Shown in pieces: positions 1 through 64,000 of a stretch of 64,000 bases of DNA. The stretch spans positions 310,001 to 374,000 of the forward strand of contig NZ_KB893644.1 of the NCBI RefSeq assembly GCF_000374125.1, given 5' to 3'. Source of the DNA: Niabella aurantiaca DSM 17617. GTDB taxonomy: Bacteria; Bacteroidota; Bacteroidia; Chitinophagales; Chitinophagaceae. Within the stretch, counting starts at the first letter, position 1, and the number at the start of each line of letters is the position of its first letter. The position numbers and the translations under genes were made by a program. Below the pieces are notes generated by a model. The model ran no database searches and had not been told where the DNA came from. It saw nothing but the letters and a program-made list of their open reading frames with translations.

Positions 1-102
1 TTCTAACAGCGCTGTTGCCGGAAAGGATACCTCAAAAAAGTGCAGTCGACCATAAGAAGGTGTAAACCAGCATAACTGGATCTAAATTCAAATTACTGCC
101 GT

Positions 103-3100
103 ATGAACAGAGTATTATTATTGTTATTGAGTATGGTGTTTGGTGCCCATCTGCATGCACAAACAAAAAAAATATCGGGTACCGTGCTTGACGATGCGGA
201 CGTTCCGCTTGCAGGGGTAACCGTTACGCTGCTCCAGAGCAGGGTGGCCACCCAAACCGACGGGAATGGCCGCTTTACCATTCAGGTGTCCGGTACCGGC
301 GACCCGAAGCTTGTTTTTTCCTATACCGGCTACCTCAGCCAGACCATTGCCGCAGAAAACGGCATGAACGTGAAAATGGCCAGGGATGTTGTCTCCGAAC
401 AGGATGTGGTGGTGGTGGTGGATTACGGGTATGGCACCATAAAAAAATCGGATATGACCGGGTCGGTGGCCACGCTCTCGGGAAAAGACCTGGCAAAGAT
501 CCCTATGGCCAATGCTGCTTCGGCCATGACGGGGCGTTTGCCGGGTGTGCGGGTGCTTACCGCGGACGGTGCGCCGGATGCAGAAGTGAGCATTCGTGTA
601 CGCGGGGGGGGATCGATTACGCAGGATAATGCCCCGCTCTTTGTTGTAGACGGATTTATTGTAAGCAGCATAAGGGATATACCGCCGACAGATATTGAAT
701 CTATTAATGTTTTAAAAGATGCTTCTGCAACGGCTATTTACGGGGCACGGGCCGCAAATGGCGTAATTGTTGTAACAACCAAACGTCCCAAAGCCGGTAA
801 AGTGTCTGTCTCTTACAACGGCTATTACCAGTTAAAGAAGCTTCCCGGGGATAGAAAATTAGAGGTATTGGACCCTTATGAATTCGTATTGGCGAATTAT
901 GAGTACTACCGGCTGCAATCCGACGCGGCTACCAGGGGGTTTGAACGTTTTTTTGGGGCGTATGACGACCTGGAGCTTTACAAAAGCAAACCTTATAAAG
1001 ACTGGCAGCAGATCTTATTTGGAGCGCCGCGCCCCTCATGGTACCATAATCTTACCTTAACCGGCGGTACGGATATGACAAAATTGTTCCTGAGCCTTAC
1101 CAATAATGATGACGCCGGTTTACTGATCAATAATGCGTTTAAACGCAATGCGCTTAATTTTAAGCTGGATCAGAAAATAACGGAGAAACTTTCGGTGGGA
1201 CTTGGTGCCCGCATTACCAAAAGCGTGGTGGATGGAGCGGGCACCGCCGGCGCGCAATTATCCATAAAAGATGCCGTACAGACCCGGCCTACCAACGGTT
1301 TGGCCGATGAAATGGTGATCGACCCCGGAGCCATCGACCCCAATGATGATTATGCCCAGTTTATACAAAGCCTGGTAAGCCCCGATGAACTGGTAAAGCA
1401 GGACTGGCGGAAACGTACCACGCAAACCTATATTTTGAACCCAACGCTTGAATATAAGATCCTTTCCAACCTGACTTTTAAATCCAATTATAGCTACTCG
1501 AAAACCTTTGAAGAAAATCTTCGTTTTTACGGGCCGCTTACCGGAGAGTCGTTCAACAATGGCGGCAATATGCCGCTGGGCGAAAAGACCAATGAAGAGA
1601 ACTATTCTTATCGCTGGACGAATATCCTGAATTATAAGCTGAGAAATCTTAAGAATCAAAGCCTCGATGTACTTTTGGGTCAGGAGATACAGTCCGGCGG
1701 TGGAAAGAGCTCATTCATTCGTTCAGAAGATTTCCGGCTTTCCATAACACCCGAAGAGCTTTTTGCCAATATGGCTTTTGGCCGTACGGATCGCCTGGCA
1801 ACAGAAGAAGGCACCGCTGCCAATTTGCTTTCAGGCTTTGGGCGGATTGATTACCAGCTGCAGAATAAATACATGGCCACGTTTACTTTTCGTGGCGATG
1901 CGTCCAGCAGGTTTTCCAAAGAGAACCGGCTGGCCTTTTTCCCGGCCGCTGCTGTGGGCTGGAAATTGTCCAATGAAAAATTCCTTTCCGGTGTATCGTG
2001 GATAAAAGAGCTTAAGCTGAGAGCCAGCTATGGCGCCACCGGTAACGACCGTATTCCTACCACGGCGTCGCAGTTTCTTTTTTCCGCTGCCACCAACCGC
2101 GGCCCGGGTTTTGGCAATGTAGATAATGTGTACTATACGCCAGAGGGCTCTACCTTATTCAACCCTGCCCTAAAGTGGGAAACTACCATAAACAGGAATA
2201 TTGGATTGGATTTTACGCTGTTTGGATCGGGCATTACCGGCTCTCTTGATTTTTATAAGAATACCGTTAAGGACCTGCTCTATCAAACCGCTATCCCAAC
2301 CAATACAGGCTTCTCCGCCCAATGGGCCAATATCGGGAGTAACTCTAACCAGGGCGTGGAGCTGGGTTTAAACGCAGACATTATCAGGAAAAAGGACCTG
2401 CAGGTGAGTGCCAATTTTAATATAGGACGTAATGTGGGTAAAATTGTAGAGCTGGATGGTACCAACTCCCGCTTTCAGCAGTCTAACTGGGCCAGCACCG
2501 ACTTAAAAGACCGGGATGATTTTTACTATGAAGTAGGCGGGCGCATAGGGGACGTATATGGATATGTAACAGACGGGTACTACCAGGTATCGGATTTTGA
2601 AAGTTATGATGAAACAACCAGGCGGTATGTGCTGAAAGAGGGCGTACCCAATGCAGGAGGAACGGTGGGGAATACAAATATACGCCCGGGGTTTTTGAAA
2701 CTGAAGGATCTGAATGCTGATGGCGTTATCAACAGTGAAGACCGGCAGGTAATTGGTAATACATTGCCTAAAGCACAGGGTGGCTTTGGGTTTGATGTAA
2801 GCTATAAAGGTTTTGATCTTGCCATATTTTTCGACTGGACCTATGGAAACGATGTATATAATGCCGGTAAGATCCAATACAGCCAGTTCAGACGTGTTAC
2901 TTATGGCAACCTTTTAGCCTCTATGAGCCTTGATAACCGCTTCTCTTACCTGGATGTTGACGGTACCTATACCGGAACGCCCGGAAGTATCGTGACCGAT
3001 CTGGAGCAGCTGGCGCAAATGAACGCCAATAAAAATATCTGGTCTCATGCCAGCTACGGAGTGGCACAGGCCGTTATTCACTCATGGGCGATAGAAGACG

Positions 3101-3342
3101 GCTCTTTTATCCGCCTGAACAACCTGAATATAGGGTATTCATTGCCAAAAAGGCTGATCTCGAAAGCGGGGCTGAGCCTGTTCAGGATATATGTTACCGG
3201 CAATAATTTGAAACTCTGGACGAAGTACTCGGGTTATGATCCCGAAGTGACTACCAGGGGAAATGGGCTCACACCGGGTGTGGATTATTCGGGTTTTCCA
3301 AGAAGCCGCTCCTTTACTTTTGGTGTGAACGTAGCCTTTTAA
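103..3342 (+). CDS. susC: SusC/RagA-family TonB-dependent outer-membrane receptor
   Basis: This protein imports large oligosaccharides, here most likely pectin fragments, across the outer membrane with the SusD partner encoded next. A Sec signal peptide of about 19 residues (ending HLHA) is followed by a carboxypeptidase-regulatory-like beta-sandwich (about residues 23-95). A TonB-box-like stretch EQDVVVVVDYGYGTIKKS and the plug domain (about 105-220, with PLFVVDGF and SINVLKDASATAIYG) come next, and then a long beta-barrel ending in the aromatic residue of TFGVNVAF. The length of 1079 residues is normal for the family. There is no N-terminal STN signalling domain, so it is not expected to control an ECF sigma factor directly. 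SusD starts 34 bp downstream. The 102 bp upstream of the start show no recognisable promoter. Substrate specificity is inferred from the neighbours. Confidence 0.95.
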   Translation: MNRVLLLLLSMVFGAHLHAQTKKISGTVLDDADVPLAGVTVTLLQSRVATQTDGNGRFTIQVSGTGDPKLVFSYTGYLSQTIAAENGMNVKMARDVVSEQDVVVVVDYGYGTIKKSDMTGSVATLSGKDLAKIPMANAASAMTGRLPGVRVLTADGAPDAEVSIRVRGGGSITQDNAPLFVVDGFIVSSIRDIPPTDIESINVLKDASATAIYGARAANGVIVVTTKRPKAGKVSVSYNGYYQLKKLPGDRKLEVLDPYEFVLANYEYYRLQSDAATRGFERFFGAYDDLELYKSKPYKDWQQILFGAPRPSWYHNLTLTGGTDMTKLFLSLTNNDDAGLLINNAFKRNALNFKLDQKITEKLSVGLGARITKSVVDGAGTAGAQLSIKDAVQTRPTNGLADEMVIDPGAIDPNDDYAQFIQSLVSPDELVKQDWRKRTTQTYILNPTLEYKILSNLTFKSNYSYSKTFEENLRFYGPLTGESFNNGGNMPLGEKTNEENYSYRWTNILNYKLRNLKNQSLDVLLGQEIQSGGGKSSFIRSEDFRLSITPEELFANMAFGRTDRLATEEGTAANLLSGFGRIDYQLQNKYMATFTFRGDASSRFSKENRLAFFPAAAVGWKLSNEKFLSGVSWIKELKLRASYGATGNDRIPTTASQFLFSAATNRGPGFGNVDNVYYTPEGSTLFNPALKWETTINRNIGLDFTLFGSGITGSLDFYKNTVKDLLYQTAIPTNTGFSAQWANIGSNSNQGVELGLNADIIRKKDLQVSANFNIGRNVGKIVELDGTNSRFQQSNWASTDLKDRDDFYYEVGGRIGDVYGYVTDGYYQVSDFESYDETTRRYVLKEGVPNAGGTVGNTNIRPGFLKLKDLNADGVINSEDRQVIGNTLPKAQGGFGFDVSYKGFDLAIFFDWTYGNDVYNAGKIQYSQFRRVTYGNLLASMSLDNRFSYLDVDGTYTGTPGSIVTDLEQLAQMNANKNIWSHASYGVAQAVIHSWAIEDGSFIRLNNLNIGYSLPKRLISKAGLSLFRIYVTGNNLKLWTKYSGYDPEVTTRGNGLTPGVDYSGFPRSRSFTFGVNVAF

Positions 3343-3376
3343 ACAGCAAAGTTCATTATTTTAAAATAATAAAATT

Positions 3377-5203
3377 ATGATACAGATAAAACTCAAATAT
3401 ATACTCATACTGGCACTGCCCCTGCTTTTCGCTTCCTGCAAAAAGTTTTTGGAGCCCGATTCGTTATCGACCTTTGATATCAACTATATCTATTCGAATG
3501 TGGATGATACCCGAAAAGGTGTGAATGCCGCATATGAGTCCTTTGGTACAGACGGCTTTCGCTCCCGGCTTTCCAATAACATGACCGGTAATACAGATAT
3601 AGAACACAGCAGTGGCTGGGGGAGTGCATCGGACCGCTACCAGATATGGGATCTGAATGCCTTGTCTACAAATGGAGACCTTCGCCAGTTTTGGAACGCG
3701 GCCTATACCGCTATCCGCAACGCAAACATAGCCATAGAAGGAATTGAAGCCAGTGCGGTCTTACAGTCGTCGGATGCGGCTACCCAAAACCTTATGTATA
3801 ACATGTTGGGAGAAGCCTATACCATCAGGGCTTACTGGTACAGCATGCTGGTTTATTTTTTTGGAGATGTTCCGGATGTACGCGAGTATCCAAAAGCAGG
3901 CGCAAACTTTTTCCTGCCAAGAGAAGACCGGAATGTAATTCTTTCACAGGTAATAGAAGACCTCATCAAAATTGAGGACAAGATGATGTGGGCAGATGAG
4001 AGCCCCTATGGTACCGAACAGGTAAACCGGGAATATACCATGGGTATGATCGCGCGCCTTGCCTTACAGCGGGGCGGTTATTATCTGACCCCCGAGATGA
4101 ACATGGAGCGTAAAAGCGACTATCCCGAATACTACCAGATTGCCAAAACCTACACCGAAAAGCTTATGTCTTTAAAAGACCGGGAGCTGCCCACAGATTA
4201 CCGGCAGATATTTATGAACCAGAATAAATTTATCACGACGGTAAACAGTGAAGTGTTGTTTGAAGTGCCTTTTGCACTGGGAAACGGGGATGTGGCATGG
4301 AATATAGGCATTACAGTTGACGGCGGTGCTACTGCGACCCACCAATATGGATCAGGTAGCAACTATATGGCCATGCCGCCCAGTTATTATTTTTCGTTCG
4401 ATACGCTGGATGTGCGGAGAGATGTTACCTGTGCGCTGTATAAAGTGAACACCGATTTTGAGGAAGTATTTGTAAACGGACCTACCAACATCGCCCAGGG
4501 TAAATGGAGCCGGTATTTCTTACCCAATCCTCCGGGACAGAACTCTGCAAAAGGTACCGGTATTAACTGGCCAATGATGCGTTATGCCGATGTGCTGCTG
4601 ATGCACGCCGAAGCGGTGAATGAGCTGGAAGGTCCTACGGCTGCTGCGCAGGAATCCCTGGCCCGTGTAAGGCGGAGGGCATTTGCCGCGTCGCTGTGGC
4701 CGGCAAAAGTGGATGCCTACATTGCCGCTGCTTCCTCAAGCAAGGAAAATTTCTTTAAAGCAATTGTAGATGAGCGTGCCTGGGAATTTGGCGGCGAAAT
4801 GATCCGGAAATATGAACTGATCCGCTGGAACCTGTATGCTCAGAAGATGGAGGAAACTGTTGAAACCCTGCAGGATATGGCCAACTCGGCCGTAACCGGT
4901 GCGGGAAAATATGCCAATTATCCCAATTACATGTATTGGAAACGCGATGCGTCCGGTCATTTTATAGTGCTCAACCCGAACCGGAAAGTAGCTGCGGCGC
5001 CGGATGAATCCTGGAGCAGGGTAAACTTCCTGCTCGATTTATGGGATGGCACCAGGAACACCTATAAAGAATGGGTAACCAAAGACTGGGCAAACTATTA
5101 TAACGGTCCCAAGCCGGGTGTTGCAAGATATATCTTCCCTGTTCCGGAAGAAGCGGTGGCGGCAAGTAAAGGAAATATGACCAACGAAGGCTATATGTTT
5201 TAA
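3377..5203 (+). CDS. susD: SusD/RagB-family surface glycan-binding lipoprotein
   Basis: This is the extracellular lid and binding partner of the SusC channel, expected to capture pectic oligosaccharides. It starts with a lipoprotein signal peptide ending LLFASCKK, with the lipid-bearing cysteine near residue 21. The SusD-like N-terminal helical region follows, then a RagB/SusD C-terminal domain with ADVLLMHAEAVNELEG and DERAWEFGGEMIRKYELIRW, which are typical signatures. At 608 residues it is within the usual range. It lies 34 bp after susC, so both are surely in one transcript. The spacer contains a 16-bp AT-only palindrome (3355-3370) of doubtful meaning. The family is certain; the ligand is inferred from the downstream pectinases. 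Confidence 0.94.
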   Translation: MIQIKLKYILILALPLLFASCKKFLEPDSLSTFDINYIYSNVDDTRKGVNAAYESFGTDGFRSRLSNNMTGNTDIEHSSGWGSASDRYQIWDLNALSTNGDLRQFWNAAYTAIRNANIAIEGIEASAVLQSSDAATQNLMYNMLGEAYTIRAYWYSMLVYFFGDVPDVREYPKAGANFFLPREDRNVILSQVIEDLIKIEDKMMWADESPYGTEQVNREYTMGMIARLALQRGGYYLTPEMNMERKSDYPEYYQIAKTYTEKLMSLKDRELPTDYRQIFMNQNKFITTVNSEVLFEVPFALGNGDVAWNIGITVDGGATATHQYGSGSNYMAMPPSYYFSFDTLDVRRDVTCALYKVNTDFEEVFVNGPTNIAQGKWSRYFLPNPPGQNSAKGTGINWPMMRYADVLLMHAEAVNELEGPTAAAQESLARVRRRAFAASLWPAKVDAYIAAASSSKENFFKAIVDERAWEFGGEMIRKYELIRWNLYAQKMEETVETLQDMANSAVTGAGKYANYPNYMYWKRDASGHFIVLNPNRKVAAAPDESWSRVNFLLDLWDGTRNTYKEWVTKDWANYYNGPKPGVARYIFPVPEEAVAASKGNMTNEGYMF

Positions 5204-5262
5204 TCACTAATGAACAACAGGCTATATCAATAGTTCCTGCCATTAAATAAAAATTTATTCAG

Positions 5263-6933
5263 ATGAAAAGGATCCATAAAATATTTTCAATACCGCATCT
5301 GCTCTTACCTGTTCTTATATTGGCAGTCTTATTTACCTCCTGTAAAAAGGATGATAACAATTATGAGCAAACCAGGCTCTTCAGGCCTGTATTGAACGGA
5401 GAGGGGCTCACGGTGGAGAACAATGTCATCATCATCAATATGGGAAAGTTGCGGGAAGCCGCTTCCTATACCATTGAGATAAGCCGCGATTCATTTAAAG
5501 TGGTGGATTATACCGTAACCGTTGATACCAATTACGTGGTGCTGAATGAGGCTTTACTGGGCGAAGGGTTATTGTATAATACCCTGTATCAGATGCGGGT
5601 AACTGCTAATGCCGCTGATCCTCAGTACAACAGCAGGCCGGCTGAATTGGGAGCGATACGTACCATGCGTTTCCCATCCATTCTGAATGACCCGTTGGGC
5701 TATCATGTTACCGATACCAAAGCAAAAGTTACCTGGACGGTATCGGGAGCCTCTGTAACCGGTATTAAAATATTTGGTACAGACGATGTGCGGCTGAGCG
5801 ATCCGTTGGCGGAATACAATGTTCCTGCTCCGGACCAGGCAGCCGGTGCAACCATTATAGATGGCCTCACTCCCAGCACTTCCTACCAGGTAGCTATATA
5901 TAGCGGAGAAATATTGAGAGGGTGGGTGGACTATACCACTCTTGAACCGGGAGTTGATGTGACCGATCCTAAAGTGATCGATCTGAGTGGGACTGAAGAT
6001 CCAGCCGCCCTGACAGCCGCTTTGGCCGCTGTACCCGACGGCGGTATCATCCTGCTCAAAAAGGGATTCAGGTATAATATGCCTACGGCCGCATTCAATA
6101 AATCGATAACCTTTAAAGGAGCATACGGTTTTGATCCCAATCAGGCTGCGATAGTAAATACATCGGGTAACATGAATATTACCGCCGGGGCAAATATCGG
6201 GCACGTTATTTTTGACGACCTGGAAATTGATGGGGCCGATATTTCAGGGGCTTATGTATTCAATCCCAGTATGAGCGGCAGCCCTACACAGATCCAGGAA
6301 CTTCGTTTTGAAAACTGCGATATCCACCACATGAGAGGAGTTATCCGCATACGCTCGGATGTGTTTATACGCAACTACATCATTTCGAACTCAACCGTGC
6401 ACGATATCGGAGGATACAGTGTCTTTACAGCGGATACAGACGGCGATGGTAAGGCCGCCTTTGATAATGTGAAGTTCCTGAATTCTACTTTTTACCGGAT
6501 TAACGCTCTGGTTCAAACACGCCAGAACTTGCAGAGCTTTGAAATTGACGGATGTACTTTCAGCGAATTTACTGCCGGAGGAGCACAGGTTTTTAGATTC
6601 AGAGGCGCTGCAGGGCGGAATGATGTTGTAAATGGCCTTATTATTAAGAACTCTATTTTCGGGCATGGCTGGGATCAGACCAATAATGAGAATACTACCG
6701 TTACCATGAAAAGCGGATTGCCGGCCACCCCATTTACGATTTCGAATACCTGGGGTACTTCAGATCTGAAAATTGCCGCCGGCTCTGAAATTCCCGGGTT
6801 GCCAAGTGCGAGCTACAACAATACCGTGGATAAATTATGGGGCGATCCATACAATGGCATCTTCAGCATACTGGATCCGGCATTTGCCGGCAAATACGAT
6901 TCCGGAGATCCTAAATGGAGGACCAGGTTGTAA
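5263..6933 (+). CDS. surface lipoprotein with FN3-like and beta-helix regions (DUF5123/DUF4957 type)
   Basis: The protein has a lipoprotein signal (VLFTSCKKDD, cysteine near residue 27) and 556 residues. The N-terminal part (about 35-220) looks like one or two fibronectin type III-like beta domains. The middle and C-terminal part (about 225-540) has the repetitive turns of a right-handed beta-helix, with phrases such as FEIDGCTFSEF and VNGLIIKNSIFGHGW. This layout is typical of DUF4957/DUF5123 proteins that sit beside SusC/SusD in pectin loci of Bacteroidota. It may be a pectin-binding surface protein or a lyase-like enzyme. No catalytic residues of a known lyase family could be assigned by eye. 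It lies 60 bp after susD in the same direction. A strong inverted repeat follows it at 6971-7012. Confidence 0.75.
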   Translation: MKRIHKIFSIPHLLLPVLILAVLFTSCKKDDNNYEQTRLFRPVLNGEGLTVENNVIIINMGKLREAASYTIEISRDSFKVVDYTVTVDTNYVVLNEALLGEGLLYNTLYQMRVTANAADPQYNSRPAELGAIRTMRFPSILNDPLGYHVTDTKAKVTWTVSGASVTGIKIFGTDDVRLSDPLAEYNVPAPDQAAGATIIDGLTPSTSYQVAIYSGEILRGWVDYTTLEPGVDVTDPKVIDLSGTEDPAALTAALAAVPDGGIILLKKGFRYNMPTAAFNKSITFKGAYGFDPNQAAIVNTSGNMNITAGANIGHVIFDDLEIDGADISGAYVFNPSMSGSPTQIQELRFENCDIHHMRGVIRIRSDVFIRNYIISNSTVHDIGGYSVFTADTDGDGKAAFDNVKFLNSTFYRINALVQTRQNLQSFEIDGCTFSEFTAGGAQVFRFRGAAGRNDVVNGLIIKNSIFGHGWDQTNNENTTVTMKSGLPATPFTISNTWGTSDLKIAAGSEIPGLPSASYNNTVDKLWGDPYNGIFSILDPAFAGKYDSGDPKWRTRL

Positions 6934-6970
6934 ACAAATATTATCTGAAGGGCCCAAAAACGTTTTTGTT

Positions 6971-7012
6971 CGTCTTACTGCATTCCCGGCAGGCCGGGAA
7001 TGCAGTAAGACG
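6971..7012. repeat. perfect 20-bp inverted repeat with 2-nt centre (hairpin)
   Basis: Bases 6971-6990 are the exact reverse complement of 6993-7012, with AG at the centre. The stem starts CGTCTTACTG and is GC-rich towards the loop. The RNA form would be an extremely stable hairpin between the DUF5123-type gene and the first pectate lyase. A T-run (gattttttgg) lies about 15 nt downstream, too far for a classical terminator. It may act as an mRNA-processing or stability element, a partial terminator, or a REP-like repeat. Confidence 0.85.
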
Positions 7013-7059
7013 ACGCGGTTGCGATTTTTTGGTCGCCTCTAAATACGAATCCGGTTAAA

Positions 7060-8832
7060 ATGATGTGTAAACTGCGTTATAAATACGGCTTAACAGGGTT
7101 GTTTATTGTTATGGCTTTTTTAGCTGCTTCCTGTACCAGGAAGAAAACAACGTTCGCAGGCGGCGGAACAGAGCTTTCTTCCCCGGCCGGTTTTCAGATC
7201 ACTACGCAATCGACTGCTGTTACGTTGAGTTGGTCGGCCGTTGAAGGAGCCTACGGATACCTGGTGGAATTGGCGAAAGGCACAAGCTTTATCAACCCCT
7301 TCTACAAAAGTGATACGCTTTCGGCTATCCGGCTTGAAATAACAGGCCTGGAGGCTGGAACGGACTATGCAGTCCGGATAAAAGCGGTGCATAAAGACGA
7401 TCCTTCCCTCACTTCAAAAGGGCTGTATCAGAACTTTACAACTGCCGCCCCGGAAATACCGGAAGAGGCGCTGGCCTTTCCCGGCGCTGAAGGAGCCGGA
7501 AAATTTACTACGGGCGGCCGCGGTGGAAAAATAGTGAAAGTAACCAACCTGAACGACGCCGGCGCCGGCAGCTTGCGGGCGGCCATTGAGCAGTCCGGGA
7601 AACGGATCATTGTTTTTGAAGTGTCCGGGAATATCAGGCTCAAATCAAGACTGCAAATTAAAAACGGCGATATCACTGTTGCCGGGCAAACTGCGCCGGG
7701 TGATGGCATCTGTATCCAGGACCATGAAGTGAATATAGCCGCCAATAATGTGATCATACGATTTATGCGTTTCAGATTGGGCGACACCTACGTGGCGACC
7801 ATCGAAAGCGATGCCTTCTGGGGAAGGGATGTTCAGAATGTTGTATTAGACCATTGTTCCATGAGCTGGTCGATAGACGAAACCGCATCATTCTATCATA
7901 ATAAGAACTTTACAATGCAATGGTGTATGATCACCGAAAGTATGAATAACTCGGGCCACGCAAAAGGGGCGCATGGTTATGGCGGAATATGGGGCGGAGC
8001 TCCGGCCACGTTCCATCATAACCTGATCGCGCATCATACTAACCGGAACCCCCGTTTTGACGGAGGACTGCGTTACAGCAACGGCAGTGGTACCGGGGTA
8101 GGGATTTTTGGCCCGGACAAAGTAGATTACCGGAATAATGTTGTTTATAACTGGAGCGGAAACAGCGCCTATGGCGGAGAGAACGGCGAATACAATATTG
8201 TAAACAATTATTACAAACCAGGTCCCGCAACGCCCGCTAACAGAAATAAGCGCATCATGCAGGTATCGAAAGACAATCCGTCCGGTGCCCCGGATCCGGC
8301 GGTTTATGGTGCAGGTTACGGATCCTTTTACATCGCGGGCAACTATGTATCGGGCAATGCAACCGTAACCGCAAACAACTGGAACGGCGGTGTGGATTAC
8401 GATGCGGGCATCACGGAAGCAATGGTTAAGAAAACAGTACCATTTCCCGGTATTGAAATTGCCCCGCATACGGCGGAACAGGCATATACATCCGTGTTGA
8501 ATTACGCGGGGGCCTCTTATCGGAGAGATGCCGTAGACCTGAGGATCGCTCAGGAGGTCAGAACGGGCACGACCACCTACACGGGCTCCATATCCGGTTT
8601 GCCGGGCATTATTGATACGCAGAAAGACGTAGGCGGCTGGCCGGTGCTCAACGCGCAGACCGCGCCCAAAGATTCGGATGGGGATGGAATGCCGGATGCC
8701 TGGGAAACGGCGAATAAACTGAATCCCGCGGTTGCAAATGCAAATGGCAAAGAACTGAGTGATGTCTATGATAATATTGAAGTGTACATCAATACCCTCG
8801 TAGCGTCCATTACCGGGAACCAGGAAAAATAG
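7060..8832 (+). CDS. pectate lyase (PL1-like) lipoprotein with FN3-like N-terminus
   Basis: The enzyme should cleave de-esterified homogalacturonan by beta-elimination, releasing unsaturated oligogalacturonates at the cell surface. The signal peptide ends FLAASCTRKK (lipid cysteine near residue 26). An FN3-like domain covers about 40-130. The catalytic right-handed beta-helix begins at AFPGAEGAGKFTTGGRGG. The PL1-type motif VVLDHCSMSWS lies near residue 263 and the arginine motif NRNPRF near 327. The C-terminus has a calcium-binding-like DSDGDGMPDAWE followed by a short tail ending in VYINTLV. A second ATG one codon later is an equally possible start. It is paralogous to the gene at 9058. The exact PL1 subfamily cannot be set by eye. 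Confidence 0.9.
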   Translation: MMCKLRYKYGLTGLFIVMAFLAASCTRKKTTFAGGGTELSSPAGFQITTQSTAVTLSWSAVEGAYGYLVELAKGTSFINPFYKSDTLSAIRLEITGLEAGTDYAVRIKAVHKDDPSLTSKGLYQNFTTAAPEIPEEALAFPGAEGAGKFTTGGRGGKIVKVTNLNDAGAGSLRAAIEQSGKRIIVFEVSGNIRLKSRLQIKNGDITVAGQTAPGDGICIQDHEVNIAANNVIIRFMRFRLGDTYVATIESDAFWGRDVQNVVLDHCSMSWSIDETASFYHNKNFTMQWCMITESMNNSGHAKGAHGYGGIWGGAPATFHHNLIAHHTNRNPRFDGGLRYSNGSGTGVGIFGPDKVDYRNNVVYNWSGNSAYGGENGEYNIVNNYYKPGPATPANRNKRIMQVSKDNPSGAPDPAVYGAGYGSFYIAGNYVSGNATVTANNWNGGVDYDAGITEAMVKKTVPFPGIEIAPHTAEQAYTSVLNYAGASYRRDAVDLRIAQEVRTGTTTYTGSISGLPGIIDTQKDVGGWPVLNAQTAPKDSDGDGMPDAWETANKLNPAVANANGKELSDVYDNIEVYINTLVASITGNQEK

Positions 8833-8858
8833 AACACGTTTTTTTAGATACGGAATGA

Positions 8859-9008
8859 TCTGTGGGACCGGGATCGGACCCGGCCGGCCGGGTCGGCTGG
8901 TCGCACCAGTTGACAGACGGAGAAGCGGCCCGGTACACATTTGAAAAGATGTTTGGCAACTGGGACCCCGGTTTCCTTGCGGAGGATGTGCGCATGGTTG
9001 TAAAATGA
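8859..9008 (+). pseudogene. C-terminal remnant of a pectin methylesterase
   Basis: In the frame running from 8859 to the TGA at 9006-9008, about 49 codons read as the end of a pectin methylesterase. The core is GRVGWSHQLTDGEAARYT followed by FEKMFGNWDPGF. The two intact esterases in this locus carry RAAWSKQLTDKEAVLYT and RVAWAHPLTGQQAAAYT in the same place near their C-termini. A stop codon (8856-8858) precedes the remnant, and no start codon or catalytic core is present. The fragment sits between two paralogous pectate lyases, which suggests that a third esterase gene was removed by deletion or recombination. The homology comes from my own translation and alignment by eye. Confidence 0.8.
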
Positions 9009-9057
9009 AATACCCGGACTGTCGTGTTCGTTTAAAAAATTAAAAAATGATGCAATA

Positions 9058-10524
9058 ATGAAATCCTTGTTATTACTGATACTGGCGATGCATATTATGG
9101 CTTGTTCAAAAAGCAGCGAACCCGCTCCCGGCAATGAGCCTGAACCCACGGCTCCGGATCCGCCAACACCCCTGAACGAAACCGCCTATGCCTTTCCCGG
9201 TGCAGAGGGTTTTGGGAAATACACAACCGGTGGCCGTGGGGGTACCGTAAGGGAGGTGACCAACCTGAACGATGCCGGAACGGGCAGCCTGCGCGAGGCG
9301 GTTAAAGGGGCAACGGCTAAAATTGTGGTCTTTCGTGTTGCGGGTACCATCCGTCTGTTATCAAAATTGAATATCGGCGCCAATACGACCCTTGCGGGGC
9401 AAACAGCGCCCGGCGATGGCATTTGTCTGGCCGATCGTCCGGTTGTGATCAACGGCGATAATGTGATCCTGCGCTTTCTGCGTTTTCGTATGGGCGACCG
9501 CTATCAGAACAAGGGCAAGATCGACGGCAGTGGCGGCGATGACGCATTGGGCAACCTGGGCAATAAAAACATCATCATCGATCATTGCAGCATCAGCTGG
9601 AGCAGCGATGAAGCATTGACCATCTACAGGGGCGACAGTCTTACATTGCAATGGAATATTATATCGGAACCGCTCAACTATTCCTATCATTTTGAAACCG
9701 GGGATGCGGATTACGAGCAGCATGGTTATGGCGGTATATGGGGATCCAAACACGGCTCTTTTCATCACAATTTAATGGCCCATTGCAGGAACCGCATGCC
9801 GCGGTTTGCCGGGGTGAGTACCTACAACCCCGCAGTAGCCGGCATCGAGCGGGCAGATTTCAGAAATAATGTGATCTATAACTGGGGGATCAACAATGTT
9901 TACGGCGGTGAAGGCGGTTACTACAATATGGTGAACAATTACTTAAAACCAGGGCCCTCCACCACCAGCCGTAAAACACAGATCGTCGCAATCGATTCGT
10001 CCGACCAGTATCCCTACGCACAGTATTACCTCAGTGGAAATTATATAACGAGCTCCGCGGCAAATACGGCGAATAACTGGCTGGGTGTAAGCATGAAAAG
10101 CGGTAAACTGGCAGATACGGTGCGATCCAAAAAAGAAACGCCGTTTACGGTGGAAGCCATAACCACGCACACCGCGGAACAGGCCTATACACTGGTGCTT
10201 CAGAAAGCCGGCTGCATAAAGCCAAACCGGGATGTCCTGGATGCACGTATTGTAGCAGATGTACAAAACGGCACCGGCCGCATCATTGATGTGCAGGGCG
10301 GGTTTCCGCATGGAACAGCGTTTGAACAAACCCTTCAGGCATGGCCGGCTTTAAGAACCGGTACGCCTGCTGCGGATACCGATAAAGATGGCATGCCGGA
10401 CAGCTGGGAGCAGACAAAAGGTCTTGATCCCGGTGATGCTTCCGATGGGAAGAAATATTCCCTGAGCACCGGCTATACCAATGTAGAAGTCTATCTCAAT
10501 GGTCTGGCGGCAGGTTTGTACTAA
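9058..10524 (+). CDS. pectate lyase (PL1-like) lipoprotein
   Basis: This is a second secreted pectate lyase of 488 residues, acting on homogalacturonan. The lipoprotein signal is short and ends HIMACSKSS (cysteine near residue 16), followed by a proline-rich linker. The beta-helix domain starts at AFPGAEGFGKYTTGGRGG. The motif IIIDHCSISWSSDE is near residue 174 and RNRMPRF near 245, corresponding to the conserved DH and arginine positions of PL1 enzymes. The C-terminus repeats the DTDKDGMPDSWE calcium-loop-like motif. It lacks the FN3 domain of its paralogue at 7060, and the two share strong similarity over the lyase core, consistent with tandem duplication. The gap before it holds the esterase remnant. 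Confidence 0.9.
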   Translation: MKSLLLLILAMHIMACSKSSEPAPGNEPEPTAPDPPTPLNETAYAFPGAEGFGKYTTGGRGGTVREVTNLNDAGTGSLREAVKGATAKIVVFRVAGTIRLLSKLNIGANTTLAGQTAPGDGICLADRPVVINGDNVILRFLRFRMGDRYQNKGKIDGSGGDDALGNLGNKNIIIDHCSISWSSDEALTIYRGDSLTLQWNIISEPLNYSYHFETGDADYEQHGYGGIWGSKHGSFHHNLMAHCRNRMPRFAGVSTYNPAVAGIERADFRNNVIYNWGINNVYGGEGGYYNMVNNYLKPGPSTTSRKTQIVAIDSSDQYPYAQYYLSGNYITSSAANTANNWLGVSMKSGKLADTVRSKKETPFTVEAITTHTAEQAYTLVLQKAGCIKPNRDVLDARIVADVQNGTGRIIDVQGGFPHGTAFEQTLQAWPALRTGTPAADTDKDGMPDSWEQTKGLDPGDASDGKKYSLSTGYTNVEVYLNGLAAGLY

Positions 10525-10658
10525 AAAGAATAATTTGCACGGTGCAGGAATTTCGGGCGCAGATCCCGGCGCTCATGCACCGGCGGGACCCGGCCCTGAC
10601 TGGAACGAAGCGTTTTTCAGAGACCGGCATTGTGAAACAGATAAACCGATTTGAAAAG

Positions 10659-11756
10659 ATGGAACAAAAAATGAAAACCCGTTTTATACAGGGACGTCGT
10701 GACCCGGGTGTGTACGGCATTGCGGCCCGGGCAATAAAAAACGTGGGTATATTGCTGCTGTTGATGATCATCATACAGGGCGTGGAAGCGCAAACGGCCA
10801 ATCCGAGGCAGTACCAATATACGTTTACGGTGGCCAAAGATGGCAGCGGCGATTTTAAATACATACAGGATGCGATCGATGCCATGCGGGTATATCCGCT
10901 GGCGCCCATCACCCTGTATATTAAGAATGGGGTCTATAATGAAAAGATCGAGCTGCCGGCCAATAACACCGATGTGAATTTTATAGGAGAAAGCGCAGAC
11001 AGTACCATCATCACCTTCAACGATTATTCCGGAAGAGGAAGGCTAACGACCTTCACTTCCTTTACCGCAAAGATCTCGGGCAACCGTTTTTACGCGCAGA
11101 ACATCACCTTTGCCAATACCGCAGGAAGGGTGGGGCAGGCTGTGGCGCTTTATGTGGATGCGGATAAAGCAGTATTCCGGAATTGCAGGTTCCTGGGAGA
11201 CCAGGATACCATTTTCTCCGCAGGGGAAACCGCCCGCCAGCTGTTTATCGATTGTTATATTGAAGGCACGACAGATTTTATCTTTGGCCCGGCAACCGCT
11301 GTTTTTCAGAATTGCACGATACGGGAAAAATCCGCCTCTTACATTACCGCAGCCAGTACAACACCCGGTAAAAAATTCGGTTTTGTGTTTTTGGACTGTA
11401 AGATCCTGGTGGCAGCCGACGTGGCAAAGGTTTACCTGGGCCGGCCCTGGCGGGCGCATGCAAAAACCGCTTTTCTCCGTTGCGAGCTTCCCCGACAGAT
11501 CGTTGCGGAGGCCTGGAATAACTGGGGAAATAAAGAGAATGAAAAAACCGTCCTGTATGCCGAATATAAAAATACGGGAGACGGCGCTCTGCCTGCGCAG
11601 CGGGCGGCCTGGAGCAAACAGTTAACAGACAAAGAAGCGGTCCTCTATACGCCGGAACACATTTTTTCCGGCGGAAATACCAACCTGCCGGGAGAAAAGG
11701 ACTGGTTCCGGCAAGCGGCCTTAAAACCTTTTACATGGCCGGTAAAAAAACAATAA
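10659..11756 (+). CDS. pectin methylesterase (CE8)
   Basis: The enzyme removes methyl esters from homogalacturonan, which prepares it for the pectate lyases. The CE8 signatures are present: VAKDGSGDFKYIQDAI near the N-terminus, GQAVALYVDADKAVFRNC, LGDQDTIF, GTTDFIFGPATAVFQNC and YLGRPWR. The two aspartates in GDQDT and TDFIFG and the arginine of LGRPW are the expected catalytic residues. The open frame extends upstream to 10542, but the extra segment is arginine- and proline-rich and unlike a signal peptide. ATG 10659 or 10671 gives a basic N-terminus followed by the hydrophobic IKNVGILLLLMIIIQGVEA, a plausible Sec signal, so I use 10659. It lies about 130 bp after the second pectate lyase. 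Confidence 0.93.
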   Translation: MEQKMKTRFIQGRRDPGVYGIAARAIKNVGILLLLMIIIQGVEAQTANPRQYQYTFTVAKDGSGDFKYIQDAIDAMRVYPLAPITLYIKNGVYNEKIELPANNTDVNFIGESADSTIITFNDYSGRGRLTTFTSFTAKISGNRFYAQNITFANTAGRVGQAVALYVDADKAVFRNCRFLGDQDTIFSAGETARQLFIDCYIEGTTDFIFGPATAVFQNCTIREKSASYITAASTTPGKKFGFVFLDCKILVAADVAKVYLGRPWRAHAKTAFLRCELPRQIVAEAWNNWGNKENEKTVLYAEYKNTGDGALPAQRAAWSKQLTDKEAVLYTPEHIFSGGNTNLPGEKDWFRQAALKPFTWPVKKQ

Positions 11757-11784
11757 TTTTTTTTATACCCGTTTTGTTCTGATC

Positions 11785-12747
11785 ATGCGCACACTGTTTT
11801 TGACTCTGATTGCTTTGCTGCTGACAACCTCCGGAGCCTGGGGCCGTCAGCCGGATTTTGTGGTGGCCAAAGACGGCAGCGGCAACTTTAAAACCGTACA
11901 GGAAGCCATCAGCGCCGTGCCCGATTTCCGGAAAAAGGAAACGGTCATCTATATTAAGAAGGGCATTTACAAGGAAAAGCTGATCCTGCCTGCTACCAAA
12001 ATCAATGTGCACTTTATAGGGGAGGATGCCGACAGCGTGGTGCTGACCTATGATGATTATGCGGCCCGGAAGAATATTTTTGGGGAGGAGATCGGCACCA
12101 GTGGCAGCGCCTCCTTTTTTATACACGGCGATGGTTTTACCGCGGAGCAGATCAGTTTTGCAAACAGCGCCGGTCCGGTGGGGCAGGCGGTTGCCGTACG
12201 GGTGGCTGCAGACCGTGTGCGCTTTTTCGGCTGCAAATTCCTGGGGTTTCAGGATACCCTGTACACATGGGCGCAGGGCGGCGCCGGCAGGCAGTACTAT
12301 AAAGATTGCTATATAGAAGGAACGGTGGATTTTATTTTTGGTTCATCCACGGCCGTATTTGAAACCTGCCGCATTTTTGGAAAGGGACCGGGCTATTTGA
12401 CCGCGGCCAGCACACCGGATACGGCCCGCTATGGCTATGTGTTTATTCATTGCCGTATTGAAGGGAATGCGCCGGATGCCACCATTTACCTGGGCCGGCC
12501 CTGGCGTCCTTATGCAAAAACGGTATGGATCGGATGCGAAATGGCTGCTGTTGTAAGACCGGAGGGCTGGCACAATTGGGGAAAGCCCGGAGCCGAGAAA
12601 ACGACTTTTTATGCAGAGTACCGGTCCCGGGGCAAAGGTGCCGCCAAAACAAAACGGGTTGCCTGGGCGCATCCGTTAACCGGGCAGCAGGCCGCTGCCT
12701 ACACCCCTGCCCGGATCTTCAGGGGTTGGGAAGAGTACCGGAAATAA
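11785..12747 (+). CDS. pectin methylesterase (CE8), second copy
   Basis: This is a 320-residue CE8 esterase with a clear signal peptide (LIALLLTTSGAWG). The motifs are VAKDGSGNFKTVQEAI, GQAVAVRVAADRVRFFGC, LGFQDTLYTW, GTVDFIFGSSTAVFETC and YLGRPWRPYAKTVW, with all catalytic positions intact. Only 28 bp separate it from the previous esterase, so it is co-transcribed. The two proteins are clearly paralogous but divergent. This one is shorter because it lacks the C-terminal extension after YTPARIF. The pair may divide work between different methylation patterns, which is an inference. A third family member survives only as a fragment at 8859-9008. Confidence 0.93.
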   Translation: MRTLFLTLIALLLTTSGAWGRQPDFVVAKDGSGNFKTVQEAISAVPDFRKKETVIYIKKGIYKEKLILPATKINVHFIGEDADSVVLTYDDYAARKNIFGEEIGTSGSASFFIHGDGFTAEQISFANSAGPVGQAVAVRVAADRVRFFGCKFLGFQDTLYTWAQGGAGRQYYKDCYIEGTVDFIFGSSTAVFETCRIFGKGPGYLTAASTPDTARYGYVFIHCRIEGNAPDATIYLGRPWRPYAKTVWIGCEMAAVVRPEGWHNWGKPGAEKTTFYAEYRSRGKGAAKTKRVAWAHPLTGQQAAAYTPARIFRGWEEYRK

Positions 12748-12789
12748 AAAGCGTCCGTATTTTTTGTAAAAAGTCTTATAATTGTAAAT

Positions 12790-14418
12790 ATGACAAATAA
12801 AATAATAGTGCTGCTTACCTTTTGCATGGCTGCGGCCTGCGCCGGGGCGCAGCAGAAAACCTATGTGTCAGAAGTATGGCGCCCGGATAATGGCAATGGC
12901 ACGTATACCAACCCGGTCATCAATGCCGATTACTCCGATCCGGATGCCATCCGTGTGGGAGATGATTTCTATATGGTCGCCTCCAGTTTTGATGCGGTCC
13001 CGGGCTTACCCATCCTGCATTCCAGAGACCTGGTGAGCTGGGGCATCGTGGGCCATGCGCTGCTGCGGCAGCCCCCTTATGACGTTTTTTCCAAAACACA
13101 GCATGGCAACGGAGTATGGGCTCCATCCATCCGTTATCATAATAACGCGTTCTATATTTATTATCCCGATCCTGATTTTGGGATCTATATGGTAAAGGCG
13201 CAGACCATCACCGGCCCCTGGAGCGACCCGGTGCTGGTGGAAGCCGGCAGCGGGCTTATTGATCCCTGCCCGCTTTGGGATGCGGACGGGAAAGCGTACC
13301 TCGTACATGCCTATGCCGGCAGCCGGGCAGGCATAAAAAGCATCCTGGTGGTAAAGGAAATGAACAGCGATGGCACCCGAACCACAACGGCCGGGCGGAT
13401 CGTTTTTGACGGGCATGACCAGGATCCGACGCTGGAAGGTCCCAAGTTCTATAAACGGAACGGCTATTATTACATTTTTGCGCCGGCAGGGGGCGTTGCT
13501 ACCGGCTGGCAGCTGGTGCTGCGCAGCAAGAACGTCTACGGCCCCTACGAACGACGTGTGGTGATGGCGCAGGGCCGGTCACCGGTGAATGGTCCGCACC
13601 AGGGTGCCTGGATAGACACAAAGAACGGCGAAGACTGGTTCCTGCACTTCCAGGATAAGGGGGCTATCGGCCGGGTGGTGCACCTGCAACCTATGAAGTG
13701 GCAGAACGACTGGCCGGTGATCGGCACAGACGAAGATCATGACGGCACAGGAACCCCGGTGCTGACCGCCAGGAAGCCGGATATTGCAAATGGCGGGCCG
13801 GTACAAACACCCGTTGAAACAGATGAGTTCAACACTCCGGATCTTGGACTGCAATGGCAATGGCAGGCCAATCCCGAAGCAAGCTGGAGCTTTATGCATC
13901 CGGCAAAAGGGGTGCTTCGGCTGTTTGCCCAGCCATTGTCTCCGGATGTAAAGAGTCTGTGGCAGGTTCCCAATGTCCTGTTGCAGAAATTCCCGGGGGA
14001 TGCTTTTACGGCCACAACCAAAATACGTTTTTCTCCCAATGAAAAGGTTGTCGGGGAAAAGGCCGGGCTGACCACAATGGCTCTGGATTATGCCAGCATC
14101 GCTATTAAGAAAAAAAAGGAGGGGCTGTACCTGGTGGTATCGGCCTGCAGGGAAGCAGACAAAGGAAATGCAGAAACAGAAACAGAGATCGCCCGTCTGA
14201 ACAGCGGGGAGGTCTATCTGCGCATGCAGTATCATACAGATGGAACCTACCGGTTCAGCTACAGCCCGGATGGGAAGGACTTCAAACCCGCAGGAAACAG
14301 CATGAAGGCGGTTCCGGGAAAATGGATCGGGATCAAGATGGGATTGTTCATTACCAGCCCGGTTAAGACAAACGACGCCGGCTTTGCAGATGTAGACTGG
14401 TTCCGGATTACACGGTAA
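12790..14418 (+). CDS. GH43-family glycoside hydrolase, secreted
   Basis: The protein has 542 residues with a signal peptide ending AACAGAQQ. The five-bladed beta-propeller of GH43 begins at NPVINADYSDPDAIRVGDDF, with the catalytic base aspartate near residue 50. The pKa-modulating aspartate lies in GLIDPCPLWD and the general acid glutamate in TLEGPKFYKRNGYYYIF. A C-terminal beta-sandwich from about residue 345 (DEFNTPDLGLQWQW onward) matches the accessory domain common in beta-xylosidase/arabinofuranosidase-type GH43. In a pectin locus it would trim arabinose or xylose side chains, but the exact substrate cannot be told from sequence. It lies 42 bp after the esterase in the same operon. Confidence 0.92.
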   Translation: MTNKIIVLLTFCMAAACAGAQQKTYVSEVWRPDNGNGTYTNPVINADYSDPDAIRVGDDFYMVASSFDAVPGLPILHSRDLVSWGIVGHALLRQPPYDVFSKTQHGNGVWAPSIRYHNNAFYIYYPDPDFGIYMVKAQTITGPWSDPVLVEAGSGLIDPCPLWDADGKAYLVHAYAGSRAGIKSILVVKEMNSDGTRTTTAGRIVFDGHDQDPTLEGPKFYKRNGYYYIFAPAGGVATGWQLVLRSKNVYGPYERRVVMAQGRSPVNGPHQGAWIDTKNGEDWFLHFQDKGAIGRVVHLQPMKWQNDWPVIGTDEDHDGTGTPVLTARKPDIANGGPVQTPVETDEFNTPDLGLQWQWQANPEASWSFMHPAKGVLRLFAQPLSPDVKSLWQVPNVLLQKFPGDAFTATTKIRFSPNEKVVGEKAGLTTMALDYASIAIKKKKEGLYLVVSACREADKGNAETETEIARLNSGEVYLRMQYHTDGTYRFSYSPDGKDFKPAGNSMKAVPGKWIGIKMGLFITSPVKTNDAGFADVDWFRITR

Positions 14419-14532
14419 GATCATGATAACGTTTGCGTAAATAAAAAGCCGGAAAGCCTTTTACGCGCCATGAATTCGGCTTAACTTGGCGCCCGGCGTA
14501 GCTTGTATTCAATTGAAAAATAGGTTTGCCCG

Positions 14533-16173
14533 ATGTTAAAAAACAGTTTATATTTCTTTTTTGTATTGCTGGGAATGCAACTGAACGCCCAGTCGGAGTG
14601 GAAATTACCCAAGGTACAGGAACCACAGTTTGGTAAGGCCGTTTACCGGATCACCAGTTATGGAGCGGTTCCGGATGGTTATGTGCTCAATACCAAAAGT
14701 ATTCAGGCGGCCATTGATGCCTGCGCCCAAAACGGGGGAGGAATGGTGCAGGTACCTGCGGGCCTTTGGCTTACAGGGCCCATCGTGCTGAAATCGAACG
14801 TCAACCTGAACCTGGCAAAAGGAGCCACCCTGCTCTTTACAAAAGACAAATCGCAGTATCCGCTGGTAAAGGCCAATTGGGAAGGATTTCCTCAAATGCG
14901 CAACCAGTCGCCCATATCTGCGGAGCATGCGTCCAACATTGCCATCACCGGTAAAGGCATCATTGACGGTAACGGCGATGCCTGGCGTGCCGTAAAAAAA
15001 GATAAATTAACAGAATCCCAATGGAAAAAGCTGGTAGCATCCGGTGGGGTACTGAAGGATGGCCGCATCTGGATGCCTTCCGAAAGTTATGCCCGCGGAG
15101 ATGCCTTAAAGGATCCGGGACGCATTGCTGCAGGCAAGACCACTGCATTTTATGAATCGGTAAAAGATTTCTTCCGGCCCAACCTGCTGGTGCTTACTTC
15201 CTGCGACCGGGTTTTGCTGGAGGGAGTAACTTTTCAGAACTCGCCGGCCTGGTGCCTGCATCCGCTGATGAGCACAAACATCACATTACGGAATGTGTTT
15301 GTAAAAAATCCGTGGTATGCGCAAAACGGAGATGGTATTGACCTGGAAAGTTGCAGCAATGTGCTGATAGAAAACAGCGTGTTTGATGTGGGAGATGACG
15401 CGCTTTGTATGAAGAGCGGCCGCGATGCCGACGGGCGGCAGCGCGCCATGCCTACAAAGAATGTAGTGATCCGGGGCTGTACGGTCTACGCTTCCCACGG
15501 CGGTTTTGTAGTGGGCAGCGAAATGAGCGGCGGGGTCAACAATGTGTATGTCAGCAATTGTACATTTATCGGCTCCGATATCGGCCTGCGTTTCAAGACC
15601 ACAAGAGGCCGTGGTGGCATCGTGGAGAATATTTTTATTAAAGATATTTACATGAAAGACATACCGGGAGATGCCATTTTGTTTGATATGTATTATATGG
15701 CCAAAGACCCGGTGCCGCTGGAAGGCGAAAAAAGGACCCTCCCGAAAGTAGAGCGGCTGCCGGTGGATGAGACCACGCCCCAGTTCCGGAATATTGAGAT
15801 CAGCAATGTGTATGTGCACGGGGCACAAAAGGCCGTTTTTGTCAGAGGGTTGCCCGAAATGCCGGTGCGCAATATCCGTATCAGCAATGCCGTGTTCCAG
15901 GCAAAAAAGGGGATCGATATCCAGGAAGCTGCCGGCATCCGGTTTAAAAATGTAAAAGTATATACGGCCGGTACCGGTCCTGTAGTAGATCTGATCAATG
16001 CGCGGGATCTTCAGTTTGACCGGCTCGACTACAATATAAACACAGAGCTTTTATTGCGGGTGAGCGGAAAAAATAACCGCTCGCTTCAGTTCAGCAATAC
16101 CAATTATGACAAAGCTGCAAAAAAGATCGAAGCCACGCTTGGGGCAACAGATGCAGCGGTGTCTTTTAAATAA
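14533..16173 (+). CDS. polygalacturonase-like GH28 hydrolase, secreted
   Basis: GH28 enzymes hydrolyse galacturonic acid linkages in homogalacturonan or rhamnogalacturonan. The signal peptide ends LGMQLNAQS. The N-terminal segment SYGAVPDGYVLNTKSIQAAI is typical of bacterial exo-type members. The catalytic aspartates are in NGDGIDLES (about residue 265) and VGDDALCMKSG (about 285). The conserved histidine is in SHGGFVVGSEMSGG (about 321) and the R-x-K motif in GLRFKTTRGRGG (about 352). All are intact over 546 residues. The SEMSGG variant resembles exo-polygalacturonases, so it probably frees monomers or unsaturated units from oligomers. The following GH105 gene begins 4 bp after its stop codon. 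Confidence 0.93.
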   Translation: MLKNSLYFFFVLLGMQLNAQSEWKLPKVQEPQFGKAVYRITSYGAVPDGYVLNTKSIQAAIDACAQNGGGMVQVPAGLWLTGPIVLKSNVNLNLAKGATLLFTKDKSQYPLVKANWEGFPQMRNQSPISAEHASNIAITGKGIIDGNGDAWRAVKKDKLTESQWKKLVASGGVLKDGRIWMPSESYARGDALKDPGRIAAGKTTAFYESVKDFFRPNLLVLTSCDRVLLEGVTFQNSPAWCLHPLMSTNITLRNVFVKNPWYAQNGDGIDLESCSNVLIENSVFDVGDDALCMKSGRDADGRQRAMPTKNVVIRGCTVYASHGGFVVGSEMSGGVNNVYVSNCTFIGSDIGLRFKTTRGRGGIVENIFIKDIYMKDIPGDAILFDMYYMAKDPVPLEGEKRTLPKVERLPVDETTPQFRNIEISNVYVHGAQKAVFVRGLPEMPVRNIRISNAVFQAKKGIDIQEAAGIRFKNVKVYTAGTGPVVDLINARDLQFDRLDYNINTELLLRVSGKNNRSLQFSNTNYDKAAKKIEATLGATDAAVSFK

Positions 16174-16177
16174 ATTT

Positions 16178-18112
16178 ATGAAACCGGTTTTGAAAAATAT
16201 GCAAAGGTTCTTCCTGGTGCTCGTCACCATCTTTTCGTTGTGGCTCCCTGCCGGAGCGCAGTCATATGCTCAGAAAATGGCGTCTGCGGTCATGCATCTG
16301 TGGCCCGATTCGTTCTCTGTAACGCCCGGCCGGCCCGCCCGCTGGAGTTATGACCAGGGGGTGATCCTGAAAGGGATTGAGGGGATCTGGCTGACCACCG
16401 GTGATCCCAAATGGTTCCGCTACATACAACACAGTATGGACTATTATGTGCGGGAAGACGGCAGCATCAAAGATTATGATCCGGATACCTATAACATCGA
16501 TCATGTGAATAACGGAAAAGTATTATTGACACTTTTCAGGGTAACCGGGAAAGAAAAGTATAAAAAAGCGGTAGTTAAGTTAAGAGAACAATTGAATACC
16601 CATCCTCGTACGCACGAGGGTGGGTTTTGGCATAAAAAAGTGTACCCATGGCAGATGTGGCTGGATGGTTTGTACATGGGCCAGCCTTTTTATGCCGAGT
16701 ATGCGCAGGTGTTTGGAGAGGACTCCGTATTTAATGATGTGACCCGCCAGTTTGTGTTGATGGAGAAAAATGCCCGTGATCCCCGGACAGGATTGTTATT
16801 TCATGGCTACGACGAATCGAGGAGCCAGCAATGGGCAGATAAAAAAACAGGCCGTTCCCCGCATTTCTGGGGCCGGGCACTGGGATGGTATGGAATGGCG
16901 CTTGTAGATGCGCTGGACTATTTTCCCGACGGTCATCCGGGCAAAAAACAGCTGGTCGCGATCCTGAACCGGCTGGCCGCAGCGGTAGTAAAGGTACAGG
17001 ATGGTGCAACCGGCATGTGGTATGATGTTGTGGATCTTCCGGAGCGCAGGCCCAACTATACTGAATCTTCCTCAACAGCCATGCTGGCTTATACCCTGGC
17101 AAAGGGCGCCCGCAAAGGATATATAGCCGCCTCCTACCGGGCAAATGCAAAAAGAGCATTTGACGGGCTGGTAAAATACAAGCTGTCCCAGACAAATGGA
17201 ATGCTGAACCTGGAGGGAACCGTATCGGTATCCGGGCTGGGGGGCAAACCATACAGGGACGGAAGCTTTGAATACTATATGCGGGAAAAGGTGGTGCAGA
17301 ACGATCCCAAAGGCATGGGCGCATTCATACTGGCGGCAAATGAAATAGAAATGATGCCCGGCCTGGCAACCGGAAGCGGAAAGACGGTGCTGCTGGATCA
17401 ATATTTTAACAACGAATGGCGAAAAGGTGCAGGAGGGCAGCAGGAACGCTGGCATTATACCTGGAACGATCGCTCCAATGGGGGATACGCATTTTTAGGC
17501 AGTTTGTTTGAGCAGCACGGCGCACGGTTGCGATCACTTGCAGAGGCGCCGGCAGCCGCCAATCTAAAGGATGCGGCGGTTTATATCATTGTAGATCCGG
17601 ATACGGAAAAAGAAACAGCGGATCCGCATTACATGAACGGGCAGTACGCAACACAGATCGCGGACTGGGTAAAAAAGGGCGGGGTGCTGGTACTGATGGC
17701 AAACGATGCCGGCAACAGCGATATTCAGCATCTGAATATACTGGCCGGGCGCTTCGGCATCCGGTTTAATGAAGACAATTTACTCATGGTAAAAAATAAT
17801 GATTACGAGATGGGACGGGTAAATATACCTACGGGTAATATAATTTTTAAAAATGCCAAAAATGTTTATCTAAAAGAAATAAGTTCTTTGAACCTTTACA
17901 AAAATGCTTCGTCGGTGTTAAAATCAAACGATGTAACTGTAATGGCGGTGGCCCGGTATGGGAAAGGTACTATTTTCGTCCTGGGAGACCCCTGGATCTA
18001 CAATGAGTATGTGGACGGCCGGAAATTGCCGTTGCAGTATGAAAATTTTAAAGCGGCGAAGGACTGGGTGCATTGGCTGTTAAGCACATCCATTAAAAAT
18101 CAGAAAAAATAA
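16178..18112 (+). CDS. GH105 unsaturated uronyl hydrolase with C-terminal DUF4350-like domain
   Basis: The N-terminal part (about residues 40-450) is a GH105 (alpha/alpha)6 barrel that hydrolyses unsaturated galacturonyl ends left by pectate lyases. Motifs include HVNNGKVLLTLFRVTG, VYPWQMWLDGLYMGQPFYAE with the catalytic aspartate, and SPHFWGRALGWYGMAL. A distinct C-terminal region (about 465-640) has an alternating beta/alpha pattern with YIIVDPDTEKE, GGVLVLMANDAGN and GKGTIFVLGDPWIYNEY. It resembles the DUF4350/glutamine-amidotransferase-like fold. The frame is open from 16106, overlapping the GH28 gene. ATG 16178, or 16199 seven codons later, gives a good signal peptide (LVTIFSLWLPAGAQ), so I start at 16178. 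The role of the extra domain is unknown. Confidence 0.9.
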   Translation: MKPVLKNMQRFFLVLVTIFSLWLPAGAQSYAQKMASAVMHLWPDSFSVTPGRPARWSYDQGVILKGIEGIWLTTGDPKWFRYIQHSMDYYVREDGSIKDYDPDTYNIDHVNNGKVLLTLFRVTGKEKYKKAVVKLREQLNTHPRTHEGGFWHKKVYPWQMWLDGLYMGQPFYAEYAQVFGEDSVFNDVTRQFVLMEKNARDPRTGLLFHGYDESRSQQWADKKTGRSPHFWGRALGWYGMALVDALDYFPDGHPGKKQLVAILNRLAAAVVKVQDGATGMWYDVVDLPERRPNYTESSSTAMLAYTLAKGARKGYIAASYRANAKRAFDGLVKYKLSQTNGMLNLEGTVSVSGLGGKPYRDGSFEYYMREKVVQNDPKGMGAFILAANEIEMMPGLATGSGKTVLLDQYFNNEWRKGAGGQQERWHYTWNDRSNGGYAFLGSLFEQHGARLRSLAEAPAAANLKDAAVYIIVDPDTEKETADPHYMNGQYATQIADWVKKGGVLVLMANDAGNSDIQHLNILAGRFGIRFNEDNLLMVKNNDYEMGRVNIPTGNIIFKNAKNVYLKEISSLNLYKNASSVLKSNDVTVMAVARYGKGTIFVLGDPWIYNEYVDGRKLPLQYENFKAAKDWVHWLLSTSIKNQKK

Positions 18113-18121
18113 GAACGAAAG

Positions 18122-19639
18122 ATGCAGTTATCAAAAGAAGTATTAACATCCATAAAACCGGATCCGCTGCTGTCTGTTCCGGCAGCAGCACAAATGGACC
18201 TCCCTGAAAAGGTCCTGCAATTCGGCACGGGGGTGTTATTGAGGGGGTTGCCCGATTATTTTATTGACAAAGCCAATAAACAACATATTTTCAACGGCCG
18301 GGTGGTAGTGGTAAAATCAACGGATACCGGAGGTGCGGATGCGTTTGAGACCCAGAACGGTCTGTATACGATCTGTGTGCGGGGGCTGGAGGATGGCAAA
18401 CAGGTGAACGAATACATCATCAACAGCTCCATCAGCCGCGTATTGTCTGCCAAAGAGCAATGGCAGCAGATCCTTAAAGTAGCGCAAAGCCCGGAGCTGG
18501 AAGTGGTGATCTCCAATACCACTGAAGTAGGCATCGTCATGAGCGAGGACCGGGTCACCGATCAGCCGCCCGCATCGTTCCCCGGCAAGCTGCTTGCGGT
18601 ATTGTACGAACGCTTTAAAACGTTCGGGGGCACTAAGGAAAGCGGATTGGTCATCGTGCCTACGGAACTGATCATCGACAACGGCCGGCAGCTGAAGGAG
18701 ATCATTGTGCGGCTGGCAACACAGAACGGGCTGGAGCCGGCCTTTATGGCGTGGTTGCAGGCGGCCAATCATTTCTGCAATTCACTGGTCGACCGGATCG
18801 TTCCCGGTAAACTGGAGGGAGATGACCGGGTGCAAACGCAGCGGCAGCTGGGTTATACAGACGACCTCATGATCATGAGCGAAGTGTTCCGTCTTTGGGC
18901 CATTGAAGCAGCCGACCCCCGGGTACAGGAGGCATTGTCTTTTGCAAAGGCGGATGCGGGCGTTGTGATCGCACCCGATATTGAGAAGTTCAGGGAACTA
19001 AAGCTCCGGTTGCTCAATGGCACCCATACGCTTTCCTGTGGCCTGGCCTATCTGGCCGGGTTTGAGACCGTAAAAGAGGCGATGGCGGATGCCGGTTTTG
19101 CCGGTTTTGTTACCAAACTTTCAAAAACAGAACTGGCAGCAGCAGTGGCCGGCGATAAGATCTCTTATGAAGAGGCCTGTAAGTTTGCCGACGCTGTTAT
19201 TGAGCGGTTTAAGAATCCTTTTTTAGATCATAAATGGCTAAGCATTAGCTTTGCGTACACTTCAAAAATGCTGATGCGGAACGTACCGCTGATAAAAACT
19301 TTTTATAGCAGCGGGGAAAGAGATGTTTCCGCGGCCATTGCCCTCGGTTTTGCGGCATATCTGCTTTTTATGAAGAGTGAGCCGGAAGGGACCCGGTATG
19401 TAGGGTCCGCCAACGGAAAGCAATACACGCTGAATGATGACAAGGCGGCGATCCTTGCACAAAAGTGGGCGGAAAACGCCGGCACAGCGGCAGTGGTGGA
19501 AAGTGTATTGTCCGATACCGGATTGTGGAATGAGGACCTAACCCGGATCCCCGGTTTTGCGGAGGCCGTAAAACAACAATTGCAATTTTTAACAGAAAGC
19601 GGGGCGAAAGCCGCTTTACAAAATAGTATAAAGGAATAA
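18122..19639 (+). CDS. uxaB: tagaturonate reductase (altronate oxidoreductase)
   Basis: This cytoplasmic enzyme uses NADH to reduce D-tagaturonate to D-altronate in galacturonate catabolism. It has 505 residues and belongs to the mannitol dehydrogenase family. The N-terminal nucleotide-binding segment is KVLQFGTGVLLRGLPDYFID. Conserved internal motifs are VPTELIIDNG and LRLLNGTHTLSCGLAYL. No signal peptide is seen, which fits the shift here from secreted to intracellular steps. It starts 9 bp after the GH105 gene and is followed by uxaA after 3 bp, so the cluster is translated as a tight operon. The identification rests on family motifs and on the neighbours uxaA and uxaC. Confidence 0.94.
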   Translation: MQLSKEVLTSIKPDPLLSVPAAAQMDLPEKVLQFGTGVLLRGLPDYFIDKANKQHIFNGRVVVVKSTDTGGADAFETQNGLYTICVRGLEDGKQVNEYIINSSISRVLSAKEQWQQILKVAQSPELEVVISNTTEVGIVMSEDRVTDQPPASFPGKLLAVLYERFKTFGGTKESGLVIVPTELIIDNGRQLKEIIVRLATQNGLEPAFMAWLQAANHFCNSLVDRIVPGKLEGDDRVQTQRQLGYTDDLMIMSEVFRLWAIEAADPRVQEALSFAKADAGVVIAPDIEKFRELKLRLLNGTHTLSCGLAYLAGFETVKEAMADAGFAGFVTKLSKTELAAAVAGDKISYEEACKFADAVIERFKNPFLDHKWLSISFAYTSKMLMRNVPLIKTFYSSGERDVSAAIALGFAAYLLFMKSEPEGTRYVGSANGKQYTLNDDKAAILAQKWAENAGTAAVVESVLSDTGLWNEDLTRIPGFAEAVKQQLQFLTESGAKAALQNSIKE

Positions 19640-19642
19640 AAA

Positions 19643-21289
19643 ATGGCGGAGATCGTTTTAAAAGTCCATCCCAAGGATAATGTTATAGTAGCCCTCCAGG
19701 ATCTGAAAAAAGGACAGGTCGTTCATTACGGGGGGGCAGCATTTGTATTGCAGAACGATATCGGGGCAAAGCATAAATTTTTTATGCACGACATGCAGGC
19801 AGGTGACGAGATCATCATGTACGGCGTTTTAGTGGGTAAGGCACAGGAGTTCATTCCTCAGGGGGGACTGATGACCACGGCCAACACCAAGCACGCCGCC
19901 GATCCGTTTGAGTACCGCCCCTACCATTATCAGTGGACGGCCCCGGATGTTTCTAAATTTGCCGGGCGTACGTTTAACGGGTATCACCGCGGCGACGGGC
20001 GGGTAGGCACCGCCAATTACTGGTTGTTTATGCCTACGGTGTTTTGCGAAAACCGCAACCTCGACGTGATCCGGGAAGCGCTGCATAACGAACTGGGCTA
20101 TGCGGTTACGGATAAATACAAACGGTACACCCATCACCTCGTAGAGGCATTCAGGAATAACGAAAACATAGCGGACATCGGCCTGTCTGCCCCGGCTTCT
20201 TCTGAGGGTACAGGAGAAAGACTGTTCAGGAATATTGACGGGATCAAGTTTTTAAATCACCAGGGAGGCTGTGGCGGCACACGCCAGGATGCAGGCATCT
20301 TAAGCAAGCTGCTGGCGGCCTATGCCGATCATCCCAATGTGGCGGGGATCACCATCCTGAGCCTCGGCTGCCAGAACCTGCAGACCCGGCAATTGCTGGA
20401 AGATATCAGGCTCCGGAATCCTTCCTTTGATAAGCCCGTTCTGGTATTTGAGCAGCAGCAGTCGCAAAGCGAAGAGCAGCTGGTGGCAGATGCCATTAAG
20501 AAAACATTTGAAGGGCTCATCGAAGCCAATAAAATAGAGCGCCAACCCGCCCCGCTGACGGCATTGACGGTTGGTGTTAAATGCGGTGGCAGCGACGGGT
20601 TCAGCGGCATCAGCGCCAACCCTGCTGTAGGATTTACCAGCGACCTGCTGGCGGCCCTGGGCGCTAAAATATTGCTGGCTGAGTTTCCCGAATTATGCGG
20701 TGCAGAGCAACAGCTGATCGACCGGACCATTGATGAAGCTGCTGCACGGAAATTCATTCACCTGATGACCACTTACAATGACCAGGCACTCAGCGTTGGC
20801 TCCGGCTTTTTCATGAACCCTTCACCGGGTAATATAAAGGACGGGCTGATCACCGATGCGATCAAAAGCACCGGTGCCGCAAAAAAAGGAGGCACTTCGC
20901 CTGTAGTGGATGTGCTGGATTATACCGAACCTGCTACGAAGCCCGGTCTGAGCCTGGTGTGCACGCCGGGCAATGATGTGGAGGCCACTACCGGCAAGGC
21001 GGCATCCGGAGCCACATTGATCCTGTTTACCACAGGACTGGGCACCCCCACCGGCAATCCCGTTTGTCCTACCATTAAAATAGCAACCAACACATCGCTG
21101 ACAAAGCGGATGGGAGATATCATCGATATCAATGCGGGGGGCATTATTGATGGTGAAAAGACCATCGAGCAAATGGGAGAGGAGATCCTGGAGTATTGCA
21201 TCAAAGCGGCAAGCGGGGAAGTGGTGCCCAAGGCGGTGCAGCTCAATCAGGATGATTTCATTCCCTGGAAACGGGGCGTTTCATTGTAA
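19643..21289 (+). CDS. uxaA: altronate dehydratase
   Basis: The enzyme dehydrates D-altronate to 2-keto-3-deoxygluconate (KDG). At 548 residues it has the fused form: an N-terminal SAF-type domain (about 1-80, VLKVHPKDNVIVALQDLKKG) and the large C-terminal dehydratase domain. Conserved elements include NHQGGCGGTRQDA, ILSLGCQNLQTRQL, VGVKCGGSDGFSG and FTTGLGTPTGNPV. It starts 3 bp after uxaB. A 71-bp spacer to uxaC contains three heptamer repeat units of the form xxxACGA (21325-21345). Confidence 0.95.
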   Translation: MAEIVLKVHPKDNVIVALQDLKKGQVVHYGGAAFVLQNDIGAKHKFFMHDMQAGDEIIMYGVLVGKAQEFIPQGGLMTTANTKHAADPFEYRPYHYQWTAPDVSKFAGRTFNGYHRGDGRVGTANYWLFMPTVFCENRNLDVIREALHNELGYAVTDKYKRYTHHLVEAFRNNENIADIGLSAPASSEGTGERLFRNIDGIKFLNHQGGCGGTRQDAGILSKLLAAYADHPNVAGITILSLGCQNLQTRQLLEDIRLRNPSFDKPVLVFEQQQSQSEEQLVADAIKKTFEGLIEANKIERQPAPLTALTVGVKCGGSDGFSGISANPAVGFTSDLLAALGAKILLAEFPELCGAEQQLIDRTIDEAAARKFIHLMTTYNDQALSVGSGFFMNPSPGNIKDGLITDAIKSTGAAKKGGTSPVVDVLDYTEPATKPGLSLVCTPGNDVEATTGKAASGATLILFTTGLGTPTGNPVCPTIKIATNTSLTKRMGDIIDINAGGIIDGEKTIEQMGEEILEYCIKAASGEVVPKAVQLNQDDFIPWKRGVSL

Positions 21290-21324
21290 CCATGTGTGGG
21301 TTGCGGACGCCGGCCATCAATAGC

Positions 21325-21345
21325 AAAACGAAATACGATTAACGA
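21325..21345 (+). repeat. heptamer array upstream of uxaC
   Basis: Three consecutive 7-bp units ending in ACGA (first AAAACGA, second AATACGA) lie 15 bp before the uxaC start codon. The spacing is exactly seven bases. The array resembles in period, not in exact sequence, those at 22771-22861 and 53440-53544. Confidence 0.55.
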
Positions 21346-21360
21346 ATAATTTCTTAACAA

Positions 21361-22770
21361 GTGAAACAGTTTTTAGACGATCATTTTCTACTGGAAACAA
21401 AAACGGCAGCACAGTTGTACCACGACTATGCAAAGCAGATGCCGATCATCGATTACCACTGTCATCTTCCGCCGCAGCAGATCGCTGAAGATGCGCAATT
21501 TCAGAATATAACACAGGCCTGGCTGTATGGCGATCATTATAAATGGCGCGCCATGCGTACCAACGGGGTAGATGAAGCTTTTGTAACAGGAACCGCTTCG
21601 GATGAAGAGAAGTTCCTGAGATGGGCGGAAACCGTTCCCTATACCATGCGCAATCCCCTGTACCACTGGACGCACCTCGAACTGCAGCGTTATTTTGATA
21701 TCAGCGAAACACTGGATGCCGGTAGTGGGAAAAGGATCTATGATGCCGCTTCTGAAAAGATCAGCAGCAAGGAATACAGTGTCCGGAACCTGCTCCGTAA
21801 AATGAATGTAAAAGTGGTTTGCACCACGGATGATCCTGTGGACTCACTGGAATTTCATGCAAAAATAAAAGCAGATGGCTTTGAAATTCCCGTATATCCG
21901 GCTTTCCGGCCGGACAATGCCATGAATGTGTCAACGCCGGAGGTGTTTAATGCCTACGTAGCCAGGCTGGAAGCCGCTTCCAATAAGGAGATCCGGGACC
22001 TGGATACCTATCTCCAGGCGCTGAAAAGCCGGCATGATTTCTTTGCCGAAATGGGCTGTTCGGTATCGGATCACGGGTTGGAATACATTCATGCGGCAGA
22101 TTTTACCCAGGCGGGTGTCAGCGCGCTGTTTGATAAGATCTTCGGCGGAAAGGCACTTTCTGCGGAAGAGCAGGAACAGTTCCGTTCTGCAATGCTGGTG
22201 TGGTTTGCGGAATGGGATCACGAAAAAGGCTGGGTACAGCAGTACCACGTAGGCGCCCTGCGGAACAACAATGCACGGCTGCTGGAAAAACTCGGACCGG
22301 ATACCGGCTGGGATTCGATCGGCGATTTTTCACAGGGCAGGATGCTGTCCCGGTTCCTGAACGGGCTGGACAAAAATGACCGGCTGGCCAAAACCATCCT
22401 GTACAATCTCAACCCATCCGACAATGAACTGTTTGCCACGATGACCGGCAACTTCAATGACGGCACGGTGGCCGGAAAAGTACAATGGGGTTCCGGGTGG
22501 TGGTTCCTCGATCAAAAGGACGGGATGATCAGCCAGATGAATGCCCTTTCCAATATGGGACTGATCAGCCGGTTCATCGGGATGCTCACGGATTCGAGGA
22601 GCTTTCTCTCCTTCCCGCGGCACGAATACTTCAGGAGAATATTGTGCAATTTGTTTGGAAACGATATTGAAAATGGCGAACTTCCCGCCGATATCCCCTG
22701 GATCGGGAAAATGATCCAGGATATCTGCTTTAATAATGCAAATGCATATTTTGGATTTGGAGCAAAGTAG
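21361..22770 (+). CDS. uxaC: uronate isomerase
   Basis: UxaC interconverts D-galacturonate and D-tagaturonate (and glucuronate/fructuronate), the first cytoplasmic step for saturated monomers. It has 469 residues and belongs to the amidohydrolase superfamily, with the metal-site motif IIDYHCHLPPQ near residue 27 and conserved VCTTDDPVDSLEFH and DHGLEYIHA. The start is a GTG: an in-frame stop lies two codons upstream, so no longer form is possible. The stop codon is followed at once by a 91-bp array with 7-bp period before kduD. Confidence 0.95.
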   Translation: MKQFLDDHFLLETKTAAQLYHDYAKQMPIIDYHCHLPPQQIAEDAQFQNITQAWLYGDHYKWRAMRTNGVDEAFVTGTASDEEKFLRWAETVPYTMRNPLYHWTHLELQRYFDISETLDAGSGKRIYDAASEKISSKEYSVRNLLRKMNVKVVCTTDDPVDSLEFHAKIKADGFEIPVYPAFRPDNAMNVSTPEVFNAYVARLEAASNKEIRDLDTYLQALKSRHDFFAEMGCSVSDHGLEYIHAADFTQAGVSALFDKIFGGKALSAEEQEQFRSAMLVWFAEWDHEKGWVQQYHVGALRNNNARLLEKLGPDTGWDSIGDFSQGRMLSRFLNGLDKNDRLAKTILYNLNPSDNELFATMTGNFNDGTVAGKVQWGSGWWFLDQKDGMISQMNALSNMGLISRFIGMLTDSRSFLSFPRHEYFRRILCNLFGNDIENGELPADIPWIGKMIQDICFNNANAYFGFGAK

Positions 22771-22861
22771 GTTGATAGTAAGTAGTGAATAGGTATCTGG
22801 TGTCTAAGATCTAAAATCTAAGATCTAACGTCTAATAACAAACAAATAAACGATAAATTAC
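22771..22861 (+). repeat. 13-unit degenerate heptamer array filling the uxaC-kduD spacer
   Basis: Starting at the base after the uxaC stop codon, the whole spacer can be cut into 13 units of seven bases, ending 3 bp before the kduD ATG. Three blocks are seen: three units of GTxxxTA type (e.g. GTTGATA, GTGAATA), six units ending in TCT (e.g. AAGATCT, which occurs twice) and four AA-rich units (e.g. AACAAAT). The AA-rich block shares ACAAAC and TAAACG with the gltB-gltD spacer. Confidence 0.75.
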
Positions 22862-22864
22862 CGC

Positions 22865-23617
22865 ATGTTTGATCTTTCTGGAAAAACAGCCTTAATAACA
22901 GGAGGAAATAAAGGCATTGGAAAAGGGATGGCTATTGGCCTGGCAAAAGCCGGCGCGGACATCATCGTAGCGTCCCGTACAGTGGAAGCAGGGTCTGAAG
23001 TGGAAGCAGCCGTAAAGCAGCTGGGCCGCAGCTTTAAGCACTACAAGCTGGACGCTGCAGACCGCAACAGCGTATATGCGTTGGTAAAGCAGGTGCTGGC
23101 GGAAAATGAACGCATTGATATCCTGGTGAACAATGCCGGAACCATTATGCGGAAACCGGCAGCAGAACATCCGGATGAGTACTGGGATAATGTAATCACC
23201 ATTAACCTGGATACTCCCTTTGTACTGGCACGTGAACTGGGAAAGCATATGATTGAGAAAGGCTCCGGAAAGATCATCTTCACCTGCTCTTTGCTCAGCT
23301 TTCAGGGGGGCATCAATGTGCCGGGGTATGCAGCCAGCAAGGGAGCCCTGAGCAGCCTGGTAAAAGCCCTGGCCAATGAATGGGCCTCCAAAGGGATCAA
23401 TGTAAACGGCATCGCCCCGGGATACATTGCAACCGACAATACACAGGCACTTCGGGAAGACGAAGACCGGAGTAAGTCCATCCTGGACCGGATCCCGGCC
23501 GGCCGCTGGGGGGTGCCGGAAGACTTTGCCGGGCCGGCGGTCTTTCTGGCTTCTGAGGCCGGAAGTTATGTGCACGGCACCATCCTTACCGTGGACGGTG
23601 GCTGGATGGGCCGGTGA
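22865..23617 (+). CDS. kduD: 2-dehydro-3-deoxy-D-gluconate 5-dehydrogenase (KduD)
   Basis: KduD reduces 2,5-diketo-3-deoxygluconate to KDG with NAD(P)H in the branch for unsaturated uronates made by the pectate lyases and GH105. It is a 250-residue short-chain dehydrogenase. The cofactor motif TGGNKGIGKGMA is near residue 11, NNAG near 88, and the catalytic YAASKGAL tyrosine/lysine pair near 158. The name rests on strong family resemblance plus the adjacent kduI. It lies 94 bp after uxaC and 37 bp before kduI; both spacers have heptad periodicity. Confidence 0.93.
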   Translation: MFDLSGKTALITGGNKGIGKGMAIGLAKAGADIIVASRTVEAGSEVEAAVKQLGRSFKHYKLDAADRNSVYALVKQVLAENERIDILVNNAGTIMRKPAAEHPDEYWDNVITINLDTPFVLARELGKHMIEKGSGKIIFTCSLLSFQGGINVPGYAASKGALSSLVKALANEWASKGINVNGIAPGYIATDNTQALREDEDRSKSILDRIPAGRWGVPEDFAGPAVFLASEAGSYVHGTILTVDGGWMGR

Positions 23618-23652
23618 AAAATAAAAATTTCAAATTTTAAATACCGAATAAC
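23618..23652 (+). repeat. AT-rich heptamer array in the kduD-kduI spacer
   Basis: Five 7-bp units with AA at positions 2-3 run from the base after the kduD stop codon to 2 bp before the kduI ATG, for example AAATTTC and AAATTTT. AT-richness makes chance periodicity more likely here than in the other arrays. Confidence 0.45.
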
Positions 23653-23654
23653 AA

Positions 23655-24485
23655 ATGGAGATCAGATACGAACACAGTCCGCAGGAAACAAAGGGAATGA
23701 CCACAGAACAGCTGCGGGAGAGCTTTCTTGTAGAAGATCTGATGAAGACAGATAAGTTAACATTGGTCTACAGCTTCTATGACCGGTTGATCGTAGGTGG
23801 TATAAAACCGGTGGCAAAGACCGTACAGCTGAAAAATGAAAACGAGCTGAAATCGGACTTTTTCCTGCAACGCCGAGAAATGGGGGTCATTAATGTAGGC
23901 GGCAAGGGCGCCGTAACGGTGGACGGCCGGAAATTTCCCCTGGATAAGCTGGACTGCCTGTACATCGGGCGCGGGTCCAAAAAGGTGAGTTTCGGCAGCA
24001 ATGGAAAAAAAGACCCGGCCGTATTCTACATTTTATCGGCACCCGCACATAAAGATTATCCGACCACCAAATATACCAGGGAGCAGGCAGCGCCGGTAAC
24101 GCTGGGTGACATTACTACTTCCAATAAACGGACCATTTATAAATACATTCATGAAGAAGGCGTCCAGAGCTGCCAGCTGGTAATGGGGCTGACGGTGCTG
24201 GAAACCGGAAGCGTATGGAACTCTGTTCCGCCGCATACACATACCCGCCGGACGGAGATCTATTTTTATTTCGATCTTCCGGAAGAGCAGCGCCTGTTCC
24301 ACATGATGGGCCAGCCGCAGCAGACCCGGCACATCATCATGCAAAACCATGACGCCGTTATTTCACCGCCCTGGAGCATGCACTTTGGCTGCGGTACTTC
24401 CAATTATGGCTTTATCTGGGGGATGGCCGGTGAAAACAAACAGTATACGGATATGGATCCGGCGCCGGTACCAACGTTGCTGTAG
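23655..24485 (+). CDS. kduI: 5-keto-4-deoxyuronate isomerase (KduI)
   Basis: KduI converts 4-deoxy-L-threo-5-hexosulose uronate, the spontaneous form of the unsaturated uronate monomer, into 2,5-diketo-3-deoxygluconate for KduD. It has 276 residues and belongs to the cupin superfamily. Zinc-binding residues are expected in PPHTHTRRTEIYFYFDL and in the C-terminal part PPWSMHFGCGTSNYGFIWGM, followed by GENKQYTDMDP, which is highly typical of the family. It is cytoplasmic with no signal peptide. Its presence beside kduD shows that the organism uses lyase products as well as hydrolase products. Confidence 0.95.
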   Translation: MEIRYEHSPQETKGMTTEQLRESFLVEDLMKTDKLTLVYSFYDRLIVGGIKPVAKTVQLKNENELKSDFFLQRREMGVINVGGKGAVTVDGRKFPLDKLDCLYIGRGSKKVSFGSNGKKDPAVFYILSAPAHKDYPTTKYTREQAAPVTLGDITTSNKRTIYKYIHEEGVQSCQLVMGLTVLETGSVWNSVPPHTHTRRTEIYFYFDLPEEQRLFHMMGQPQQTRHIIMQNHDAVISPPWSMHFGCGTSNYGFIWGMAGENKQYTDMDPAPVPTLL

Positions 24486-24506
24486 TCAATGGTCAATAGG
24501 GAATAA
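24486..24506 (+). repeat. heptamer array after kduI
   Basis: Three 7-bp units begin immediately after the kduI stop codon: TCAATGG, TCAATAG and a third with core GGAATA. The same unit type follows rpsR on the other strand (43589-43637) and occurs at 32557-32584. A different, 8-bp-period motif, TTTTCAAA, occurs three times further down at 24554, 24562 and 24578. Confidence 0.6.
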
Positions 24507-24593
24507 CAGGATGGCCGGCGCGGGTAGTAAATGATCAGTACCGGGCCTGCCGGTTTTCAAATTTTCAAATCAACGAATTTTCAAATTAATAAA

Positions 24594-25619
24594 ATGTCTA
24601 AGAAAATAGTTACACTGGGCGAGATCATGTTACGCTTGTCCACCCCCGGTTTTGAACGTTTTGTTCAGGCCGGTTCTTTTGATGTTACTTATGGTGGCGG
24701 CGAAGCCAACGTGGCCGTGGCTCTTTCCAATTATGGACTGAACGGGTATTTTGTTTCAAAAGTTCCGGACAATGCCATTGGTCAGTCGGCCATCAATCAT
24801 CTGCGCCGTTATGGGGTAAATACGGACTTTGTAGCGCGGGGCGGCGACCGCCTGGGGATCTATTTTCTCGAAACCGGAGCCTCCATGCGGGCTTCGCAGG
24901 TGATCTACGACCGCGCCGGCGCCGCCATTGCCGATGCGGATGCAGGTGAATTTGATTTTGATAAGATACTGGAAGGCGCAGACTGGTTCCATACCACCGG
25001 CATTACCCCGGCGCTGAGCGATAAAGCAGCGGCGCTGACCGAAGCGGCGCTGAAAGCAGCAAAAGCAAAGGGGATCACTACCAGCATTGACCTGAACTAC
25101 CGCAAAAAATTATGGAGCAAGGAAAAAGCCCGCGAAGTGATGAGTGAGCTCTGCAAATATGTGGATGTTTGCATTGGCAATGAAGAAGACGCGGAGACCA
25201 CACTGGGCTTTAAAGCGGCTGATACCGATATTACAAAAGGAGAGCTGAACCTGGATGGTTACAAGGATGTGATCCGCCAGATGAAAGAGAAATTCAATTT
25301 TAAATATATAGCGTCTTCACTGCGGGAAAGCTACAGCGCCAGCGATAACGGCTGGAGCGCGCTGGTAAGCGATGGTACGGAATTTTACCATACACGCAAA
25401 TACGATGTACGTATTGTGGACCGGGTGGGAAGCGGCGATAGCTTTGCCAGCGGTCTGATCTATGGCCTGGTAACCGGTATGAGCATGGCCGACGCGGCAG
25501 AGTTTGGTGTGGCTGCTTCTGCATTGAAGCATACCATCCCCGGCGATCTGAACCATGCCACCCTGGGCGATGTAAAAACGCTGATGAAAGGCGATGCCAG
25601 CGGCCGTGTGCAGCGGTAA
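24594..25619 (+). CDS. kdgK: 2-dehydro-3-deoxygluconokinase
   Basis: KdgK phosphorylates KDG to KDPG, joining the two uronate branches. It is a PfkB-family sugar kinase. The N-terminal TLGEIMLRLSTPGFERFVQ and YGGGEANVAVALS are typical. The catalytic signature DRVGSGDSFASGLIYG is near residue 280 and holds the base aspartate. The open frame runs from 24531, but those 21 extra codons fall in repeated TTTTCAAA sequence, and MSKKIVTLGEIML at 24594 is the natural start (341 residues). The KDPG aldolase that uses its product is encoded about 1.6 kb downstream in the same cluster. Confidence 0.93.
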   Translation: MSKKIVTLGEIMLRLSTPGFERFVQAGSFDVTYGGGEANVAVALSNYGLNGYFVSKVPDNAIGQSAINHLRRYGVNTDFVARGGDRLGIYFLETGASMRASQVIYDRAGAAIADADAGEFDFDKILEGADWFHTTGITPALSDKAAALTEAALKAAKAKGITTSIDLNYRKKLWSKEKAREVMSELCKYVDVCIGNEEDAETTLGFKAADTDITKGELNLDGYKDVIRQMKEKFNFKYIASSLRESYSASDNGWSALVSDGTEFYHTRKYDVRIVDRVGSGDSFASGLIYGLVTGMSMADAAEFGVAASALKHTIPGDLNHATLGDVKTLMKGDASGRVQR

Positions 25620-25643
25620 TAGCTGCTCCGGAGAGGCCGCAAC

Positions 25644-26810
25644 ATGATGCAGAAAATAAAAACGATACAACGGTTGCTGCTGATTTTTTTGCTGGGTGTC
25701 CTGGGGCCGTGTACGACCCGGGCACAACAGCCGGTACGGCTTGCAGTGGCCGGGATCACGCACGGGCATAGCGACTGGATCTACAACCGGAAATTGAAGG
25801 GCGATATCGAGATCGTTGGGATTTACGAAACAAATACGGACCGGATCCGTGAATTCCGGGAGCGGTATCATTTACCGCAAGCTCTTTTTTTCTCGGACCT
25901 CGGGAAAATGCTGGATCGGGTAAAACCGGCAGGCGTGATGGCTTTTGGACCCGTTAACGAGCATATTGCAGTGGTGCGGGCAGCTGCGCCGCGCAACATA
26001 CACGTGATGGTGGAAAAGCCCCTGGCCACCAGCTATCGGGATGCCCTGGAAATAGAACGCCTGGCAAAACGCTATGGGATCAAAGTGCTGACGAACTTTG
26101 AAACCTCCTGGTATTCGAGCAACCAGTATGTGCGGAATTGCTACAAAGAGGGAAAGCTGGGCCAGCTGCGTAAAGTTTTGGTGAATGATGGTCATGAGGG
26201 GCCCTGGGCCATGAACCGGCATTTTGTTTCCTGGCTTACGGACCCGGTGAAGAACGGAGGTGGCGCATTGACGGATTTTGGCTGTTATGGTGCCAACCTG
26301 ATGACCTGGCTGATGGACGGCCGGCGACCGGTTTCGGTAACGGCGGTAACACATCAGAACCGGCCGGACAGGTACCCGAAGGTGGAAGACGAAGCTACGA
26401 TCATCCTGCAGTATCCACAGGTACAATGTGTGATCCAGGCATCGTGGAGCTGGACCTTCAGCCGTAAGGATATGGCAGTGTACGGCACCAAAGGATACGC
26501 CATCGCCGTGGACCGGACAATGGTAAAAACCCGTTTGGAGGGGAAGCTCCCGGAAACGACACAAACCCTGGAGCCGCGTCCGGCGCCTTTTGAGGATCCT
26601 TTTGCGGTGTTTGCCGGTGTGATACAGGGGGTATTGAAACAGGAGCCCAATGATCTGTATGAACTGCCGGTTAATGTAACGGTTGTTGAGATCCTGGATG
26701 CAGCCCGTGCATCCGCAAAGAGCGGGAAAACAATTTATTTAAAATCCCGGTTGGGCCTGCGTGAACCCGCAATGCCGGAACAACCGAATAAAAAATTATA
26801 TGGTAATTGA
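25644..26810 (+). CDS. Gfo/Idh/MocA-family oxidoreductase with signal peptide
   Basis: This is a 388-residue NAD(P)-dependent oxidoreductase-like protein. The Rossmann start RLAVAGITHGHSDWI, the EKPLA motif (near residue 121) and the central GGGALTDFGCYGANL are typical of the family. An N-terminal hydrophobic stretch LLLIFLLGVLG followed by TTRAQQP looks like a Sec signal peptide, so the protein is probably periplasmic, unlike its cytoplasmic neighbours. The cysteine before TTR is preceded by proline, so it is a poor lipobox. Several Bacteroidota secrete such proteins in glycan loci, and some family members are glycoside hydrolases or reductases. The substrate is unknown. Its last 11 bases overlap the next gene. 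Confidence 0.83.
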   Translation: MMQKIKTIQRLLLIFLLGVLGPCTTRAQQPVRLAVAGITHGHSDWIYNRKLKGDIEIVGIYETNTDRIREFRERYHLPQALFFSDLGKMLDRVKPAGVMAFGPVNEHIAVVRAAAPRNIHVMVEKPLATSYRDALEIERLAKRYGIKVLTNFETSWYSSNQYVRNCYKEGKLGQLRKVLVNDGHEGPWAMNRHFVSWLTDPVKNGGGALTDFGCYGANLMTWLMDGRRPVSVTAVTHQNRPDRYPKVEDEATIILQYPQVQCVIQASWSWTFSRKDMAVYGTKGYAIAVDRTMVKTRLEGKLPETTQTLEPRPAPFEDPFAVFAGVIQGVLKQEPNDLYELPVNVTVVEILDAARASAKSGKTIYLKSRLGLREPAMPEQPNKKLYGN

Positions 26811-27252
26811 TACGGTAGAGAATGCATTGCGCTATGAGTTGTTGCATCCATTATTTAAAAAAGCATTTGACTATATACGCCAGACAGACCTGGCCGGTGC
26901 TGCTTCCGGCACCTATGTGGTAGCGGAAGATGCGGTTAAAGCAATCGTTTCCGAAGCGCCCGGAAAAAAGCAGGAGGCCTCGCTGGAAAAATTCGAATGT
27001 CACAACCGGTTTATCGATATCCAGTATGTGATCAGCGGCACGGAGCAGATGGGCTGGAAACCACGCCGGGACTGTGTTACACCCAATGGGGACTATAGCC
27101 CGGAAAAAGATGTGCAGTTCTACCGGGATGCGCCGGATACCTTTTTCACATTGACCCCGGGACAGTTTGTGATCTTCTTTCCGGAAGACGTGCATGCACC
27201 CATGATCAGTGATGGTGTGATTAAAAAATTAGTAATGAAAATAAAATTGTAG
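26800..27252 (+). CDS. YhcH/YjgK/YiaL-family cupin-like protein
   Basis: This 150-residue protein belongs to the YhcH/YiaL (DUF386) family. The conserved regions are FECHNRFIDIQYVISGTEQM and GQFVIFFPEDVHAPMI, which would hold the metal-binding residues of the cupin-like barrel. Family members are linked to sugar acid and sialic acid pathways, often with anomerase or isomerase roles, but the reaction is not settled. Here it probably acts on a uronate-derived intermediate. The start is ATG 26800 (MVIDTVENAL), which overlaps the end of the oxidoreductase gene. A longer open frame from 26761 would add 13 unlikely residues. The aldolase gene begins 2 bp after its stop. Confidence 0.85.
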   Translation: MVIDTVENALRYELLHPLFKKAFDYIRQTDLAGAASGTYVVAEDAVKAIVSEAPGKKQEASLEKFECHNRFIDIQYVISGTEQMGWKPRRDCVTPNGDYSPEKDVQFYRDAPDTFFTLTPGQFVIFFPEDVHAPMISDGVIKKLVMKIKL

Positions 27253-27254
27253 GA

Positions 27255-27917
27255 ATGGCAGTACAACAAACCATTAAAACCATTATTGAGCAGGGGATGC
27301 TGCCGCTGTATTTTAACGCGGATGAGACCGTGAGCGTAGAAGTATTGCGCGCGCTGCACAAAGCAGGCGTGCGGGCAGTAGAATATACCAATCGTGGTGA
27401 AGCGGCATTTGATAATTTCAAAAAGCTGGTGGCGGTCCGCGACGAGGAAATGCAGGGGCTGCTGCTGGGCATTGGCACGGTCAAGAACCTGCAGGATGCA
27501 GAAAAATACCTGGAAGCGGGAGCCGATTTTTTTGTAAGCCCGGGTTTTGTTCCGGAAATAGCGGCTTTTGCGGCAGAAAAGGATGTTTTTTATGCCCCGG
27601 GCTGTATGACCCCTACGGAGATCATCGCTGCAGAAAATGCAGGCGTGCAATTCATTAAACTGTTCCCGGGCGATATGCTGGGGCCAAAATACCTGAGCAC
27701 GATCAAAGATATTTTTCCGAAATTATTGTTCATGCCCACCGGCGGGGTAGATGCCACCGAGGAAAGCATCGGCGGCTGGTTTAAAGCCGGCGTTTGTGCC
27801 GTGGGCATGGGCAGTAAACTGGTAAGCAAACAATTAATGGCAGCCAAAGATTATACTGCCATTGAGCAGATGACGGCTGCGGTTCTAAACACGATACAAT
27901 CAATAAAAAGTAAATAA
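27255..27917 (+). CDS. eda: KDPG aldolase (bifunctional KDPG/KHG aldolase family)
   Basis: The enzyme cleaves 2-keto-3-deoxy-6-phosphogluconate to pyruvate and glyceraldehyde-3-phosphate, the last step of the pathway encoded here. It is a class I aldolase of 220 residues. The Schiff-base lysine should be the one in VQFIKLFPGD (near residue 136). GIGTVKNLQDAEKYL and FMPTGGVDATEESIGGW are also typical. The product comes from kdgK in the same operon. Its stop codon overlaps the start of the transporter gene in TAATG. Confidence 0.93.
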   Translation: MAVQQTIKTIIEQGMLPLYFNADETVSVEVLRALHKAGVRAVEYTNRGEAAFDNFKKLVAVRDEEMQGLLLGIGTVKNLQDAEKYLEAGADFFVSPGFVPEIAAFAAEKDVFYAPGCMTPTEIIAAENAGVQFIKLFPGDMLGPKYLSTIKDIFPKLLFMPTGGVDATEESIGGWFKAGVCAVGMGSKLVSKQLMAAKDYTAIEQMTAAVLNTIQSIKSK

Positions 27918-29287
27918 TGATGCAACAAGCCATAGGAAAATACAGATGGACGATTTGTGCCCTACTGTTTTTCGCAACCACCATTAACTACATCGACCGG
28001 CAGGTTTTAAGCTTGCTGCAACCTACACTCGCAGCAGAGTACGGCTGGTCGAACTCAGATTATGCCAATATTAATGTGGTGTTTACATTTATGTATGCCA
28101 TTTCAATGTTATTTGCAGGACGTATTATTGATAAGTTGGGAACCAAACGGGGGTTCACCTGGGCCATTATCATTTGGTCGCTTGGCGCCATGTTGCACGC
28201 TTTTGCAATTCCCATCGGAGAAGTGTTCGGCTCCGCATTTTCTGCACTTGGAATAACGGTAGCAACCGCTTCGGTTCTGGGTTTTATGATATCCCGGGCG
28301 GTGCTCGCTTTTGGAGAATCGGGTAACTTCCCGGCGGCCATAAAGACCACTGCCGAATATTTCCCCAAAAAAGAACGGTCACTTGCCACAGGTATTTTTA
28401 ACTCCGGGGCAAATATCGGAGCGGTGGTAGCGGCGCCGCTTGTATATTTTATTGTGGACAAATGGCATTGGCAGGGGGCTTTTATCGTAGTAGGGCTGCT
28501 TGGTTTCTTATGGCTGGTTTTATGGTTCTTTTTTTATGAAAGGCCGGAAAAGCAAAAACGTCTTTCTGCTGCCGAATTACAATACATTCAGCAGGATGAT
28601 GAAGCAGAAGGGGGTGTTACTGCATCTGAAGCGGCACCGCAGAAAGTATCGTGGTGGAAATTGCTGGGATACAAACAAACCTGGTCTTTTGCAGTAGGCA
28701 AGTTTATGACGGATGGTGTTTGGTGGTTTTTCCTTTTTTGGCTGCCGGCCTATTTGAAAGCCCAATATGGCATGATCGATAGCGATATCAGCATGCCCAT
28801 TATGGTGATCTACAGCCTTACAATGATCGGCAGTATCTCAGGCGGGTGGTTCCCCATGTATTTTATTAAGCGCGGATATCAGGCATATAACGGACGGATG
28901 ATGGCTATGTTTATCATTGCGCTTTTCCCGTTGGTGGTATTGCTGGCGCAACCTTTGGGGCATATCAGCTACTGGATACCGGTGCTCCTCATTGGTATTG
29001 GTGCATCGGCGCACCAGGCCTGGAGCGCCAATATTTTTACAACGGTGTCTGATATGTTCCCTAAAAAGGCGGTGGCCTCTGTAGTGGGTATCGGGGGAAT
29101 GGCCGGTGGTTTGGGCGGTGTTGTAGTAAATAAATTAGGCGGCTTCTTATTTGATAAATATGAGGCTTTGGGACATATCGAAACGGGCTACACCATCATG
29201 TTCGCCATTTGTGCTGTTGCCTACCTGGTGGCATGGTTCATTATGAAGTCGCTGGTGCCTAAATACAGGCCCATTACGGACCTGTAA
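27917..29287 (+). CDS. exuT: ExuT-like hexuronate MFS transporter
   Basis: This 456-residue inner-membrane protein of the major facilitator superfamily imports hexuronates by proton symport. The motif TINYIDRQVLSLLQP in helix 1 and RIIDKLGTKRGFTW after helix 2 are typical of the anion:cation symporter family that contains ExuT. About twelve hydrophobic segments can be counted, with a central loop at about residues 210-245. It is the last gene of the pectin cluster: translation is coupled to the aldolase gene and a strong terminator follows at 29318. Preference for galacturonate over glucuronate is inferred from context. Confidence 0.9.
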   Translation: MMQQAIGKYRWTICALLFFATTINYIDRQVLSLLQPTLAAEYGWSNSDYANINVVFTFMYAISMLFAGRIIDKLGTKRGFTWAIIIWSLGAMLHAFAIPIGEVFGSAFSALGITVATASVLGFMISRAVLAFGESGNFPAAIKTTAEYFPKKERSLATGIFNSGANIGAVVAAPLVYFIVDKWHWQGAFIVVGLLGFLWLVLWFFFYERPEKQKRLSAAELQYIQQDDEAEGGVTASEAAPQKVSWWKLLGYKQTWSFAVGKFMTDGVWWFFLFWLPAYLKAQYGMIDSDISMPIMVIYSLTMIGSISGGWFPMYFIKRGYQAYNGRMMAMFIIALFPLVVLLAQPLGHISYWIPVLLIGIGASAHQAWSANIFTTVSDMFPKKAVASVVGIGGMAGGLGGVVVNKLGGFLFDKYEALGHIETGYTIMFAICAVAYLVAWFIMKSLVPKYRPITDL

Positions 29288-29317
29288 ACACCTAAAAAAT
29301 AACATGATTCATAACAG

Positions 29318-29347
29318 ACTCCCGGTTCACTTTCCGGGAGTTTTTTT
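29318..29347 (+). terminator. rho-independent terminator after exuT
   Basis: The stem ACTCCCGG (29318-29325) pairs with CCGGGAGT (29334-29341) around an 8-nt loop and is followed directly by seven T. It ends the pectin/uronate gene cluster. Confidence 0.9.
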
Positions 29348-29426
29348 GTTGCTCAGGATTCCGGGAAATCGTAGAAGACAAATGCAGCTGTATGCTGCGG
29401 CTCCCCGGTCGGCCCGTCGCCCGGAA

Positions 29427-29449
29427 CTGTGCCGCAAAGACCGGCACAG
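29427..29449. terminator. hairpin downstream of the acyl-CoA synthetase gene
   Basis: CTGTGCCG (29427-29434) pairs with CGGCACAG (29442-29449), 10 bp beyond the stop codon of the minus-strand gene that ends at 29460. No clear T-run follows on the minus strand, so this is a possible weak or bidirectional terminator. Confidence 0.4.
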
Positions 29450-29459
29450 CAAAGATTTT

Positions 29460-31244
29460 TTAATTATAGATCTCATCAATTTCGTTCCTGAACTTTTCCA
29501 GGATCACCTTCCGTTTCAGGCTGAGTTTGGGCGTCATTTCACCGGTGTCTACGCTCCATTCCTGTGGAAGTAAAGCAAATTTTTTGATCTGTTCAATATG
29601 GTTAAATTGAACATTGTGGTGATCGATCACAGAACGGAACAGGGCATGAACCTTTGGATCTTTGACGATCTCCTCGTTGCTCCCGATCTCTATTTTCTGT
29701 TCCTGCATCCAGTCCTTTACCGCGTGGAGAGACGGCACGATCAATGCGCTGACAAACTTCTTATCATTGCCCACCACCATGATCTGCTCAATGAACTTGC
29801 TTTCCTTCATTTTATTCTCGATCGGCTGCGGCGCCACGTATTTTCCCCCACTGGTCTTGAACAGCTCTTTTTTCCGGTCCGTGATCTTTAAAAACCGGTT
29901 CTCGATCCATTCCCCGATATCCCCGGTGTACAGCCATCCGTCCTTCACAACTTCTGCCGTCAGCTCCGGGTGTTTATAATAGCCCTGCATCACCGATTCG
30001 CTTTTGGCAAGTATTTCCCCGTCTTCCGCTATTTTTACCTGAATGCCTTCAATGGGCGGGCCCACGGTTCCGTAGTAGGTACCGCCCGCTTCTTCACGGT
30101 TCACGCAAATGACGGGGCTATGCTCAGTGGGGCCGTACCCTTCATAAACCGGAATGCCCGCAGCGTTAAAAATGCGTAACAGCTTTTCCGGGGCAGCCGC
30201 CCCCCCGGTTATGATGAAACGGATGCGCCCGCCCAAAGCTGCCCGCCATTTGCTGAAGACCAGTTTGCGGGCAATATTGAGCTTCCAGTTATAAAAGGCG
30301 CCCTTCTGAACGCGGTTGTCGTATTGCGTGCCCAGGTTTACACTCCAGTAAAACAGCGCTTTTTTGATACCGGTCAGCTCCTTGCCCTTGATCATGATCT
30401 TTTCATATACTTTCTCCAGCAGGCGGGGTACTGTGGTAAACCCGTCCGGTTCTATTTCCCTGAGGTTGTCCGCGATGGTTTCCATACTTTCTGCATAATA
30501 GATGCTGATGCCACTGAACAGATAGAGATAGGTGATCATCTTTTCAAAAATATGATTGAGCGGCAAAAAGCTCAGGGTGCGCGTTTGCGGCTGATCCGGA
30601 AACGGGAAACTGGCTTTGGAGTAATAGATATTGCTTACAATATTCTCGTGGCTCAGCATCACGCCTTTGGGTGTTCCGGTAGTACCGGAGGTATAAATGA
30701 TGGTGGCGGTATGTTTGGGGCTGTACTGGCTCCGGATATCCGACAACTCTTTTGCAAGGACTTCCGTTTCAGGAGTGAACAGCGCTGAATAATGCGGGGT
30801 GTCCTCAATGACATCAAAGGTATAGATGCCCCGGAGAAAATCGCTTTTGATGGATCGCACTTTTTCGAGGAGCTCCCGGGTGCTGACAAAAATAAACCTG
30901 GCTTCGGACTCGTTCAGTATATATTCCAGCTCCTGCGGATTGGTGGTGGGGTAAATGGGCACCAGGATGGCGCCGGTCTGTTGTACGGCAAGATCAGTGA
31001 ATACCCATTCCGGCCGGTTCTGGCTAATGATCGCGATCTTGTCGCTTTCCTCGGCAGACAGGTTCTTTCCGCGTACGCCCTTCCCGATCAGGCCAAGTGA
31101 TAGCTGGTTAACAGTGCTGCTGACCTCTTCTGTTGAGAAGGATCTCCAGCTGCCATCTGTTTTGGCATTCAACATATCCGGTTTGGGAAAATGTTTCAAC
31201 TGGTGGGCCACCGCATCAAACAATCTGTAGGCTGGAAAATTCAT
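29460..31244 (-). CDS. long-chain fatty-acid--CoA ligase (AMP-forming)
   Basis: The enzyme activates fatty acids with ATP and CoA through an acyl-adenylate. It has 594 residues, as is usual for bacterial FadD15-type and eukaryote-like ligases. The phosphate-binding motif is TIIYTSGTTGTPKGVMLSH. The adenylate motif is YEGYGPTEHSPVI. The hinge region is GWLYTGDIGEW and TDRKKELFKTSGGKYV. No signal peptide is present. It is convergent with the pectin cluster, and about 100 bp separate its start from the end of the upstream TPR gene, which has its own terminator, so it is likely expressed alone. Confidence 0.92.
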   Translation of the reverse strand: MNFPAYRLFDAVAHQLKHFPKPDMLNAKTDGSWRSFSTEEVSSTVNQLSLGLIGKGVRGKNLSAEESDKIAIISQNRPEWVFTDLAVQQTGAILVPIYPTTNPQELEYILNESEARFIFVSTRELLEKVRSIKSDFLRGIYTFDVIEDTPHYSALFTPETEVLAKELSDIRSQYSPKHTATIIYTSGTTGTPKGVMLSHENIVSNIYYSKASFPFPDQPQTRTLSFLPLNHIFEKMITYLYLFSGISIYYAESMETIADNLREIEPDGFTTVPRLLEKVYEKIMIKGKELTGIKKALFYWSVNLGTQYDNRVQKGAFYNWKLNIARKLVFSKWRAALGGRIRFIITGGAAAPEKLLRIFNAAGIPVYEGYGPTEHSPVICVNREEAGGTYYGTVGPPIEGIQVKIAEDGEILAKSESVMQGYYKHPELTAEVVKDGWLYTGDIGEWIENRFLKITDRKKELFKTSGGKYVAPQPIENKMKESKFIEQIMVVGNDKKFVSALIVPSLHAVKDWMQEQKIEIGSNEEIVKDPKVHALFRSVIDHHNVQFNHIEQIKKFALLPQEWSVDTGEMTPKLSLKRKVILEKFRNEIDEIYN

Positions 31245-31292
31245 TAGCTGTTATTTAAAGTTCATCTACAATTTAAGAAAAATCCATTAAAT

Positions 31293-31319
31293 AAAAAACC
31301 ACTTCCGCAGGGAAGTGGT
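31293..31319 (-). terminator. rho-independent terminator of the TPR gene
   Basis: ACCACTTCC (31298-31306) pairs with GGAAGTGGT (31311-31319). On the minus strand the hairpin is followed by a T-run (bases 31298 down to 31293). It lies about 25 bp after the stop codon of the TPR protein gene. Confidence 0.85.
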
Positions 31320-31343
31320 CCGGGAAAAGATCCGTTGAATAAA

Positions 31344-32360
31344 TTATTTCCGGCTGGAATAGACCTGTCCGGCCGGCATTTTGAATACCCTTGATTTATG
31401 GAACTCAGTGAACTTGTCATAAGCCGCTTTATGAGCGCCGGCCCATGTTTCGAAGGCGGACTGGTTGTTTGCCGGGCCGAACATCCACTGGTTATAAGCG
31501 TCAAAAATACCGTCACGCATCAGCTGCTGATGATAATCGAACAGCCGGAAGGGAAATTTTTTACCGTAATTATTGTTCCAGTCCAGTACAAAACGTGTGC
31601 GGATCATGGCCAGGGTCTCGGGGGTCAGTCCCTGTGCAGTGATCCCGGATTGACGGGCAAAGGTTTCCAGGACGGCCTTGGCAAATTCATTTTTGGTGTT
31701 TGCCGCGGTTTGCGACAGGTTGCCGGAAAACAGGTCCTTATAGGCATCCAGCACCATTTTTTTAATATTGGCGGATTTGGGGTTCAGGCTCTCCATATTG
31801 GCATAGATCTCTCCGTAAAGAATGGCCCATATCTTTCCCTCAGGCTGCTTAAAATAATAAATGGACGCGTTATAGTAGTTCCCGCTGTAAGAAGGCGCCA
31901 TTTCCATGCCTTTCTCCCACATGGCAATGGCGGCAGTTCCGTTCTTCAGCACTTCAAGCACTTCGCCGTATTCACTATACAGCGGCCCCTGCTTGGGAAA
32001 TTTTTCAATGGCTGTTTTATAGATCTTTTCTGCTTCCTTGCCGTTATCGGTACCCCGGTAAAGGGTGCCCGCCAGCTGGTAGGTAGCCACGTCGGCCGTT
32101 TCGGAGGCCAGCAAAGGCTTTACCACTTCCAGTCCTTTGGCGTAATCCTTTTTATAATAGTAAGCCAGTGCCAGGTCTTTTTGAACATCGATATTGTTTT
32201 TATCCGTCTGTGCCGCTTTGTTCAACACCAACAGTGCATTGTCCATGTCGCCGGACATCATAAATTTCCGCGCATTTTCGCGCATAGTGGCAACCTGGTC
32301 CTGCCCGAATGCCATAACGGTTCCCATTAAAAAAAGGCCCGCGGTAAAGATCTGCTTCAT
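31344..32360 (-). CDS. secreted tetratricopeptide-repeat protein
   Basis: This is a 338-residue exported protein of unknown exact role. A clean signal peptide (MKQIFTAGLFLMGTVMAFGQ) supports the start at 32360; the 40 codons available upstream are AT-rich and lack signal-peptide character. Helical repeats of TPR type cover about residues 25-190, for example DLALAYYYKKDYAKGLEVV and ATYQLAGTLYRGTDNGKEAE. The C-terminal 130 residues have no family I can name (RFVLDWNNNYGKKFPFRLFD). Such proteins are common in the periplasm of Bacteroidota, where they act as scaffolds. The gene is flanked by its own terminator and by a 351-bp upstream spacer, so it appears monocistronic. Confidence 0.78.
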   Translation of the reverse strand: MKQIFTAGLFLMGTVMAFGQDQVATMRENARKFMMSGDMDNALLVLNKAAQTDKNNIDVQKDLALAYYYKKDYAKGLEVVKPLLASETADVATYQLAGTLYRGTDNGKEAEKIYKTAIEKFPKQGPLYSEYGEVLEVLKNGTAAIAMWEKGMEMAPSYSGNYYNASIYYFKQPEGKIWAILYGEIYANMESLNPKSANIKKMVLDAYKDLFSGNLSQTAANTKNEFAKAVLETFARQSGITAQGLTPETLAMIRTRFVLDWNNNYGKKFPFRLFDYHQQLMRDGIFDAYNQWMFGPANNQSAFETWAGAHKAAYDKFTEFHKSRVFKMPAGQVYSSRK

Positions 32361-32711
32361 TTTTGATATTTTAAGTAACTGATTCACAGTGTGTTTAATT
32401 GTTTTCTGCTTATTTAGCAAAAAATAAGCCGAATCATCCCTTATAGGACGTAAAAATAGGTTAAAGGGTGGTAGCCACACAATTTTAATTGTTTTTACAG
32501 GAGAAGTTTGAGGAAGTTATAATTTGAAAATGTGGAAACAGGTATTGAGTGCTTCGGGGAATGTTAATCATCAATGGTTAATGGTCAGCAGATGTTGTTT
32601 CCTTATGTAATATCACCGGGGCAGCTATTCACAGATCTGCAGACGTCCGCTGCATCCTGTGAATATCCGTGGAATCCGCGGGGCAATCTACAGACGTCCA
32701 ACCTTAAGCAA
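32361..32711. other. 351-bp spacer with heptamer array and hairpin
   Basis: No gene is seen. The part next to the TPR gene is AT-rich and probably contains its promoter, although no perfect TAnnTTTG was found. A heptamer array lies at 32557-32584. A hairpin at 32628-32663 pairs TTCACAG with CTGTGAA and, inside it, TGCAG with CTGCA. The octamer AGACGTCC occurs at both ends of the last 70 bp. Confidence 0.6.
32557..32584 (+). repeat. heptamer array of the xxAATxx type
   Basis: Four consecutive 7-bp units: GGGAATG, TTAATCA, then TCAATGG and TTAATGG. The third unit is identical to the first unit after kduI at 24486. It is not directly beside a stop or start codon, unlike most other arrays in the window. 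Confidence 0.55.
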
Positions 32712-33932
32712 TTACAGCAAATGCGTCAGCAGCCCGTCCCGTAGTTTCGGTTCAAACCAGGTACTCTTGGGGGGCATTACTGCTCCGCTGTCTGCAATGG
32801 AAAATAACTGCTGAATGGTAACGGGATGCAAGCTGAAGGCCACCTTCATTTCACCACTGTTCACCCGCTTTTCCAGTTCACTCAGTCCCCGGATGCCACC
32901 CACGAAATCGATGCGCCTGTCGGTACGCTGGTCTTTAATGTCCAGCAGCTTGTCCAGTACATTTTCTGTTAGGATAGATACGTCGAGCACACCCACCGGG
33001 TCTTCGGTATACGTATCCGGCCGGCTTCTGAGCAGGTACCACCGGCCCTTCAGGTACATGCCGAATTCGTGCAGGTGCGCAGGCTTCACCGCTGTTTCGG
33101 AGGCGGTCAGTTCAAAGTCCTCGTGCAGGGCGGCAATGAAATCTTCGGTTGTATGGCCGTTGAGATCGGTCACCACCCGGTTATAATCCATTATGGCAAG
33201 TTCTGCAGCCGGAAAGATAACGGTCAGGAAATAAGCCGCCTCGCTGCTGGCGGGCAGGGCCTGGTGCACTTTTGCTGCCGAGGCCGCACGGTGATGCCCG
33301 TCCGCAATATAGGTTGCCGGTACTTTTTCTTCAAATAACCGGGTGATCTGCTCTATTACCGGGTCTTCCTGCACCACCCAAACCGTATGCCGGATGTCAT
33401 CATCGGCGGTGAAATCGTATTCCGGCAGGTGGCTGTTCGTCCAATTATGGATGAGTGCATCCAGCTCCGGCACATTTTTATAGGCAAGGAACACTTTACC
33501 GGTCTGGGCTTCTGTGGCCATCATATGGTCGATCCGGTCCTGTTCTTTCTCGGGGCGGGTAAATTCATGCTTTTTGATCTTGTTGTGCTCGTAATCGGCA
33601 ACTGCAGCAACCGCTGCCAGGCCGGTTTGGCTCCGGCCGTTCATGACGAGCCGGTAAATATAATAGCAGGGCTTCGGTTCCTGGAACAAAATCCCCTGCT
33701 GCTGAAAGCTCCGGAGATTTTCCCCGGCTTTTTCATAAACCGCACTGCTGTGCAGGTCTGCACCAGGCAAGAGATCCACTTCTGCTTTGGTTATATGCAG
33801 GAAGGAGTAAGGGTTGTGTTCCGCTTCGGCTCTGGCCTCCGCGCTGCTTAGCACGTCGTAGGGACGGGAGGCTACTTTGGAAGCAATGGCTTTCTGCGGC
33901 CTCAGTGCCGGAAAGGGTTTGATCACTGACAT
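32712..33932 (-). CDS. DUF1015-family protein
   Basis: This 406-residue cytoplasmic protein belongs to the DUF1015 family. Typical features are the N-terminal IKPFPALRPQKAIASKVASRPYDVL, the ADGHHRAASAAKVHQAL segment (near residue 213) and the C-terminal MPPKSTWFEPKLRDGLL. The family is widespread and uncharacterised in most organisms; in many Bacteroidota it is found near serine biosynthesis genes, which are not visible here. The histidine-rich DGHH motif could bind a metal or a phosphate group, which is only a guess. It follows the DUF502 gene by 43 bp on the same strand and is probably co-transcribed with it. Confidence 0.85.
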   Translation of the reverse strand: MSVIKPFPALRPQKAIASKVASRPYDVLSSAEARAEAEHNPYSFLHITKAEVDLLPGADLHSSAVYEKAGENLRSFQQQGILFQEPKPCYYIYRLVMNGRSQTGLAAVAAVADYEHNKIKKHEFTRPEKEQDRIDHMMATEAQTGKVFLAYKNVPELDALIHNWTNSHLPEYDFTADDDIRHTVWVVQEDPVIEQITRLFEEKVPATYIADGHHRAASAAKVHQALPASSEAAYFLTVIFPAAELAIMDYNRVVTDLNGHTTEDFIAALHEDFELTASETAVKPAHLHEFGMYLKGRWYLLRSRPDTYTEDPVGVLDVSILTENVLDKLLDIKDQRTDRRIDFVGGIRGLSELEKRVNSGEMKVAFSLHPVTIQQLFSIADSGAVMPPKSTWFEPKLRDGLLTHLL

Positions 33933-33975
33933 GATTCGGTTATTGATTTACTATTTTCAGGTTCAGGCAGCGGTG

Positions 33976-34590
33976 TTACGGGCGGGTTTCTGATCTTTGG
34001 GTCTCCATTTCCACCACACCCCCGGTTACCGTGTACTTCATCGCATCACCGGGAGGAATGTCATCGATCATCTGCACCCGGTTCCTCGGCAAAATATAAA
34101 GCTGCCCGGCAAAGTTATAAGCCTGGGGCACATAAACGCCCACCATATCGGCCCCCAGCCTGAATTTGGCCATTTCCTCATCAGTGATGAATCCCACGAT
34201 CCAGATATCGCGGTCAAAGATGTTTGCCAGCACGGGTTTGGTAAATTTCTTTTTATCGCCGGCAAATGCACGAAAAAAATCTTTTATAGAAGTGTAAAGC
34301 AGTTTGATGCCCGGTGTACGTTCCAGCCAGTGATCAAAAAAGCTGATGACCGCTTCCATGATGAGCGAGCTGCTGACCCACCCGATAAAGATGACGAACA
34401 GGAGGATCGTTAAAAAACCCAGCCCGGGGATGATCATTACCGGCCGCAGCAGGTTGTCTACCCAGTTAAAAAGCTGGTACAGGATATAGATGGTAATGGT
34501 AATGGGTGCCAGGATGATCAGTCCCTGCAGAAAATAGCGGAACAGCTTCTTCAACAGGCGGTCTTCTTTTTTATAATGCGCGGTAGTCAT
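33976..34590 (-). CDS. DUF502-family membrane protein
   Basis: This is an integral membrane protein of about 204 residues. Two hydrophobic helices lie near the N-terminus (FLQGLIILAPITITIYILY and FLTILLFVIFIGWVSSSLI). They are followed by a soluble domain with TPGIKLLYTSIKDFFRAF and the conserved VGVYVPQAYNFAGQLYILP, all typical of DUF502. The function is not known; plant homologues are associated with membranes. I use the start MTTAHYKKEDR at 34590; an ATG four codons upstream is also possible. A perfect TATTTTTG (-7-like) lies on the minus strand at 34607-34600, unusually close to this start. Confidence 0.85.
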   Translation of the reverse strand: MTTAHYKKEDRLLKKLFRYFLQGLIILAPITITIYILYQLFNWVDNLLRPVMIIPGLGFLTILLFVIFIGWVSSSLIMEAVISFFDHWLERTPGIKLLYTSIKDFFRAFAGDKKKFTKPVLANIFDRDIWIVGFITDEEMAKFRLGADMVGVYVPQAYNFAGQLYILPRNRVQMIDDIPPGDAMKYTVTGGVVEMETQRSETRP

Positions 34591-34654
34591 GATAACCGGC
34601 AAAAATAAAAGTTTTTAGCAGTAACTCCGGTTGCGTTGATGTTTTATGTGGGTT

Positions 34655-34688
34655 ACCGGCAAAAAAAATGCTGTTTGCCGGGATGGAC
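34655..34688 (+). repeat. direct repeat copy 1, hairpin-forming
   Basis: The copy contains CCGGCAAA and TTTGCCGG as a perfect 8-bp inverted pair, followed by GATGGAC. Copy 2 at 35200-35232 matches apart from a few changes, including one that turns a stem pair into a G-U wobble. The copies lie about 545 bp apart. Confidence 0.7.
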
Positions 34689-34844
34689 CGCTTAGTACAA
34701 AAAGATCATTTAATCGTTCTTCCGGCTTCAGTTGCCGCTTGTAGGCCGATGAGCGCCACCGGGTTCAACCCGTTTTTATTTTTTTGGATTGGGATCAAAA
34801 TAAAACCAGCGAATTTGCGGCTTACAATTTATGCATCGATTCTG

Positions 34845-34862
34845 AGAGGCTGTTTAAAAACG
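34845..34862 (+). repeat. 18-bp repeat AGAGGCTGTTTAAAAACG, copy 1
   Basis: An identical 18-mer occurs at 62291-62308 in the same orientation, 27 kb away. Flanking sequence is not conserved. It resembles a terminal sequence of an insertion element, but no transposase is nearby. Confidence 0.6.
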
Positions 34863-35199
34863 TATTTTGATGCTCCCTATAAGCGCCATTGGCGCGTTGT
34901 TGTCGTTAAAGCTGTGCTAAAGCGCGGTTTTAACGAAGCCTAATTTGATAAGTGCCATAGGCACGGATCATCATGCGCCGGGCCCATGGCGCTCCGTTGT
35001 TCTTTTGGACGTATAAACGGGTTGCAACCGGTTCTTGCCGGATCCTTCGGGGTCATGCTTTTTTGCTAAAATGATCGTTGCCTCCCGCTTTTTACAGATA
35101 GCCGCCCAAAGTAGGGGCGATAAAAAGCCGGTATCTTGCCGGAAGGGGAGGCCCTCGTGCCGGAGCTCAAAACGTTGTGCCCCCTGTTTTTGGCCGTTC

Positions 35200-35232
35200 A
35201 CCGGTAAAAAAATGCTGTTTGCCGGGATAGAC
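35200..35232 (+). repeat. direct repeat copy 2, hairpin-forming
   Basis: This is the second copy of the 34655-34688 repeat. It starts ACCGGTAAAAAAATGCTG and ends GATAGAC. Stem complementarity is kept except for one wobble position. Confidence 0.7.
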
Positions 35233-35288
35233 AGGGCAAAAATCACCCGCGATAATAACTTCGGTTAAGTTTTTTGAAAAAAACGCAG

Positions 35289-35314
35289 GAAACTTTAGTA
35301 GTTCAAAAAGTTTC
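35289..35314. promoter_or_regulatory. candidate TetR-type operator
   Basis: GAAACTT (35289-35295) and AAGTTTC (35308-35314) form a perfect 7-bp inverted repeat with a 12-bp centre, 20 bp before the ATG of the TetR-family gene. Its size and position suit autoregulation of the efflux operon. Binding is inferred only. Confidence 0.5.
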
Positions 35315-35333
35315 CATAGTTTCGCGGGGCAAA

Positions 35334-35978
35334 ATGGAAGACGAAAACGAAAATAGAACGCATATCCGGAACCAGGCGCTGCAGCTGTTTATGCAATATG
35401 GTGCGCGTAGCGTGAGTATGGATGATATTGCCTCAGCGGTGGGCAGCAGTAAAAAAACGATTTATCAGTATTATACCGATAAAGACCACCTGGTAGGGGA
35501 TGCGATCGAAAAGGCCTTGCAGGACAATTGTATACAATGCAAGGAATATCACCAGATCTCGGACAATGCGGTGCATGAAGGGTTTCTGGCAATTGAGCAA
35601 ACCTCTGAGCTGTTCCGGAATATGAACCCGGTATTGATGAATGATCTGAAGAAATATCACCCCAAGGCCTACCGGAAATTTTTAGATTATAAGAACGGGT
35701 TCATTTACGATGTCATCGTGGCAAATATAAAACGGGGGATCGGCGAAGGGCTGTACCGGGATGATTTCAATATCGACATCGTTGCGCAGTTCCGGGTAGG
35801 AAGCATTGATATTCTCTTTATGCCGGAATTCTACGGGAAGGTGAAGGAGGGCATGTCCCAGGTTCAGCAGGAAGTATTCTATTTTTTCCTCCACGGAATG
35901 GCTACCGCAAAAGGACAGCGGTTAATTGAAAAATATAAAAAACACAAACCAAAAAATAATTCAGATGCAAAAGATTAG
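35334..35978 (+). CDS. TetR/AcrR-family transcriptional regulator
   Basis: This is a 214-residue regulator likely to control the adjacent efflux genes. The N-terminal helix-turn-helix is MDDIASAVGSSKKTIYQYYT (about residues 27-46), typical of TetR proteins. The C-terminal ligand-binding part has TetR_C character (RGIGEGLYRDDFNIDIVAQF). The open frame begins with a TTG at 35274, but ATG 35334 (MEDENENRTHIRNQAL) starts just before the DNA-binding domain and leaves the palindrome at 35289-35314 upstream as a possible operator. The next gene overlaps its end by 14 bp, so the regulator is the first gene of the efflux operon. Confidence 0.92.
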   Translation: MEDENENRTHIRNQALQLFMQYGARSVSMDDIASAVGSSKKTIYQYYTDKDHLVGDAIEKALQDNCIQCKEYHQISDNAVHEGFLAIEQTSELFRNMNPVLMNDLKKYHPKAYRKFLDYKNGFIYDVIVANIKRGIGEGLYRDDFNIDIVAQFRVGSIDILFMPEFYGKVKEGMSQVQQEVFYFFLHGMATAKGQRLIEKYKKHKPKNNSDAKD

Positions 35979-37305
35979 GTTCATGGTGATGGTGATGGCA
36001 GGACTGATGGCCGCAGGCGGCGGCCGGGCACAGGACAGTACCCATTATTTCACATTGCAGCAGGCCCTCGAGTACGGGCAACAACACAATGTGCAGGTGA
36101 AAAATGCCCTGCTGGATATTAAATTGCAGGAGCAGGTAAACCGGGAGGTTACGGGCAGCGCATATCCGCAGATCAGTGCAAGCGGTGATCTTACCTACAA
36201 TATTAAGTTGATGAACAGCGCAGTACCGGCAGAGTTTTTTGGCGGGGAAGCGGGGAGTTTTGTAAGAATACCTTTTGGTGTAAAATGGACTTCCAGCGGC
36301 GGTTTTGCCCTCAACCAGATTTTATTTGATGGGCAGGTATTTACGGGATTACAAGCCCGTAAAACGCTCATTGAATATAATGAAAAGAATGTTGAGGTAA
36401 CACAGGAAGCGATAAGGCAGAATATTGCAAAGGTCTATTATCAACTGGTGGTTGGCAAAACACAAATAGACTTGCTTGATTCCAACATTGCCTTACTGGA
36501 AAAGAACAAGCATGATACAAAAGTTATGTACGATAATGGTTTTGCTGAAAAGCTGGATATTGATAAGCTGGATGTGCAGCTGGCAAATCTGGGATCACAA
36601 AAAGCCGGCGTTGTAAACCAGATCGTAAACGGCTATCTTGGACTAAAGGTACTGATCGGAATGCCTGTTAAAGAAAATCTTGTTCTTACGGATACGTTGA
36701 CCGACGAGAGTTTAAAAGAGGGAATACTGGAAGCCACGGAGTTTAATTACGGCCAGCGTAAGGATTTTCAGCTCGCGGAAATGGGCGTGAAGTTGAACGA
36801 ATATGATGTTCAGCGTTACAAACGCAGCAAGATCCCAACCCTGATGCTGAACGGATATTTTAATGAAATGGCACAAAGCAATCAGTTTGACCTCTATGGC
36901 AGCCATTCCTACTGGTCTCCCGTAAGCGCTCTGACAGTGAAGCTTAATATACCCATTTTTACGGGCGGGGCAACGAACGCACGTATCGCACAGGCCAAAA
37001 TAAGATTACAGCAAACGCAGAACCAGCTGGAAGCGCTGAAGATCAATATTGATAACGAACGGCAGGCTGCCCAAAATACATTTAAATCTGCCATTACGGA
37101 TATGGATTATCAGAAACAGAACATGGCGTTGGCAGAGAACGTATATCAGCAAACCAAGAAGAAATATGAAATGGGTACCGGCAGCCAGATCGAGATCGAC
37201 AATGCACGGGTACAGCTGCAGACAGCGCAGACCAACTACTACAATGCCCTGTACAATGCTGTTGTGGCAAAAGTAGATTTCTTAAAAGCCGTAGGTAAAT
37301 TTTAA
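35965..37305 (+). CDS. TolC-family outer-membrane efflux protein
   Basis: This is the outer-membrane channel of a tripartite efflux pump. It has 446 residues with a signal peptide ending MAAGGGRAQD. Two outer-membrane-efflux repeats show the long coiled-coil helices of the family, such as QEAIRQNIAKVYYQLVVGKTQ and the C-terminal MGTGSQIEIDNARVQLQTAQ. The start is ATG 35965, inside the end of the TetR gene. A TTG-initiated frame from 35926 would add a lysine- and asparagine-rich stretch and hide the signal peptide. It precedes the membrane-fusion protein by 27 bp. Confidence 0.92.
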   Translation: MQKIRFMVMVMAGLMAAGGGRAQDSTHYFTLQQALEYGQQHNVQVKNALLDIKLQEQVNREVTGSAYPQISASGDLTYNIKLMNSAVPAEFFGGEAGSFVRIPFGVKWTSSGGFALNQILFDGQVFTGLQARKTLIEYNEKNVEVTQEAIRQNIAKVYYQLVVGKTQIDLLDSNIALLEKNKHDTKVMYDNGFAEKLDIDKLDVQLANLGSQKAGVVNQIVNGYLGLKVLIGMPVKENLVLTDTLTDESLKEGILEATEFNYGQRKDFQLAEMGVKLNEYDVQRYKRSKIPTLMLNGYFNEMAQSNQFDLYGSHSYWSPVSALTVKLNIPIFTGGATNARIAQAKIRLQQTQNQLEALKINIDNERQAAQNTFKSAITDMDYQKQNMALAENVYQQTKKKYEMGTGSQIEIDNARVQLQTAQTNYYNALYNAVVAKVDFLKAVGKF

Positions 37306-37332
37306 CATCCAAACTATTTAATACTATATTTT

Positions 37333-38535
37333 ATGCACAGCGTTTTAAAAACCACATTGACGATCACTGCTTTTGCACTGGTGCTTTACTCCTGCGGAGG
37401 CGGAAAGGAGAAAGGGAAAGTGGGTGACCTCAAAGCCAAAATCGAAAAGCTGAAAGCCGAGCAGAAGAAGAACAATGATGAGCTGACCAAATTAGAAACA
37501 GAGCTGGCAAAGCTGGAACCCAATACCGTTAAGGCAAAATTTGTAACCATACAGCCCATCGGCAGCGACGCATTTAATCATTACATCGACTTGCAGGGTA
37601 AGATCGATGCCAAGAACAGTGCCTACGTAGCGCCGAAAGGGGCGGGTGGGGTAGTAAGGGCCATTTATGTGAAGCAGGGAGATCATGTCCGGAAGGGACA
37701 AACTGTGCTGAAGCTGGATGATGCCGTACAGCGCCAGCAGGTGATCGCAGCAGAGCAGCAGACGGGCCAGATCAAGGCGCAGCTGAAGCTGGCACAAACG
37801 ACCTACGAGCGGCAGAAAAACCTGTGGGCAAACAACATTGGTGCCGAGATACAGGTGATCCAGGCAAAGACCAATGTAGATGCGCTGACCAGTCAGTTAC
37901 GTGCAGCCGAAGCACAGGTGAAACAGGCAAAGGATCAATTGAGTTATACAAATGTTACAACAGACATCAGTGGCACTGTGGATCAGGTGAACGTACGGGT
38001 TGGTGAAGTTTTTTCGGGAGGAGGGCTTCTGGCACAAATTGTAATTATTAATACATCAGTACTTAGGCTGGTGGTAAATGTTCCGGAAACCTATATCGAC
38101 CGGATCAAAGTAGGAACACCGCTGAAGATCACGTTGCCCGATGCCGGTAATAAAGAGATCTCAGCAAAGGCCAGCGTAGTGAGCAAGCTGATCGACCCGA
38201 CAACCCGTTCATTCTATGTGGAAGCTGCCGTGCCGCAGGATCCGTCCATCCGGGCCAACCAGCTCGCAAAAGTGCAGATCCAGGATTACAGCTCCGGTGA
38301 TGCCATTACGGTACCCGTCAATACCCTGCAAACAGATGAAGAAGGAAAGTTTGTGCTGGTAGCAGCAAAAGAGGGAAGCAACCTGGTGGCCCGGAAAAAA
38401 AGAGTGGTGGTAGGTGAGCTGTACCGCGATAAACTGGAGATCAGGTCCGGACTGGCAAACGGTGATCAGCTGATCACGGAAGGGTTCCAGAGCCTGTATG
38501 ACGGGCAGATAGTGACCACAGAGGCTTCAAAATAA
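37333..38535 (+). CDS. RND efflux membrane-fusion lipoprotein (HlyD/AcrA-like)
   Basis: This periplasmic adaptor links the RND pump to the TolC-like channel. The lipoprotein signal ends ALVLYSCGGG (cysteine near residue 21). Immediately after it comes a charged coiled coil (about 28-66, KAKIEKLKAEQKKNNDEL), which is an extra element compared with AcrA. The lipoyl/barrel-sandwich halves are VRAIYVKQGDHVRKGQTVLKL and DISGTVDQVNVRVGEVFSGG. Beta-barrel and membrane-proximal domains follow. It has 400 residues and lies in a tight operon with the channel and pump genes. Confidence 0.93.
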   Translation: MHSVLKTTLTITAFALVLYSCGGGKEKGKVGDLKAKIEKLKAEQKKNNDELTKLETELAKLEPNTVKAKFVTIQPIGSDAFNHYIDLQGKIDAKNSAYVAPKGAGGVVRAIYVKQGDHVRKGQTVLKLDDAVQRQQVIAAEQQTGQIKAQLKLAQTTYERQKNLWANNIGAEIQVIQAKTNVDALTSQLRAAEAQVKQAKDQLSYTNVTTDISGTVDQVNVRVGEVFSGGGLLAQIVIINTSVLRLVVNVPETYIDRIKVGTPLKITLPDAGNKEISAKASVVSKLIDPTTRSFYVEAAVPQDPSIRANQLAKVQIQDYSSGDAITVPVNTLQTDEEGKFVLVAAKEGSNLVARKKRVVVGELYRDKLEIRSGLANGDQLITEGFQSLYDGQIVTTEASK

Positions 38536-38577
38536 ATTGAGTAGGCATAGGCTTATCTTACTACAAATAATGCACAT

Positions 38578-41500
38578 ATGAGTATCTTAGAAGATTTTTT
38601 AGGAAAGAGCAAGAGATTTAAACCTACTGATTGGGCGGTAAAGAACCGGACAACACTTTATTTGATCATCCTGATGGTTTCCCTGTTTGGAGTGTACAAA
38701 TTCGTTTCCACTCCAAAGGAAAGTTTTCCGGATGTAGTGATCCCCAATGTATATATATCTACCATTTATGTGGGAAACTCGCCCAAGGATATTGAGAACC
38801 TGGTAACACAGCCCATTGAAAAACAGCTGAAAGGTATGACCGGCGTGAAGGTTACCAAGGTAACCAGCAGCTCCTTCCAGGATTATTCATCCATCATGGT
38901 AGAATTTGGTTCGGACGAAAAAGTGGAAGTGGCGTTGCAGAAAGTGAAGGATGCGATCGATAAAGCCCGGCAGGACCTGCCTACGGACCTTACCCAGGAG
39001 CCAACGGCACTGGAAGTGAGCATGTCTGAAATGCCTATTATGTATGTGAACCTGAGTGGCGATATAGACCGGGTACGGCTGAAGGAATATGCAGATAAAA
39101 TGAAGGACCGGATCGAGGAGCTGTCGCAGATCACGCGGGTAGACCTGGTAGGCGCACCGGAACGGGAGTTCCAGGTGAATGTGGACAATGCTAAAATGCA
39201 GGCGGCAGGCATCACTTTTGATGATATTGCCAATGCTGTAAAATATGAAAATGCAGACATTTCCGGCGGCTTGCTGGAAGTGGGCAATATGCGGCGTAAC
39301 CTGCAATTGAAAGGGCAGTTTAAAACAGCCAGGGATATTGAAGAAGTGATCGTACGCAACAATACCGGCAACCCGATCTACCTGAAGAATATTGCCACCA
39401 TAAAAGATACCATCAAGGAAACCGACAGCTATGCCCGGCTGGATGGGAAAACAGTATTGACGCTGAACATTGTAAAACGCAGCGGGGAAAATCTTATTGA
39501 GACCAGCGATGCCGTGAAAAACATCAGCGAGGAAATGAAGAAGACGGTGTTCCCCCAGAACCTGCAGGTGACCGTTACCGGCGATCAGAGCATCTCAACC
39601 AGGACCTCGTTCAACGACCTGGTGAACTCCATTGTGATCGGGTTCATACTGGTATTGATCATCCTGATGTTCTTTATGGGATTAACCAATGCCTTCTTTG
39701 TGGCATTGAGCGTACCACTCAGTATGTTTGTGGCCTTTATGTTCATACCGGTTGGGGAGGCCTTCATCGGAACCAATATTACGCTCAATTTCATGGTGCT
39801 TTTTGCGCTGTTGTTCGGATTGGGAATTATTGTGGATGATGCCATCGTGGTGATCGAGAATACGCACCGGATATTTACGGAAGCAAAAGGGAAGATAAAC
39901 GCGCAACGGGCTTCCATGCTCGCTGCCGGTGAAGTCTTTGTTCCGGTCCTTGCCGGAACGCTGACCACCCTGGCGCCGTTTTTCCCATTGCTGTTCTGGC
40001 CGGGGATCATCGGTAAGTTCATGATCTATCTGCCGTTGATGCTGATCTTTACGCTGGCGGCCTCGCTGGTGGTGGCCTTCCTCATGAACCCGGTATTTGC
40101 CGTGGATTTTATGAACCACCCGGATAACCCGGAGCAGAAAAAGAAATCAGATGTGTTCCGCTCCAGACCCTTTTTGGTAATGGTGGTCATCGGCGTGCTC
40201 TTCGATCTGATCGGCATTCCCCTGGGAAAAGGAAGCATCGCTTTCTTTATAGGGAACCTGTCCCTGTTCCTTGCCATCCTTACAGTACTGCATGTTTACT
40301 TTTTTGATGACTGGATCCATAAATTCCAGAACAAGGCGCTGCCCTGGATCATGGGACATTATGAAGATCTGCTGCGCTGGGCGCTGAAGGGATGGAGGCC
40401 TGTTTGGCTGCTGCTGGGCGCTTTAGGATTATTGATCTTTTCTTTTATGCTGTTTGGCGCTTCAGCGGGGGCGGGCAGGACCAAAGTGGTCTTCTTCCCA
40501 TCCTCTGATCCCAATTTTATTTATGTGTACCTGAAGCTGCCCAGCGGAACAGATGTAAAATATACGGATTCTATTACGCGCAGCCTGGAGGCCAAGGTGA
40601 ACCAAGCCCTGGATATAGACCCCGTCAAAGGAAAAAAGAACCGGATCGTGGAAAGTGTGATCGCCAACGTGGCCGTTGGTGCGGCTGATCCGAATAGCGG
40701 CGACAGAAGTACCCGCAGCAACCTGGGACGTATTCAGGTTTCCTTTGTGGAGTTTGAAAAACGGCACGGCGTAAGCACGGCGCCTTATCTGACCAAAGTG
40801 CGCCAGGCTATCAAGAACATACCTGGTGCGGAGATCTCCGTGGAACAGGAGCAGAATGGACCGCCTACAGAACCGCCGATCAATATTGAGGTGGCCAGTG
40901 AAGAATTTGATAACCTGCTTCCGACTGCGGTTGATCTGAAAAACTACCTGGACAGCCTGCAGATCCCCGGTGTGGAAGAACTGAAGATGGATGTGGATCT
41001 GAGCAGCCCCGAGGTTACCCTGAAAGTGAACCGGGAACGGGCGCTGAGCGAAGGAGTATCGTCCTCGCAGATCGGGATGCAGATCCGTACCGCCCTGTTT
41101 GGTAATGAGGCCAGTAAGATCAAGAACGGAAAGGATGAGTATAAGATCTATGTCCGCAATACCGAGCTGCAACGTAAGAACCTTACGGACCTGCTGAACA
41201 TGAATATAGTATTCCGGGATATGGCCACGGGAAAAGTAAAAAGTGTTCCGATCAGTTCGGTAGTGGATGTTGATTACACCAATACGCTGGGAAGTGTGCA
41301 GCGGAAGAACCAGAAACGGATGATCACCCTGCGCAGCAACGTGCTGGAGGCAGAGGGCTATACGCCTACGGCGGTAAATGCACAGATAAAATCCGCCATT
41401 GATAATTTCCACGCAACCGGCGATGATGTTACGATCAGGCAAACCGGGGAGGGGGAACAGCAGGCGGAAACAGGAGCGTTCCTGGGCAAAGCATTGCTGA

Positions 41501-42264
41501 TCGCCCTGGGGCTGATCCTGCTGATACTGGTGGCACAGTTTAACTCTATGAGTAAATCGGTGATCATCTTAACGGAGATCGTTTTCAGCATCATCGGGGT
41601 ATTATTGGGCTTTACCATTACAGGTATGGCAATATCGGTAGTAATGACCGGGGTGGGAATTCTCGGGCTGGCCGGTATCGTAATTAAGAACGGTATCCTG
41701 GTGATCGAATTTGCGGACGAGCTCAGAGCGCGCGGATTGCGGACGCGGGAGGCGGTGATACAGGCGGGTAAAACGCGGATCATCCCGGTGCTGTTGACCG
41801 CCCTGGCAGCGATCATGGCATTGATCCCGCTGGCGGTTGGGTTTAACATCAATTTTGTGACCATGTTCTCCGAGCTCAATCCAAAGATCTTCTTTGGCGG
41901 TGATAATGTGATGTTCTGGAAGCCGCTTTCCTGGACCATCATCTTTGGTCTGGCTTTTGCGTTCTTTATGACCCTGGTAATGGTACCCAGTATGTACCTG
42001 ATCGCAGAGCGGCTGAAGCGGCCCATGCGCCAGCAATACGGCGGTAAATGGATCTCTTTCCTGGGTATTCCTCCTTTTACATTGGTGTTCGCTTATTTGG
42101 CGATAGTAACAACCATGCTGAAACCGGTTCGTTCGTTTTATGGGATCAGCAAAAAGGTTATGCGCGTGTTGGCTGTGTTCGTAATACCGTTTCTTGCTTT
42201 GTTGCTGATCTACTATATTGGACGCTTTTTCAAATGGCTGGGAAACAGGAGATCAGGAAAATGA
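38578..42264 (+). CDS. RND-family efflux transporter, inner-membrane subunit
   Basis: This is the proton-driven pump of the tripartite system. At 1228 residues it is nearly 200 longer than AcrB. The first helix starts LYLIILMVSLFGVYKF. The proton-relay aspartates are in GIIVDDAIVVIEN (near residue 420). The excess length lies in two places. One is an insertion after the first helix bundle (about 525-600) with extra hydrophobic segments, FLVMVVIGVLFDLIGIPLG and GNLSLFLAILTVLHVYF. The other is a C-terminal extension (about 1150-1228) with two further hydrophobic segments. Similar forms are known in Bacteroidota. The substrate is unknown. A hairpin at 42354-42380 follows the gene. Confidence 0.93.
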   Translation: MSILEDFLGKSKRFKPTDWAVKNRTTLYLIILMVSLFGVYKFVSTPKESFPDVVIPNVYISTIYVGNSPKDIENLVTQPIEKQLKGMTGVKVTKVTSSSFQDYSSIMVEFGSDEKVEVALQKVKDAIDKARQDLPTDLTQEPTALEVSMSEMPIMYVNLSGDIDRVRLKEYADKMKDRIEELSQITRVDLVGAPEREFQVNVDNAKMQAAGITFDDIANAVKYENADISGGLLEVGNMRRNLQLKGQFKTARDIEEVIVRNNTGNPIYLKNIATIKDTIKETDSYARLDGKTVLTLNIVKRSGENLIETSDAVKNISEEMKKTVFPQNLQVTVTGDQSISTRTSFNDLVNSIVIGFILVLIILMFFMGLTNAFFVALSVPLSMFVAFMFIPVGEAFIGTNITLNFMVLFALLFGLGIIVDDAIVVIENTHRIFTEAKGKINAQRASMLAAGEVFVPVLAGTLTTLAPFFPLLFWPGIIGKFMIYLPLMLIFTLAASLVVAFLMNPVFAVDFMNHPDNPEQKKKSDVFRSRPFLVMVVIGVLFDLIGIPLGKGSIAFFIGNLSLFLAILTVLHVYFFDDWIHKFQNKALPWIMGHYEDLLRWALKGWRPVWLLLGALGLLIFSFMLFGASAGAGRTKVVFFPSSDPNFIYVYLKLPSGTDVKYTDSITRSLEAKVNQALDIDPVKGKKNRIVESVIANVAVGAADPNSGDRSTRSNLGRIQVSFVEFEKRHGVSTAPYLTKVRQAIKNIPGAEISVEQEQNGPPTEPPINIEVASEEFDNLLPTAVDLKNYLDSLQIPGVEELKMDVDLSSPEVTLKVNRERALSEGVSSSQIGMQIRTALFGNEASKIKNGKDEYKIYVRNTELQRKNLTDLLNMNIVFRDMATGKVKSVPISSVVDVDYTNTLGSVQRKNQKRMITLRSNVLEAEGYTPTAVNAQIKSAIDNFHATGDDVTIRQTGEGEQQAETGAFLGKALLIALGLILLILVAQFNSMSKSVIILTEIVFSIIGVLLGFTITGMAISVVMTGVGILGLAGIVIKNGILVIEFADELRARGLRTREAVIQAGKTRIIPVLLTALAAIMALIPLAVGFNINFVTMFSELNPKIFFGGDNVMFWKPLSWTIIFGLAFAFFMTLVMVPSMYLIAERLKRPMRQQYGGKWISFLGIPPFTLVFAYLAIVTTMLKPVRSFYGISKKVMRVLAVFVIPFLALLLIYYIGRFFKWLGNRRSGK

Positions 42265-42353
42265 TTCGACGTAAATAAACTGTAAATACGACGGAAAAGA
42301 GCCGGTAACAACGGCCAGATATTAAAGATCCCATTAACCTTGCAATAGAACAC

Positions 42354-42380
42354 AAACGGCGACTCACAAGGTCGCCGTTT
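42354..42380 (+). terminator. probable terminator of the efflux operon
   Basis: AAACGGCGAC (42354-42363) pairs with GTCGCCGTTT (42371-42380) around a 7-nt loop, followed by ATTTGTT. It lies about 90 bp after the RND gene stop. Confidence 0.7.
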
Positions 42381-42438
42381 ATTTGTTACAGACCTTTGTT
42401 ATGCTGGACTTTAAGTCTCGTATAACAACTAATAAACA

Positions 42439-42467
42439 TAAAAAAAAGCTCCTGTTCAGGAGCTTTT
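42439..42467 (-). terminator. rho-independent terminator of the RRM gene
   Basis: AAAAGCTCCT (42444-42453) pairs with AGGAGCTTTT (42458-42467). On the minus strand the stem is followed by a run of T. It lies 20 bp beyond the stop of the RNA-binding protein gene. Confidence 0.85.
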
Positions 42468-42487
42468 CTATCCGTTATGGAATTCAA

Positions 42488-42826
42488 TTAATAACGATCG
42501 CGGTATCCGCCTCCGCCGCCTTTGTATCCGCCTCCGCCCTGGCCAAAGCTTCTTTTTTTGTAGCCACCGCCGCCGGCGCCACCTTCTTTAGGACGGCTTT
42601 CGTTTACAACGATGTTTCTGCTGTCAACTTCTGTACCGTTCAAAGCTTCGATGGCAGCCTTGGCTTCTTCATCGTTTGCCATTTCTACAAATCCAAAACC
42701 TTTGCTGCGGTTTGTGAATTTGTCAGATACGATTTTTGCAGATGTTACTTCCCCATAAGGAGCAAATAAGTTTTGCAGGTCCTGGTCTTTCAGGTTCCAG
42801 CTTAGGTTTCCTACGTAAATGTTCAT
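42488..42826 (-). CDS. glycine-rich RRM RNA-binding protein
   Basis: This 112-residue protein has one RNA-recognition motif (about 1-80) with the RNP2 motif NIYVGNLSW and the RNP1 motif SKGFGFVEM. A glycine-rich tail (GGAGGGGYKKRSFGQ and on) carries several aromatic and basic residues. It resembles the cold-inducible Rbp proteins of cyanobacteria and plant glycine-rich proteins. It likely acts as an RNA chaperone in the cytoplasm. It is monocistronic, with its own terminator and a promoter about 105 bp upstream, leaving a 5' leader of roughly 100 nt that could control expression. Confidence 0.93.
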   Translation of the reverse strand: MNIYVGNLSWNLKDQDLQNLFAPYGEVTSAKIVSDKFTNRSKGFGFVEMANDEEAKAAIEALNGTEVDSRNIVVNESRPKEGGAGGGGYKKRSFGQGGGGYKGGGGGYRDRY

Positions 42827-42931
42827 TTTGTTTGAATTTTAAAAAATAAAAGAGTGCTAAAACAGTACCAAATTCAATGAACATTAAAAATATTCCGAAA
42901 CTTTTACTGAAAGAACACTGTAATCTAATAT

Positions 42932-42962
42932 CAAATATAGGCTAATTTCTTGGCTGCCCAAT
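42932..42962 (-). promoter_or_regulatory. Bacteroidota-type promoter of the RRM gene
   Basis: Read on the minus strand: ATTG (42962-42959), a 19-bp spacer, then TATATTTG (42939-42932), a perfect TAnnTTTG -7 box. Transcription should start near 42925, giving a leader of about 100 nt. Confidence 0.75.
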
Positions 42963-42981
42963 TTTTTTTGGCATAAATAAC

Positions 42982-43012
42982 AAAAAAAACACACCCGGAA
43001 GGTGTGTTTTTT
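42982..43012 (-). terminator. rho-independent terminator after rplI
   Basis: AACACACC (42988-42995) pairs with GGTGTGTT (43001-43008), extended by flanking A/T runs. On the minus strand it lies about 20 bp after the rplI stop and ends in a T-run; it could also work in the other direction. Confidence 0.85.
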
Positions 43013-43032
43013 AAAAACTTCAGAAAACTGCC

Positions 43033-43479
43033 TTATTCCGCCACCACTTCGAATTCAACTTCGGTGCTGTGACCTCCGCCAAAATCGATGGTTGCCTTAT
43101 AAGTTCCCAGTTCTTTGATATCGTCGGTGATATGGATCTTTTTACGGTCAATTTCATAACCTTTTTGCTCGCGGATCGCCCGGCTCAGCTGCAGGTTGGT
43201 AACGCTTCCAAAGATCTTACCGCTGGTTCCTGTTTTCGCACCCAGTTTCAGGGGGGCTGCGTTCAGTTTCGCAATAACGCTGTTGATCTCAGCCAGCATG
43301 GCTGCTTCTTTTTTGCGCGATTGTTTCAGACGTTCTTCCAGCTGTTTTTTGTTGCTGTTGTTGTTTTCAACAGCTAATTTACGGGGGATCAGATAGTTAC
43401 GGGCATATCCGTTTTTGACGTTCACTACCTCGTTGGCAGCGCCCAGATTATCCACATCCTGGATCAGGATTATTTCCAT
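43033..43479 (-). CDS. rplI: 50S ribosomal protein L9
   Basis: L9 is a structural protein of the large ribosomal subunit. The N-terminal signature MEIILIQDVDNLGAANEVVN and GYARNYLIPRKLA are diagnostic. A long central helix (KQLEERLKQSRKKEAAMLAE) links to the C-terminal domain, which ends with GTYKATIDFGGGHSTEVEFE. Its length of 148 residues is normal. It is the last gene of the rpsF-rpsR-rplI cluster, but 158 bp separate it from rpsR. This gap holds the heptamer array 43589-43637 and is longer than usual for this operon. Confidence 0.97.
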   Translation of the reverse strand: MEIILIQDVDNLGAANEVVNVKNGYARNYLIPRKLAVENNNSNKKQLEERLKQSRKKEAAMLAEINSVIAKLNAAPLKLGAKTGTSGKIFGSVTNLQLSRAIREQKGYEIDRKKIHITDDIKELGTYKATIDFGGGHSTEVEFEVVAE

Positions 43480-43588
43480 TGTTTTTGCTGCCTGCTTACC
43501 GCAGGCGGGTTTTAGCTCCCGGAGCCCAATCGGCGATTGTGACTGTCTGGCGCCGCAGCGCCATTAGGGATGGTTACTAATTTAAAGT

Positions 43589-43637
43589 GAACAGGCAATA
43601 GGGAATGGTCAATGGACTATTCCCTATTGCGCATTGC
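43589..43637 (-). repeat. inverted heptamer half-arrays between rpsR and rplI
   Basis: On the minus strand, seven 7-bp units start immediately after the rpsR stop codon. The first three are of xxAATxx type (GCAATGC, GCAATAG, then a GGAATA unit); the next ones are the complementary type with ATT or GTT. As a result CAATAGGGAAT (43596-43606) and ATTCCCTATTG (43619-43629) form a perfect 11-bp stem with a 12-nt loop. No T-run follows. Confidence 0.75.
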
Positions 43638-43901
43638 CTATTTTAAAAGATCGGTTACGTAAGGTAACAAAGCCATTTGACGGGCTTTTTTCACCGCGTC
43701 AGAAACCCGGCGCTGAAATTTCAGGCTGTTTCCGGTTAAGCGGCGGGGCAGCAATTTACCCTGCTCGTTCAGGAATTTTTTCAGGAACTCTACGTCTTTA
43801 TAATCTACGTAGCGGATGCCATATTTTTTAAAACGACAAAACTTTTTAACGCGCTTGTCGGTCTTAATGGCCGTCAGGTATTTGATTTCGTTTTTTGCCA
43901 T
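43638..43901 (-). CDS. rpsR: 30S ribosomal protein S18
   Basis: S18 is a small-subunit ribosomal protein that pairs with S6. It has 87 residues with the typical core [35 protein letters not shown] and a C-terminal [11 protein letters not shown]. It starts 3 bp after rpsF on the minus strand. No zinc-binding cysteine cluster is seen, only a single cysteine in KKFCRF. After its stop codon comes the heptamer array, not a direct junction to rplI. Confidence 0.97.
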
Positions 43902-43904
43902 AAC

Positions 43905-44261
43905 TTAAGCCTCCACTGCTTTTTCGGTTCCTGTTTTAACGCCACTGTTCTTTTTTGCATTGTACTCGACGGCGAATTTATCGAGTTTTGTGCAGAGGTG
44001 ACGCAGTACGGTCTCGTCACGCAGAAGCTGTATTTTCAGCTTCTCATTGAAGTCGGATGGCGCAGTATACTCCAGCACCCAGTACAAACCGGTTGTTTTT
44101 TTCTGGATCGGATACGCCAGTGATTTCAGTCCCCAGGGGTTTTCATACACGATAGAGCCACCTGCTTCAGTTACCAGACCGGCAAATTTTTTCTGAGCAG
44201 CTTTGAACTCATCTTCGCTTAAAACCGGGGTAAAAATCACCATCAATTCATAATTGTTCAT
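43905..44261 (-). CDS. rpsF: 30S ribosomal protein S6
   Basis: S6 is a small-subunit ribosomal protein and the first gene of the cluster. It has 118 residues with NNYELMVIFTPVLSEDEF, GLKSLAYPIQKKTTGLYWVL and LLRDETVLRHLCTKLDKF, followed by a short charged tail. A TATCTTTG -7 box and a leader hairpin lie upstream at 44321-44328 and 44297-44316. There is no ssb gene between rpsF and rpsR, in contrast to many Firmicutes. Confidence 0.97.
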   Translation of the reverse strand: MNNYELMVIFTPVLSEDEFKAAQKKFAGLVTEAGGSIVYENPWGLKSLAYPIQKKTTGLYWVLEYTAPSDFNEKLKIQLLRDETVLRHLCTKLDKFAVEYNAKKNSGVKTGTEKAVEA

Positions 44262-44296
44262 TACCCAATTGTTTTTTAAAAAATAAATAAATAAGA

Positions 44297-44316
44297 CCCT
44301 CAGGATATCCTAAGGG
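44297..44316 (-). promoter_or_regulatory. leader hairpin of the rpsF operon
   Basis: CCCTCAGGAT (44297-44306) and ATCCTAAGGG (44307-44316) are complementary except for one position that becomes G-U in RNA. It lies at the start of the expected rpsF transcript. It might bind S6:S18, but the bulged CCG known from that regulatory motif is not visible. Confidence 0.4.
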
Positions 44317-44320
44317 GCTG

Positions 44321-44328
44321 CAAAGATA
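44321..44328 (-). promoter_or_regulatory. -7 box of the rpsF operon
   Basis: On the minus strand the sequence reads TATCTTTG, a perfect TAnnTTTG. The -33 region 19-21 bp upstream is weak (no clear TTTG). The expected leader is about 55 nt. Confidence 0.55.
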
Positions 44329-44587
44329 GGTTTAATTTCCGATTTGTAATTCCCGGTGGCTTATTTTTCAGGGGCTGCAACCGGCTGGGTATTCCAGTCA
44401 GTTTTTGCTCCAGGTCTCTCATCCATACCAGTGGGACAATCTTTTTTAGGTCCATGGCCGGGATCTTTGGTTTAGATTAACTCACTTGTAATTGAGTATC
44501 AATTTTTTATGAAAATGTTCAGAATTAGAGTCCTCAGCTGATTAAAATTTCAAAGATCCATTTTCCCGGAGATTTGGTAAAGCCTGG

Positions 44588-44770
44588 TCATTCCCAGATT
44601 CCGGTAAAGGCCGCTTCAATACTGCAGTTTTCACCAAGGTTAAAAACAAAGGAATGATGAAACGCCTGTAGATGATAGGTAGGGATCAGGATCGTGTCCT
44701 CCGAAATCTTATAGTCCAGCGGATCTAAAGCCCGGCATACGCTGCAGGCACTTTTTTTTAATGCCTGCAT
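44588..44770 (-). CDS. small uncharacterised ORF, possibly a gene fragment
   Basis: A 60-residue open frame (MQALKKSACSVCRALDP at the start) ends in FNLGENCSIEAAFTGIWE. Its composition is protein-like and not low-complexity, but I recognise no family. It is bordered by a piece of the dispersed repeat (44777-44805) immediately upstream and has no visible promoter. It may be a truncated remnant of a longer gene. Confidence that it is expressed is low. Confidence 0.25.
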   Translation of the reverse strand: MQALKKSACSVCRALDPLDYKISEDTILIPTYHLQAFHHSFVFNLGENCSIEAAFTGIWE

Positions 44771-44776
44771 AAATGC

Positions 44777-44805
44777 GACAAATGAAAGACTCTTGATACA
44801 ACCTC
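44777..44805 (+). repeat. solo terminus of the dispersed TIR element
   Basis: The 29 bases starting GACAAATGAAAGACTC match 51864-51892 with one difference. This is the outer end of the element described at 51571-51892. No other part of the element is present here, so it is a truncated or end-only copy, lying against the recJ stop codon. Confidence 0.8.
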
Positions 44806-44808
44806 GTG

Positions 44809-46506
44809 TCAGTCAGCAGCTTTTACATCTTCTACCCGCAACTGCAGACTCTTTTTGCCCTGCCATTCGTTTTCATCAATTTTAAAAACAAGATCAAAAG
44901 GTTGTCCGCTTTCAATAACCGGGAATTTTTGAGCCATATTAAAACCGATGCCTGTGAACTGCACATCGTCCTGCCGCACTACAAAGCGGAGGTGCTGTTC
45001 TTTGACGATGCGGCTGAAGCCGGTGTCTTTTACGTTTCGGGCTACAAAAACAGGGCTCATATTTTCCGGTCCGAACGGTTCCATTTGCCGGAGGATGCGG
45101 TATAATGCGGGGGTAATATCGCGAAAGCTGATCTCCGCATCGATCAGGATCTCGGGGATCAGCAGTTCGTCCGGAATGCTTGCTGCCACAACGGCTTCAA
45201 ACTTTTCGCGGAACGGGATCACATTCTCCTTGCTTAGAGTAAGCCCGGCGGCTGCAAAATGACCTCCATAGCCAATGAGGTATTCCCGGCAGGCATGGAT
45301 GGCCTCGTAAAGATTAAAACCCGGCACGCTGCGGGCGCTGCCGGCTGCGTAGTCCCCGCTTTCTGTAAGCACCACGGTAGGCCGGTAATGGTGCTCGATC
45401 AGCCGGGAGGCTACAATGCCTACTACGCCTTTATGCCAATGGGGCTGGTACACAACGGTTGACTTCCGGGTGCTCCAGGCGGTATTTTGCAGGATGATCT
45501 CCAGCGCTTCTTCTGTAATGGCCGAATCGGCTTCCTTGCGTTCGCTGTTGTCGCTGTGCAACAGTTCGGCGTACATCAGCGCCTCCTCGTAGGAAGGCGC
45601 TACAAAAAGCTGAACGGCTTTGCGGGCATCATCCATCCTGCCTGCTGCATTCACCCGGGGCGCGATCATAAAAACCAGGTTGTGTATATGCAGGGGGAAT
45701 TTGGTGCCGCTCAGGAAGGCAAGGGCCTTTATGCCGGGGTTGGGTTCCTCGTTCACCCGTTGCAATCCAAAATAAGCCAATGCCCTGTTTTCGCCGGTGA
45801 TGGGCACAATATCAGCAGCAATGGCTGTGGCCACAAGGTCCAGGTATTGCTCGGGGAAGCTTTCCGGCAGGCCGAGCTTTTCACAGAGTGCGGTAATGAG
45901 TTTGTACCCCACCCCACAACCACAGAGCTCTTTATAGGGGTAGCGGCAGCCGGGCTGTTTGGGGTTGAGTATGGCGGCGGCATCGGGGAGCACCGCATCC
46001 GGCAGGTGGTGATCACAGATCACAAAATCGATGTTCAGGGTGCGGGCGTACTGCACCAGCTCTACAGACTTGATCCCACAATCCAGGGCAATAATGAGGG
46101 AGAAGCCGTTCTCCTTTGCAAAGTCAATGCCGGCCTTACTGATGCCATAGCCCTCGCGGTAGCGGTGAGGGATGTAAAAGTCCACTTTTTCGTATTGGGT
46201 CCTTAAAAAACGATACATCACGGCCACAGAAGTAGTGCCGTCTACGTCGTAGTCGCCAAATACCAGGATTTTTTCCTGTTCCCGGAAGGCCTGCAGTACC
46301 CGTTCAACGGCTTTTTCCATGTCTTTCATCAGCCAGGGGCTGTGCAACTGGCGGGTACCGGGGCGAAAAAAGTCTTTTGCCTCGTCAAAGGTCCGAATGC
46401 CCCGCTGTACTAAGATCTTACAAAGTAATTTATTGATCTTCAATTTATTATGCAATTCAGCTACGGCATCTTCATTCGGTTGCAATATGTTCCATCGTTT
46501 GTTCAT
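44809..46506 (-). CDS. recJ: single-stranded-DNA exonuclease RecJ
   Basis: RecJ is the 5'-3' exonuclease of recombination and mismatch repair. The DHH-family motifs are VFGDYDVDGTTSVAVMYRFL (metal-binding aspartates), ALDCGIKSVE, VICDHHLPD and the DHHA1 part with GYGGHFAAAGLTL. The C-terminal OB-like domain ends QLRVEDVKAAD. The start is set at MNKRWNILQPNEDAV (46506); an ATG six codons upstream is possible. At about 565 residues it matches bacterial RecJ. It lies 42 bp downstream of the polyprenyl synthase gene in the same direction and may be co-transcribed. Confidence 0.95.
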   Translation of the reverse strand: MNKRWNILQPNEDAVAELHNKLKINKLLCKILVQRGIRTFDEAKDFFRPGTRQLHSPWLMKDMEKAVERVLQAFREQEKILVFGDYDVDGTTSVAVMYRFLRTQYEKVDFYIPHRYREGYGISKAGIDFAKENGFSLIIALDCGIKSVELVQYARTLNIDFVICDHHLPDAVLPDAAAILNPKQPGCRYPYKELCGCGVGYKLITALCEKLGLPESFPEQYLDLVATAIAADIVPITGENRALAYFGLQRVNEEPNPGIKALAFLSGTKFPLHIHNLVFMIAPRVNAAGRMDDARKAVQLFVAPSYEEALMYAELLHSDNSERKEADSAITEEALEIILQNTAWSTRKSTVVYQPHWHKGVVGIVASRLIEHHYRPTVVLTESGDYAAGSARSVPGFNLYEAIHACREYLIGYGGHFAAAGLTLSKENVIPFREKFEAVVAASIPDELLIPEILIDAEISFRDITPALYRILRQMEPFGPENMSPVFVARNVKDTGFSRIVKEQHLRFVVRQDDVQFTGIGFNMAQKFPVIESGQPFDLVFKIDENEWQGKKSLQLRVEDVKAAD

Positions 46507-46548
46507 TGCGGATTCTGCGGGCATAACCTGTTCCGGCAGGGTATTTTT

Positions 46549-47511
46549 TTAGTATTTTCTTTCGGTTACATAGTTGACAAGGTCCACCAGGCCCTGCCGG
46601 TATTCATTTTCAGGACAGGTGGCTAAAATTTCCAGGGCTTCCTCCTTGTAAGCGTTCATTTTTTCCTGGGCGTAGCGGATGCCTCCCGTTTCCCTTACCA
46701 CATTGAGCACCCATTGTACCTTTTGCCTGTCGTTATTATTATTTTTTACAATATTAATGATTTTTTGTTTGGTGGCTTTATCGGTATTATTGAGCGTATA
46801 GATCAGGGGCAACGTCATTTTCTTTTCTTTTATGTCGTTACCGGTAGGTTTTCCAACATCTTCACTGGCATAGTCAAAAAGATCATCCTTTATCTGGAAG
46901 GCGATCCCCGTTTTTTCGCCAAAAAGCCGGGCTTTTTCGGTAGCAGCTTCGTTTTCAGTTACGGACCAGGCTCCCGCGCTGCAGGCAGATGCCAGGAGTG
47001 ATGCCGTTTTGTTCCGGATAATTTCGTAGTAAATGGCCTCTTTAAGGTTGAGGGAGCGGGCTTTCTCCAGCTGCAGCAGCTCGCCTTCGGCCATTTTTTG
47101 GATAGCATCCGACATGATCCGGAGCATGCGGTAATCCCCGTGCTCCAGCGAAAGCAGGAGCCCCGTTGCAAAGAGATAATCCCCCACAAGGACGGATGCC
47201 TTATTTTTCCACAGCGCATAGGTTGAGAAAAAGCCTCTTCTTTCAAAGGAATCATCCACCACATCGTCATGTACCAGCGAGCCGGTATGCAGGATCTCCA
47301 CCAGGGAGGCCGCCCGGTAAGTAGCCTCCGTGGTAGGGCCAAATACCCTGGCGGACAGGAAAACAAACATGGGCCGTAATTGTTTACCTTTCCGTTTCAC
47401 AATATAACGCATAATGCGGTCCAAAAGGGGAGTATTGCTTTTAACTGCCTCGTTAAACCGCTGTTCGAAACTGGCTAATTCTACTTTTATAAGGGAGGTG
47501 GGAAGCTTCAT
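46549..47511 (-). CDS. polyprenyl diphosphate synthase (octaprenyl/heptaprenyl type)
   Basis: This trans-prenyltransferase makes the long side chain of menaquinone. The two aspartate-rich motifs are both intact: LVHDDVVDDSFERRG near residue 83 and FQIKDDLFDYASEDVGKPTGND near 208. It has about 320 residues and no signal peptide. The start is MKLPTSLIKVELASF at 47511; an upstream ATG at 47535 would add eight residues. The chain length of the product cannot be read from the sequence. The gene is divergent from ompA, with about 200 bp between them. Confidence 0.93.
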   Translation of the reverse strand: MKLPTSLIKVELASFEQRFNEAVKSNTPLLDRIMRYIVKRKGKQLRPMFVFLSARVFGPTTEATYRAASLVEILHTGSLVHDDVVDDSFERRGFFSTYALWKNKASVLVGDYLFATGLLLSLEHGDYRMLRIMSDAIQKMAEGELLQLEKARSLNLKEAIYYEIIRNKTASLLASACSAGAWSVTENEAATEKARLFGEKTGIAFQIKDDLFDYASEDVGKPTGNDIKEKKMTLPLIYTLNNTDKATKQKIINIVKNNNNDRQKVQWVLNVVRETGGIRYAQEKMNAYKEEALEILATCPENEYRQGLVDLVNYVTERKY

Positions 47512-47637
47512 TGTCAATGCATAAATTATGGGCAAAATAAGGCTAAATCCTTCAAATGAGCATGATTTAACACACTCATTTTTAATTGAAAATAAACAAG
47601 AAACAGGGAAAAATTTATTATTTTTTTTGGTTAAAAA

Positions 47638-47668
47638 TTTGTTTATTTAAGAAATGGCTCTAAATTTG
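47638..47668 (+). promoter_or_regulatory. Bacteroidota consensus promoter of the ompA-like gene
   Basis: TTTG (47638-47641), 19 bp, then TAAATTTG (47661-47668): a perfect match to the TTTG / TAnnTTTG consensus of this phylum. The ATG is 43 bp further on. It is embedded in AT-rich sequence, consistent with high expression. Confidence 0.85.
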
Positions 47669-47711
47669 CTATTCATTTTAGGAAATCGTTTTTAAATCTT
47701 AATCCTTAGTT

Positions 47712-49355
47712 ATGACAAGCAAAAAGTACACATTATTGGCAGGTCTAGGCTGCCTGATTGCGTCTACAGGGTTTGCCCAAGTAAGCCCTTCGCATCCGTA
47801 CACAGCGCCTCATCCGCTGTACGGTACTTATTCTGTTACTGACTCTAATTATTATTCTGGCAAAAATCTGCAACAGCATAATGATTTTATGGTTGGTACA
47901 AGCGATTATCCCGCTAAACCGAAAGACATGTGGGAACTCGGTATTAAAGGGGGATCTTTCACTGTAAATGGAGATGTAAACTCCCGTTTTGGAAAATCCT
48001 TTGGTTTTGGTGCACACATCCGTAAGTCATTGGGACACGTAATGTCCTTAAGACTGGAGTATGTTTATGGTAGCGCTACCGGTTTGAACTGGAGACCTTC
48101 CATGAGCTATGTTCACGCCCCTGCAGACAATCCCTGGAATGCTGCAGGATATGCCGGAGCGCCTGTTTACTACAACTACAAAACAAAAGCACAGGATCTG
48201 TCACTCCAGGCTTTGTTTAACTTGGGAAACATCCGTTTCTACAAAGCACAGACCGGAGCTACCATTTATGCGTTGGCTGGTATTGGTGTAAACACCTTCC
48301 ACTCAACAGTTGATGCTAAAAACGGCGGTACTGCATACACAAATTTCCCTGCCGGTGATCAAACAAACACAAGCCGCAAGGACATGATGAAAACATTGAA
48401 AGATGTTTTTGATGATGAGTATGAATCTGCTGCTGAAGTAGATCCCAGCGTTAAATGGAGCAAAATGTTTGCCGGCTATATCACTCCTTCTGCTACTGCA
48501 GGTGCTGGTATCGCTTTCAGACTGTCTCCCCGCGTAAACTTAGCTGTTGAAGATCGTGTGATCTACAACCTGCATGCTTCTGATCTGTTGGACGGAGATC
48601 GTTGGGCTGAGCAAGGTACATTAAGCCCCGATAAAGATTTCTTCAACTACCTGACTGTAGGTCTGAACTTTAACCTGGGTAACAAATCCAGAAGAGTTGA
48701 GCCGCTGTACTGGCTGAACCCGCTGAACTATGCCTACGGTGAACTGCGTCGCGTTCCCGAGATCGTTCTTCCTGATTCTGATGGCGATGGCGTAACAGAT
48801 CAGTTTGACCAAGAGCAAACACCTGCTGGTTGCCCGGTTGATACACATGGTGTAAGCCGCGATACAGATGGTGACGGTGTTCCTGATTGTAAAGATAAAG
48901 AGCTGATCACTCCTACCTACTGCCAGCCGGTAGATGCTGATGGTGTTGGTAAATGCCCTTGTCCGGAAGGTTGTGGCGTTAAAGTAGATGATTGCGCCAC
49001 TTTGCTGGGTGCTTTACCGAGCGTTACTTTCAAAGCTAATTCCAATACGCTTTCTTCTGATGCTGCCGCTTCTTTAGCTGTTGTAGCTTCTAAACTGAGA
49101 GCAAATCCGAACTGTAAAGTAGTTGTAGTTGGCTATTGCGCTGCTACTAAACGTCAACAGCAATTAAGCTGGGATCATGTAAACAAAGTGATCACACACT
49201 TACAGGAAAAAGAAGGTATCAGCGGAGACAGATTCATCTTCTCTTCTGGTCAGGAAGGTGGAGATTGCAACACCGTAGACATCCGTGCAGCTGCACCGGG
49301 TGAAGACGGACCGAACACAGTTGCTCCTCCTCATCCAAATCTTCGCAAAAAATAG
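47712..49355 (+). CDS. OmpA-family outer-membrane protein
   Basis: This is a 547-residue outer-membrane protein linking the membrane to peptidoglycan. The signal peptide ends IASTGFAQ. An N-terminal beta-barrel (about 75-340) starts WELGIKGGSFTVNGDV. Two thrombospondin type 3 calcium repeats follow, DSDGDGVTDQFDQEQTPAGC and DTDGDGVPDCKDKE. The C-terminal OmpA domain (about 430-530, VTFKANSNTLSSDAAASLAV) is somewhat divergent: the usual NxxLSxxRA motif is replaced by TKRQQQLSWDHVNKVI. Codon use is richer in A/T-ending codons than in most neighbours, as in highly expressed genes. It has its own promoter and terminator. Confidence 0.92.
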   Translation: MTSKKYTLLAGLGCLIASTGFAQVSPSHPYTAPHPLYGTYSVTDSNYYSGKNLQQHNDFMVGTSDYPAKPKDMWELGIKGGSFTVNGDVNSRFGKSFGFGAHIRKSLGHVMSLRLEYVYGSATGLNWRPSMSYVHAPADNPWNAAGYAGAPVYYNYKTKAQDLSLQALFNLGNIRFYKAQTGATIYALAGIGVNTFHSTVDAKNGGTAYTNFPAGDQTNTSRKDMMKTLKDVFDDEYESAAEVDPSVKWSKMFAGYITPSATAGAGIAFRLSPRVNLAVEDRVIYNLHASDLLDGDRWAEQGTLSPDKDFFNYLTVGLNFNLGNKSRRVEPLYWLNPLNYAYGELRRVPEIVLPDSDGDGVTDQFDQEQTPAGCPVDTHGVSRDTDGDGVPDCKDKELITPTYCQPVDADGVGKCPCPEGCGVKVDDCATLLGALPSVTFKANSNTLSSDAAASLAVVASKLRANPNCKVVVVGYCAATKRQQQLSWDHVNKVITHLQEKEGISGDRFIFSSGQEGGDCNTVDIRAAAPGEDGPNTVAPPHPNLRKK

Positions 49356-49378
49356 TAACTTTTTGCTATAACAGATAT

Positions 49379-49407
49379 AAACCCTTCCCGTTTGGGAAGG
49401 GTTTTTT
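49379..49407 (+). terminator. rho-independent terminator after ompA-like gene
   Basis: AAACCCTTCCC (49379-49389) pairs with GGGAAGGGTTT (49394-49404) around GTTT, followed by T. It lies 24 bp after the stop codon. Confidence 0.92.
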
Positions 49408-49644
49408 GTATTTGGGGCCTGCCAGGGTGTTGCTGATGGCGGGCAGGTCTTTGGTCTGTGCCGGGCTTAATGACGGACGACTTGCATAAATCGCCCCGCT
49501 CCCTTAACAGGAGCCCGGTTGAATGCAATTGTGAAAAATCAGTTTGTGAAAAAATGAAAAATTTACAAACCGGAAGTTCACAGGGTGTACCTGAAAAAGT
49601 GTAATCGAGTACAGGCTTAGATTTTATTGAGAAGAAGGTATAAA

Positions 49645-49686
49645 AATGCCTCACATTGGAGCAAAATTTGCTTTAAGTGAGGCATT
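49645..49686 (+). promoter_or_regulatory. hairpin ahead of the transposase start
   Basis: AATGCCTCAC (49645-49654) pairs perfectly with GTGAGGCATT (49677-49686), 14 bp before the likely ATG. A smaller palindrome (AGCAAA / TTTGCT) lies inside. Such a structure could block read-through transcription or translation from outside promoters, as in several IS families. Confidence 0.6.
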
Positions 49687-49700
49687 CTTATTCTTTGTCT

Positions 49701-51035
49701 ATGTCAAAAATAGTTCTTTTCGATTATCCATCTTTATTAGATCAGCGATTTTTACAAACAGATTTAGGGCGGCTTTATCAGAGCATTCCCTTTGATGAGT
49801 TAGCGGCGGTCATTGCTGCGCCTCGTCATGCAAAGAGTGGCCGGGGCTGTAAGCCGTGGTTTGATGTCAAAGGAGGGATTGCGTTGGAGATTTTAAAGCA
49901 TTATCTTAATGTAAGTGATGCGATGCTTATTGAACGTATCAATACAGACTGGAGCCTGCAACTTTTTTGTGGCATCCGGCTAAGGCCCGATGAGATGATA
50001 AAAGATACGGATCTTCCCAGCGCCTGGCGGAGCTATCTGGGCAAGTACCTGGATATAAGCAAGGTACAGGACATCCTGGCCCGACACTGGAAGCCTTACA
50101 TGAACGATACCCATATCAGCAGTGAAGATGCTACCTGCTATGAAAGCGGTATTGCCTTTCCTACGCCGGTAAAACTGGTGTGGCAGTGTTGCAACAAAAC
50201 TTATTTATTGTATAATCATCTTCGCAGGCAAGCGAAGCTTCGTGGCAGCCGTTGCAACTATGAAAAGTTCAGGCTATTGTTTTTGCACTACCAGAAAACC
50301 AAAAAGAAAACTAAACGCGCAGAAAAAAAGTTGCTGAAAACACTGCTGAAATTTTTACTGCGATTGTTGCAGCTAATAGAAGAGCTGAGCCAACAACAGC
50401 CAGTAAAGCTATCTTTAAAGCAAGCTGCTGAAATACGCACCATTATTAGCGTGTATGCTCAACAACATGACAAAGTATATGGTAAGACAGATAAAATACA
50501 AGACCGTATAGTATCACTTAGCAAACCCTATATTCGTCCCATTGTCAGGGGTAAAGAAGCAAAAGCGGTAGAATTTGGTGCCAAGGTAAACAAGTTGCAG
50601 GTGGACGGTATCAGTTTTATTGAGCATTTTAGTTATGATGCCTTTAACGAAGGTACAAGGCTTAAAGACTGTGTATGGCTGCATAAGCGACTCTTCGGTA
50701 AATGCACGCACCATAGCGCCGATAAGATCTATGCCACCAATGCCAACCGCAGCTATTGCACAAAGCAAAAAATCGTTACCAATTTTACCCCCAAGGGCAG
50801 GCAAAAGACCGCTCATATAGAGCAAAGCAAAACCATGCGTAGCCTGCTCAACAAACAACGGGCAACCCGGTTGGAAGGAAGCTTTGGTAATGAGAAGAAT
50901 CATTATTTGCTCCAAAAGGTAAATGCCCGCAATGCTATTACCGAAAAGTGTTGGATATTCTTTGGTATCATGACGGCTAACGCATCGATCATTACCAATC
51001 GAAGGCAGGCTTCAATAAAAGCGGCGGCGGCTTAA
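49701..51035 (+). CDS. DDE transposase of the IS1182/IS5-like group
   Basis: This 444-residue transposase inserts and excises the element. It has an N-terminal DUF772-like domain (about 5-95, SLLDQRFLQTDLGRLYQSI). The catalytic DDE residues are probably in SSEDATCYESG (near residue 150), the aspartate of HHSADKIYATNANRSYC, and the glutamate of RLEGSFGNEKNHYLLQKV. A basic insertion (QKTKKKTKRAEKKLLKTLLK) lies between the first and second catalytic residues. The longer frame starts with GTG at 49677 inside the upstream hairpin, so ATG 49701 (MSKIVLFDYPSLL) is preferred. It appears intact and may be active. Confidence 0.88.
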   Translation: MSKIVLFDYPSLLDQRFLQTDLGRLYQSIPFDELAAVIAAPRHAKSGRGCKPWFDVKGGIALEILKHYLNVSDAMLIERINTDWSLQLFCGIRLRPDEMIKDTDLPSAWRSYLGKYLDISKVQDILARHWKPYMNDTHISSEDATCYESGIAFPTPVKLVWQCCNKTYLLYNHLRRQAKLRGSRCNYEKFRLLFLHYQKTKKKTKRAEKKLLKTLLKFLLRLLQLIEELSQQQPVKLSLKQAAEIRTIISVYAQQHDKVYGKTDKIQDRIVSLSKPYIRPIVRGKEAKAVEFGAKVNKLQVDGISFIEHFSYDAFNEGTRLKDCVWLHKRLFGKCTHHSADKIYATNANRSYCTKQKIVTNFTPKGRQKTAHIEQSKTMRSLLNKQRATRLEGSFGNEKNHYLLQKVNARNAITEKCWIFFGIMTANASIITNRRQASIKAAAA

Positions 51036-51441
51036 CCCCCAGCATCACTAAATAAGGAGCGCTGTTTTCAGTGCAGGCAAACCTATTGCCTAAAATGGAA
51101 AAAGCAAGGTAAAATTACAGCTCGTTAACCGTTGGAATGAGCAAACAGTCTATTTTTAATCTACGAATTTATCGTAGATGATGAAACTCCTTAATTTTCA
51201 GGAACACCCTTCACAAAGTTGTGAAAAGTTGAGTCGTGAAATTTTAGGAATTTTACAAACTGGTTTTTCACAAACAGGCGGTCCCGGTTTTGGGGCAAAA
51301 AGCCGCAGCATACCCTGAAAGCAATAGGGAGACGAAGTGGATTTTTCAGATACGCTGAGTAAACGACATTGATTCATCCTTGTGTGTCATGCGGATATGA
51401 AGGGGAGTTTCTAAAGCAGCATACCAGATTTTTTTATTTCA

Positions 51442-51506
51442 GGGCATCATAATGGCAGCGGGGTGTATGGCATCTCATGTTGAGCTCCGTAGGAGCGACC
51501 TGTTAT
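51442..51506 (+). repeat. dispersed repeat module 1, copy A
   Basis: About 65 bp containing GAGCTCCGTAGGAGCGACCT. The reverse complement occurs at 58909-58973 with few differences. The core is a hairpin-like AGCTCCGTAGGAGC. Confidence 0.8.
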
Positions 51507-51570
51507 TTCAGCTATTTTCCGGAATAATATCGTTTTTGATACCGGTTCATTATCAGTGACCAATAAAAAA

Positions 51571-51892
51571 GAAATTGTATCAAAAGTCGCTTTACAGCGT
51601 GTTGTCATTCTGAACTTGTTTCAGAATCTATTGATAGATAACTATTATTAGATGCCGAAACAAGTTGCCAATGACAGATTGCTTAATGTATTGACAATGA
51701 ATCAGACTTTAGTCATGCCGGACAATGTCTTGCTGAACTTGTTTCAGCATCTATTCGGCATCTATGCACGATTTAGGCAGATCCTGAAACAAGTTCAGGA
51801 TGACCCAAAGCAGATTTGTCATTGCGCCATTGATTTTGTGTTCACAAATGGAAAACCCGGCATGACAAATGAAAAACTCTTGATACAACCTC
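51571..51892 (+). repeat. MITE/REP-like element with terminal inverted repeats, copy A
   Basis: The 322-bp element is bounded by 17-bp imperfect inverted repeats: GAAATTGTATCAAAAGT at the left and, reading inward from the right, GAGGTTGTATCAAGAGT (14 of 17). It contains three perfect small hairpins: TTCTGAA/TTCAGAA (51608-51626), TGCTGAA/TTCAGCA (51731-51749) and ATCCTGAA/TTCAGGAT (51781-51801). It has no coding capacity. Most of it is repeated in reverse at 58993-59239, and its right end alone at 44777-44805. It ends 28 bp before the gltD stop codon. Confidence 0.82.
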
Positions 51893-51920
51893 TTTTATCT
51901 TTATAAATACTATCGGTGTA

Positions 51921-53426
51921 TTATTCAAAAGACATCAGTACCGATTGTTCCTTTGCTTCCAGTATGGAATGCCCCATCAGGAATTCGTCTACTTTCCGGG
52001 CGCATTCACGTCCTTCGCTGATGGCCCATACCACCAGGCTTTGTCCCCTGCGCATATCGCCGGCGGAGAATATCTTGGGAATATTGGTTTTATATTCCTG
52101 CTCACTTGCTTTTACATTGCCCCGGTTATCCAGCTCCACATCCAGCTCCTCCAGCATGCCCTGGTGCTGCGGGTGTACAAAGCCCATTGCCAGTAAGGCC
52201 AGTTCGCAGGGCAATTCCCGTTCGGAACCGGGGATCTCTGTAAACTGGGCAGGCTTCCCGGGTGCCGGGGTTTTCCATTCCAGGTCTACCACCACCAGCG
52301 ATTTCAGATGACCATTTTCATCTCCTTTGAATTCTTTGGTGGCAATAGACCAGTGCCGGTTGGCGCCTTCCTCGTGGCTGGTCGTTGTTTTCAGCAGCAT
52401 CGGATAAGAAGGCCAGGGCATGGCTTCCGTCCGTTCTTTCGGGGGCATGGGCAACAGTTCAAACTGTGTTACGGAAACAGCCTTATGCCGGTTGCTGGTG
52501 CCTACGCAGTCGCTGCCGGTGTCGCCTCCGCCAATTACCACCACATTTTTACCTGTGGCCAGCACTTCTTCCGTTAAGATATTGCTTTCGATGTCTTTAT
52601 GGGCCAGGAAGTCTTTTCCGTCAACCCGTTTATTATTTTGTTTCAGGAAGTCCATAGCAAAATGAACCCCGTTCAGCTCCCTTCCGGGGATGGGGAGGTT
52701 GCGGGGAACCGTGCTGCCGCCGCACAGGACCACTGCATCATAATTGCGCAGCAGATCATGTATGCTGATATTTTTGCCCACGTGTGCATGACAGCGGAAC
52801 TCTATGCCTTCTTCCTGCATGACCTCGATCCGGCGGTCTATTACCCATTTTTCCAGCTTAAAATCAGGGATCCCGTACCGCAGCAGGCCGCCCGGTTTTT
52901 CATCCCGTTCGAAGACCGTTACACTATGACCCGCATAGTTTAGCTGGGCAGCGGCAGCAAGTCCGGAAGGGCCACTGCCGACAACGGCCACTTTTTTACC
53001 GGTGCGGATATTGGGCCCTTTTTTGGAAACAAAGCCCCGTTCGAAGGCGATCTCAATAATATGTTTTTCGATCTCTTCAATAGCAACCGGAGGCTGGTTA
53101 ATGCCCAGCACGCAGGCCGATTCGCAGGGTGCCGGACAGATACGCCCCGTAAATTCCGGGAAGTTGTTGGTGGAGGTCAGAATTTCGTATGCCTCTTTAT
53201 ATTCTTTGCGGTAAATAGCATCATTGAACTCCGGGATCACATTTCCCAGCGGGCAACCGCTGTGACAAAATGGAACTCCGCAGTCCATACATCTTGCGGC
53301 CTGGTTGTTCAATTGATCTTCCGGAAATAATGCTACGAATTCTTTATAGTGCTGAACGCGTTCTGCTACTGTTTTCTTTTGGGGAGTCTCTCTCGAAAAC
53401 TCTAAAAATCCTGTTGGTTTACCCAT
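51921..53426 (-). CDS. gltD: glutamate synthase small subunit
   Basis: GltD supplies electrons from NADPH to the large subunit for glutamate synthesis from glutamine and 2-oxoglutarate. It has 501 residues. The N-terminal part has the cysteine motifs for [4Fe-4S] clusters, ARCMDCGVPFCHSGCPLGN and CPAPCESACVLGI. FAD binding is at VAVVGSGPSGLAAAAQL and NADPH binding at VVVIGGGDTGSDCVGTS. The C-terminus includes PKIFSAGDMRRGQSLVVWAI. It follows gltB on the same strand after a 123-bp spacer that contains inverted heptamer arrays. Confidence 0.95.
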   Translation of the reverse strand: MGKPTGFLEFSRETPQKKTVAERVQHYKEFVALFPEDQLNNQAARCMDCGVPFCHSGCPLGNVIPEFNDAIYRKEYKEAYEILTSTNNFPEFTGRICPAPCESACVLGINQPPVAIEEIEKHIIEIAFERGFVSKKGPNIRTGKKVAVVGSGPSGLAAAAQLNYAGHSVTVFERDEKPGGLLRYGIPDFKLEKWVIDRRIEVMQEEGIEFRCHAHVGKNISIHDLLRNYDAVVLCGGSTVPRNLPIPGRELNGVHFAMDFLKQNNKRVDGKDFLAHKDIESNILTEEVLATGKNVVVIGGGDTGSDCVGTSNRHKAVSVTQFELLPMPPKERTEAMPWPSYPMLLKTTTSHEEGANRHWSIATKEFKGDENGHLKSLVVVDLEWKTPAPGKPAQFTEIPGSERELPCELALLAMGFVHPQHQGMLEELDVELDNRGNVKASEQEYKTNIPKIFSAGDMRRGQSLVVWAISEGRECARKVDEFLMGHSILEAKEQSVLMSFE

Positions 53427-53439
53427 TTTCTTATTTAAC

Positions 53440-53544
53440 GTTTATTGTTTGTCGTTTCTCGTTTCGCCCAGAAAGAGCGGTTGGTTGTTTTAAGCTAAAT
53501 ATTATCCGGGAATAACATCAAACCCAAAACAATAAACCAGAAAC
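53440..53544 (-). repeat. inverted heptamer arrays in the gltB-gltD spacer
   Basis: On the plus strand, four units of GTTTxxx (53440-53467, first GTTTATT) face five units of xxxAAxC type (53510-53544, e.g. AATAAAC, CAGAAAC) across 42 bp. The two arrays are complementary: GTTTATTGTTT (53440-53450) is the exact reverse complement of 53527-53537. In the gltBD mRNA the arrays could fold into one long imperfect stem between the two genes. Confidence 0.75.
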
Positions 53545-53549
53545 GTCTG

Positions 53550-56500
53550 TTATGCCAGTTGTTTTTGTTCCTCTTTCGCCAGTAATACTTTCTTGTACTC
53601 GGAAGGGAATACTTTTACAAAGTTTTTCAGCTGGTTGTCAAAATCATCAAGGATGAATTTGGCCACCGGGCTGTTGGTGTACTGGTAATGCCTGGATATG
53701 TATTGATGAAGGAATTGTGCATCGGCGTCATTTGCCGGATCCAGTTCCACCATTTCCCTGTTACAATTGTCGGCAAATTTCTGGCTGGCGTCGTATACAA
53801 AGGCAATACCGCCGCTCATACCTGCTGCAAAGTTCCGGCCGGTATTGCCCAGGATAATGGCCTTTCCGCCGGTCATATATTCACAACCGTGGTCGCCCAC
53901 ACCCTCTACTACCACCGTAGCGCCGGAGTTCCGTACCGCAAAGCGTTCGCCTGCTTTTCCGCGGATGAACCCTTCGCCGCTGGTGGCACCATAAAAGGCC
54001 ACGTTGCCGATAATGCTGTTCTCTTCCGCAACAAAACCAGCTTTTGCATCCGGGTAGGTGATCAGCTTGGCACCGCTCAGGCCCTTGCCAAAATAGTCGT
54101 TCGCATCGCCTTCCAGCTCCAGGGTAATGCCTTTATTGGAGAACGCGCCAAAGCTTTGACCGGCAGTACCTTTCAGTTTCAGGTGTACGGTATCTTCCGG
54201 CAGGCCTTCTGACCGGTATTTCTTGGTGATCTCGTGCGAAAGAATGGTACCGGCAGCGCGGTCCGTATTCACGATATCAAAAGATGCTTTTATAGCAGTG
54301 CCGCTTTCAATAGCCGGTTTGGCTGCTTCAAGGAATTTCCAGTCCAGTACGGATTTAATGCCATGATCCTGTTCTTCGGAATTGTAAAGCCCGATACCGG
54401 CTTCTTCCTGCTCGCGGTAAAGGATCGGGGACAGGTCCAGGTTCTTGTATTTCCAGTGGGTGATGCCCTCCCGTACTTTCAGGTCGTTCGACTGGCCGAT
54501 CATCTCTTCTACTGTCCGGTAACCCAGTTCTGCCATTACTTCGCGCATATCTTCTGTAAGGAACTTAAAGAAGTTCACTACGTGATCGGGATTGCCGGTA
54601 AACCGTTTCCGCAATTCCGGATCCTGAGTAGCCACACCAACGGGGCAGGTGTTCAGGTGGCATTTGCGCATCATGATACAGCCTTCCACGATCAGTGCCG
54701 CGGTGGCTACGCCCCATTCTTCGGCACCCAGCATAGCGGCGATCACGATATCGCGCCCGGTGCGCATCTGGCCATCGGTCTGCAATACCACACGGCTTCT
54801 CAGCTTGTTCTTAACCAGTGTTTGCTGTGCTTCTGCCACGCCCAGCTCCCAGGGCAATCCTGCATGCCGGATGGAGCTGATCGGCGAGGCGCCGGTGCCG
54901 CCATCATGGCCTGCAATCAGCACCACATCGGCCTTGGCCTTGGTAACGCCGGCAGCAATGGTTCCCACGCCGGCCTTGCTCACCAGTTTTACGTTGATGC
55001 GCGCGTGGCGGTTGGCGTTCTTCAGATCAAAGATCAGCTGCGCCAGATCCTCAATGGAATAGATATCGTGGTGCGGGGGCGGGGAGATCAGGCCTACACC
55101 CGGTGTGGCATGACGGGTCTTGCCGATCCAGTCATCCACTTTATCGCCCGGAAGTTGTCCGCCTTCGCCTGGTTTTGCACCCTGCGCCATTTTGATCTGT
55201 AATTCGTCGGCCTCAGTGAGGTAAAGACTGGTTACCCCAAAACGGGCGCTGGCTACCTGTTTAATGGCACTGCGCATGCTGTCGCCGTTTTCCAGACGGG
55301 TATAGCGTGCTTCGTCTTCACCCCCCTCACCGGTATTGCTCTTGCCGCCCAGGCGGTTCATGGCAATGGCCAAGGTGGTGTGCGCTTCCCAGCTGATAGA
55401 GCCAAAGCTCATGGCGCCGGTAGCAAAACGTTTGTAAATCTTTTCAGCCGGCTCTACCTCATCGATGGAGATGGGTTTGCGGGTGCGTTTGAAATCCAGC
55501 AGTCCTCTTAAGGTAATGGCCTTGGAGGTCTGGTCGTTTACAAGTTTGGTATATTTTTTAAAGATGTTGTAGTCATTCATTTTTGTTGAATACTGCAACA
55601 GGTGGATGGTTTGCGGGTTGAACAGGTGCGTTTCCCCTTTCCGTTTCCACTGGTAGAAACCGCCGGTGGGCAAGTGGTCTACCGGGCTGGGTTTCTGGCT
55701 AAAGCCAAAGTGATGTTTGGTCACTGCTTCGCGTGCGATCTCATCCAGCCCCATTCCCTCAATACGGGAAGTGGTGCCGGTAAAGTGTTTCCGTACCACG
55801 GCCTGGTTCAGCCCGATGATCTCAAAGATCTGGGCGCCCTGGTAAGACTGCAGGGTAGAGATCCCCATTTTGGAGAATACCTTCAGCAGGCCATCGCTTA
55901 CCGCTTTGATATAGTTCTTGTAAAGCTCTTCTGTTGAAAGCGCTGTTTTTATTTTCCCCGTCTCCTTCAGGTTGTGAATGGTGGAGAAGGCCAGGTAGGG
56001 ATTGATCGCCGTAGCGCCAAAGCCCAGCAGGCAGGCAAAATGATGCACTTCCCACACATCGCCGGCTTCTACCACAATGCCCACTTTTCCACGCAGTCCT
56101 CTCCGGATCAGGTGATGGTGCACTGCGGATACGGCCAGCAATGACGGAATGGGTGCGTGCTGGCTGTCGATGGCGCGGTCCTGGAGCACCAGTACCTCAA
56201 AACCATCGTTCACCGCATCTTCTGCATACGCACAGATACGGTCCAGCCCTTTACCCAGTGAACCGGGTTTTCCATCGGCCCTGAAATAACATTGTAATGT
56301 TTTGGCCTGGAAGGTGCCGGTATCAATGCTGCGCAGGGTTTCCAGCTCAAAGTTGGTAAGCACGGGCTGCTTAAGCGCTACCACATGACAATCCATTTCA
56401 TCTTCGATCAGCAGGCTTCCGTTGTCGCCAACAAAAGTGGCCAGGGACATCACCATCCGCTCCCGTATGGGGTCGATGGGCGGGTTGGTTACCTGCGCAA

Positions 56501-58064
56501 ATAATTGTTTAAAATAAGAGCTTAAATGTTGCGGCTGGTCGCTCAGTATCGCCAGCGGGGTATCCACCCCCATGGCACCGATCGGCTCCTTGCCGGTAAT
56601 GGACATAGGAGTGATGATGTTTTCAACATCTTCCGAAGTATAACCAAAGGATTTCTGGTAGCGGAAGATCTGGTCCTCGCTCAGGTTGGTGAACATCACC
56701 CTTGGTTCGGGCAGCTCATTTAGGCGGATCTTGTGCTTGTTCAGCCAGTCGCCATAAGGTTTTTGTGAGCAAATCTCTTTTTTCAGTTCTTCATCGCTGA
56801 TGATGCGGCCCTGCTCCATATCTACCACGAACATCTTACCCGGCTGCAGGCGGCCTTTTTCAATAACCAGGCTCTGGTCTACCGGCAGGGCACCGGTTTC
56901 GGAGGCCATGATCACCCGTCCGTCGCTGGTTACACAATAGCGCGAGGGGCGCAACCCGTTCCGGTCCAGTGTGGCGCCGATGATCTTCCCGTCGGTAAAA
57001 GAAATGGATGCCGGGCCATCCCAGGGTTCCATCAGGCAGGCATGGAACTCGTAGAAAGCCTTTTTCACCGGGTCCATATCTTCATTGCCATCCCAGGCTT
57101 CGGGGATCAGCATCATCATTACATGCGGCAGGGACCGGCCGGTCAGTGCCAGCAATTCGATCATATTGTCCAGGCAGGCCGAATCACTCTGGTCATTGCT
57201 TACAATGGGTACCAGCATGTCCATTTCCTCCTGGGTGAACAGGGGCGATTCAAAGCTGTTCTCGCTGGAGCGCAGCCAGTTCAGATTTCCCTGCAGGGTA
57301 TTGATCTCTCCGTTGTGCGCAATAAAGCGGAACGGCTGCGCCAAACGCCAGGAAGGGAAGGTATTGGTTGCAAAGCGGGAGTGTACCAGTCCAAAGGCGC
57401 TCACCGTACGGTTGTCTGTAAGATCGTTATAATACGTGCGTACCTGGAAACTGGTGAACTGTCCTTTATAAATCACCGTCCTGCACGACAGGGAGCTGAT
57501 ATAAAAGCCGATCGGGTCTTTTTTTACTGCGTTGGTGGTCAGGTGCGTAGCGTATTTACGCAGTACGAATAGTTTGCGCTCAAACTCTTCAGCCGTTTTA
57601 ATGTTGTCCGGCCTCCGGAGGAAGACCTGCTCAATATCCGGTTCTACCGAAAGGGCAGAAGAACCGATCCCTGCGGGGTTTACCGGCACATTGCGCCAGC
57701 GGATCACCTTCATGTGCATTTTTTCCGCAGCACGTGTAAATATATCGCGGCATTCTTCCCGTGCTTTTACCTCTTTTGGAAAGAAGACCATGCCCACCGC
57801 GTATTCTTCTACTGCGGGAAGCGCAATGCCCATCTGAAGACACTCGTCATAAAAAAGCTCGTGCGGGATCTGAATCATAATGCCGGCGCCGTCGCCCGTA
57901 TTGGGCTCGAAGCCACAAGCCCCTCTGTGATCCATGTTCTCCAAAACCGTAAGGGCATCTGAAATGGTCTGGTGGTTCTTGTTGCCCTTTATGTTGGCAA
58001 CAAAACCAATACCACAGGCATCACGTTCAAATGAAGGGTCGTATAATCCTTTTTTTTCTGTCAT
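53550..58064 (-). CDS. gltB: glutamate synthase large subunit
   Basis: GltB releases ammonia from glutamine and transfers it to 2-oxoglutarate. It has 1504 residues, as usual for the bacterial alpha subunit. The N-terminal glutaminase domain has the nucleophile cysteine in ERDACGIGFVANIKG (Cys 17), which implies removal of a short propeptide. The central domain is followed by the FMN and [3Fe-4S] synthase domain, with GHDGGTGASPISSIRHAG, MMRKCHLNTCPVGVATQD and GVGLISPPPHHDIYSIEDL. A C-terminal beta-helix domain follows (SGGIAFVYDASQKF). The 324 bp upstream, to the next gene, are AT-rich and contain no clear consensus promoter. Confidence 0.96.
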   Translation of the reverse strand: MTEKKGLYDPSFERDACGIGFVANIKGNKNHQTISDALTVLENMDHRGACGFEPNTGDGAGIMIQIPHELFYDECLQMGIALPAVEEYAVGMVFFPKEVKAREECRDIFTRAAEKMHMKVIRWRNVPVNPAGIGSSALSVEPDIEQVFLRRPDNIKTAEEFERKLFVLRKYATHLTTNAVKKDPIGFYISSLSCRTVIYKGQFTSFQVRTYYNDLTDNRTVSAFGLVHSRFATNTFPSWRLAQPFRFIAHNGEINTLQGNLNWLRSSENSFESPLFTQEEMDMLVPIVSNDQSDSACLDNMIELLALTGRSLPHVMMMLIPEAWDGNEDMDPVKKAFYEFHACLMEPWDGPASISFTDGKIIGATLDRNGLRPSRYCVTSDGRVIMASETGALPVDQSLVIEKGRLQPGKMFVVDMEQGRIISDEELKKEICSQKPYGDWLNKHKIRLNELPEPRVMFTNLSEDQIFRYQKSFGYTSEDVENIITPMSITGKEPIGAMGVDTPLAILSDQPQHLSSYFKQLFAQVTNPPIDPIRERMVMSLATFVGDNGSLLIEDEMDCHVVALKQPVLTNFELETLRSIDTGTFQAKTLQCYFRADGKPGSLGKGLDRICAYAEDAVNDGFEVLVLQDRAIDSQHAPIPSLLAVSAVHHHLIRRGLRGKVGIVVEAGDVWEVHHFACLLGFGATAINPYLAFSTIHNLKETGKIKTALSTEELYKNYIKAVSDGLLKVFSKMGISTLQSYQGAQIFEIIGLNQAVVRKHFTGTTSRIEGMGLDEIAREAVTKHHFGFSQKPSPVDHLPTGGFYQWKRKGETHLFNPQTIHLLQYSTKMNDYNIFKKYTKLVNDQTSKAITLRGLLDFKRTRKPISIDEVEPAEKIYKRFATGAMSFGSISWEAHTTLAIAMNRLGGKSNTGEGGEDEARYTRLENGDSMRSAIKQVASARFGVTSLYLTEADELQIKMAQGAKPGEGGQLPGDKVDDWIGKTRHATPGVGLISPPPHHDIYSIEDLAQLIFDLKNANRHARINVKLVSKAGVGTIAAGVTKAKADVVLIAGHDGGTGASPISSIRHAGLPWELGVAEAQQTLVKNKLRSRVVLQTDGQMRTGRDIVIAAMLGAEEWGVATAALIVEGCIMMRKCHLNTCPVGVATQDPELRKRFTGNPDHVVNFFKFLTEDMREVMAELGYRTVEEMIGQSNDLKVREGITHWKYKNLDLSPILYREQEEAGIGLYNSEEQDHGIKSVLDWKFLEAAKPAIESGTAIKASFDIVNTDRAAGTILSHEITKKYRSEGLPEDTVHLKLKGTAGQSFGAFSNKGITLELEGDANDYFGKGLSGAKLITYPDAKAGFVAEENSIIGNVAFYGATSGEGFIRGKAGERFAVRNSGATVVVEGVGDHGCEYMTGGKAIILGNTGRNFAAGMSGGIAFVYDASQKFADNCNREMVELDPANDADAQFLHQYISRHYQYTNSPVAKFILDDFDNQLKNFVKVFPSEYKKVLLAKEEQKQLA

Positions 58065-58388
58065 TTTTTAACAAATGATTTTTAATAAATAAGTTTGGCT
58101 TTTCAATACAGAGCGGGCAATCGAGCTGTGTAAATTAATAAAAAATCTGCTTATTTAGACAATAGCCACGCGAATCGTTAAAAAAATTGAAATTTTCTAA
58201 ACAAAATGCATTTGTGGTTGATGTTTTTCAAACAAAAAACCGTCCATTTAAAACTGATTTACACCTTCCGCCAAAACTCCCGCGGATCGTTTAATGGCGG
58301 AAAGATGCCGTTCCCGGAACACCGGTTTTTTGATTTAATTGGCTATTTTTATCATCCCTTCACAAAGGGAGGCAATAAACTTAAACCT
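58065..58388. other. 324-bp divergent spacer between gltB and the gene at 58389
   Basis: This AT-rich stretch should hold promoters in both directions. No perfect TTTG / TAnnTTTG pair was found. A near-match TATTTTTA lies at about 58343 for the plus-strand gene. A small hairpin TCCCTT / AAGGGA lies close by. Confidence 0.4.
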
Positions 58389-58877
58389 ATGCGTTTTTTT
58401 GATTTTTTTAATGGCACAGACAAAAAAGATCCGGCAAAAAAAACAGCTGAAAAGAGCGGCCCTGTCGGCCTGGATAGAACGCTTGAAGGGTTGGCCACAG
58501 CCTTTTTACAAAAATATGCGCCTCAATATCCGGGGCTCGATTATTCGGTCGGCAGCCTCGAAGTGCTGGAGCGCCTGCTGCAGGATGCCGGTGGTTTCTT
58601 TGGCGAAATGACTCCGGTACAGCAGCAGAAAATAACGGAAGGCGCCGGCGCCTATCTTTTTGAGGTGGCCCGGAAAAATGTGGGCGGTACCTATTACTGG
58701 TATCAGAAACTGGATCAGCCGGTCCTCATCACCGGCCAGCCGGATTTTGAAACCGGTATCCTGGCCTATCACCAGGTGCGCAACCGTTTAAAGAACGGCC
58801 CGGAAGAGAACATCCCTGCTTATTTTAAAGGCTATATGGAGAGTGTAAAGCAAAGCCGGTCTGCCATCATCATTTAG
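58389..58877 (+). CDS. uncharacterised 162-residue protein
   Basis: I do not recognise the family. The protein begins MRFFDFFNGTDKKDPAKKTA, has a lysine-rich N-terminal region, and a folded-looking part (about 35-155) with YSVGSLEVLERLLQDAGGFF, GAYLFEVARKNVGGTYYW and NGPEENIPAYFKGYMES. There is no signal peptide or membrane segment, so it is probably cytoplasmic. The frame is open upstream to 58206, but the upstream part is low in coding character; ATG 58389 is preferred. It stands alone between divergent gltB and a repeat region. Confidence 0.65.
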   Translation: MRFFDFFNGTDKKDPAKKTAEKSGPVGLDRTLEGLATAFLQKYAPQYPGLDYSVGSLEVLERLLQDAGGFFGEMTPVQQQKITEGAGAYLFEVARKNVGGTYYWYQKLDQPVLITGQPDFETGILAYHQVRNRLKNGPEENIPAYFKGYMESVKQSRSAIII

Positions 58878-58908
58878 CCGTTAATCCGGAATGTATGGTA
58901 CAATCCAT

Positions 58909-58973
58909 ATAACAGGTCGCTCTTACGGAGCTCAATATAAGACGCTATACACCTTGCTGCCATTATGATGCCC
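58909..58973 (-). repeat. dispersed repeat module 1, copy B (inverted)
   Basis: Reverse complement of 51442-51506 with a few mismatches; core AACAGGTCGCTCTTACGGAG. In copy A this module precedes the TIR element; here its order relative to the other modules is changed. Confidence 0.8.
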
Positions 58974-58992
58974 CTATCGGGGCTATATGTTG

Positions 58993-59239
58993 GTCATGCT
59001 GGGTTTTCCATTTGTGAACACAAAACCAATGGCGCAATGACAAACCTGCTTTGGGTCATCCTTTCATTGATTAGGCCCCCTATCGAAAACTCGGCATGAC
59101 CCAAGTATGATTGATTGCCAATAATTAGATAATCTGTCATTGGCAACTGGTTTCAGCATCTAATAATAGATGCCTATCAATAGATGCTGAAACAAGTTCA
59201 GAACGACAACACGCTAAAAAGCGACTTTTAATACAATCT
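58993..59239 (-). repeat. MITE/REP-like element, copy B (inverted, internally deleted)
   Basis: Positions 58993-59060 are the reverse complement of 51799-51866, and 59131-59239 of 51573-51682. The middle of copy A, including its TGCTGAA/TTCAGCA hairpin, is shortened. The outer end next to 58993 lacks the terminal repeat seen in copy A. The end at about 59239 keeps ACTTTTAATACAATCTC, a changed terminal repeat. Confidence 0.8.
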
Positions 59240-59478
59240 CAACCTGTTCAAATCGATATCGATTCAAGTCAGCGGTTTAATATTTTTGATAGCAGCACAT
59301 GATGAACGGAAGTTTGCAGCCCCCGGAGCGTGCTGCGGCGGCTTACCGGAAGTCCTGTTCGTGCAGGCGGGGTTTTAAAATGTTTATGGTATCTGATTTA
59401 TGCATCCGCCCGTGGTACCGGACAGTGATCCCTGGTTTTTCACTACTTTTGATTTCCAACTATAATCATTTTAAAACG

Positions 59479-62229
59479 ATGCGATTATCTGCCATACTTT
59501 CCTTATTGTTTTTGCTATTGTGCAAAGCACAGGCCAGCTCCGTAACAATAGAACAGCTGACCTGCGAGCATCTTTCCAATCCGCTTGGAATGGATATTAC
59601 CCGGCCGGTACTGGGCTGGCAGCTTCAATCGCCGGAGCGCGGCCAGTTTCAGACGGCCTATGAGATCGTGATTGGCGATGATGCGGCGCAGGTGCGGAAA
59701 GGCGTAGGCAATCAATGGACCACCGGGAAGATCGCATCGGCGCAAAGCATCAATGTCATTTATAACGGAAAACCCCTGCGGTCCTTTACCCGGTATTTCT
59801 GGAGTGTGCGGGTGTACGACCGGCAGGGCCGGGCTTCTGCCTGGAGCCCGCTGGCCTGGTTTGAAACAGCCATGCTGTCGGCTGCCGACTGGAAGGCCCG
59901 GTGGATCAGTGACGGAAAACCATTGCCTGAAAAAGACGGGGATTTTTATAAAGATGATCCGATGCCGGTGTTCAAAGCGGCCCTTCAGATCCATAAACCT
60001 GTTCAAACGGCGCGGTTGTACATCGCCGGTGCCGGATATTTTGAAGCTTACCTGAATGGTACCCGGATCGGTAATGATGTATTGAGCCCGGGTTGGACCA
60101 ATTTCGATAAGCGCATCCTGTACCGGGTTTACGACATCACGGCCAATCTGAAAAAAGGGACCAATATTGCCGGGCTGCTATTGGGCAACGGCTGGTATAA
60201 TCCCCTGCCTATGAAGTTCTGGGGCGTGTACAATCTCCGGAACGCACTGACGGTGGGCCGGCCGGTGGTAAAAGCCCAGTATCATATTGTTTATACGGAT
60301 GGTACCCGGGAAACCCTGATCACGGACGACAGCTGGAGCTGGAAGGAAGGGCCCGTGATCCGGAACAGCGTCTATCTTGGAGAAACGTACGACGGTCGCC
60401 GGGGCAATGAATCCTGGCTGCAGCGGGCACCCGGCAGCCAGGATAAGAAAGCTTTTGTGGCGGCCGGGCCCCGGGGCCGGCTGGTGGCAGACCTGCAGCC
60501 TCCTGTCCGGGTAACGGGTGTTATAAAACCCGTTGCCGTCAGGGAAGTGGCCCCGGGGAAATATGTGGCGGATATGGGGGTGAATTTTGCAGGCGTGGCC
60601 CGCATCCGGCTAAAAGCCCGGGAAGGAACGCGGGTTTCCCTGCGTTACGGGGAAGATGTGTACAAAAATGGGGAAGTAAACGGAATGACCGCAGTGGCCG
60701 GACAGATCAAAAAAAGAAACGGTGGGCCGGGCGCACCGGCAGTGGCCTGGCAGGAAGATCAGTTTATTGCAGGGGGCCGGGGAACAGAGGTCTGGAACCC
60801 CCGCTTCACGTTCCATGTATTCCGGTATGTAGAGATCTCCGGCTGGCCGGGAAGACCAACCGTTAATGACATTGAGGGGCTGCAAATGAACGCTGATGTG
60901 CCCGCTGCCGGCGTCTTTGAATGCTCCAACCCGTTGTTCAATAAAATACAGGAAAACACGCTGCGTACATTTAAAAGCAATATTTTCAGCGTACAGTCGG
61001 ATTGTGCCGGCCGCGAAAAATTTGGTTACGGGGGCGACCTGTTTTGTACGCTGGAGTCTTTTTGCTACAATTTTGGCATGTACAATTTTTACCGGAAGTC
61101 CCTGCAGGATTTTGAAGACGATCAGCGGCCGCTGGGAGGCATTACAGAAACGGCACCCTATGTGGGGTTGCATGACCAGGGCCCGGGCGATCAATCCGGG
61201 CCGCTTGGCTGGCAGCTGGGCTATCCCTACCTGGTAAAAAAACTGTATGAGTTCTATGGCGACAAACGCGTGGTTGAAAAATATTATCCTTCGCTTACAA
61301 AACAGATCCGCTTTTTGGAAGACAGCGCAAAAGCTTATTTATATGAGAACGACATCAGCGATCATGAGTCGCTGGATCCCAAACCGGTGGCATTGACGGC
61401 CTCCCTGTTTTACCTTCATCATGTACGGCTGATGAAGGAGTTTTCGGCGCTCCTGGATAAGCAGGTGGAAGCCCGCAGGTATGCAATGCTGGAAGCAAAG
61501 ATCCGGACCGCGGTGCTGCAAAAATTTTACAGGGGTAAAGGCGTTTTTGATAACCAGACCCAGGCTGCACAGCTGTTTCCGCTCTGGTATGCTATTGTAG
61601 GAGAAAAAGAAAAGCCCGCCGTATTGCAACGGCTTGTACAGGCGTTTGCTGTCAAAAAAGATCATGTTTCCACCGGGATTTTTGCTACCAAAATGATGTT
61701 TGATGTGCTGCGCGAAAATGAGCTGGATGCCCTGGCATACACAGTGGTCAACCAGGAAGATTTTCCCGGCTGGGGGCATATGGTCCGGCAGGGCGCTACC
61801 ACTTTGTGGGAGACCTGGAAATATTCGGATAACACCTACTCGCAAAACCACCCGATGTTTGGATCGGTGACGGAATGGTTTTACCGGTCGCTGCTGGGGA
61901 TCAATGCCACAGCCCCGGGCTTTAAAACCTTTTACATCCGGCCGCAAACAGACAATGGGCTGCAGTTTGCCTCGGGCAGCTATGAAACCCCTTACGGGCG
62001 GATAAAAAGCGCATGGCAAAAGAAGGAAGGCCGGTTGTTCTTAAAGGTAACGATACCCGTAAATACCACCGCCGAGGTATGGGTACCCGCAGCAGACGGG
62101 GATGTATTGCAGGATGGTAAAAATACCGCCGGTCAGAAAAATATTGTTTTTTTAAGATCCGAAAAAGGCTGCAGGGTGTACCGGCTTGGTTCCGGGAACT
62201 ATGCTTTCAGCGGCGGCCTGAAAAAATAA
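59479..62229 (+). CDS. alpha-L-rhamnosidase (GH78), secreted
   Basis: The enzyme removes alpha-linked rhamnose from rhamnogalacturonan, glycosides or other polymers. A signal peptide (SAILSLLFLLLCKAQASS) supports the start at ATG 59479, giving 916 residues; the frame is open to 59299 but the extra part is unlikely. An N-terminal FN3-like domain (FETAMLSAADWKARWI) is followed by the jelly-roll domain (RLYIAGAGYFEAYLNGTRIG), a second beta domain, and the (alpha/alpha)6 catalytic domain. The catalytic acid region is QSDCAGREKFGYGGDL near residue 507, and ATTLWETWKYS lies later. It is not adjacent to the pectin cluster, about 30 kb away, but could support it. Confidence 0.92.
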   Translation: MRLSAILSLLFLLLCKAQASSVTIEQLTCEHLSNPLGMDITRPVLGWQLQSPERGQFQTAYEIVIGDDAAQVRKGVGNQWTTGKIASAQSINVIYNGKPLRSFTRYFWSVRVYDRQGRASAWSPLAWFETAMLSAADWKARWISDGKPLPEKDGDFYKDDPMPVFKAALQIHKPVQTARLYIAGAGYFEAYLNGTRIGNDVLSPGWTNFDKRILYRVYDITANLKKGTNIAGLLLGNGWYNPLPMKFWGVYNLRNALTVGRPVVKAQYHIVYTDGTRETLITDDSWSWKEGPVIRNSVYLGETYDGRRGNESWLQRAPGSQDKKAFVAAGPRGRLVADLQPPVRVTGVIKPVAVREVAPGKYVADMGVNFAGVARIRLKAREGTRVSLRYGEDVYKNGEVNGMTAVAGQIKKRNGGPGAPAVAWQEDQFIAGGRGTEVWNPRFTFHVFRYVEISGWPGRPTVNDIEGLQMNADVPAAGVFECSNPLFNKIQENTLRTFKSNIFSVQSDCAGREKFGYGGDLFCTLESFCYNFGMYNFYRKSLQDFEDDQRPLGGITETAPYVGLHDQGPGDQSGPLGWQLGYPYLVKKLYEFYGDKRVVEKYYPSLTKQIRFLEDSAKAYLYENDISDHESLDPKPVALTASLFYLHHVRLMKEFSALLDKQVEARRYAMLEAKIRTAVLQKFYRGKGVFDNQTQAAQLFPLWYAIVGEKEKPAVLQRLVQAFAVKKDHVSTGIFATKMMFDVLRENELDALAYTVVNQEDFPGWGHMVRQGATTLWETWKYSDNTYSQNHPMFGSVTEWFYRSLLGINATAPGFKTFYIRPQTDNGLQFASGSYETPYGRIKSAWQKKEGRLFLKVTIPVNTTAEVWVPAADGDVLQDGKNTAGQKNIVFLRSEKGCRVYRLGSGNYAFSGGLKK

Positions 62230-62290
62230 AAGAAATAACATTTATTTCCCGGTGCAAAACACACCGCCGGCCGTACTGGTCCTTGTTCTC

Positions 62291-62308
62291 AGAGGCTGTT
62301 TAAAAACG
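62291..62308 (+). repeat. 18-bp repeat AGAGGCTGTTTAAAAACG, copy 2
   Basis: Identical to 34845-34862. It lies 60 bp after the GH78 gene. Flanks differ from copy 1. Confidence 0.6.
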
Positions 62309-62356
62309 ATCCGGATCTCCGTAACCGGCTGCAGCGCGTTCCAACACTGCTGATCC

Positions 62357-62394
62357 GGGGTATTGCGATCCGGCCCGGAAAATAAAAATACCCC
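62357..62394. promoter_or_regulatory. inverted repeat upstream of the ECF sigma gene
   Basis: GGGGTATT (62357-62364) and AATACCCC (62387-62394) are perfectly complementary with a 22-bp centre that includes CCGGCCCGG. It ends 42 bp before the sigma factor start. It may be an operator or a weak terminator for GH78; no T-run follows. Confidence 0.4.
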
Positions 62395-62436
62395 TTGCGT
62401 CAGTATATGGGTTATTTTTAGTGTCTGTATATACGC

Positions 62437-63045
62437 ATGCAGCCAACATCCATCGAAGCGTTGTTCCGGCAGATCGGTCAGGGGCAGAAGGAAGCCTTTA
62501 ACCAGCTGTTCTATCATTACTACGAACGGCTGGTGCGGTTTGCTGTGCAATATGTGAAACAACAGGAACCTGCAGAAGAAATCGTTTCGTCTTTGTTTGT
62601 ACAACTCTGGCAAAAAAAGGACCGGCTTGCGGCGGTCCGCTCGCCGGAAGTATATCTTTTTGTTGCGGCCCGTAATAGTTGTCTCAATTACCTGCGGCGG
62701 CCTCAAAAAACCGTGCCGCTGGGGGACCGGCAGCCGGGCCTTGCAACCGGGAGCGAAGCAGGCGTTGCTCCTGCAGAATACAAGGAACTGGAAGCTGTTG
62801 TCATCGCAGCCGTGGAGCGGCTTCCGGAGCAGCGACAGCTGATCTTCAGGCTGATCAGGGAAGAGGGCCTGAAAGCAAAGGAAGTAGCGGCGATCCTGTC
62901 CTTGTCTGTCAGAACCGTAGAAAACCAATTATACAAGGCCGTGAAGAGCCTGGCAGCGACCGTAAGCAGCTACCTGGGGTATCATCCCCGGGAAAAACGG
63001 TCACGGGGCGCAGGGACCCTGACTTTTTTAAAGGCGGATAAGTAA
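62437..63045 (+). CDS. ECF-family RNA polymerase sigma factor
   Basis: This 202-residue sigma-70 factor of the extracytoplasmic function type has a sigma-2 region FYHYYERLVRFAVQYVKQQE and a sigma-4 region LPEQRQLIFRLIREEGLKAK with the helix-turn-helix VAAILSLSVRTVENQLYKAV. It is followed 44 bp later by a FecR-type anti-sigma gene. In Bacteroidota such pairs usually control a neighbouring SusC/SusD locus whose SusC carries an N-terminal STN domain, expected beyond the window edge. The in-frame ATG at 62437 is used. Confidence 0.93.
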   Translation: MQPTSIEALFRQIGQGQKEAFNQLFYHYYERLVRFAVQYVKQQEPAEEIVSSLFVQLWQKKDRLAAVRSPEVYLFVAARNSCLNYLRRPQKTVPLGDRQPGLATGSEAGVAPAEYKELEAVVIAAVERLPEQRQLIFRLIREEGLKAKEVAAILSLSVRTVENQLYKAVKSLAATVSSYLGYHPREKRSRGAGTLTFLKADK

Positions 63046-63089
63046 AAGGGATGATTTTTTTGTCCTATAAAAATGCAGCATAAAACAGT

Positions 63090-64000
63090 ATGAACAGGGA
63101 AACATTTTTAGCCTTGTTGTCAAAGAAGATGAGAAATGAACTTTCGCGGGAAGAACGCGAAAGACTGGAGCAGTGTATGGAAGAAAACAGGGAGTTCCGG
63201 CAATTGAGCGAGGCGATCGGAACAGCTGGCAGCCATCGCACTGCGGTGGTGCCGGATATGGAGGACCGGCTTTCGGAGATCTGGAAGCGTATTGCGGAAG
63301 GGGCGCCGGCACCGGAGCCACGACGGCTTTTGCAGCCGGGCCTGTTTATAAAAATAGCGGCTGTTTTTTTATTGATCGCAGGCGGGATCGCATGGATCCT
63401 TTATAAGAACAAACCGACAAAAGAGGGACTGATGGAGGTGCTTAGTACTACAAATGAAAAATTATACACCGCGTTGCCGGATGGTACGCAGGTTACATTG
63501 AATTATCATTCCACACTGGAATACAATACGGATTTCGGAGATGGAAAGCGGAAGATCATCTTGCAGGGAGAAGCTTTTTTTGATGTGACGGCCAACGAGA
63601 AAGTGCCCCTGCAGGTGCTGGCTGGCCCGCTGATGGTGGAAGTAAAGGGTACGGCTTTTAACGTGGAAGCCTATAAGAATGATCCCGGAATAAAGGTGGT
63701 GCTGCTGCGGGGAGCCGTGGAGGTATCCAGAAGGGGCGACCGTACAGATAAGGTATTGCTGAAGCCCAATCAGTGGCTATGGGCGCCCAATACCTCAGGA
63801 GGAACGGTCCAGTTCCACATTGATTCCATCGATCAGCAGGTGACACAGCGGCTGCACTGGAAAGATGATTCGCTGGTATTCAAAAAAGAGCCATTGCAGC
63901 ATATAGCCCGGAAGCTCGAAAAAAAATATGGCGTGACCATTGAGATCCGTACAGAGGCACTAAAGGAAAAGCGGTTCAGCGGCATATTGGTCAACGAAAG
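63090..64000 (+). CDS. FecR-family anti-sigma factor (cut by window end)
   Basis: Reading from ATG 63090 the frame stays open to the end of the window (303 codons seen, no stop). The N-terminal cytoplasmic part (MNRETFLALLSKKMRNELSR) should bind the sigma factor. One transmembrane helix lies near residues 90-107 (FIKIAAVFLLIAGGIAWIL). The periplasmic FecR domain follows, with LPDGTQVTLNYHSTLEYN, ILQGEAFFDVTAN and VEVKGTAFNVEAYK. A C-terminal DUF4974-like part (LQHIARKLEKKYGVTIEI) has begun. It regulates the ECF factor by contact with a TonB-dependent receptor, as known for the family. Confidence 0.9.
   Translation, partial: MNRETFLALLSKKMRNELSREERERLEQCMEENREFRQLSEAIGTAGSHRTAVVPDMEDRLSEIWKRIAEGAPAPEPRRLLQPGLFIKIAAVFLLIAGGIAWILYKNKPTKEGLMEVLSTTNEKLYTALPDGTQVTLNYHSTLEYNTDFGDGKRKIILQGEAFFDVTANEKVPLQVLAGPLMVEVKGTAFNVEAYKNDPGIKVVLLRGAVEVSRRGDRTDKVLLKPNQWLWAPNTSGGTVQFHIDSIDQQVTQRLHWKDDSLVFKKEPLQHIARKLEKKYGVTIEIRTEALKEKRFSGILVNE

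Follow-up and report, generated by a model that had tools for sequence, protein, structure and literature searches.

The intergenic spacers of Niabella aurantiaca DSM 17617 contain degenerate arrays of seven-base units that are nearly confined to non-coding DNA, and the origin we favour for them, with a probability of about 0.65, is duplication and deletion in 7-bp steps, in a slippage-like manner, in non-coding DNA, combined with substitution and a certain amount of copying from one array to another. The heptad observation itself holds, and is firmer genome-wide than inside the window (the whole stretch of 64,000 nucleotides analysed).

Lag-7 runs were compared with dinucleotide shuffles of each spacer in the 33 window spacers (300 shuffles each), and periodicity was also assessed in genome samples of 543 spacers (836 kb), counting those that reached a score of 10, and of 300 spacers (464 kb). 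Lag-7 arrays were present in 47 of the 543 spacers, compared to 4.2 expected from the shuffles. Some of the sampled stretches had been chosen for TCTAA repeats; in a control set dropping the seven TCTAA-triplet stretches, including the window (433 spacers), lag 7 still gave 26 spacers vs 1.4 expected, and lag 8 gave 10 vs 1.4. Lag 7 and its multiples (observed vs expected among the 543 spacers: lag 14, 35 vs 3.0; lag 21, 28 vs 3.4; lag 28, 12 vs 2.0) exceeded the other lags tested; lags 8 (15 vs 2.4), 11 (11 vs 1.2), 12 (8 vs 2.0) and 15 (11 vs 1.4) were also elevated, but less, and the remaining values were: lag 4, 5 vs 2.4; lag 5, 4 vs 3.4; lag 6, 4 vs 2.6; lag 9, 5 vs 1.2; lag 10, 5 vs 1.8; lag 13, 0 vs 0.8; lag 16, 8 vs 1.8; lag 22, 6 vs 1.6. 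The excess over shuffled spacers on which the earlier note had staked its proposal is thus present. In the 300-spacer sample the pooled z was 8.3 at lag 7, 6.5 at lag 14 and 5.2 at lag 21, and likewise elevated at lags 3, 4 and 6 (13.1, 5.6 and 5.3); the window by itself showed a small pooled lag-7 excess (z 2.0). The excess was clear in samples from three other members of the genus, and two further members showed it more weakly. Coding DNA had no lag-7 excess (5 vs 3 among 1500 pieces). The arrays are A/T-rich, and their spacer types (32 tandem, 6 convergent and 5 divergent among the 47) match the background (371, 69 and 70 of 543). A weaker lag-8 class was found genome-wide, beyond the period-8 array at 24554-24587.

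Seven sites had been claimed in the window. Three are firm (22771, 43589, 53440) and 21325 is probable, whereas 23618 and 24486 are marginal when taken alone and 32557 was not separable from chance among the 33 spacers tested (Table 1). Tandem Repeats Finder (score 30) reported period 7 at only two of the seven (22803-22828 and 53434-53464), among 29 rows. Orthologues back 22771, 23618, 24486, 43589 and 53440. The orthologous spacer was heptadic in 3/8 species at 21325, in 3/8 at 32557 and in 6/8 at 22776-22857, where sequences were mostly dissimilar, the TCTAA units recur at other genome sites, and no RNA fold was found (z 0.19). AAATNNN-type heptads reached the ATG in the orthologues of 23618 (p<=0.05 in 7/8), and the orthologues of 24486 were at p<=0.05 in 4/8 species, three (G013, G007, G010) having T[GC]AAT[AG]G units. 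At gltD, an array at p<=0.02 ended within 7 nt of the start in 11 of the 17 genus genomes, counting G008, whose start is uncertain; many of the orthologous gltB-gltD spacers were shorter and folded weakly. Pfam assignments comprised UxaC, KduI, S18, L9, GltB and GltD-type domains.

Table 1 Heptad arrays and adjoining features in the window (scores and p-values from the shuffle tests unless otherwise indicated).
Positions	Strand	Feature	Support
21325-21349	+	Short degenerate run AAAACGA AATACGA TTAACGA, upstream of uxaC	Score 8, 0/300 shuffles; p=0.007 in second test
22776-22857	+	Strong degenerate array, TAGTRAG-like passing to RTCTAAN units, in the spacer separating uxaC from a short-chain dehydrogenase gene	Score 23, 0/300 shuffles
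23618-23654	+	A-rich AAATNNN array, from dehydrogenase stop to kduI-family start	23618-23642: score 10, p=0.017
24486-24505	+	Three units TCAATGG TCAATAG GGAATAA, immediately 3' of kduI-family stop	Score 7, p=0.01; 0.040 in second test
24554-24587	+	Adjoining period-8 array, TTTTCAAA	Tandem Repeats Finder
32557-32584	-	Claimed run between DUF1015 gene and next minus-strand gene; no clear excess over chance	32566-32585: score 7, p=0.087; 0.033 in second test
43590-43637	-	Palindromic heptad array, immediately 3' of rpsR stop; hairpin ~43595-43630	Score 15, 0/300 shuffles
53434-53465	-	Array GAAACGA GAAACGA CAAACAA TAAACGT, just 5' of gltD start	Score 15, 0/300 shuffles
53466-53549	-	Remainder of gltB-gltD spacer; holds sequence pairing with the array	Fold of 53427-53549, z -4.6

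The internal structure of the arrays and the differences between species point to turnover in whole units. Across 28 long arrays, a set that excludes two very long ones from G014, mean identity fell over lags 7 to 42 (0.702, 0.657, 0.605, 0.547, 0.515, 0.478) and stayed at 0.25-0.30 at lags one base off, indicating that adjacent units are the most alike and that phase is kept. The spacer arrays show the 7-bp over-representation of the heptanucleotide class, but as a class they are not perfect tandem copies in three or more (7n3), their mean lag-7 identity being 0.70 in the 28 long arrays; a few are perfect or almost so (e.g. CTGAATA x4). Variation was concentrated in particular columns in 16/50 arrays (p<0.05). 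The gltB-gltD spacer measures 34 vs 41 nt in G009/G012 and 36 vs 64 nt in G005/G001, and the 24486 orthologues are exactly one heptad (+7) apart in length in G013 and G010. Gaps of at least 4 nt were multiples of 7 in 8/29 cases for heptadic spacers vs 15/156 for others (Fisher p 0.013; 9/31 vs 17/172 with a fourth alignment added), in a modest test covering 11 heptadic spacers and three of six alignments. Orthologous spacers were heptadic too in 23/40 cases, compared to 1/55 for other spacers, and their sequence was often replaced while the period stayed. Two near-identical spacers, palindromic by eye (G013/G010 upstream of a dehydrogenase; G009/G012 at L087 12690), were 97-98% identical where aligned DNA averages 83.5% and 89%. 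Among the origins suggested earlier, relics of a heptamer-adding process fit best, given that identity decays in a phase-locked way and that related species have gained or lost whole heptads.

Unit types recur between distant sites, as had been proposed: an exact consensus partner existed for 20/47 arrays (null 4.9 ± 2.8) and was lacking for 27/47. The example originally given, TCAATGG, is a weak one: it occurs 19 times in the window and shows no enrichment in spacers. Unit dialects vary between species, and in G229 period 8 outnumbers period 7 within the same dialect (57 vs 28 matches), a pattern found in some genomes of the phylum; the step is consequently not strictly 7, periods 8, 11, 12 and 15 being raised as well. 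One array stretch of 39-52 nt is present at 94-97% identity in a 23S-5S rRNA spacer and, twice and in inverted orientation, within a polysaccharide-type gene cluster, these two copies lying ~1.1 kb apart and flanking a GDP-mannose-dehydratase-like gene, which lends limited support to the idea of recombination sites; the single ORF between the inverted copies is not a transposase, and homology ends at ~65 nt. For the TCTAANR dialect, one scan gave at least 123 arrays, among 118 named loci listed, of which by record title at least 58 were from Cyanobacteria, at least 46 from Bacteroidota and 14 from others. Among these listed loci, no array (0/123) shared more than 20 nt with a called ORF, and an ORF started within 60 nt downstream on the TCTAA strand in 60 cases vs 17 on the other, the start register being fixed (gap 4 mod 7) in 26/60 (p 5e-8). 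In a first look, covering 80 listed loci, the strand counts were 41 vs 7 and the register was fixed in 16/41; 11 of these 16 are cyanobacterial and several of the loci come from one genome, so they are not independent.

Array borders and folding bear on possible roles. The arrays had been described as beginning after stop codons or running up to starts, and both tendencies exceed expectation in the 61 tandem-spacer arrays (14 have their first base no more than 2 nt from a stop, vs 5.5 expected; 18 have their last base no more than 7 nt from a start codon, vs 10.8), but these counts are inflated by arrays running into genes, because the detector halts at the gene border. By eye, the stop triplet keeps the register of the unit in several of the 14 arrays near a stop. 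The genome has no Shine-Dalgarno excess (25/391 vs 24 in one shuffle), and 15 near-start arrays were not in register with the A-3, A-6, A-12 and A-13 determinants (Baez et al. 2019), A at -3 and -13 reaching 0.20. The suggestion of RNA elements is supported at one site: the array at 43590-43637 folds with z -4.3, and the rpsR-rplI hairpin reaches z <= -3.2 in 15/17 genus genomes, which fall into five sequence groups. Arrays overall fold no better than background (z<-2 in 5/59 tandem arrays, two of the 61 being too long and left out, vs 13/80 background spacers), and Rfam gave no match at gathering score in the window, with sub-threshold matches only at 43400-43700.

Under the favoured origin, 7-bp steps would duplicate and delete non-coding DNA, most likely by replication slippage or template switching, and ordinary substitution and occasional segment copying between sites would accompany them. 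Since 7 is not divisible by 3, coding DNA would be purged of such steps, and arrays would persist mainly in spacers, up to the first or last codon; in arrays whose unit includes a stop triplet, the gene's own stop could serve as an array unit. Fast turnover at many sites would leave orthologous spacers with the period and often not with the sequence. Some sites were probably co-opted, as unstructured A/T-rich leaders before starts in organisms without Shine-Dalgarno sites, and the rpsR array probably as an intercistronic hairpin. The period-7 excess, the coding null, the phase-locked decay, the whole-heptad differences and the multiples-of-7 gaps argue for this process, as do the heptadic state kept by orthologous position, the recurring dialects, the near-copied 23S-5S array and the in-register stops. 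Against it, column-concentrated variation is unexpected from plain mutation unless duplication spreads mutations, the TCTAA strand and start-codon bias across phyla is unexplained by a blind process, the near-identical palindrome-like spacers are the opposite of fast turnover, and the raised periods other than 7 mean that the step is not strictly 7. A bolder version, which we regard as rather doubtful, is that a dedicated or polymerase-intrinsic 7-nt-step activity constantly rebuilds spacers, regulatory form (period, strand, fold) being conserved without sequence and the rpsR-rplI hairpin remade from different heptads in each lineage.

The most serious competing explanation, itself unlikely, is that the arrays are selected cis elements with a 7-nt pitch, which the ribosome or a partner that binds the repeats would read as RNA or DNA, and that they serve chiefly as leaders for translation initiation ahead of start codons. 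The arrays ending near start codons, the strand bias and fixed register of TCTAANR arrays, a genome without Shine-Dalgarno excess and the persistence of heptads at orthologous positions are consistent with it, but units are greatly diverse across sites and species, spacer types equal the background with one array in a 23S-5S rRNA spacer, near-start arrays are out of register with the adenines above, identity decays along the array with no consensus held, and the fixed-register cases among the 80 listed loci are mainly cyanobacterial, with several loci from one genome. That the arrays spread horizontally, or through a mobile element inserting or copying heptads, is improbable: it would account for a dialect common to Cyanobacteria and Bacteroidota (among the loci listed) and for the array repeated around the GDP-mannose-dehydratase-like gene, whereas the single, non-transposase ORF between the inverted copies, the end of homology at ~65 nt and the 27 consensuses without exact partner speak against it, and whole-heptad differences at orthologous sites require no outside insertion.

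It is very improbable that the pitch is kept since a stop-bearing heptad gives stops in three frames, insulating neighbour genes. Several stop codons do lie in array register, and stops exceeded dinucleotide shuffles (sense, 264 vs 222 ± 8; antisense, 265 vs 238 ± 9), under a null that ignores repetition. Under column permutation, near-start arrays still had more sense stops than expected (117 vs 94 ± 11, p 0.018), but near-stop and remaining arrays showed nothing, nor did all 61 together (247 vs 242 ± 19, p 0.43), and stops in three sense frames occurred in 31 arrays vs 25.6 ± 2.9; that test mostly refutes the idea. Chance A/T-rich low-complexity sequence with no real period has next to no probability: in its favour, the window has three sites out of seven with marginal or near-chance support, but the lag-7 excess beside near-null lags 5, 6 and 13, its survival without the TCTAA-triplet stretches and its recurrence in other genus members contradict it, and the shuffle controls reject it.

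Heptamers as such are already in print, and the arrays look like a fast-changing variant of those known from cyanobacteria and other bacteria. Cyanobacterial STRR, in the portions of PMC2670836 drawn on here, are 7-bp intergenic units, hairpin-capable between genes of the same operon (hupS-hupL), with suggested roles in transcript stability or translational coupling; the present arrays are likewise 7-bp and intergenic (no coding excess), but differ in that many units are strongly degenerate, drifting along the array, with many dialects per genome, and that the rpsR-rplI hairpin is kept across species in unrelated sequence groups. The corresponding portions of MacGregor 2015 (PMC4679880) describe TAACTGA direct repeats, mostly intergenic heptamers, in Beggiatoaceae, Cyanobacteria and five Bacteroidetes, forward and just 5' of start codons in several genomes, with few Shine-Dalgarno sites and with indels of 7 nt that distinguish sister strains of Cyanothece. 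Doublets of TAACTGA occurred in 4/17 genus genomes (15 matches in G012) and had no match in the N. aurantiaca DSM 17617 genome; the arrays here are instead degenerate, with many unit types, and forward orientation near a start codon is a statistical bias only, which many arrays lack. Table 2 of Huang & Mrázek 2014 (PMC4060949), a survey reporting heptanucleotide SSRs (7n3) over-represented in Bacteroidetes genera, gives Bacteroidetes 0.75 for 7n3 and 0 for 6n3 and 8n3, and Cyanobacteria 0 for all three; the period is the same, but perfect copies were counted and degenerate arrays would not qualify. GGGNATC heptamers of Xanthomonas and Nostoc, according to the part of Rehm 2015 (PMC4692102) used here, occupy spacers, recur between the same genes of relatives and vary extensively there in length and sequence; unlike these G-rich, quadruplex-forming repeats, the present arrays are A/T-rich. 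The remark that no described function was known in Bacteroidota agrees with these portions of the Bacteroidetes accounts, which carry no tested function; the heptamers themselves are already published there (PMC4679880, PMC4060949). The degenerate, multi-dialect, position-conserved form was not found in the heptamer-repeat literature searched.

If the favoured origin is true, a noticeable share of the spacers in these bacteria is shaped by one mutational step and not by gene-specific selection, and motif finding, promoter prediction and phylogenetic footprinting would be misled by heptad arrays. The kduI, gltD and rpsR-rplI sites would be natural places to test why seven is favoured, a question raised in the heptamer-repeat literature, and they would suit asking whether heptad arrays serve as leaders in bacteria whose translation starts without a Shine-Dalgarno site.

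The 543 spacers called in an 836-kb sample of the 5.93-Mb N. aurantiaca genome (a non-random sample, some stretches having been chosen for TCTAA matches) were scored for periodic runs and compared with shuffled sequences. Genes were called with our own script rather than a published caller, so that start positions are approximate; spacers below 20 nt were left out, the detector kept the single best run of each spacer and ended it at gene borders, and stretches L167-L170 stand outside all counts. At a score of 10 or more, 47 of the 543 spacers were periodic at lag 7, against 4.2 expected; excesses were also found at lag 8 (15 spacers, 2.4 expected), lag 11 (11, 1.2 expected), lag 15 (11, 1.4 expected) and lag 12 (8, 2.0 expected). 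At score 14 the lag-7 count was 28, against 0.4 expected, and lags 8 and 11 gave 5 and 4 spacers. Because some stretches had been picked for TCTAA repeats, the count was redone without the seven that hold TCTAA triplets (the window included), giving 26 of 433 spacers at lag 7 and 10 at lag 8, with 1.4 expected in each case. The excess of 7-bp periodicity over shuffled spacers expected from the earlier note was borne out in both counts. In a 464-kb sample (300 spacers) z was 8.3, 6.5 and 5.2 at lags 7, 14 and 21; lags 3, 4 and 6 were also raised (z 13.1, 5.6 and 5.3), probably in part through uncalled coding DNA. Coding DNA cut into spacer-size pieces gave 5 positives among 1500, against 3 for codon shuffles. 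N. aurantiaca has a weaker genome-wide lag-8 class, as do some other members of the phylum; within the window, a period-8 array (TTTTCAAA) stands ahead of the next start codon.

Every spacer called in the window was compared with 300 dinucleotide shuffles. None of the shuffles reached the runs at 22776-22857, 43590-43637, 53434-53465 or 21325-21349, and the arrays at 23618 and 24486 gave p values of 0.017 and 0.01; of the seven arrays of the earlier note, three are firm, one (21325) is probable, two (23618 and 24486) are marginal, and the seventh, at 32557, lies near chance (p 0.087). The pooled lag-7 signal of the window spacers alone was weak (z 2.0), and Tandem Repeats Finder reported period 7 at only two of the seven sites. 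The heptamer TCAATGG, proposed earlier as a unit type linking distant sites, showed no enrichment in spacers and was dropped as a common marker. Unit types do recur: for 20 of 47 array consensuses the sample contains another that is identical once rotation and strand are allowed for, against a null of 4.9 +- 2.8.

Periodic spacers were also found among the relatives: 15 of 129 (2.0 expected) in G014, a genus member whose sample was likewise chosen for TCTAA matches, and 11 of 142, 12 of 99 and 3 of 66 (0.6, 0.4 and 0.4 expected) in three further members of the genus. Another member, G003, gave little signal (4 of 94, 0.8 expected; none at score 14). A pool of 15 stretches sampled outside the genus, in the same family and order, contained 11 positives among 164 spacers (1.3 expected), concentrated in a few genomes and including two of identical sequence within one stretch. 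The G014 genome holds 125 TCTAANN triplet matches, and very long heptad arrays.

Orthologous spacers (15 nt or longer) were aligned across a 40-kb syntenic block in eight genus members. For spacers heptadic in N. aurantiaca (p<=0.05), 23 of 40 orthologues were heptadic too, compared with 1 of 55 for the other spacers (Fisher p 2.5e-10), counts that are not independent, the species being related, and that include two N. aurantiaca spacers entering at p 0.033 and 0.040. Sequences of orthologous spacers are often very different: in the spacer between uxaC and the dehydrogenase gene each lineage has its own units, though the proteins are 84-93% identical, except in the pair G013/G010, whose units agree. 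Ahead of the kduI-family gene, units of the AAATNNN type run up to the ATG, and 7 of 8 other species were significant at p<=0.05. Upstream of gltD, 14 of 17 spacers reached p<=0.02, with ATCAGAA-like and AAATCTC-like units common, and in 11 of those 14 the array ended within 7 nt of the start codon.

Coordinates of selected features (L numbers, sampled genomic stretches)
Feature	Location	Genome or contig	Remark
Palindrome-like heptad spacer, orthologue compared	window 22771-22864	G013/G010	
Palindrome-like heptad spacer	L087 12690-12765	G009/G012	
Two inverted copies of one array	L128 18944-19012; L129 88-151	contig C23	65 nt, 89% identical
TCTAANN heptad array between 23S and 5S rRNA	L125 19466-19594	N. 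aurantiaca (G000), contig C13	
Very long heptad array	L084 17019-17394	G014	376 nt
Very long heptad array	L085 4227-4559	G014	333 nt
Period-8 array	window 24554-24587	N. aurantiaca	
Conserved element beside rpsR-rplI hairpin	window 43510-43580, minus	N. aurantiaca	

In steps of 7 along 28 long arrays, identity fell from 0.702 at lag 7 through 0.657, 0.605, 0.547 and 0.515 to 0.478 at lag 42 (the scoring gives lag 7 an advantage over lags of 14 or more), and one base off phase it was 0.25 to 0.30. A phase held over six units, with the nearest units most similar, is characteristic of local tandem duplication combined with substitution. One unit type drifts into another along some arrays, such as that at 22776, and variation was uneven across the seven unit columns (p<0.05) in 16 of 50 arrays. 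Duplication and deletion in 7-bp steps would be the simplest account of the arrays. Whole-heptad length differences were found at gltD (34 versus 41 nt in G009/G012, 36 versus 64 in G005/G001), and the orthologue of the 24486 array differs by a clean 7 nt between G013 and G010. In three alignments from two species pairs, 8 of the 29 gaps of at least 4 nt in 11 heptadic spacers had a length divisible by 7, versus 15 of 156 in 74 others (p 0.013). Huang and Mrázek (PMC4060949) point out that mismatch repair is good at removing loops of 1-3 bp and poor with larger ones. For the preference for 7 over 6 or 8, the contact length of the polymerase has been put forward (Mrázek 2007, as cited in MacGregor 2015, PMC4679880, and Rehm 2015, PMC4692102). 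Against fast turnover count the two palindrome-like heptad spacers of the table, 97-98% identical between species where aligned DNA averages 83.5% and 89%, suggesting strong constraint or recent exchange.

Array segments are sometimes copied between loci. The inverted copies on C23, about 1.1 kb apart, are 94% identical over 52 nt, and the same array matches the 23S-5S stretch on C13 (rRNA assigned by Rfam) at 94.9-97.4% over 39 nt. Matches at 95% were also found on C16 (12.8 kb long) and in the first 5.5 kb of C24 and C25; these are presumably further rRNA operons. The C23 copies flank a gene of a polysaccharide-type cluster; a mobile gene between them was considered and rejected, the ORF resembling a GDP-mannose dehydratase, not a transposase.

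Of the 47 arrays of the sample, 32 lie between genes of the same direction, 6 between convergent genes, 5 between divergent genes and 4 at the edge of a stretch, in proportions like those of all 543 spacers (371, 69, 70 and 33, respectively); in this tally gltD was called too short and its array counted as far from a start. The earlier note had several arrays beginning right after stop codons or reaching start codons. Among 61 tandem arrays from six genomes, 14 begin no more than 2 nt from a stop (5.5 expected) and 18 end within 7 nt of a start codon (10.8 expected), an excess to which arrays cut by the detector at the gene border contribute. By eye, several stops are in register with the units (TGA before GATTTGA units, TAG before TGAATAG units), and some few arrays extend into the gene end, which suggests that an array seeming to follow the stop has itself supplied the first in-frame stop and so set the end of the gene.

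Named genomes were scanned for runs of four TCTAANR units, which gave at least 118 stretches: by title, at least 58 cyanobacterial, at least 46 from Bacteroidota and at least 14 other. The scan selects one unit type, and several loci come from one genome and are not independent. None of the 123 arrays in these 118 stretches overlaps a called ORF over more than 20 nt; sense arrays number 55 and antisense arrays 28, and a near start lies on the TCTAA strand in 60 cases versus 17 on the other. Of these 60 starts, 26 lie at a gap of 4 mod 7, at which the start codon fills the last three places of a unit. For the 80 loci listed, arrays between genes of the same direction were sense in 39 cases and antisense in 18; a start codon followed within 60 nt in 41 cases on the TCTAA strand, 16 of them at gap 4 mod 7, and in 7 cases on the opposite strand. 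Around the 72 cyanobacterial and Bacteroidota loci of these 80, lag-7 periodicity appeared in other spacers (57/206 against 1.0; 30/125 against 2.3), in genomes chosen for having heptads. Across 198 genomes of the phylum, a three-unit TCTAA pattern occurred with period 7 in 13, period 6 in 1 and period 8 in 9 (8 of the 9 belonging to a single family), so this unit type does not always come with period 7; N. aurantiaca had 31, 0 and 0 matches for periods 7, 6 and 8, and in another genome of the phylum, G229, period 8 (57) exceeded period 7 (28). Periods 6 and 8 served as controls since the reversed pattern, being another heptad unit type in some genomes, was not clean.

This start-codon bias would fit a role of the arrays as candidate translation leaders, as would the lack of a Shine-Dalgarno excess (25 of 391, against 24 in one shuffle). 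The leader idea failed, however, when 15 near-start arrays were compared with the initiation adenines of Baez et al. 2019 (PMC6847099): they showed no register with positions -3, -6, -12 and -13. Insulation by stops in three frames failed over all arrays under column permutation, and no known RNA family was matched in the window.

Heptamer repeats as a kind are already known from earlier reports: TAACTGA repeats occur in Beggiatoaceae, 15 Cyanobacteria and 5 Bacteroidetes, stand just before start codons in several genomes and differ between sister Cyanothece strains by indels mostly in 7-nt steps (MacGregor 2015, PMC4679880); heptamers are over-represented in Bacteroidetes (Huang and Mrázek, PMC4060949); and cyanobacterial STRRs, usually 7-bp repeats, hairpin-capable and present between hupS and hupL, may affect transcript stability or translational coupling (Nostoc paper, PMC2670836). 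The TAACTGA doublet itself was found in 4 of 17 genomes of the genus, and not in N. aurantiaca. The open-access literature searched yielded no description of degenerate heptad arrays in Niabella's group, though one may exist, nor of the degenerate, position-conserved form with many unit types, nor of a hairpin that persists without its sequence, as described below for rpsR-rplI; PMC3126725, checked for repeats, did not mention them.

The folds do not support hairpins as a feature of the arrays in general (fold z<-2 in 5 of 59 tandem arrays, versus 13 of 80 background spacers), which makes the rpsR-rplI spacer special. Immediately 3' of the rpsR stop codon, heptads in forward orientation are followed in many species by their own reverse complement; lag-7 periodicity reached p<=0.01 in 10 of 17 genomes, and the segment from the stop to a conserved element folded at z -3.2 or lower in 15 of 17, the hairpin being absent in G011, where the segment does not fold, and in G014, where it is down to 2 nt. 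The conserved element adjoining the variable hairpin (TTAGTAACC..CCCTAA..GACAGTCACAATC..GATTGGG..CTAAA) is strongly conserved in 15 of 17 genus genomes; it shows compensatory changes in its apical stem, has no Rfam match and is a candidate structured leader of rplI. The 15 hairpin sequences form five mutually unlike groups at z>5 linkage (seven at z>8), and because three of the five (G002, G003 and the pair G016/G008) lack significant heptads, the hairpin, rather than the heptad, seems to be the feature kept at this site.
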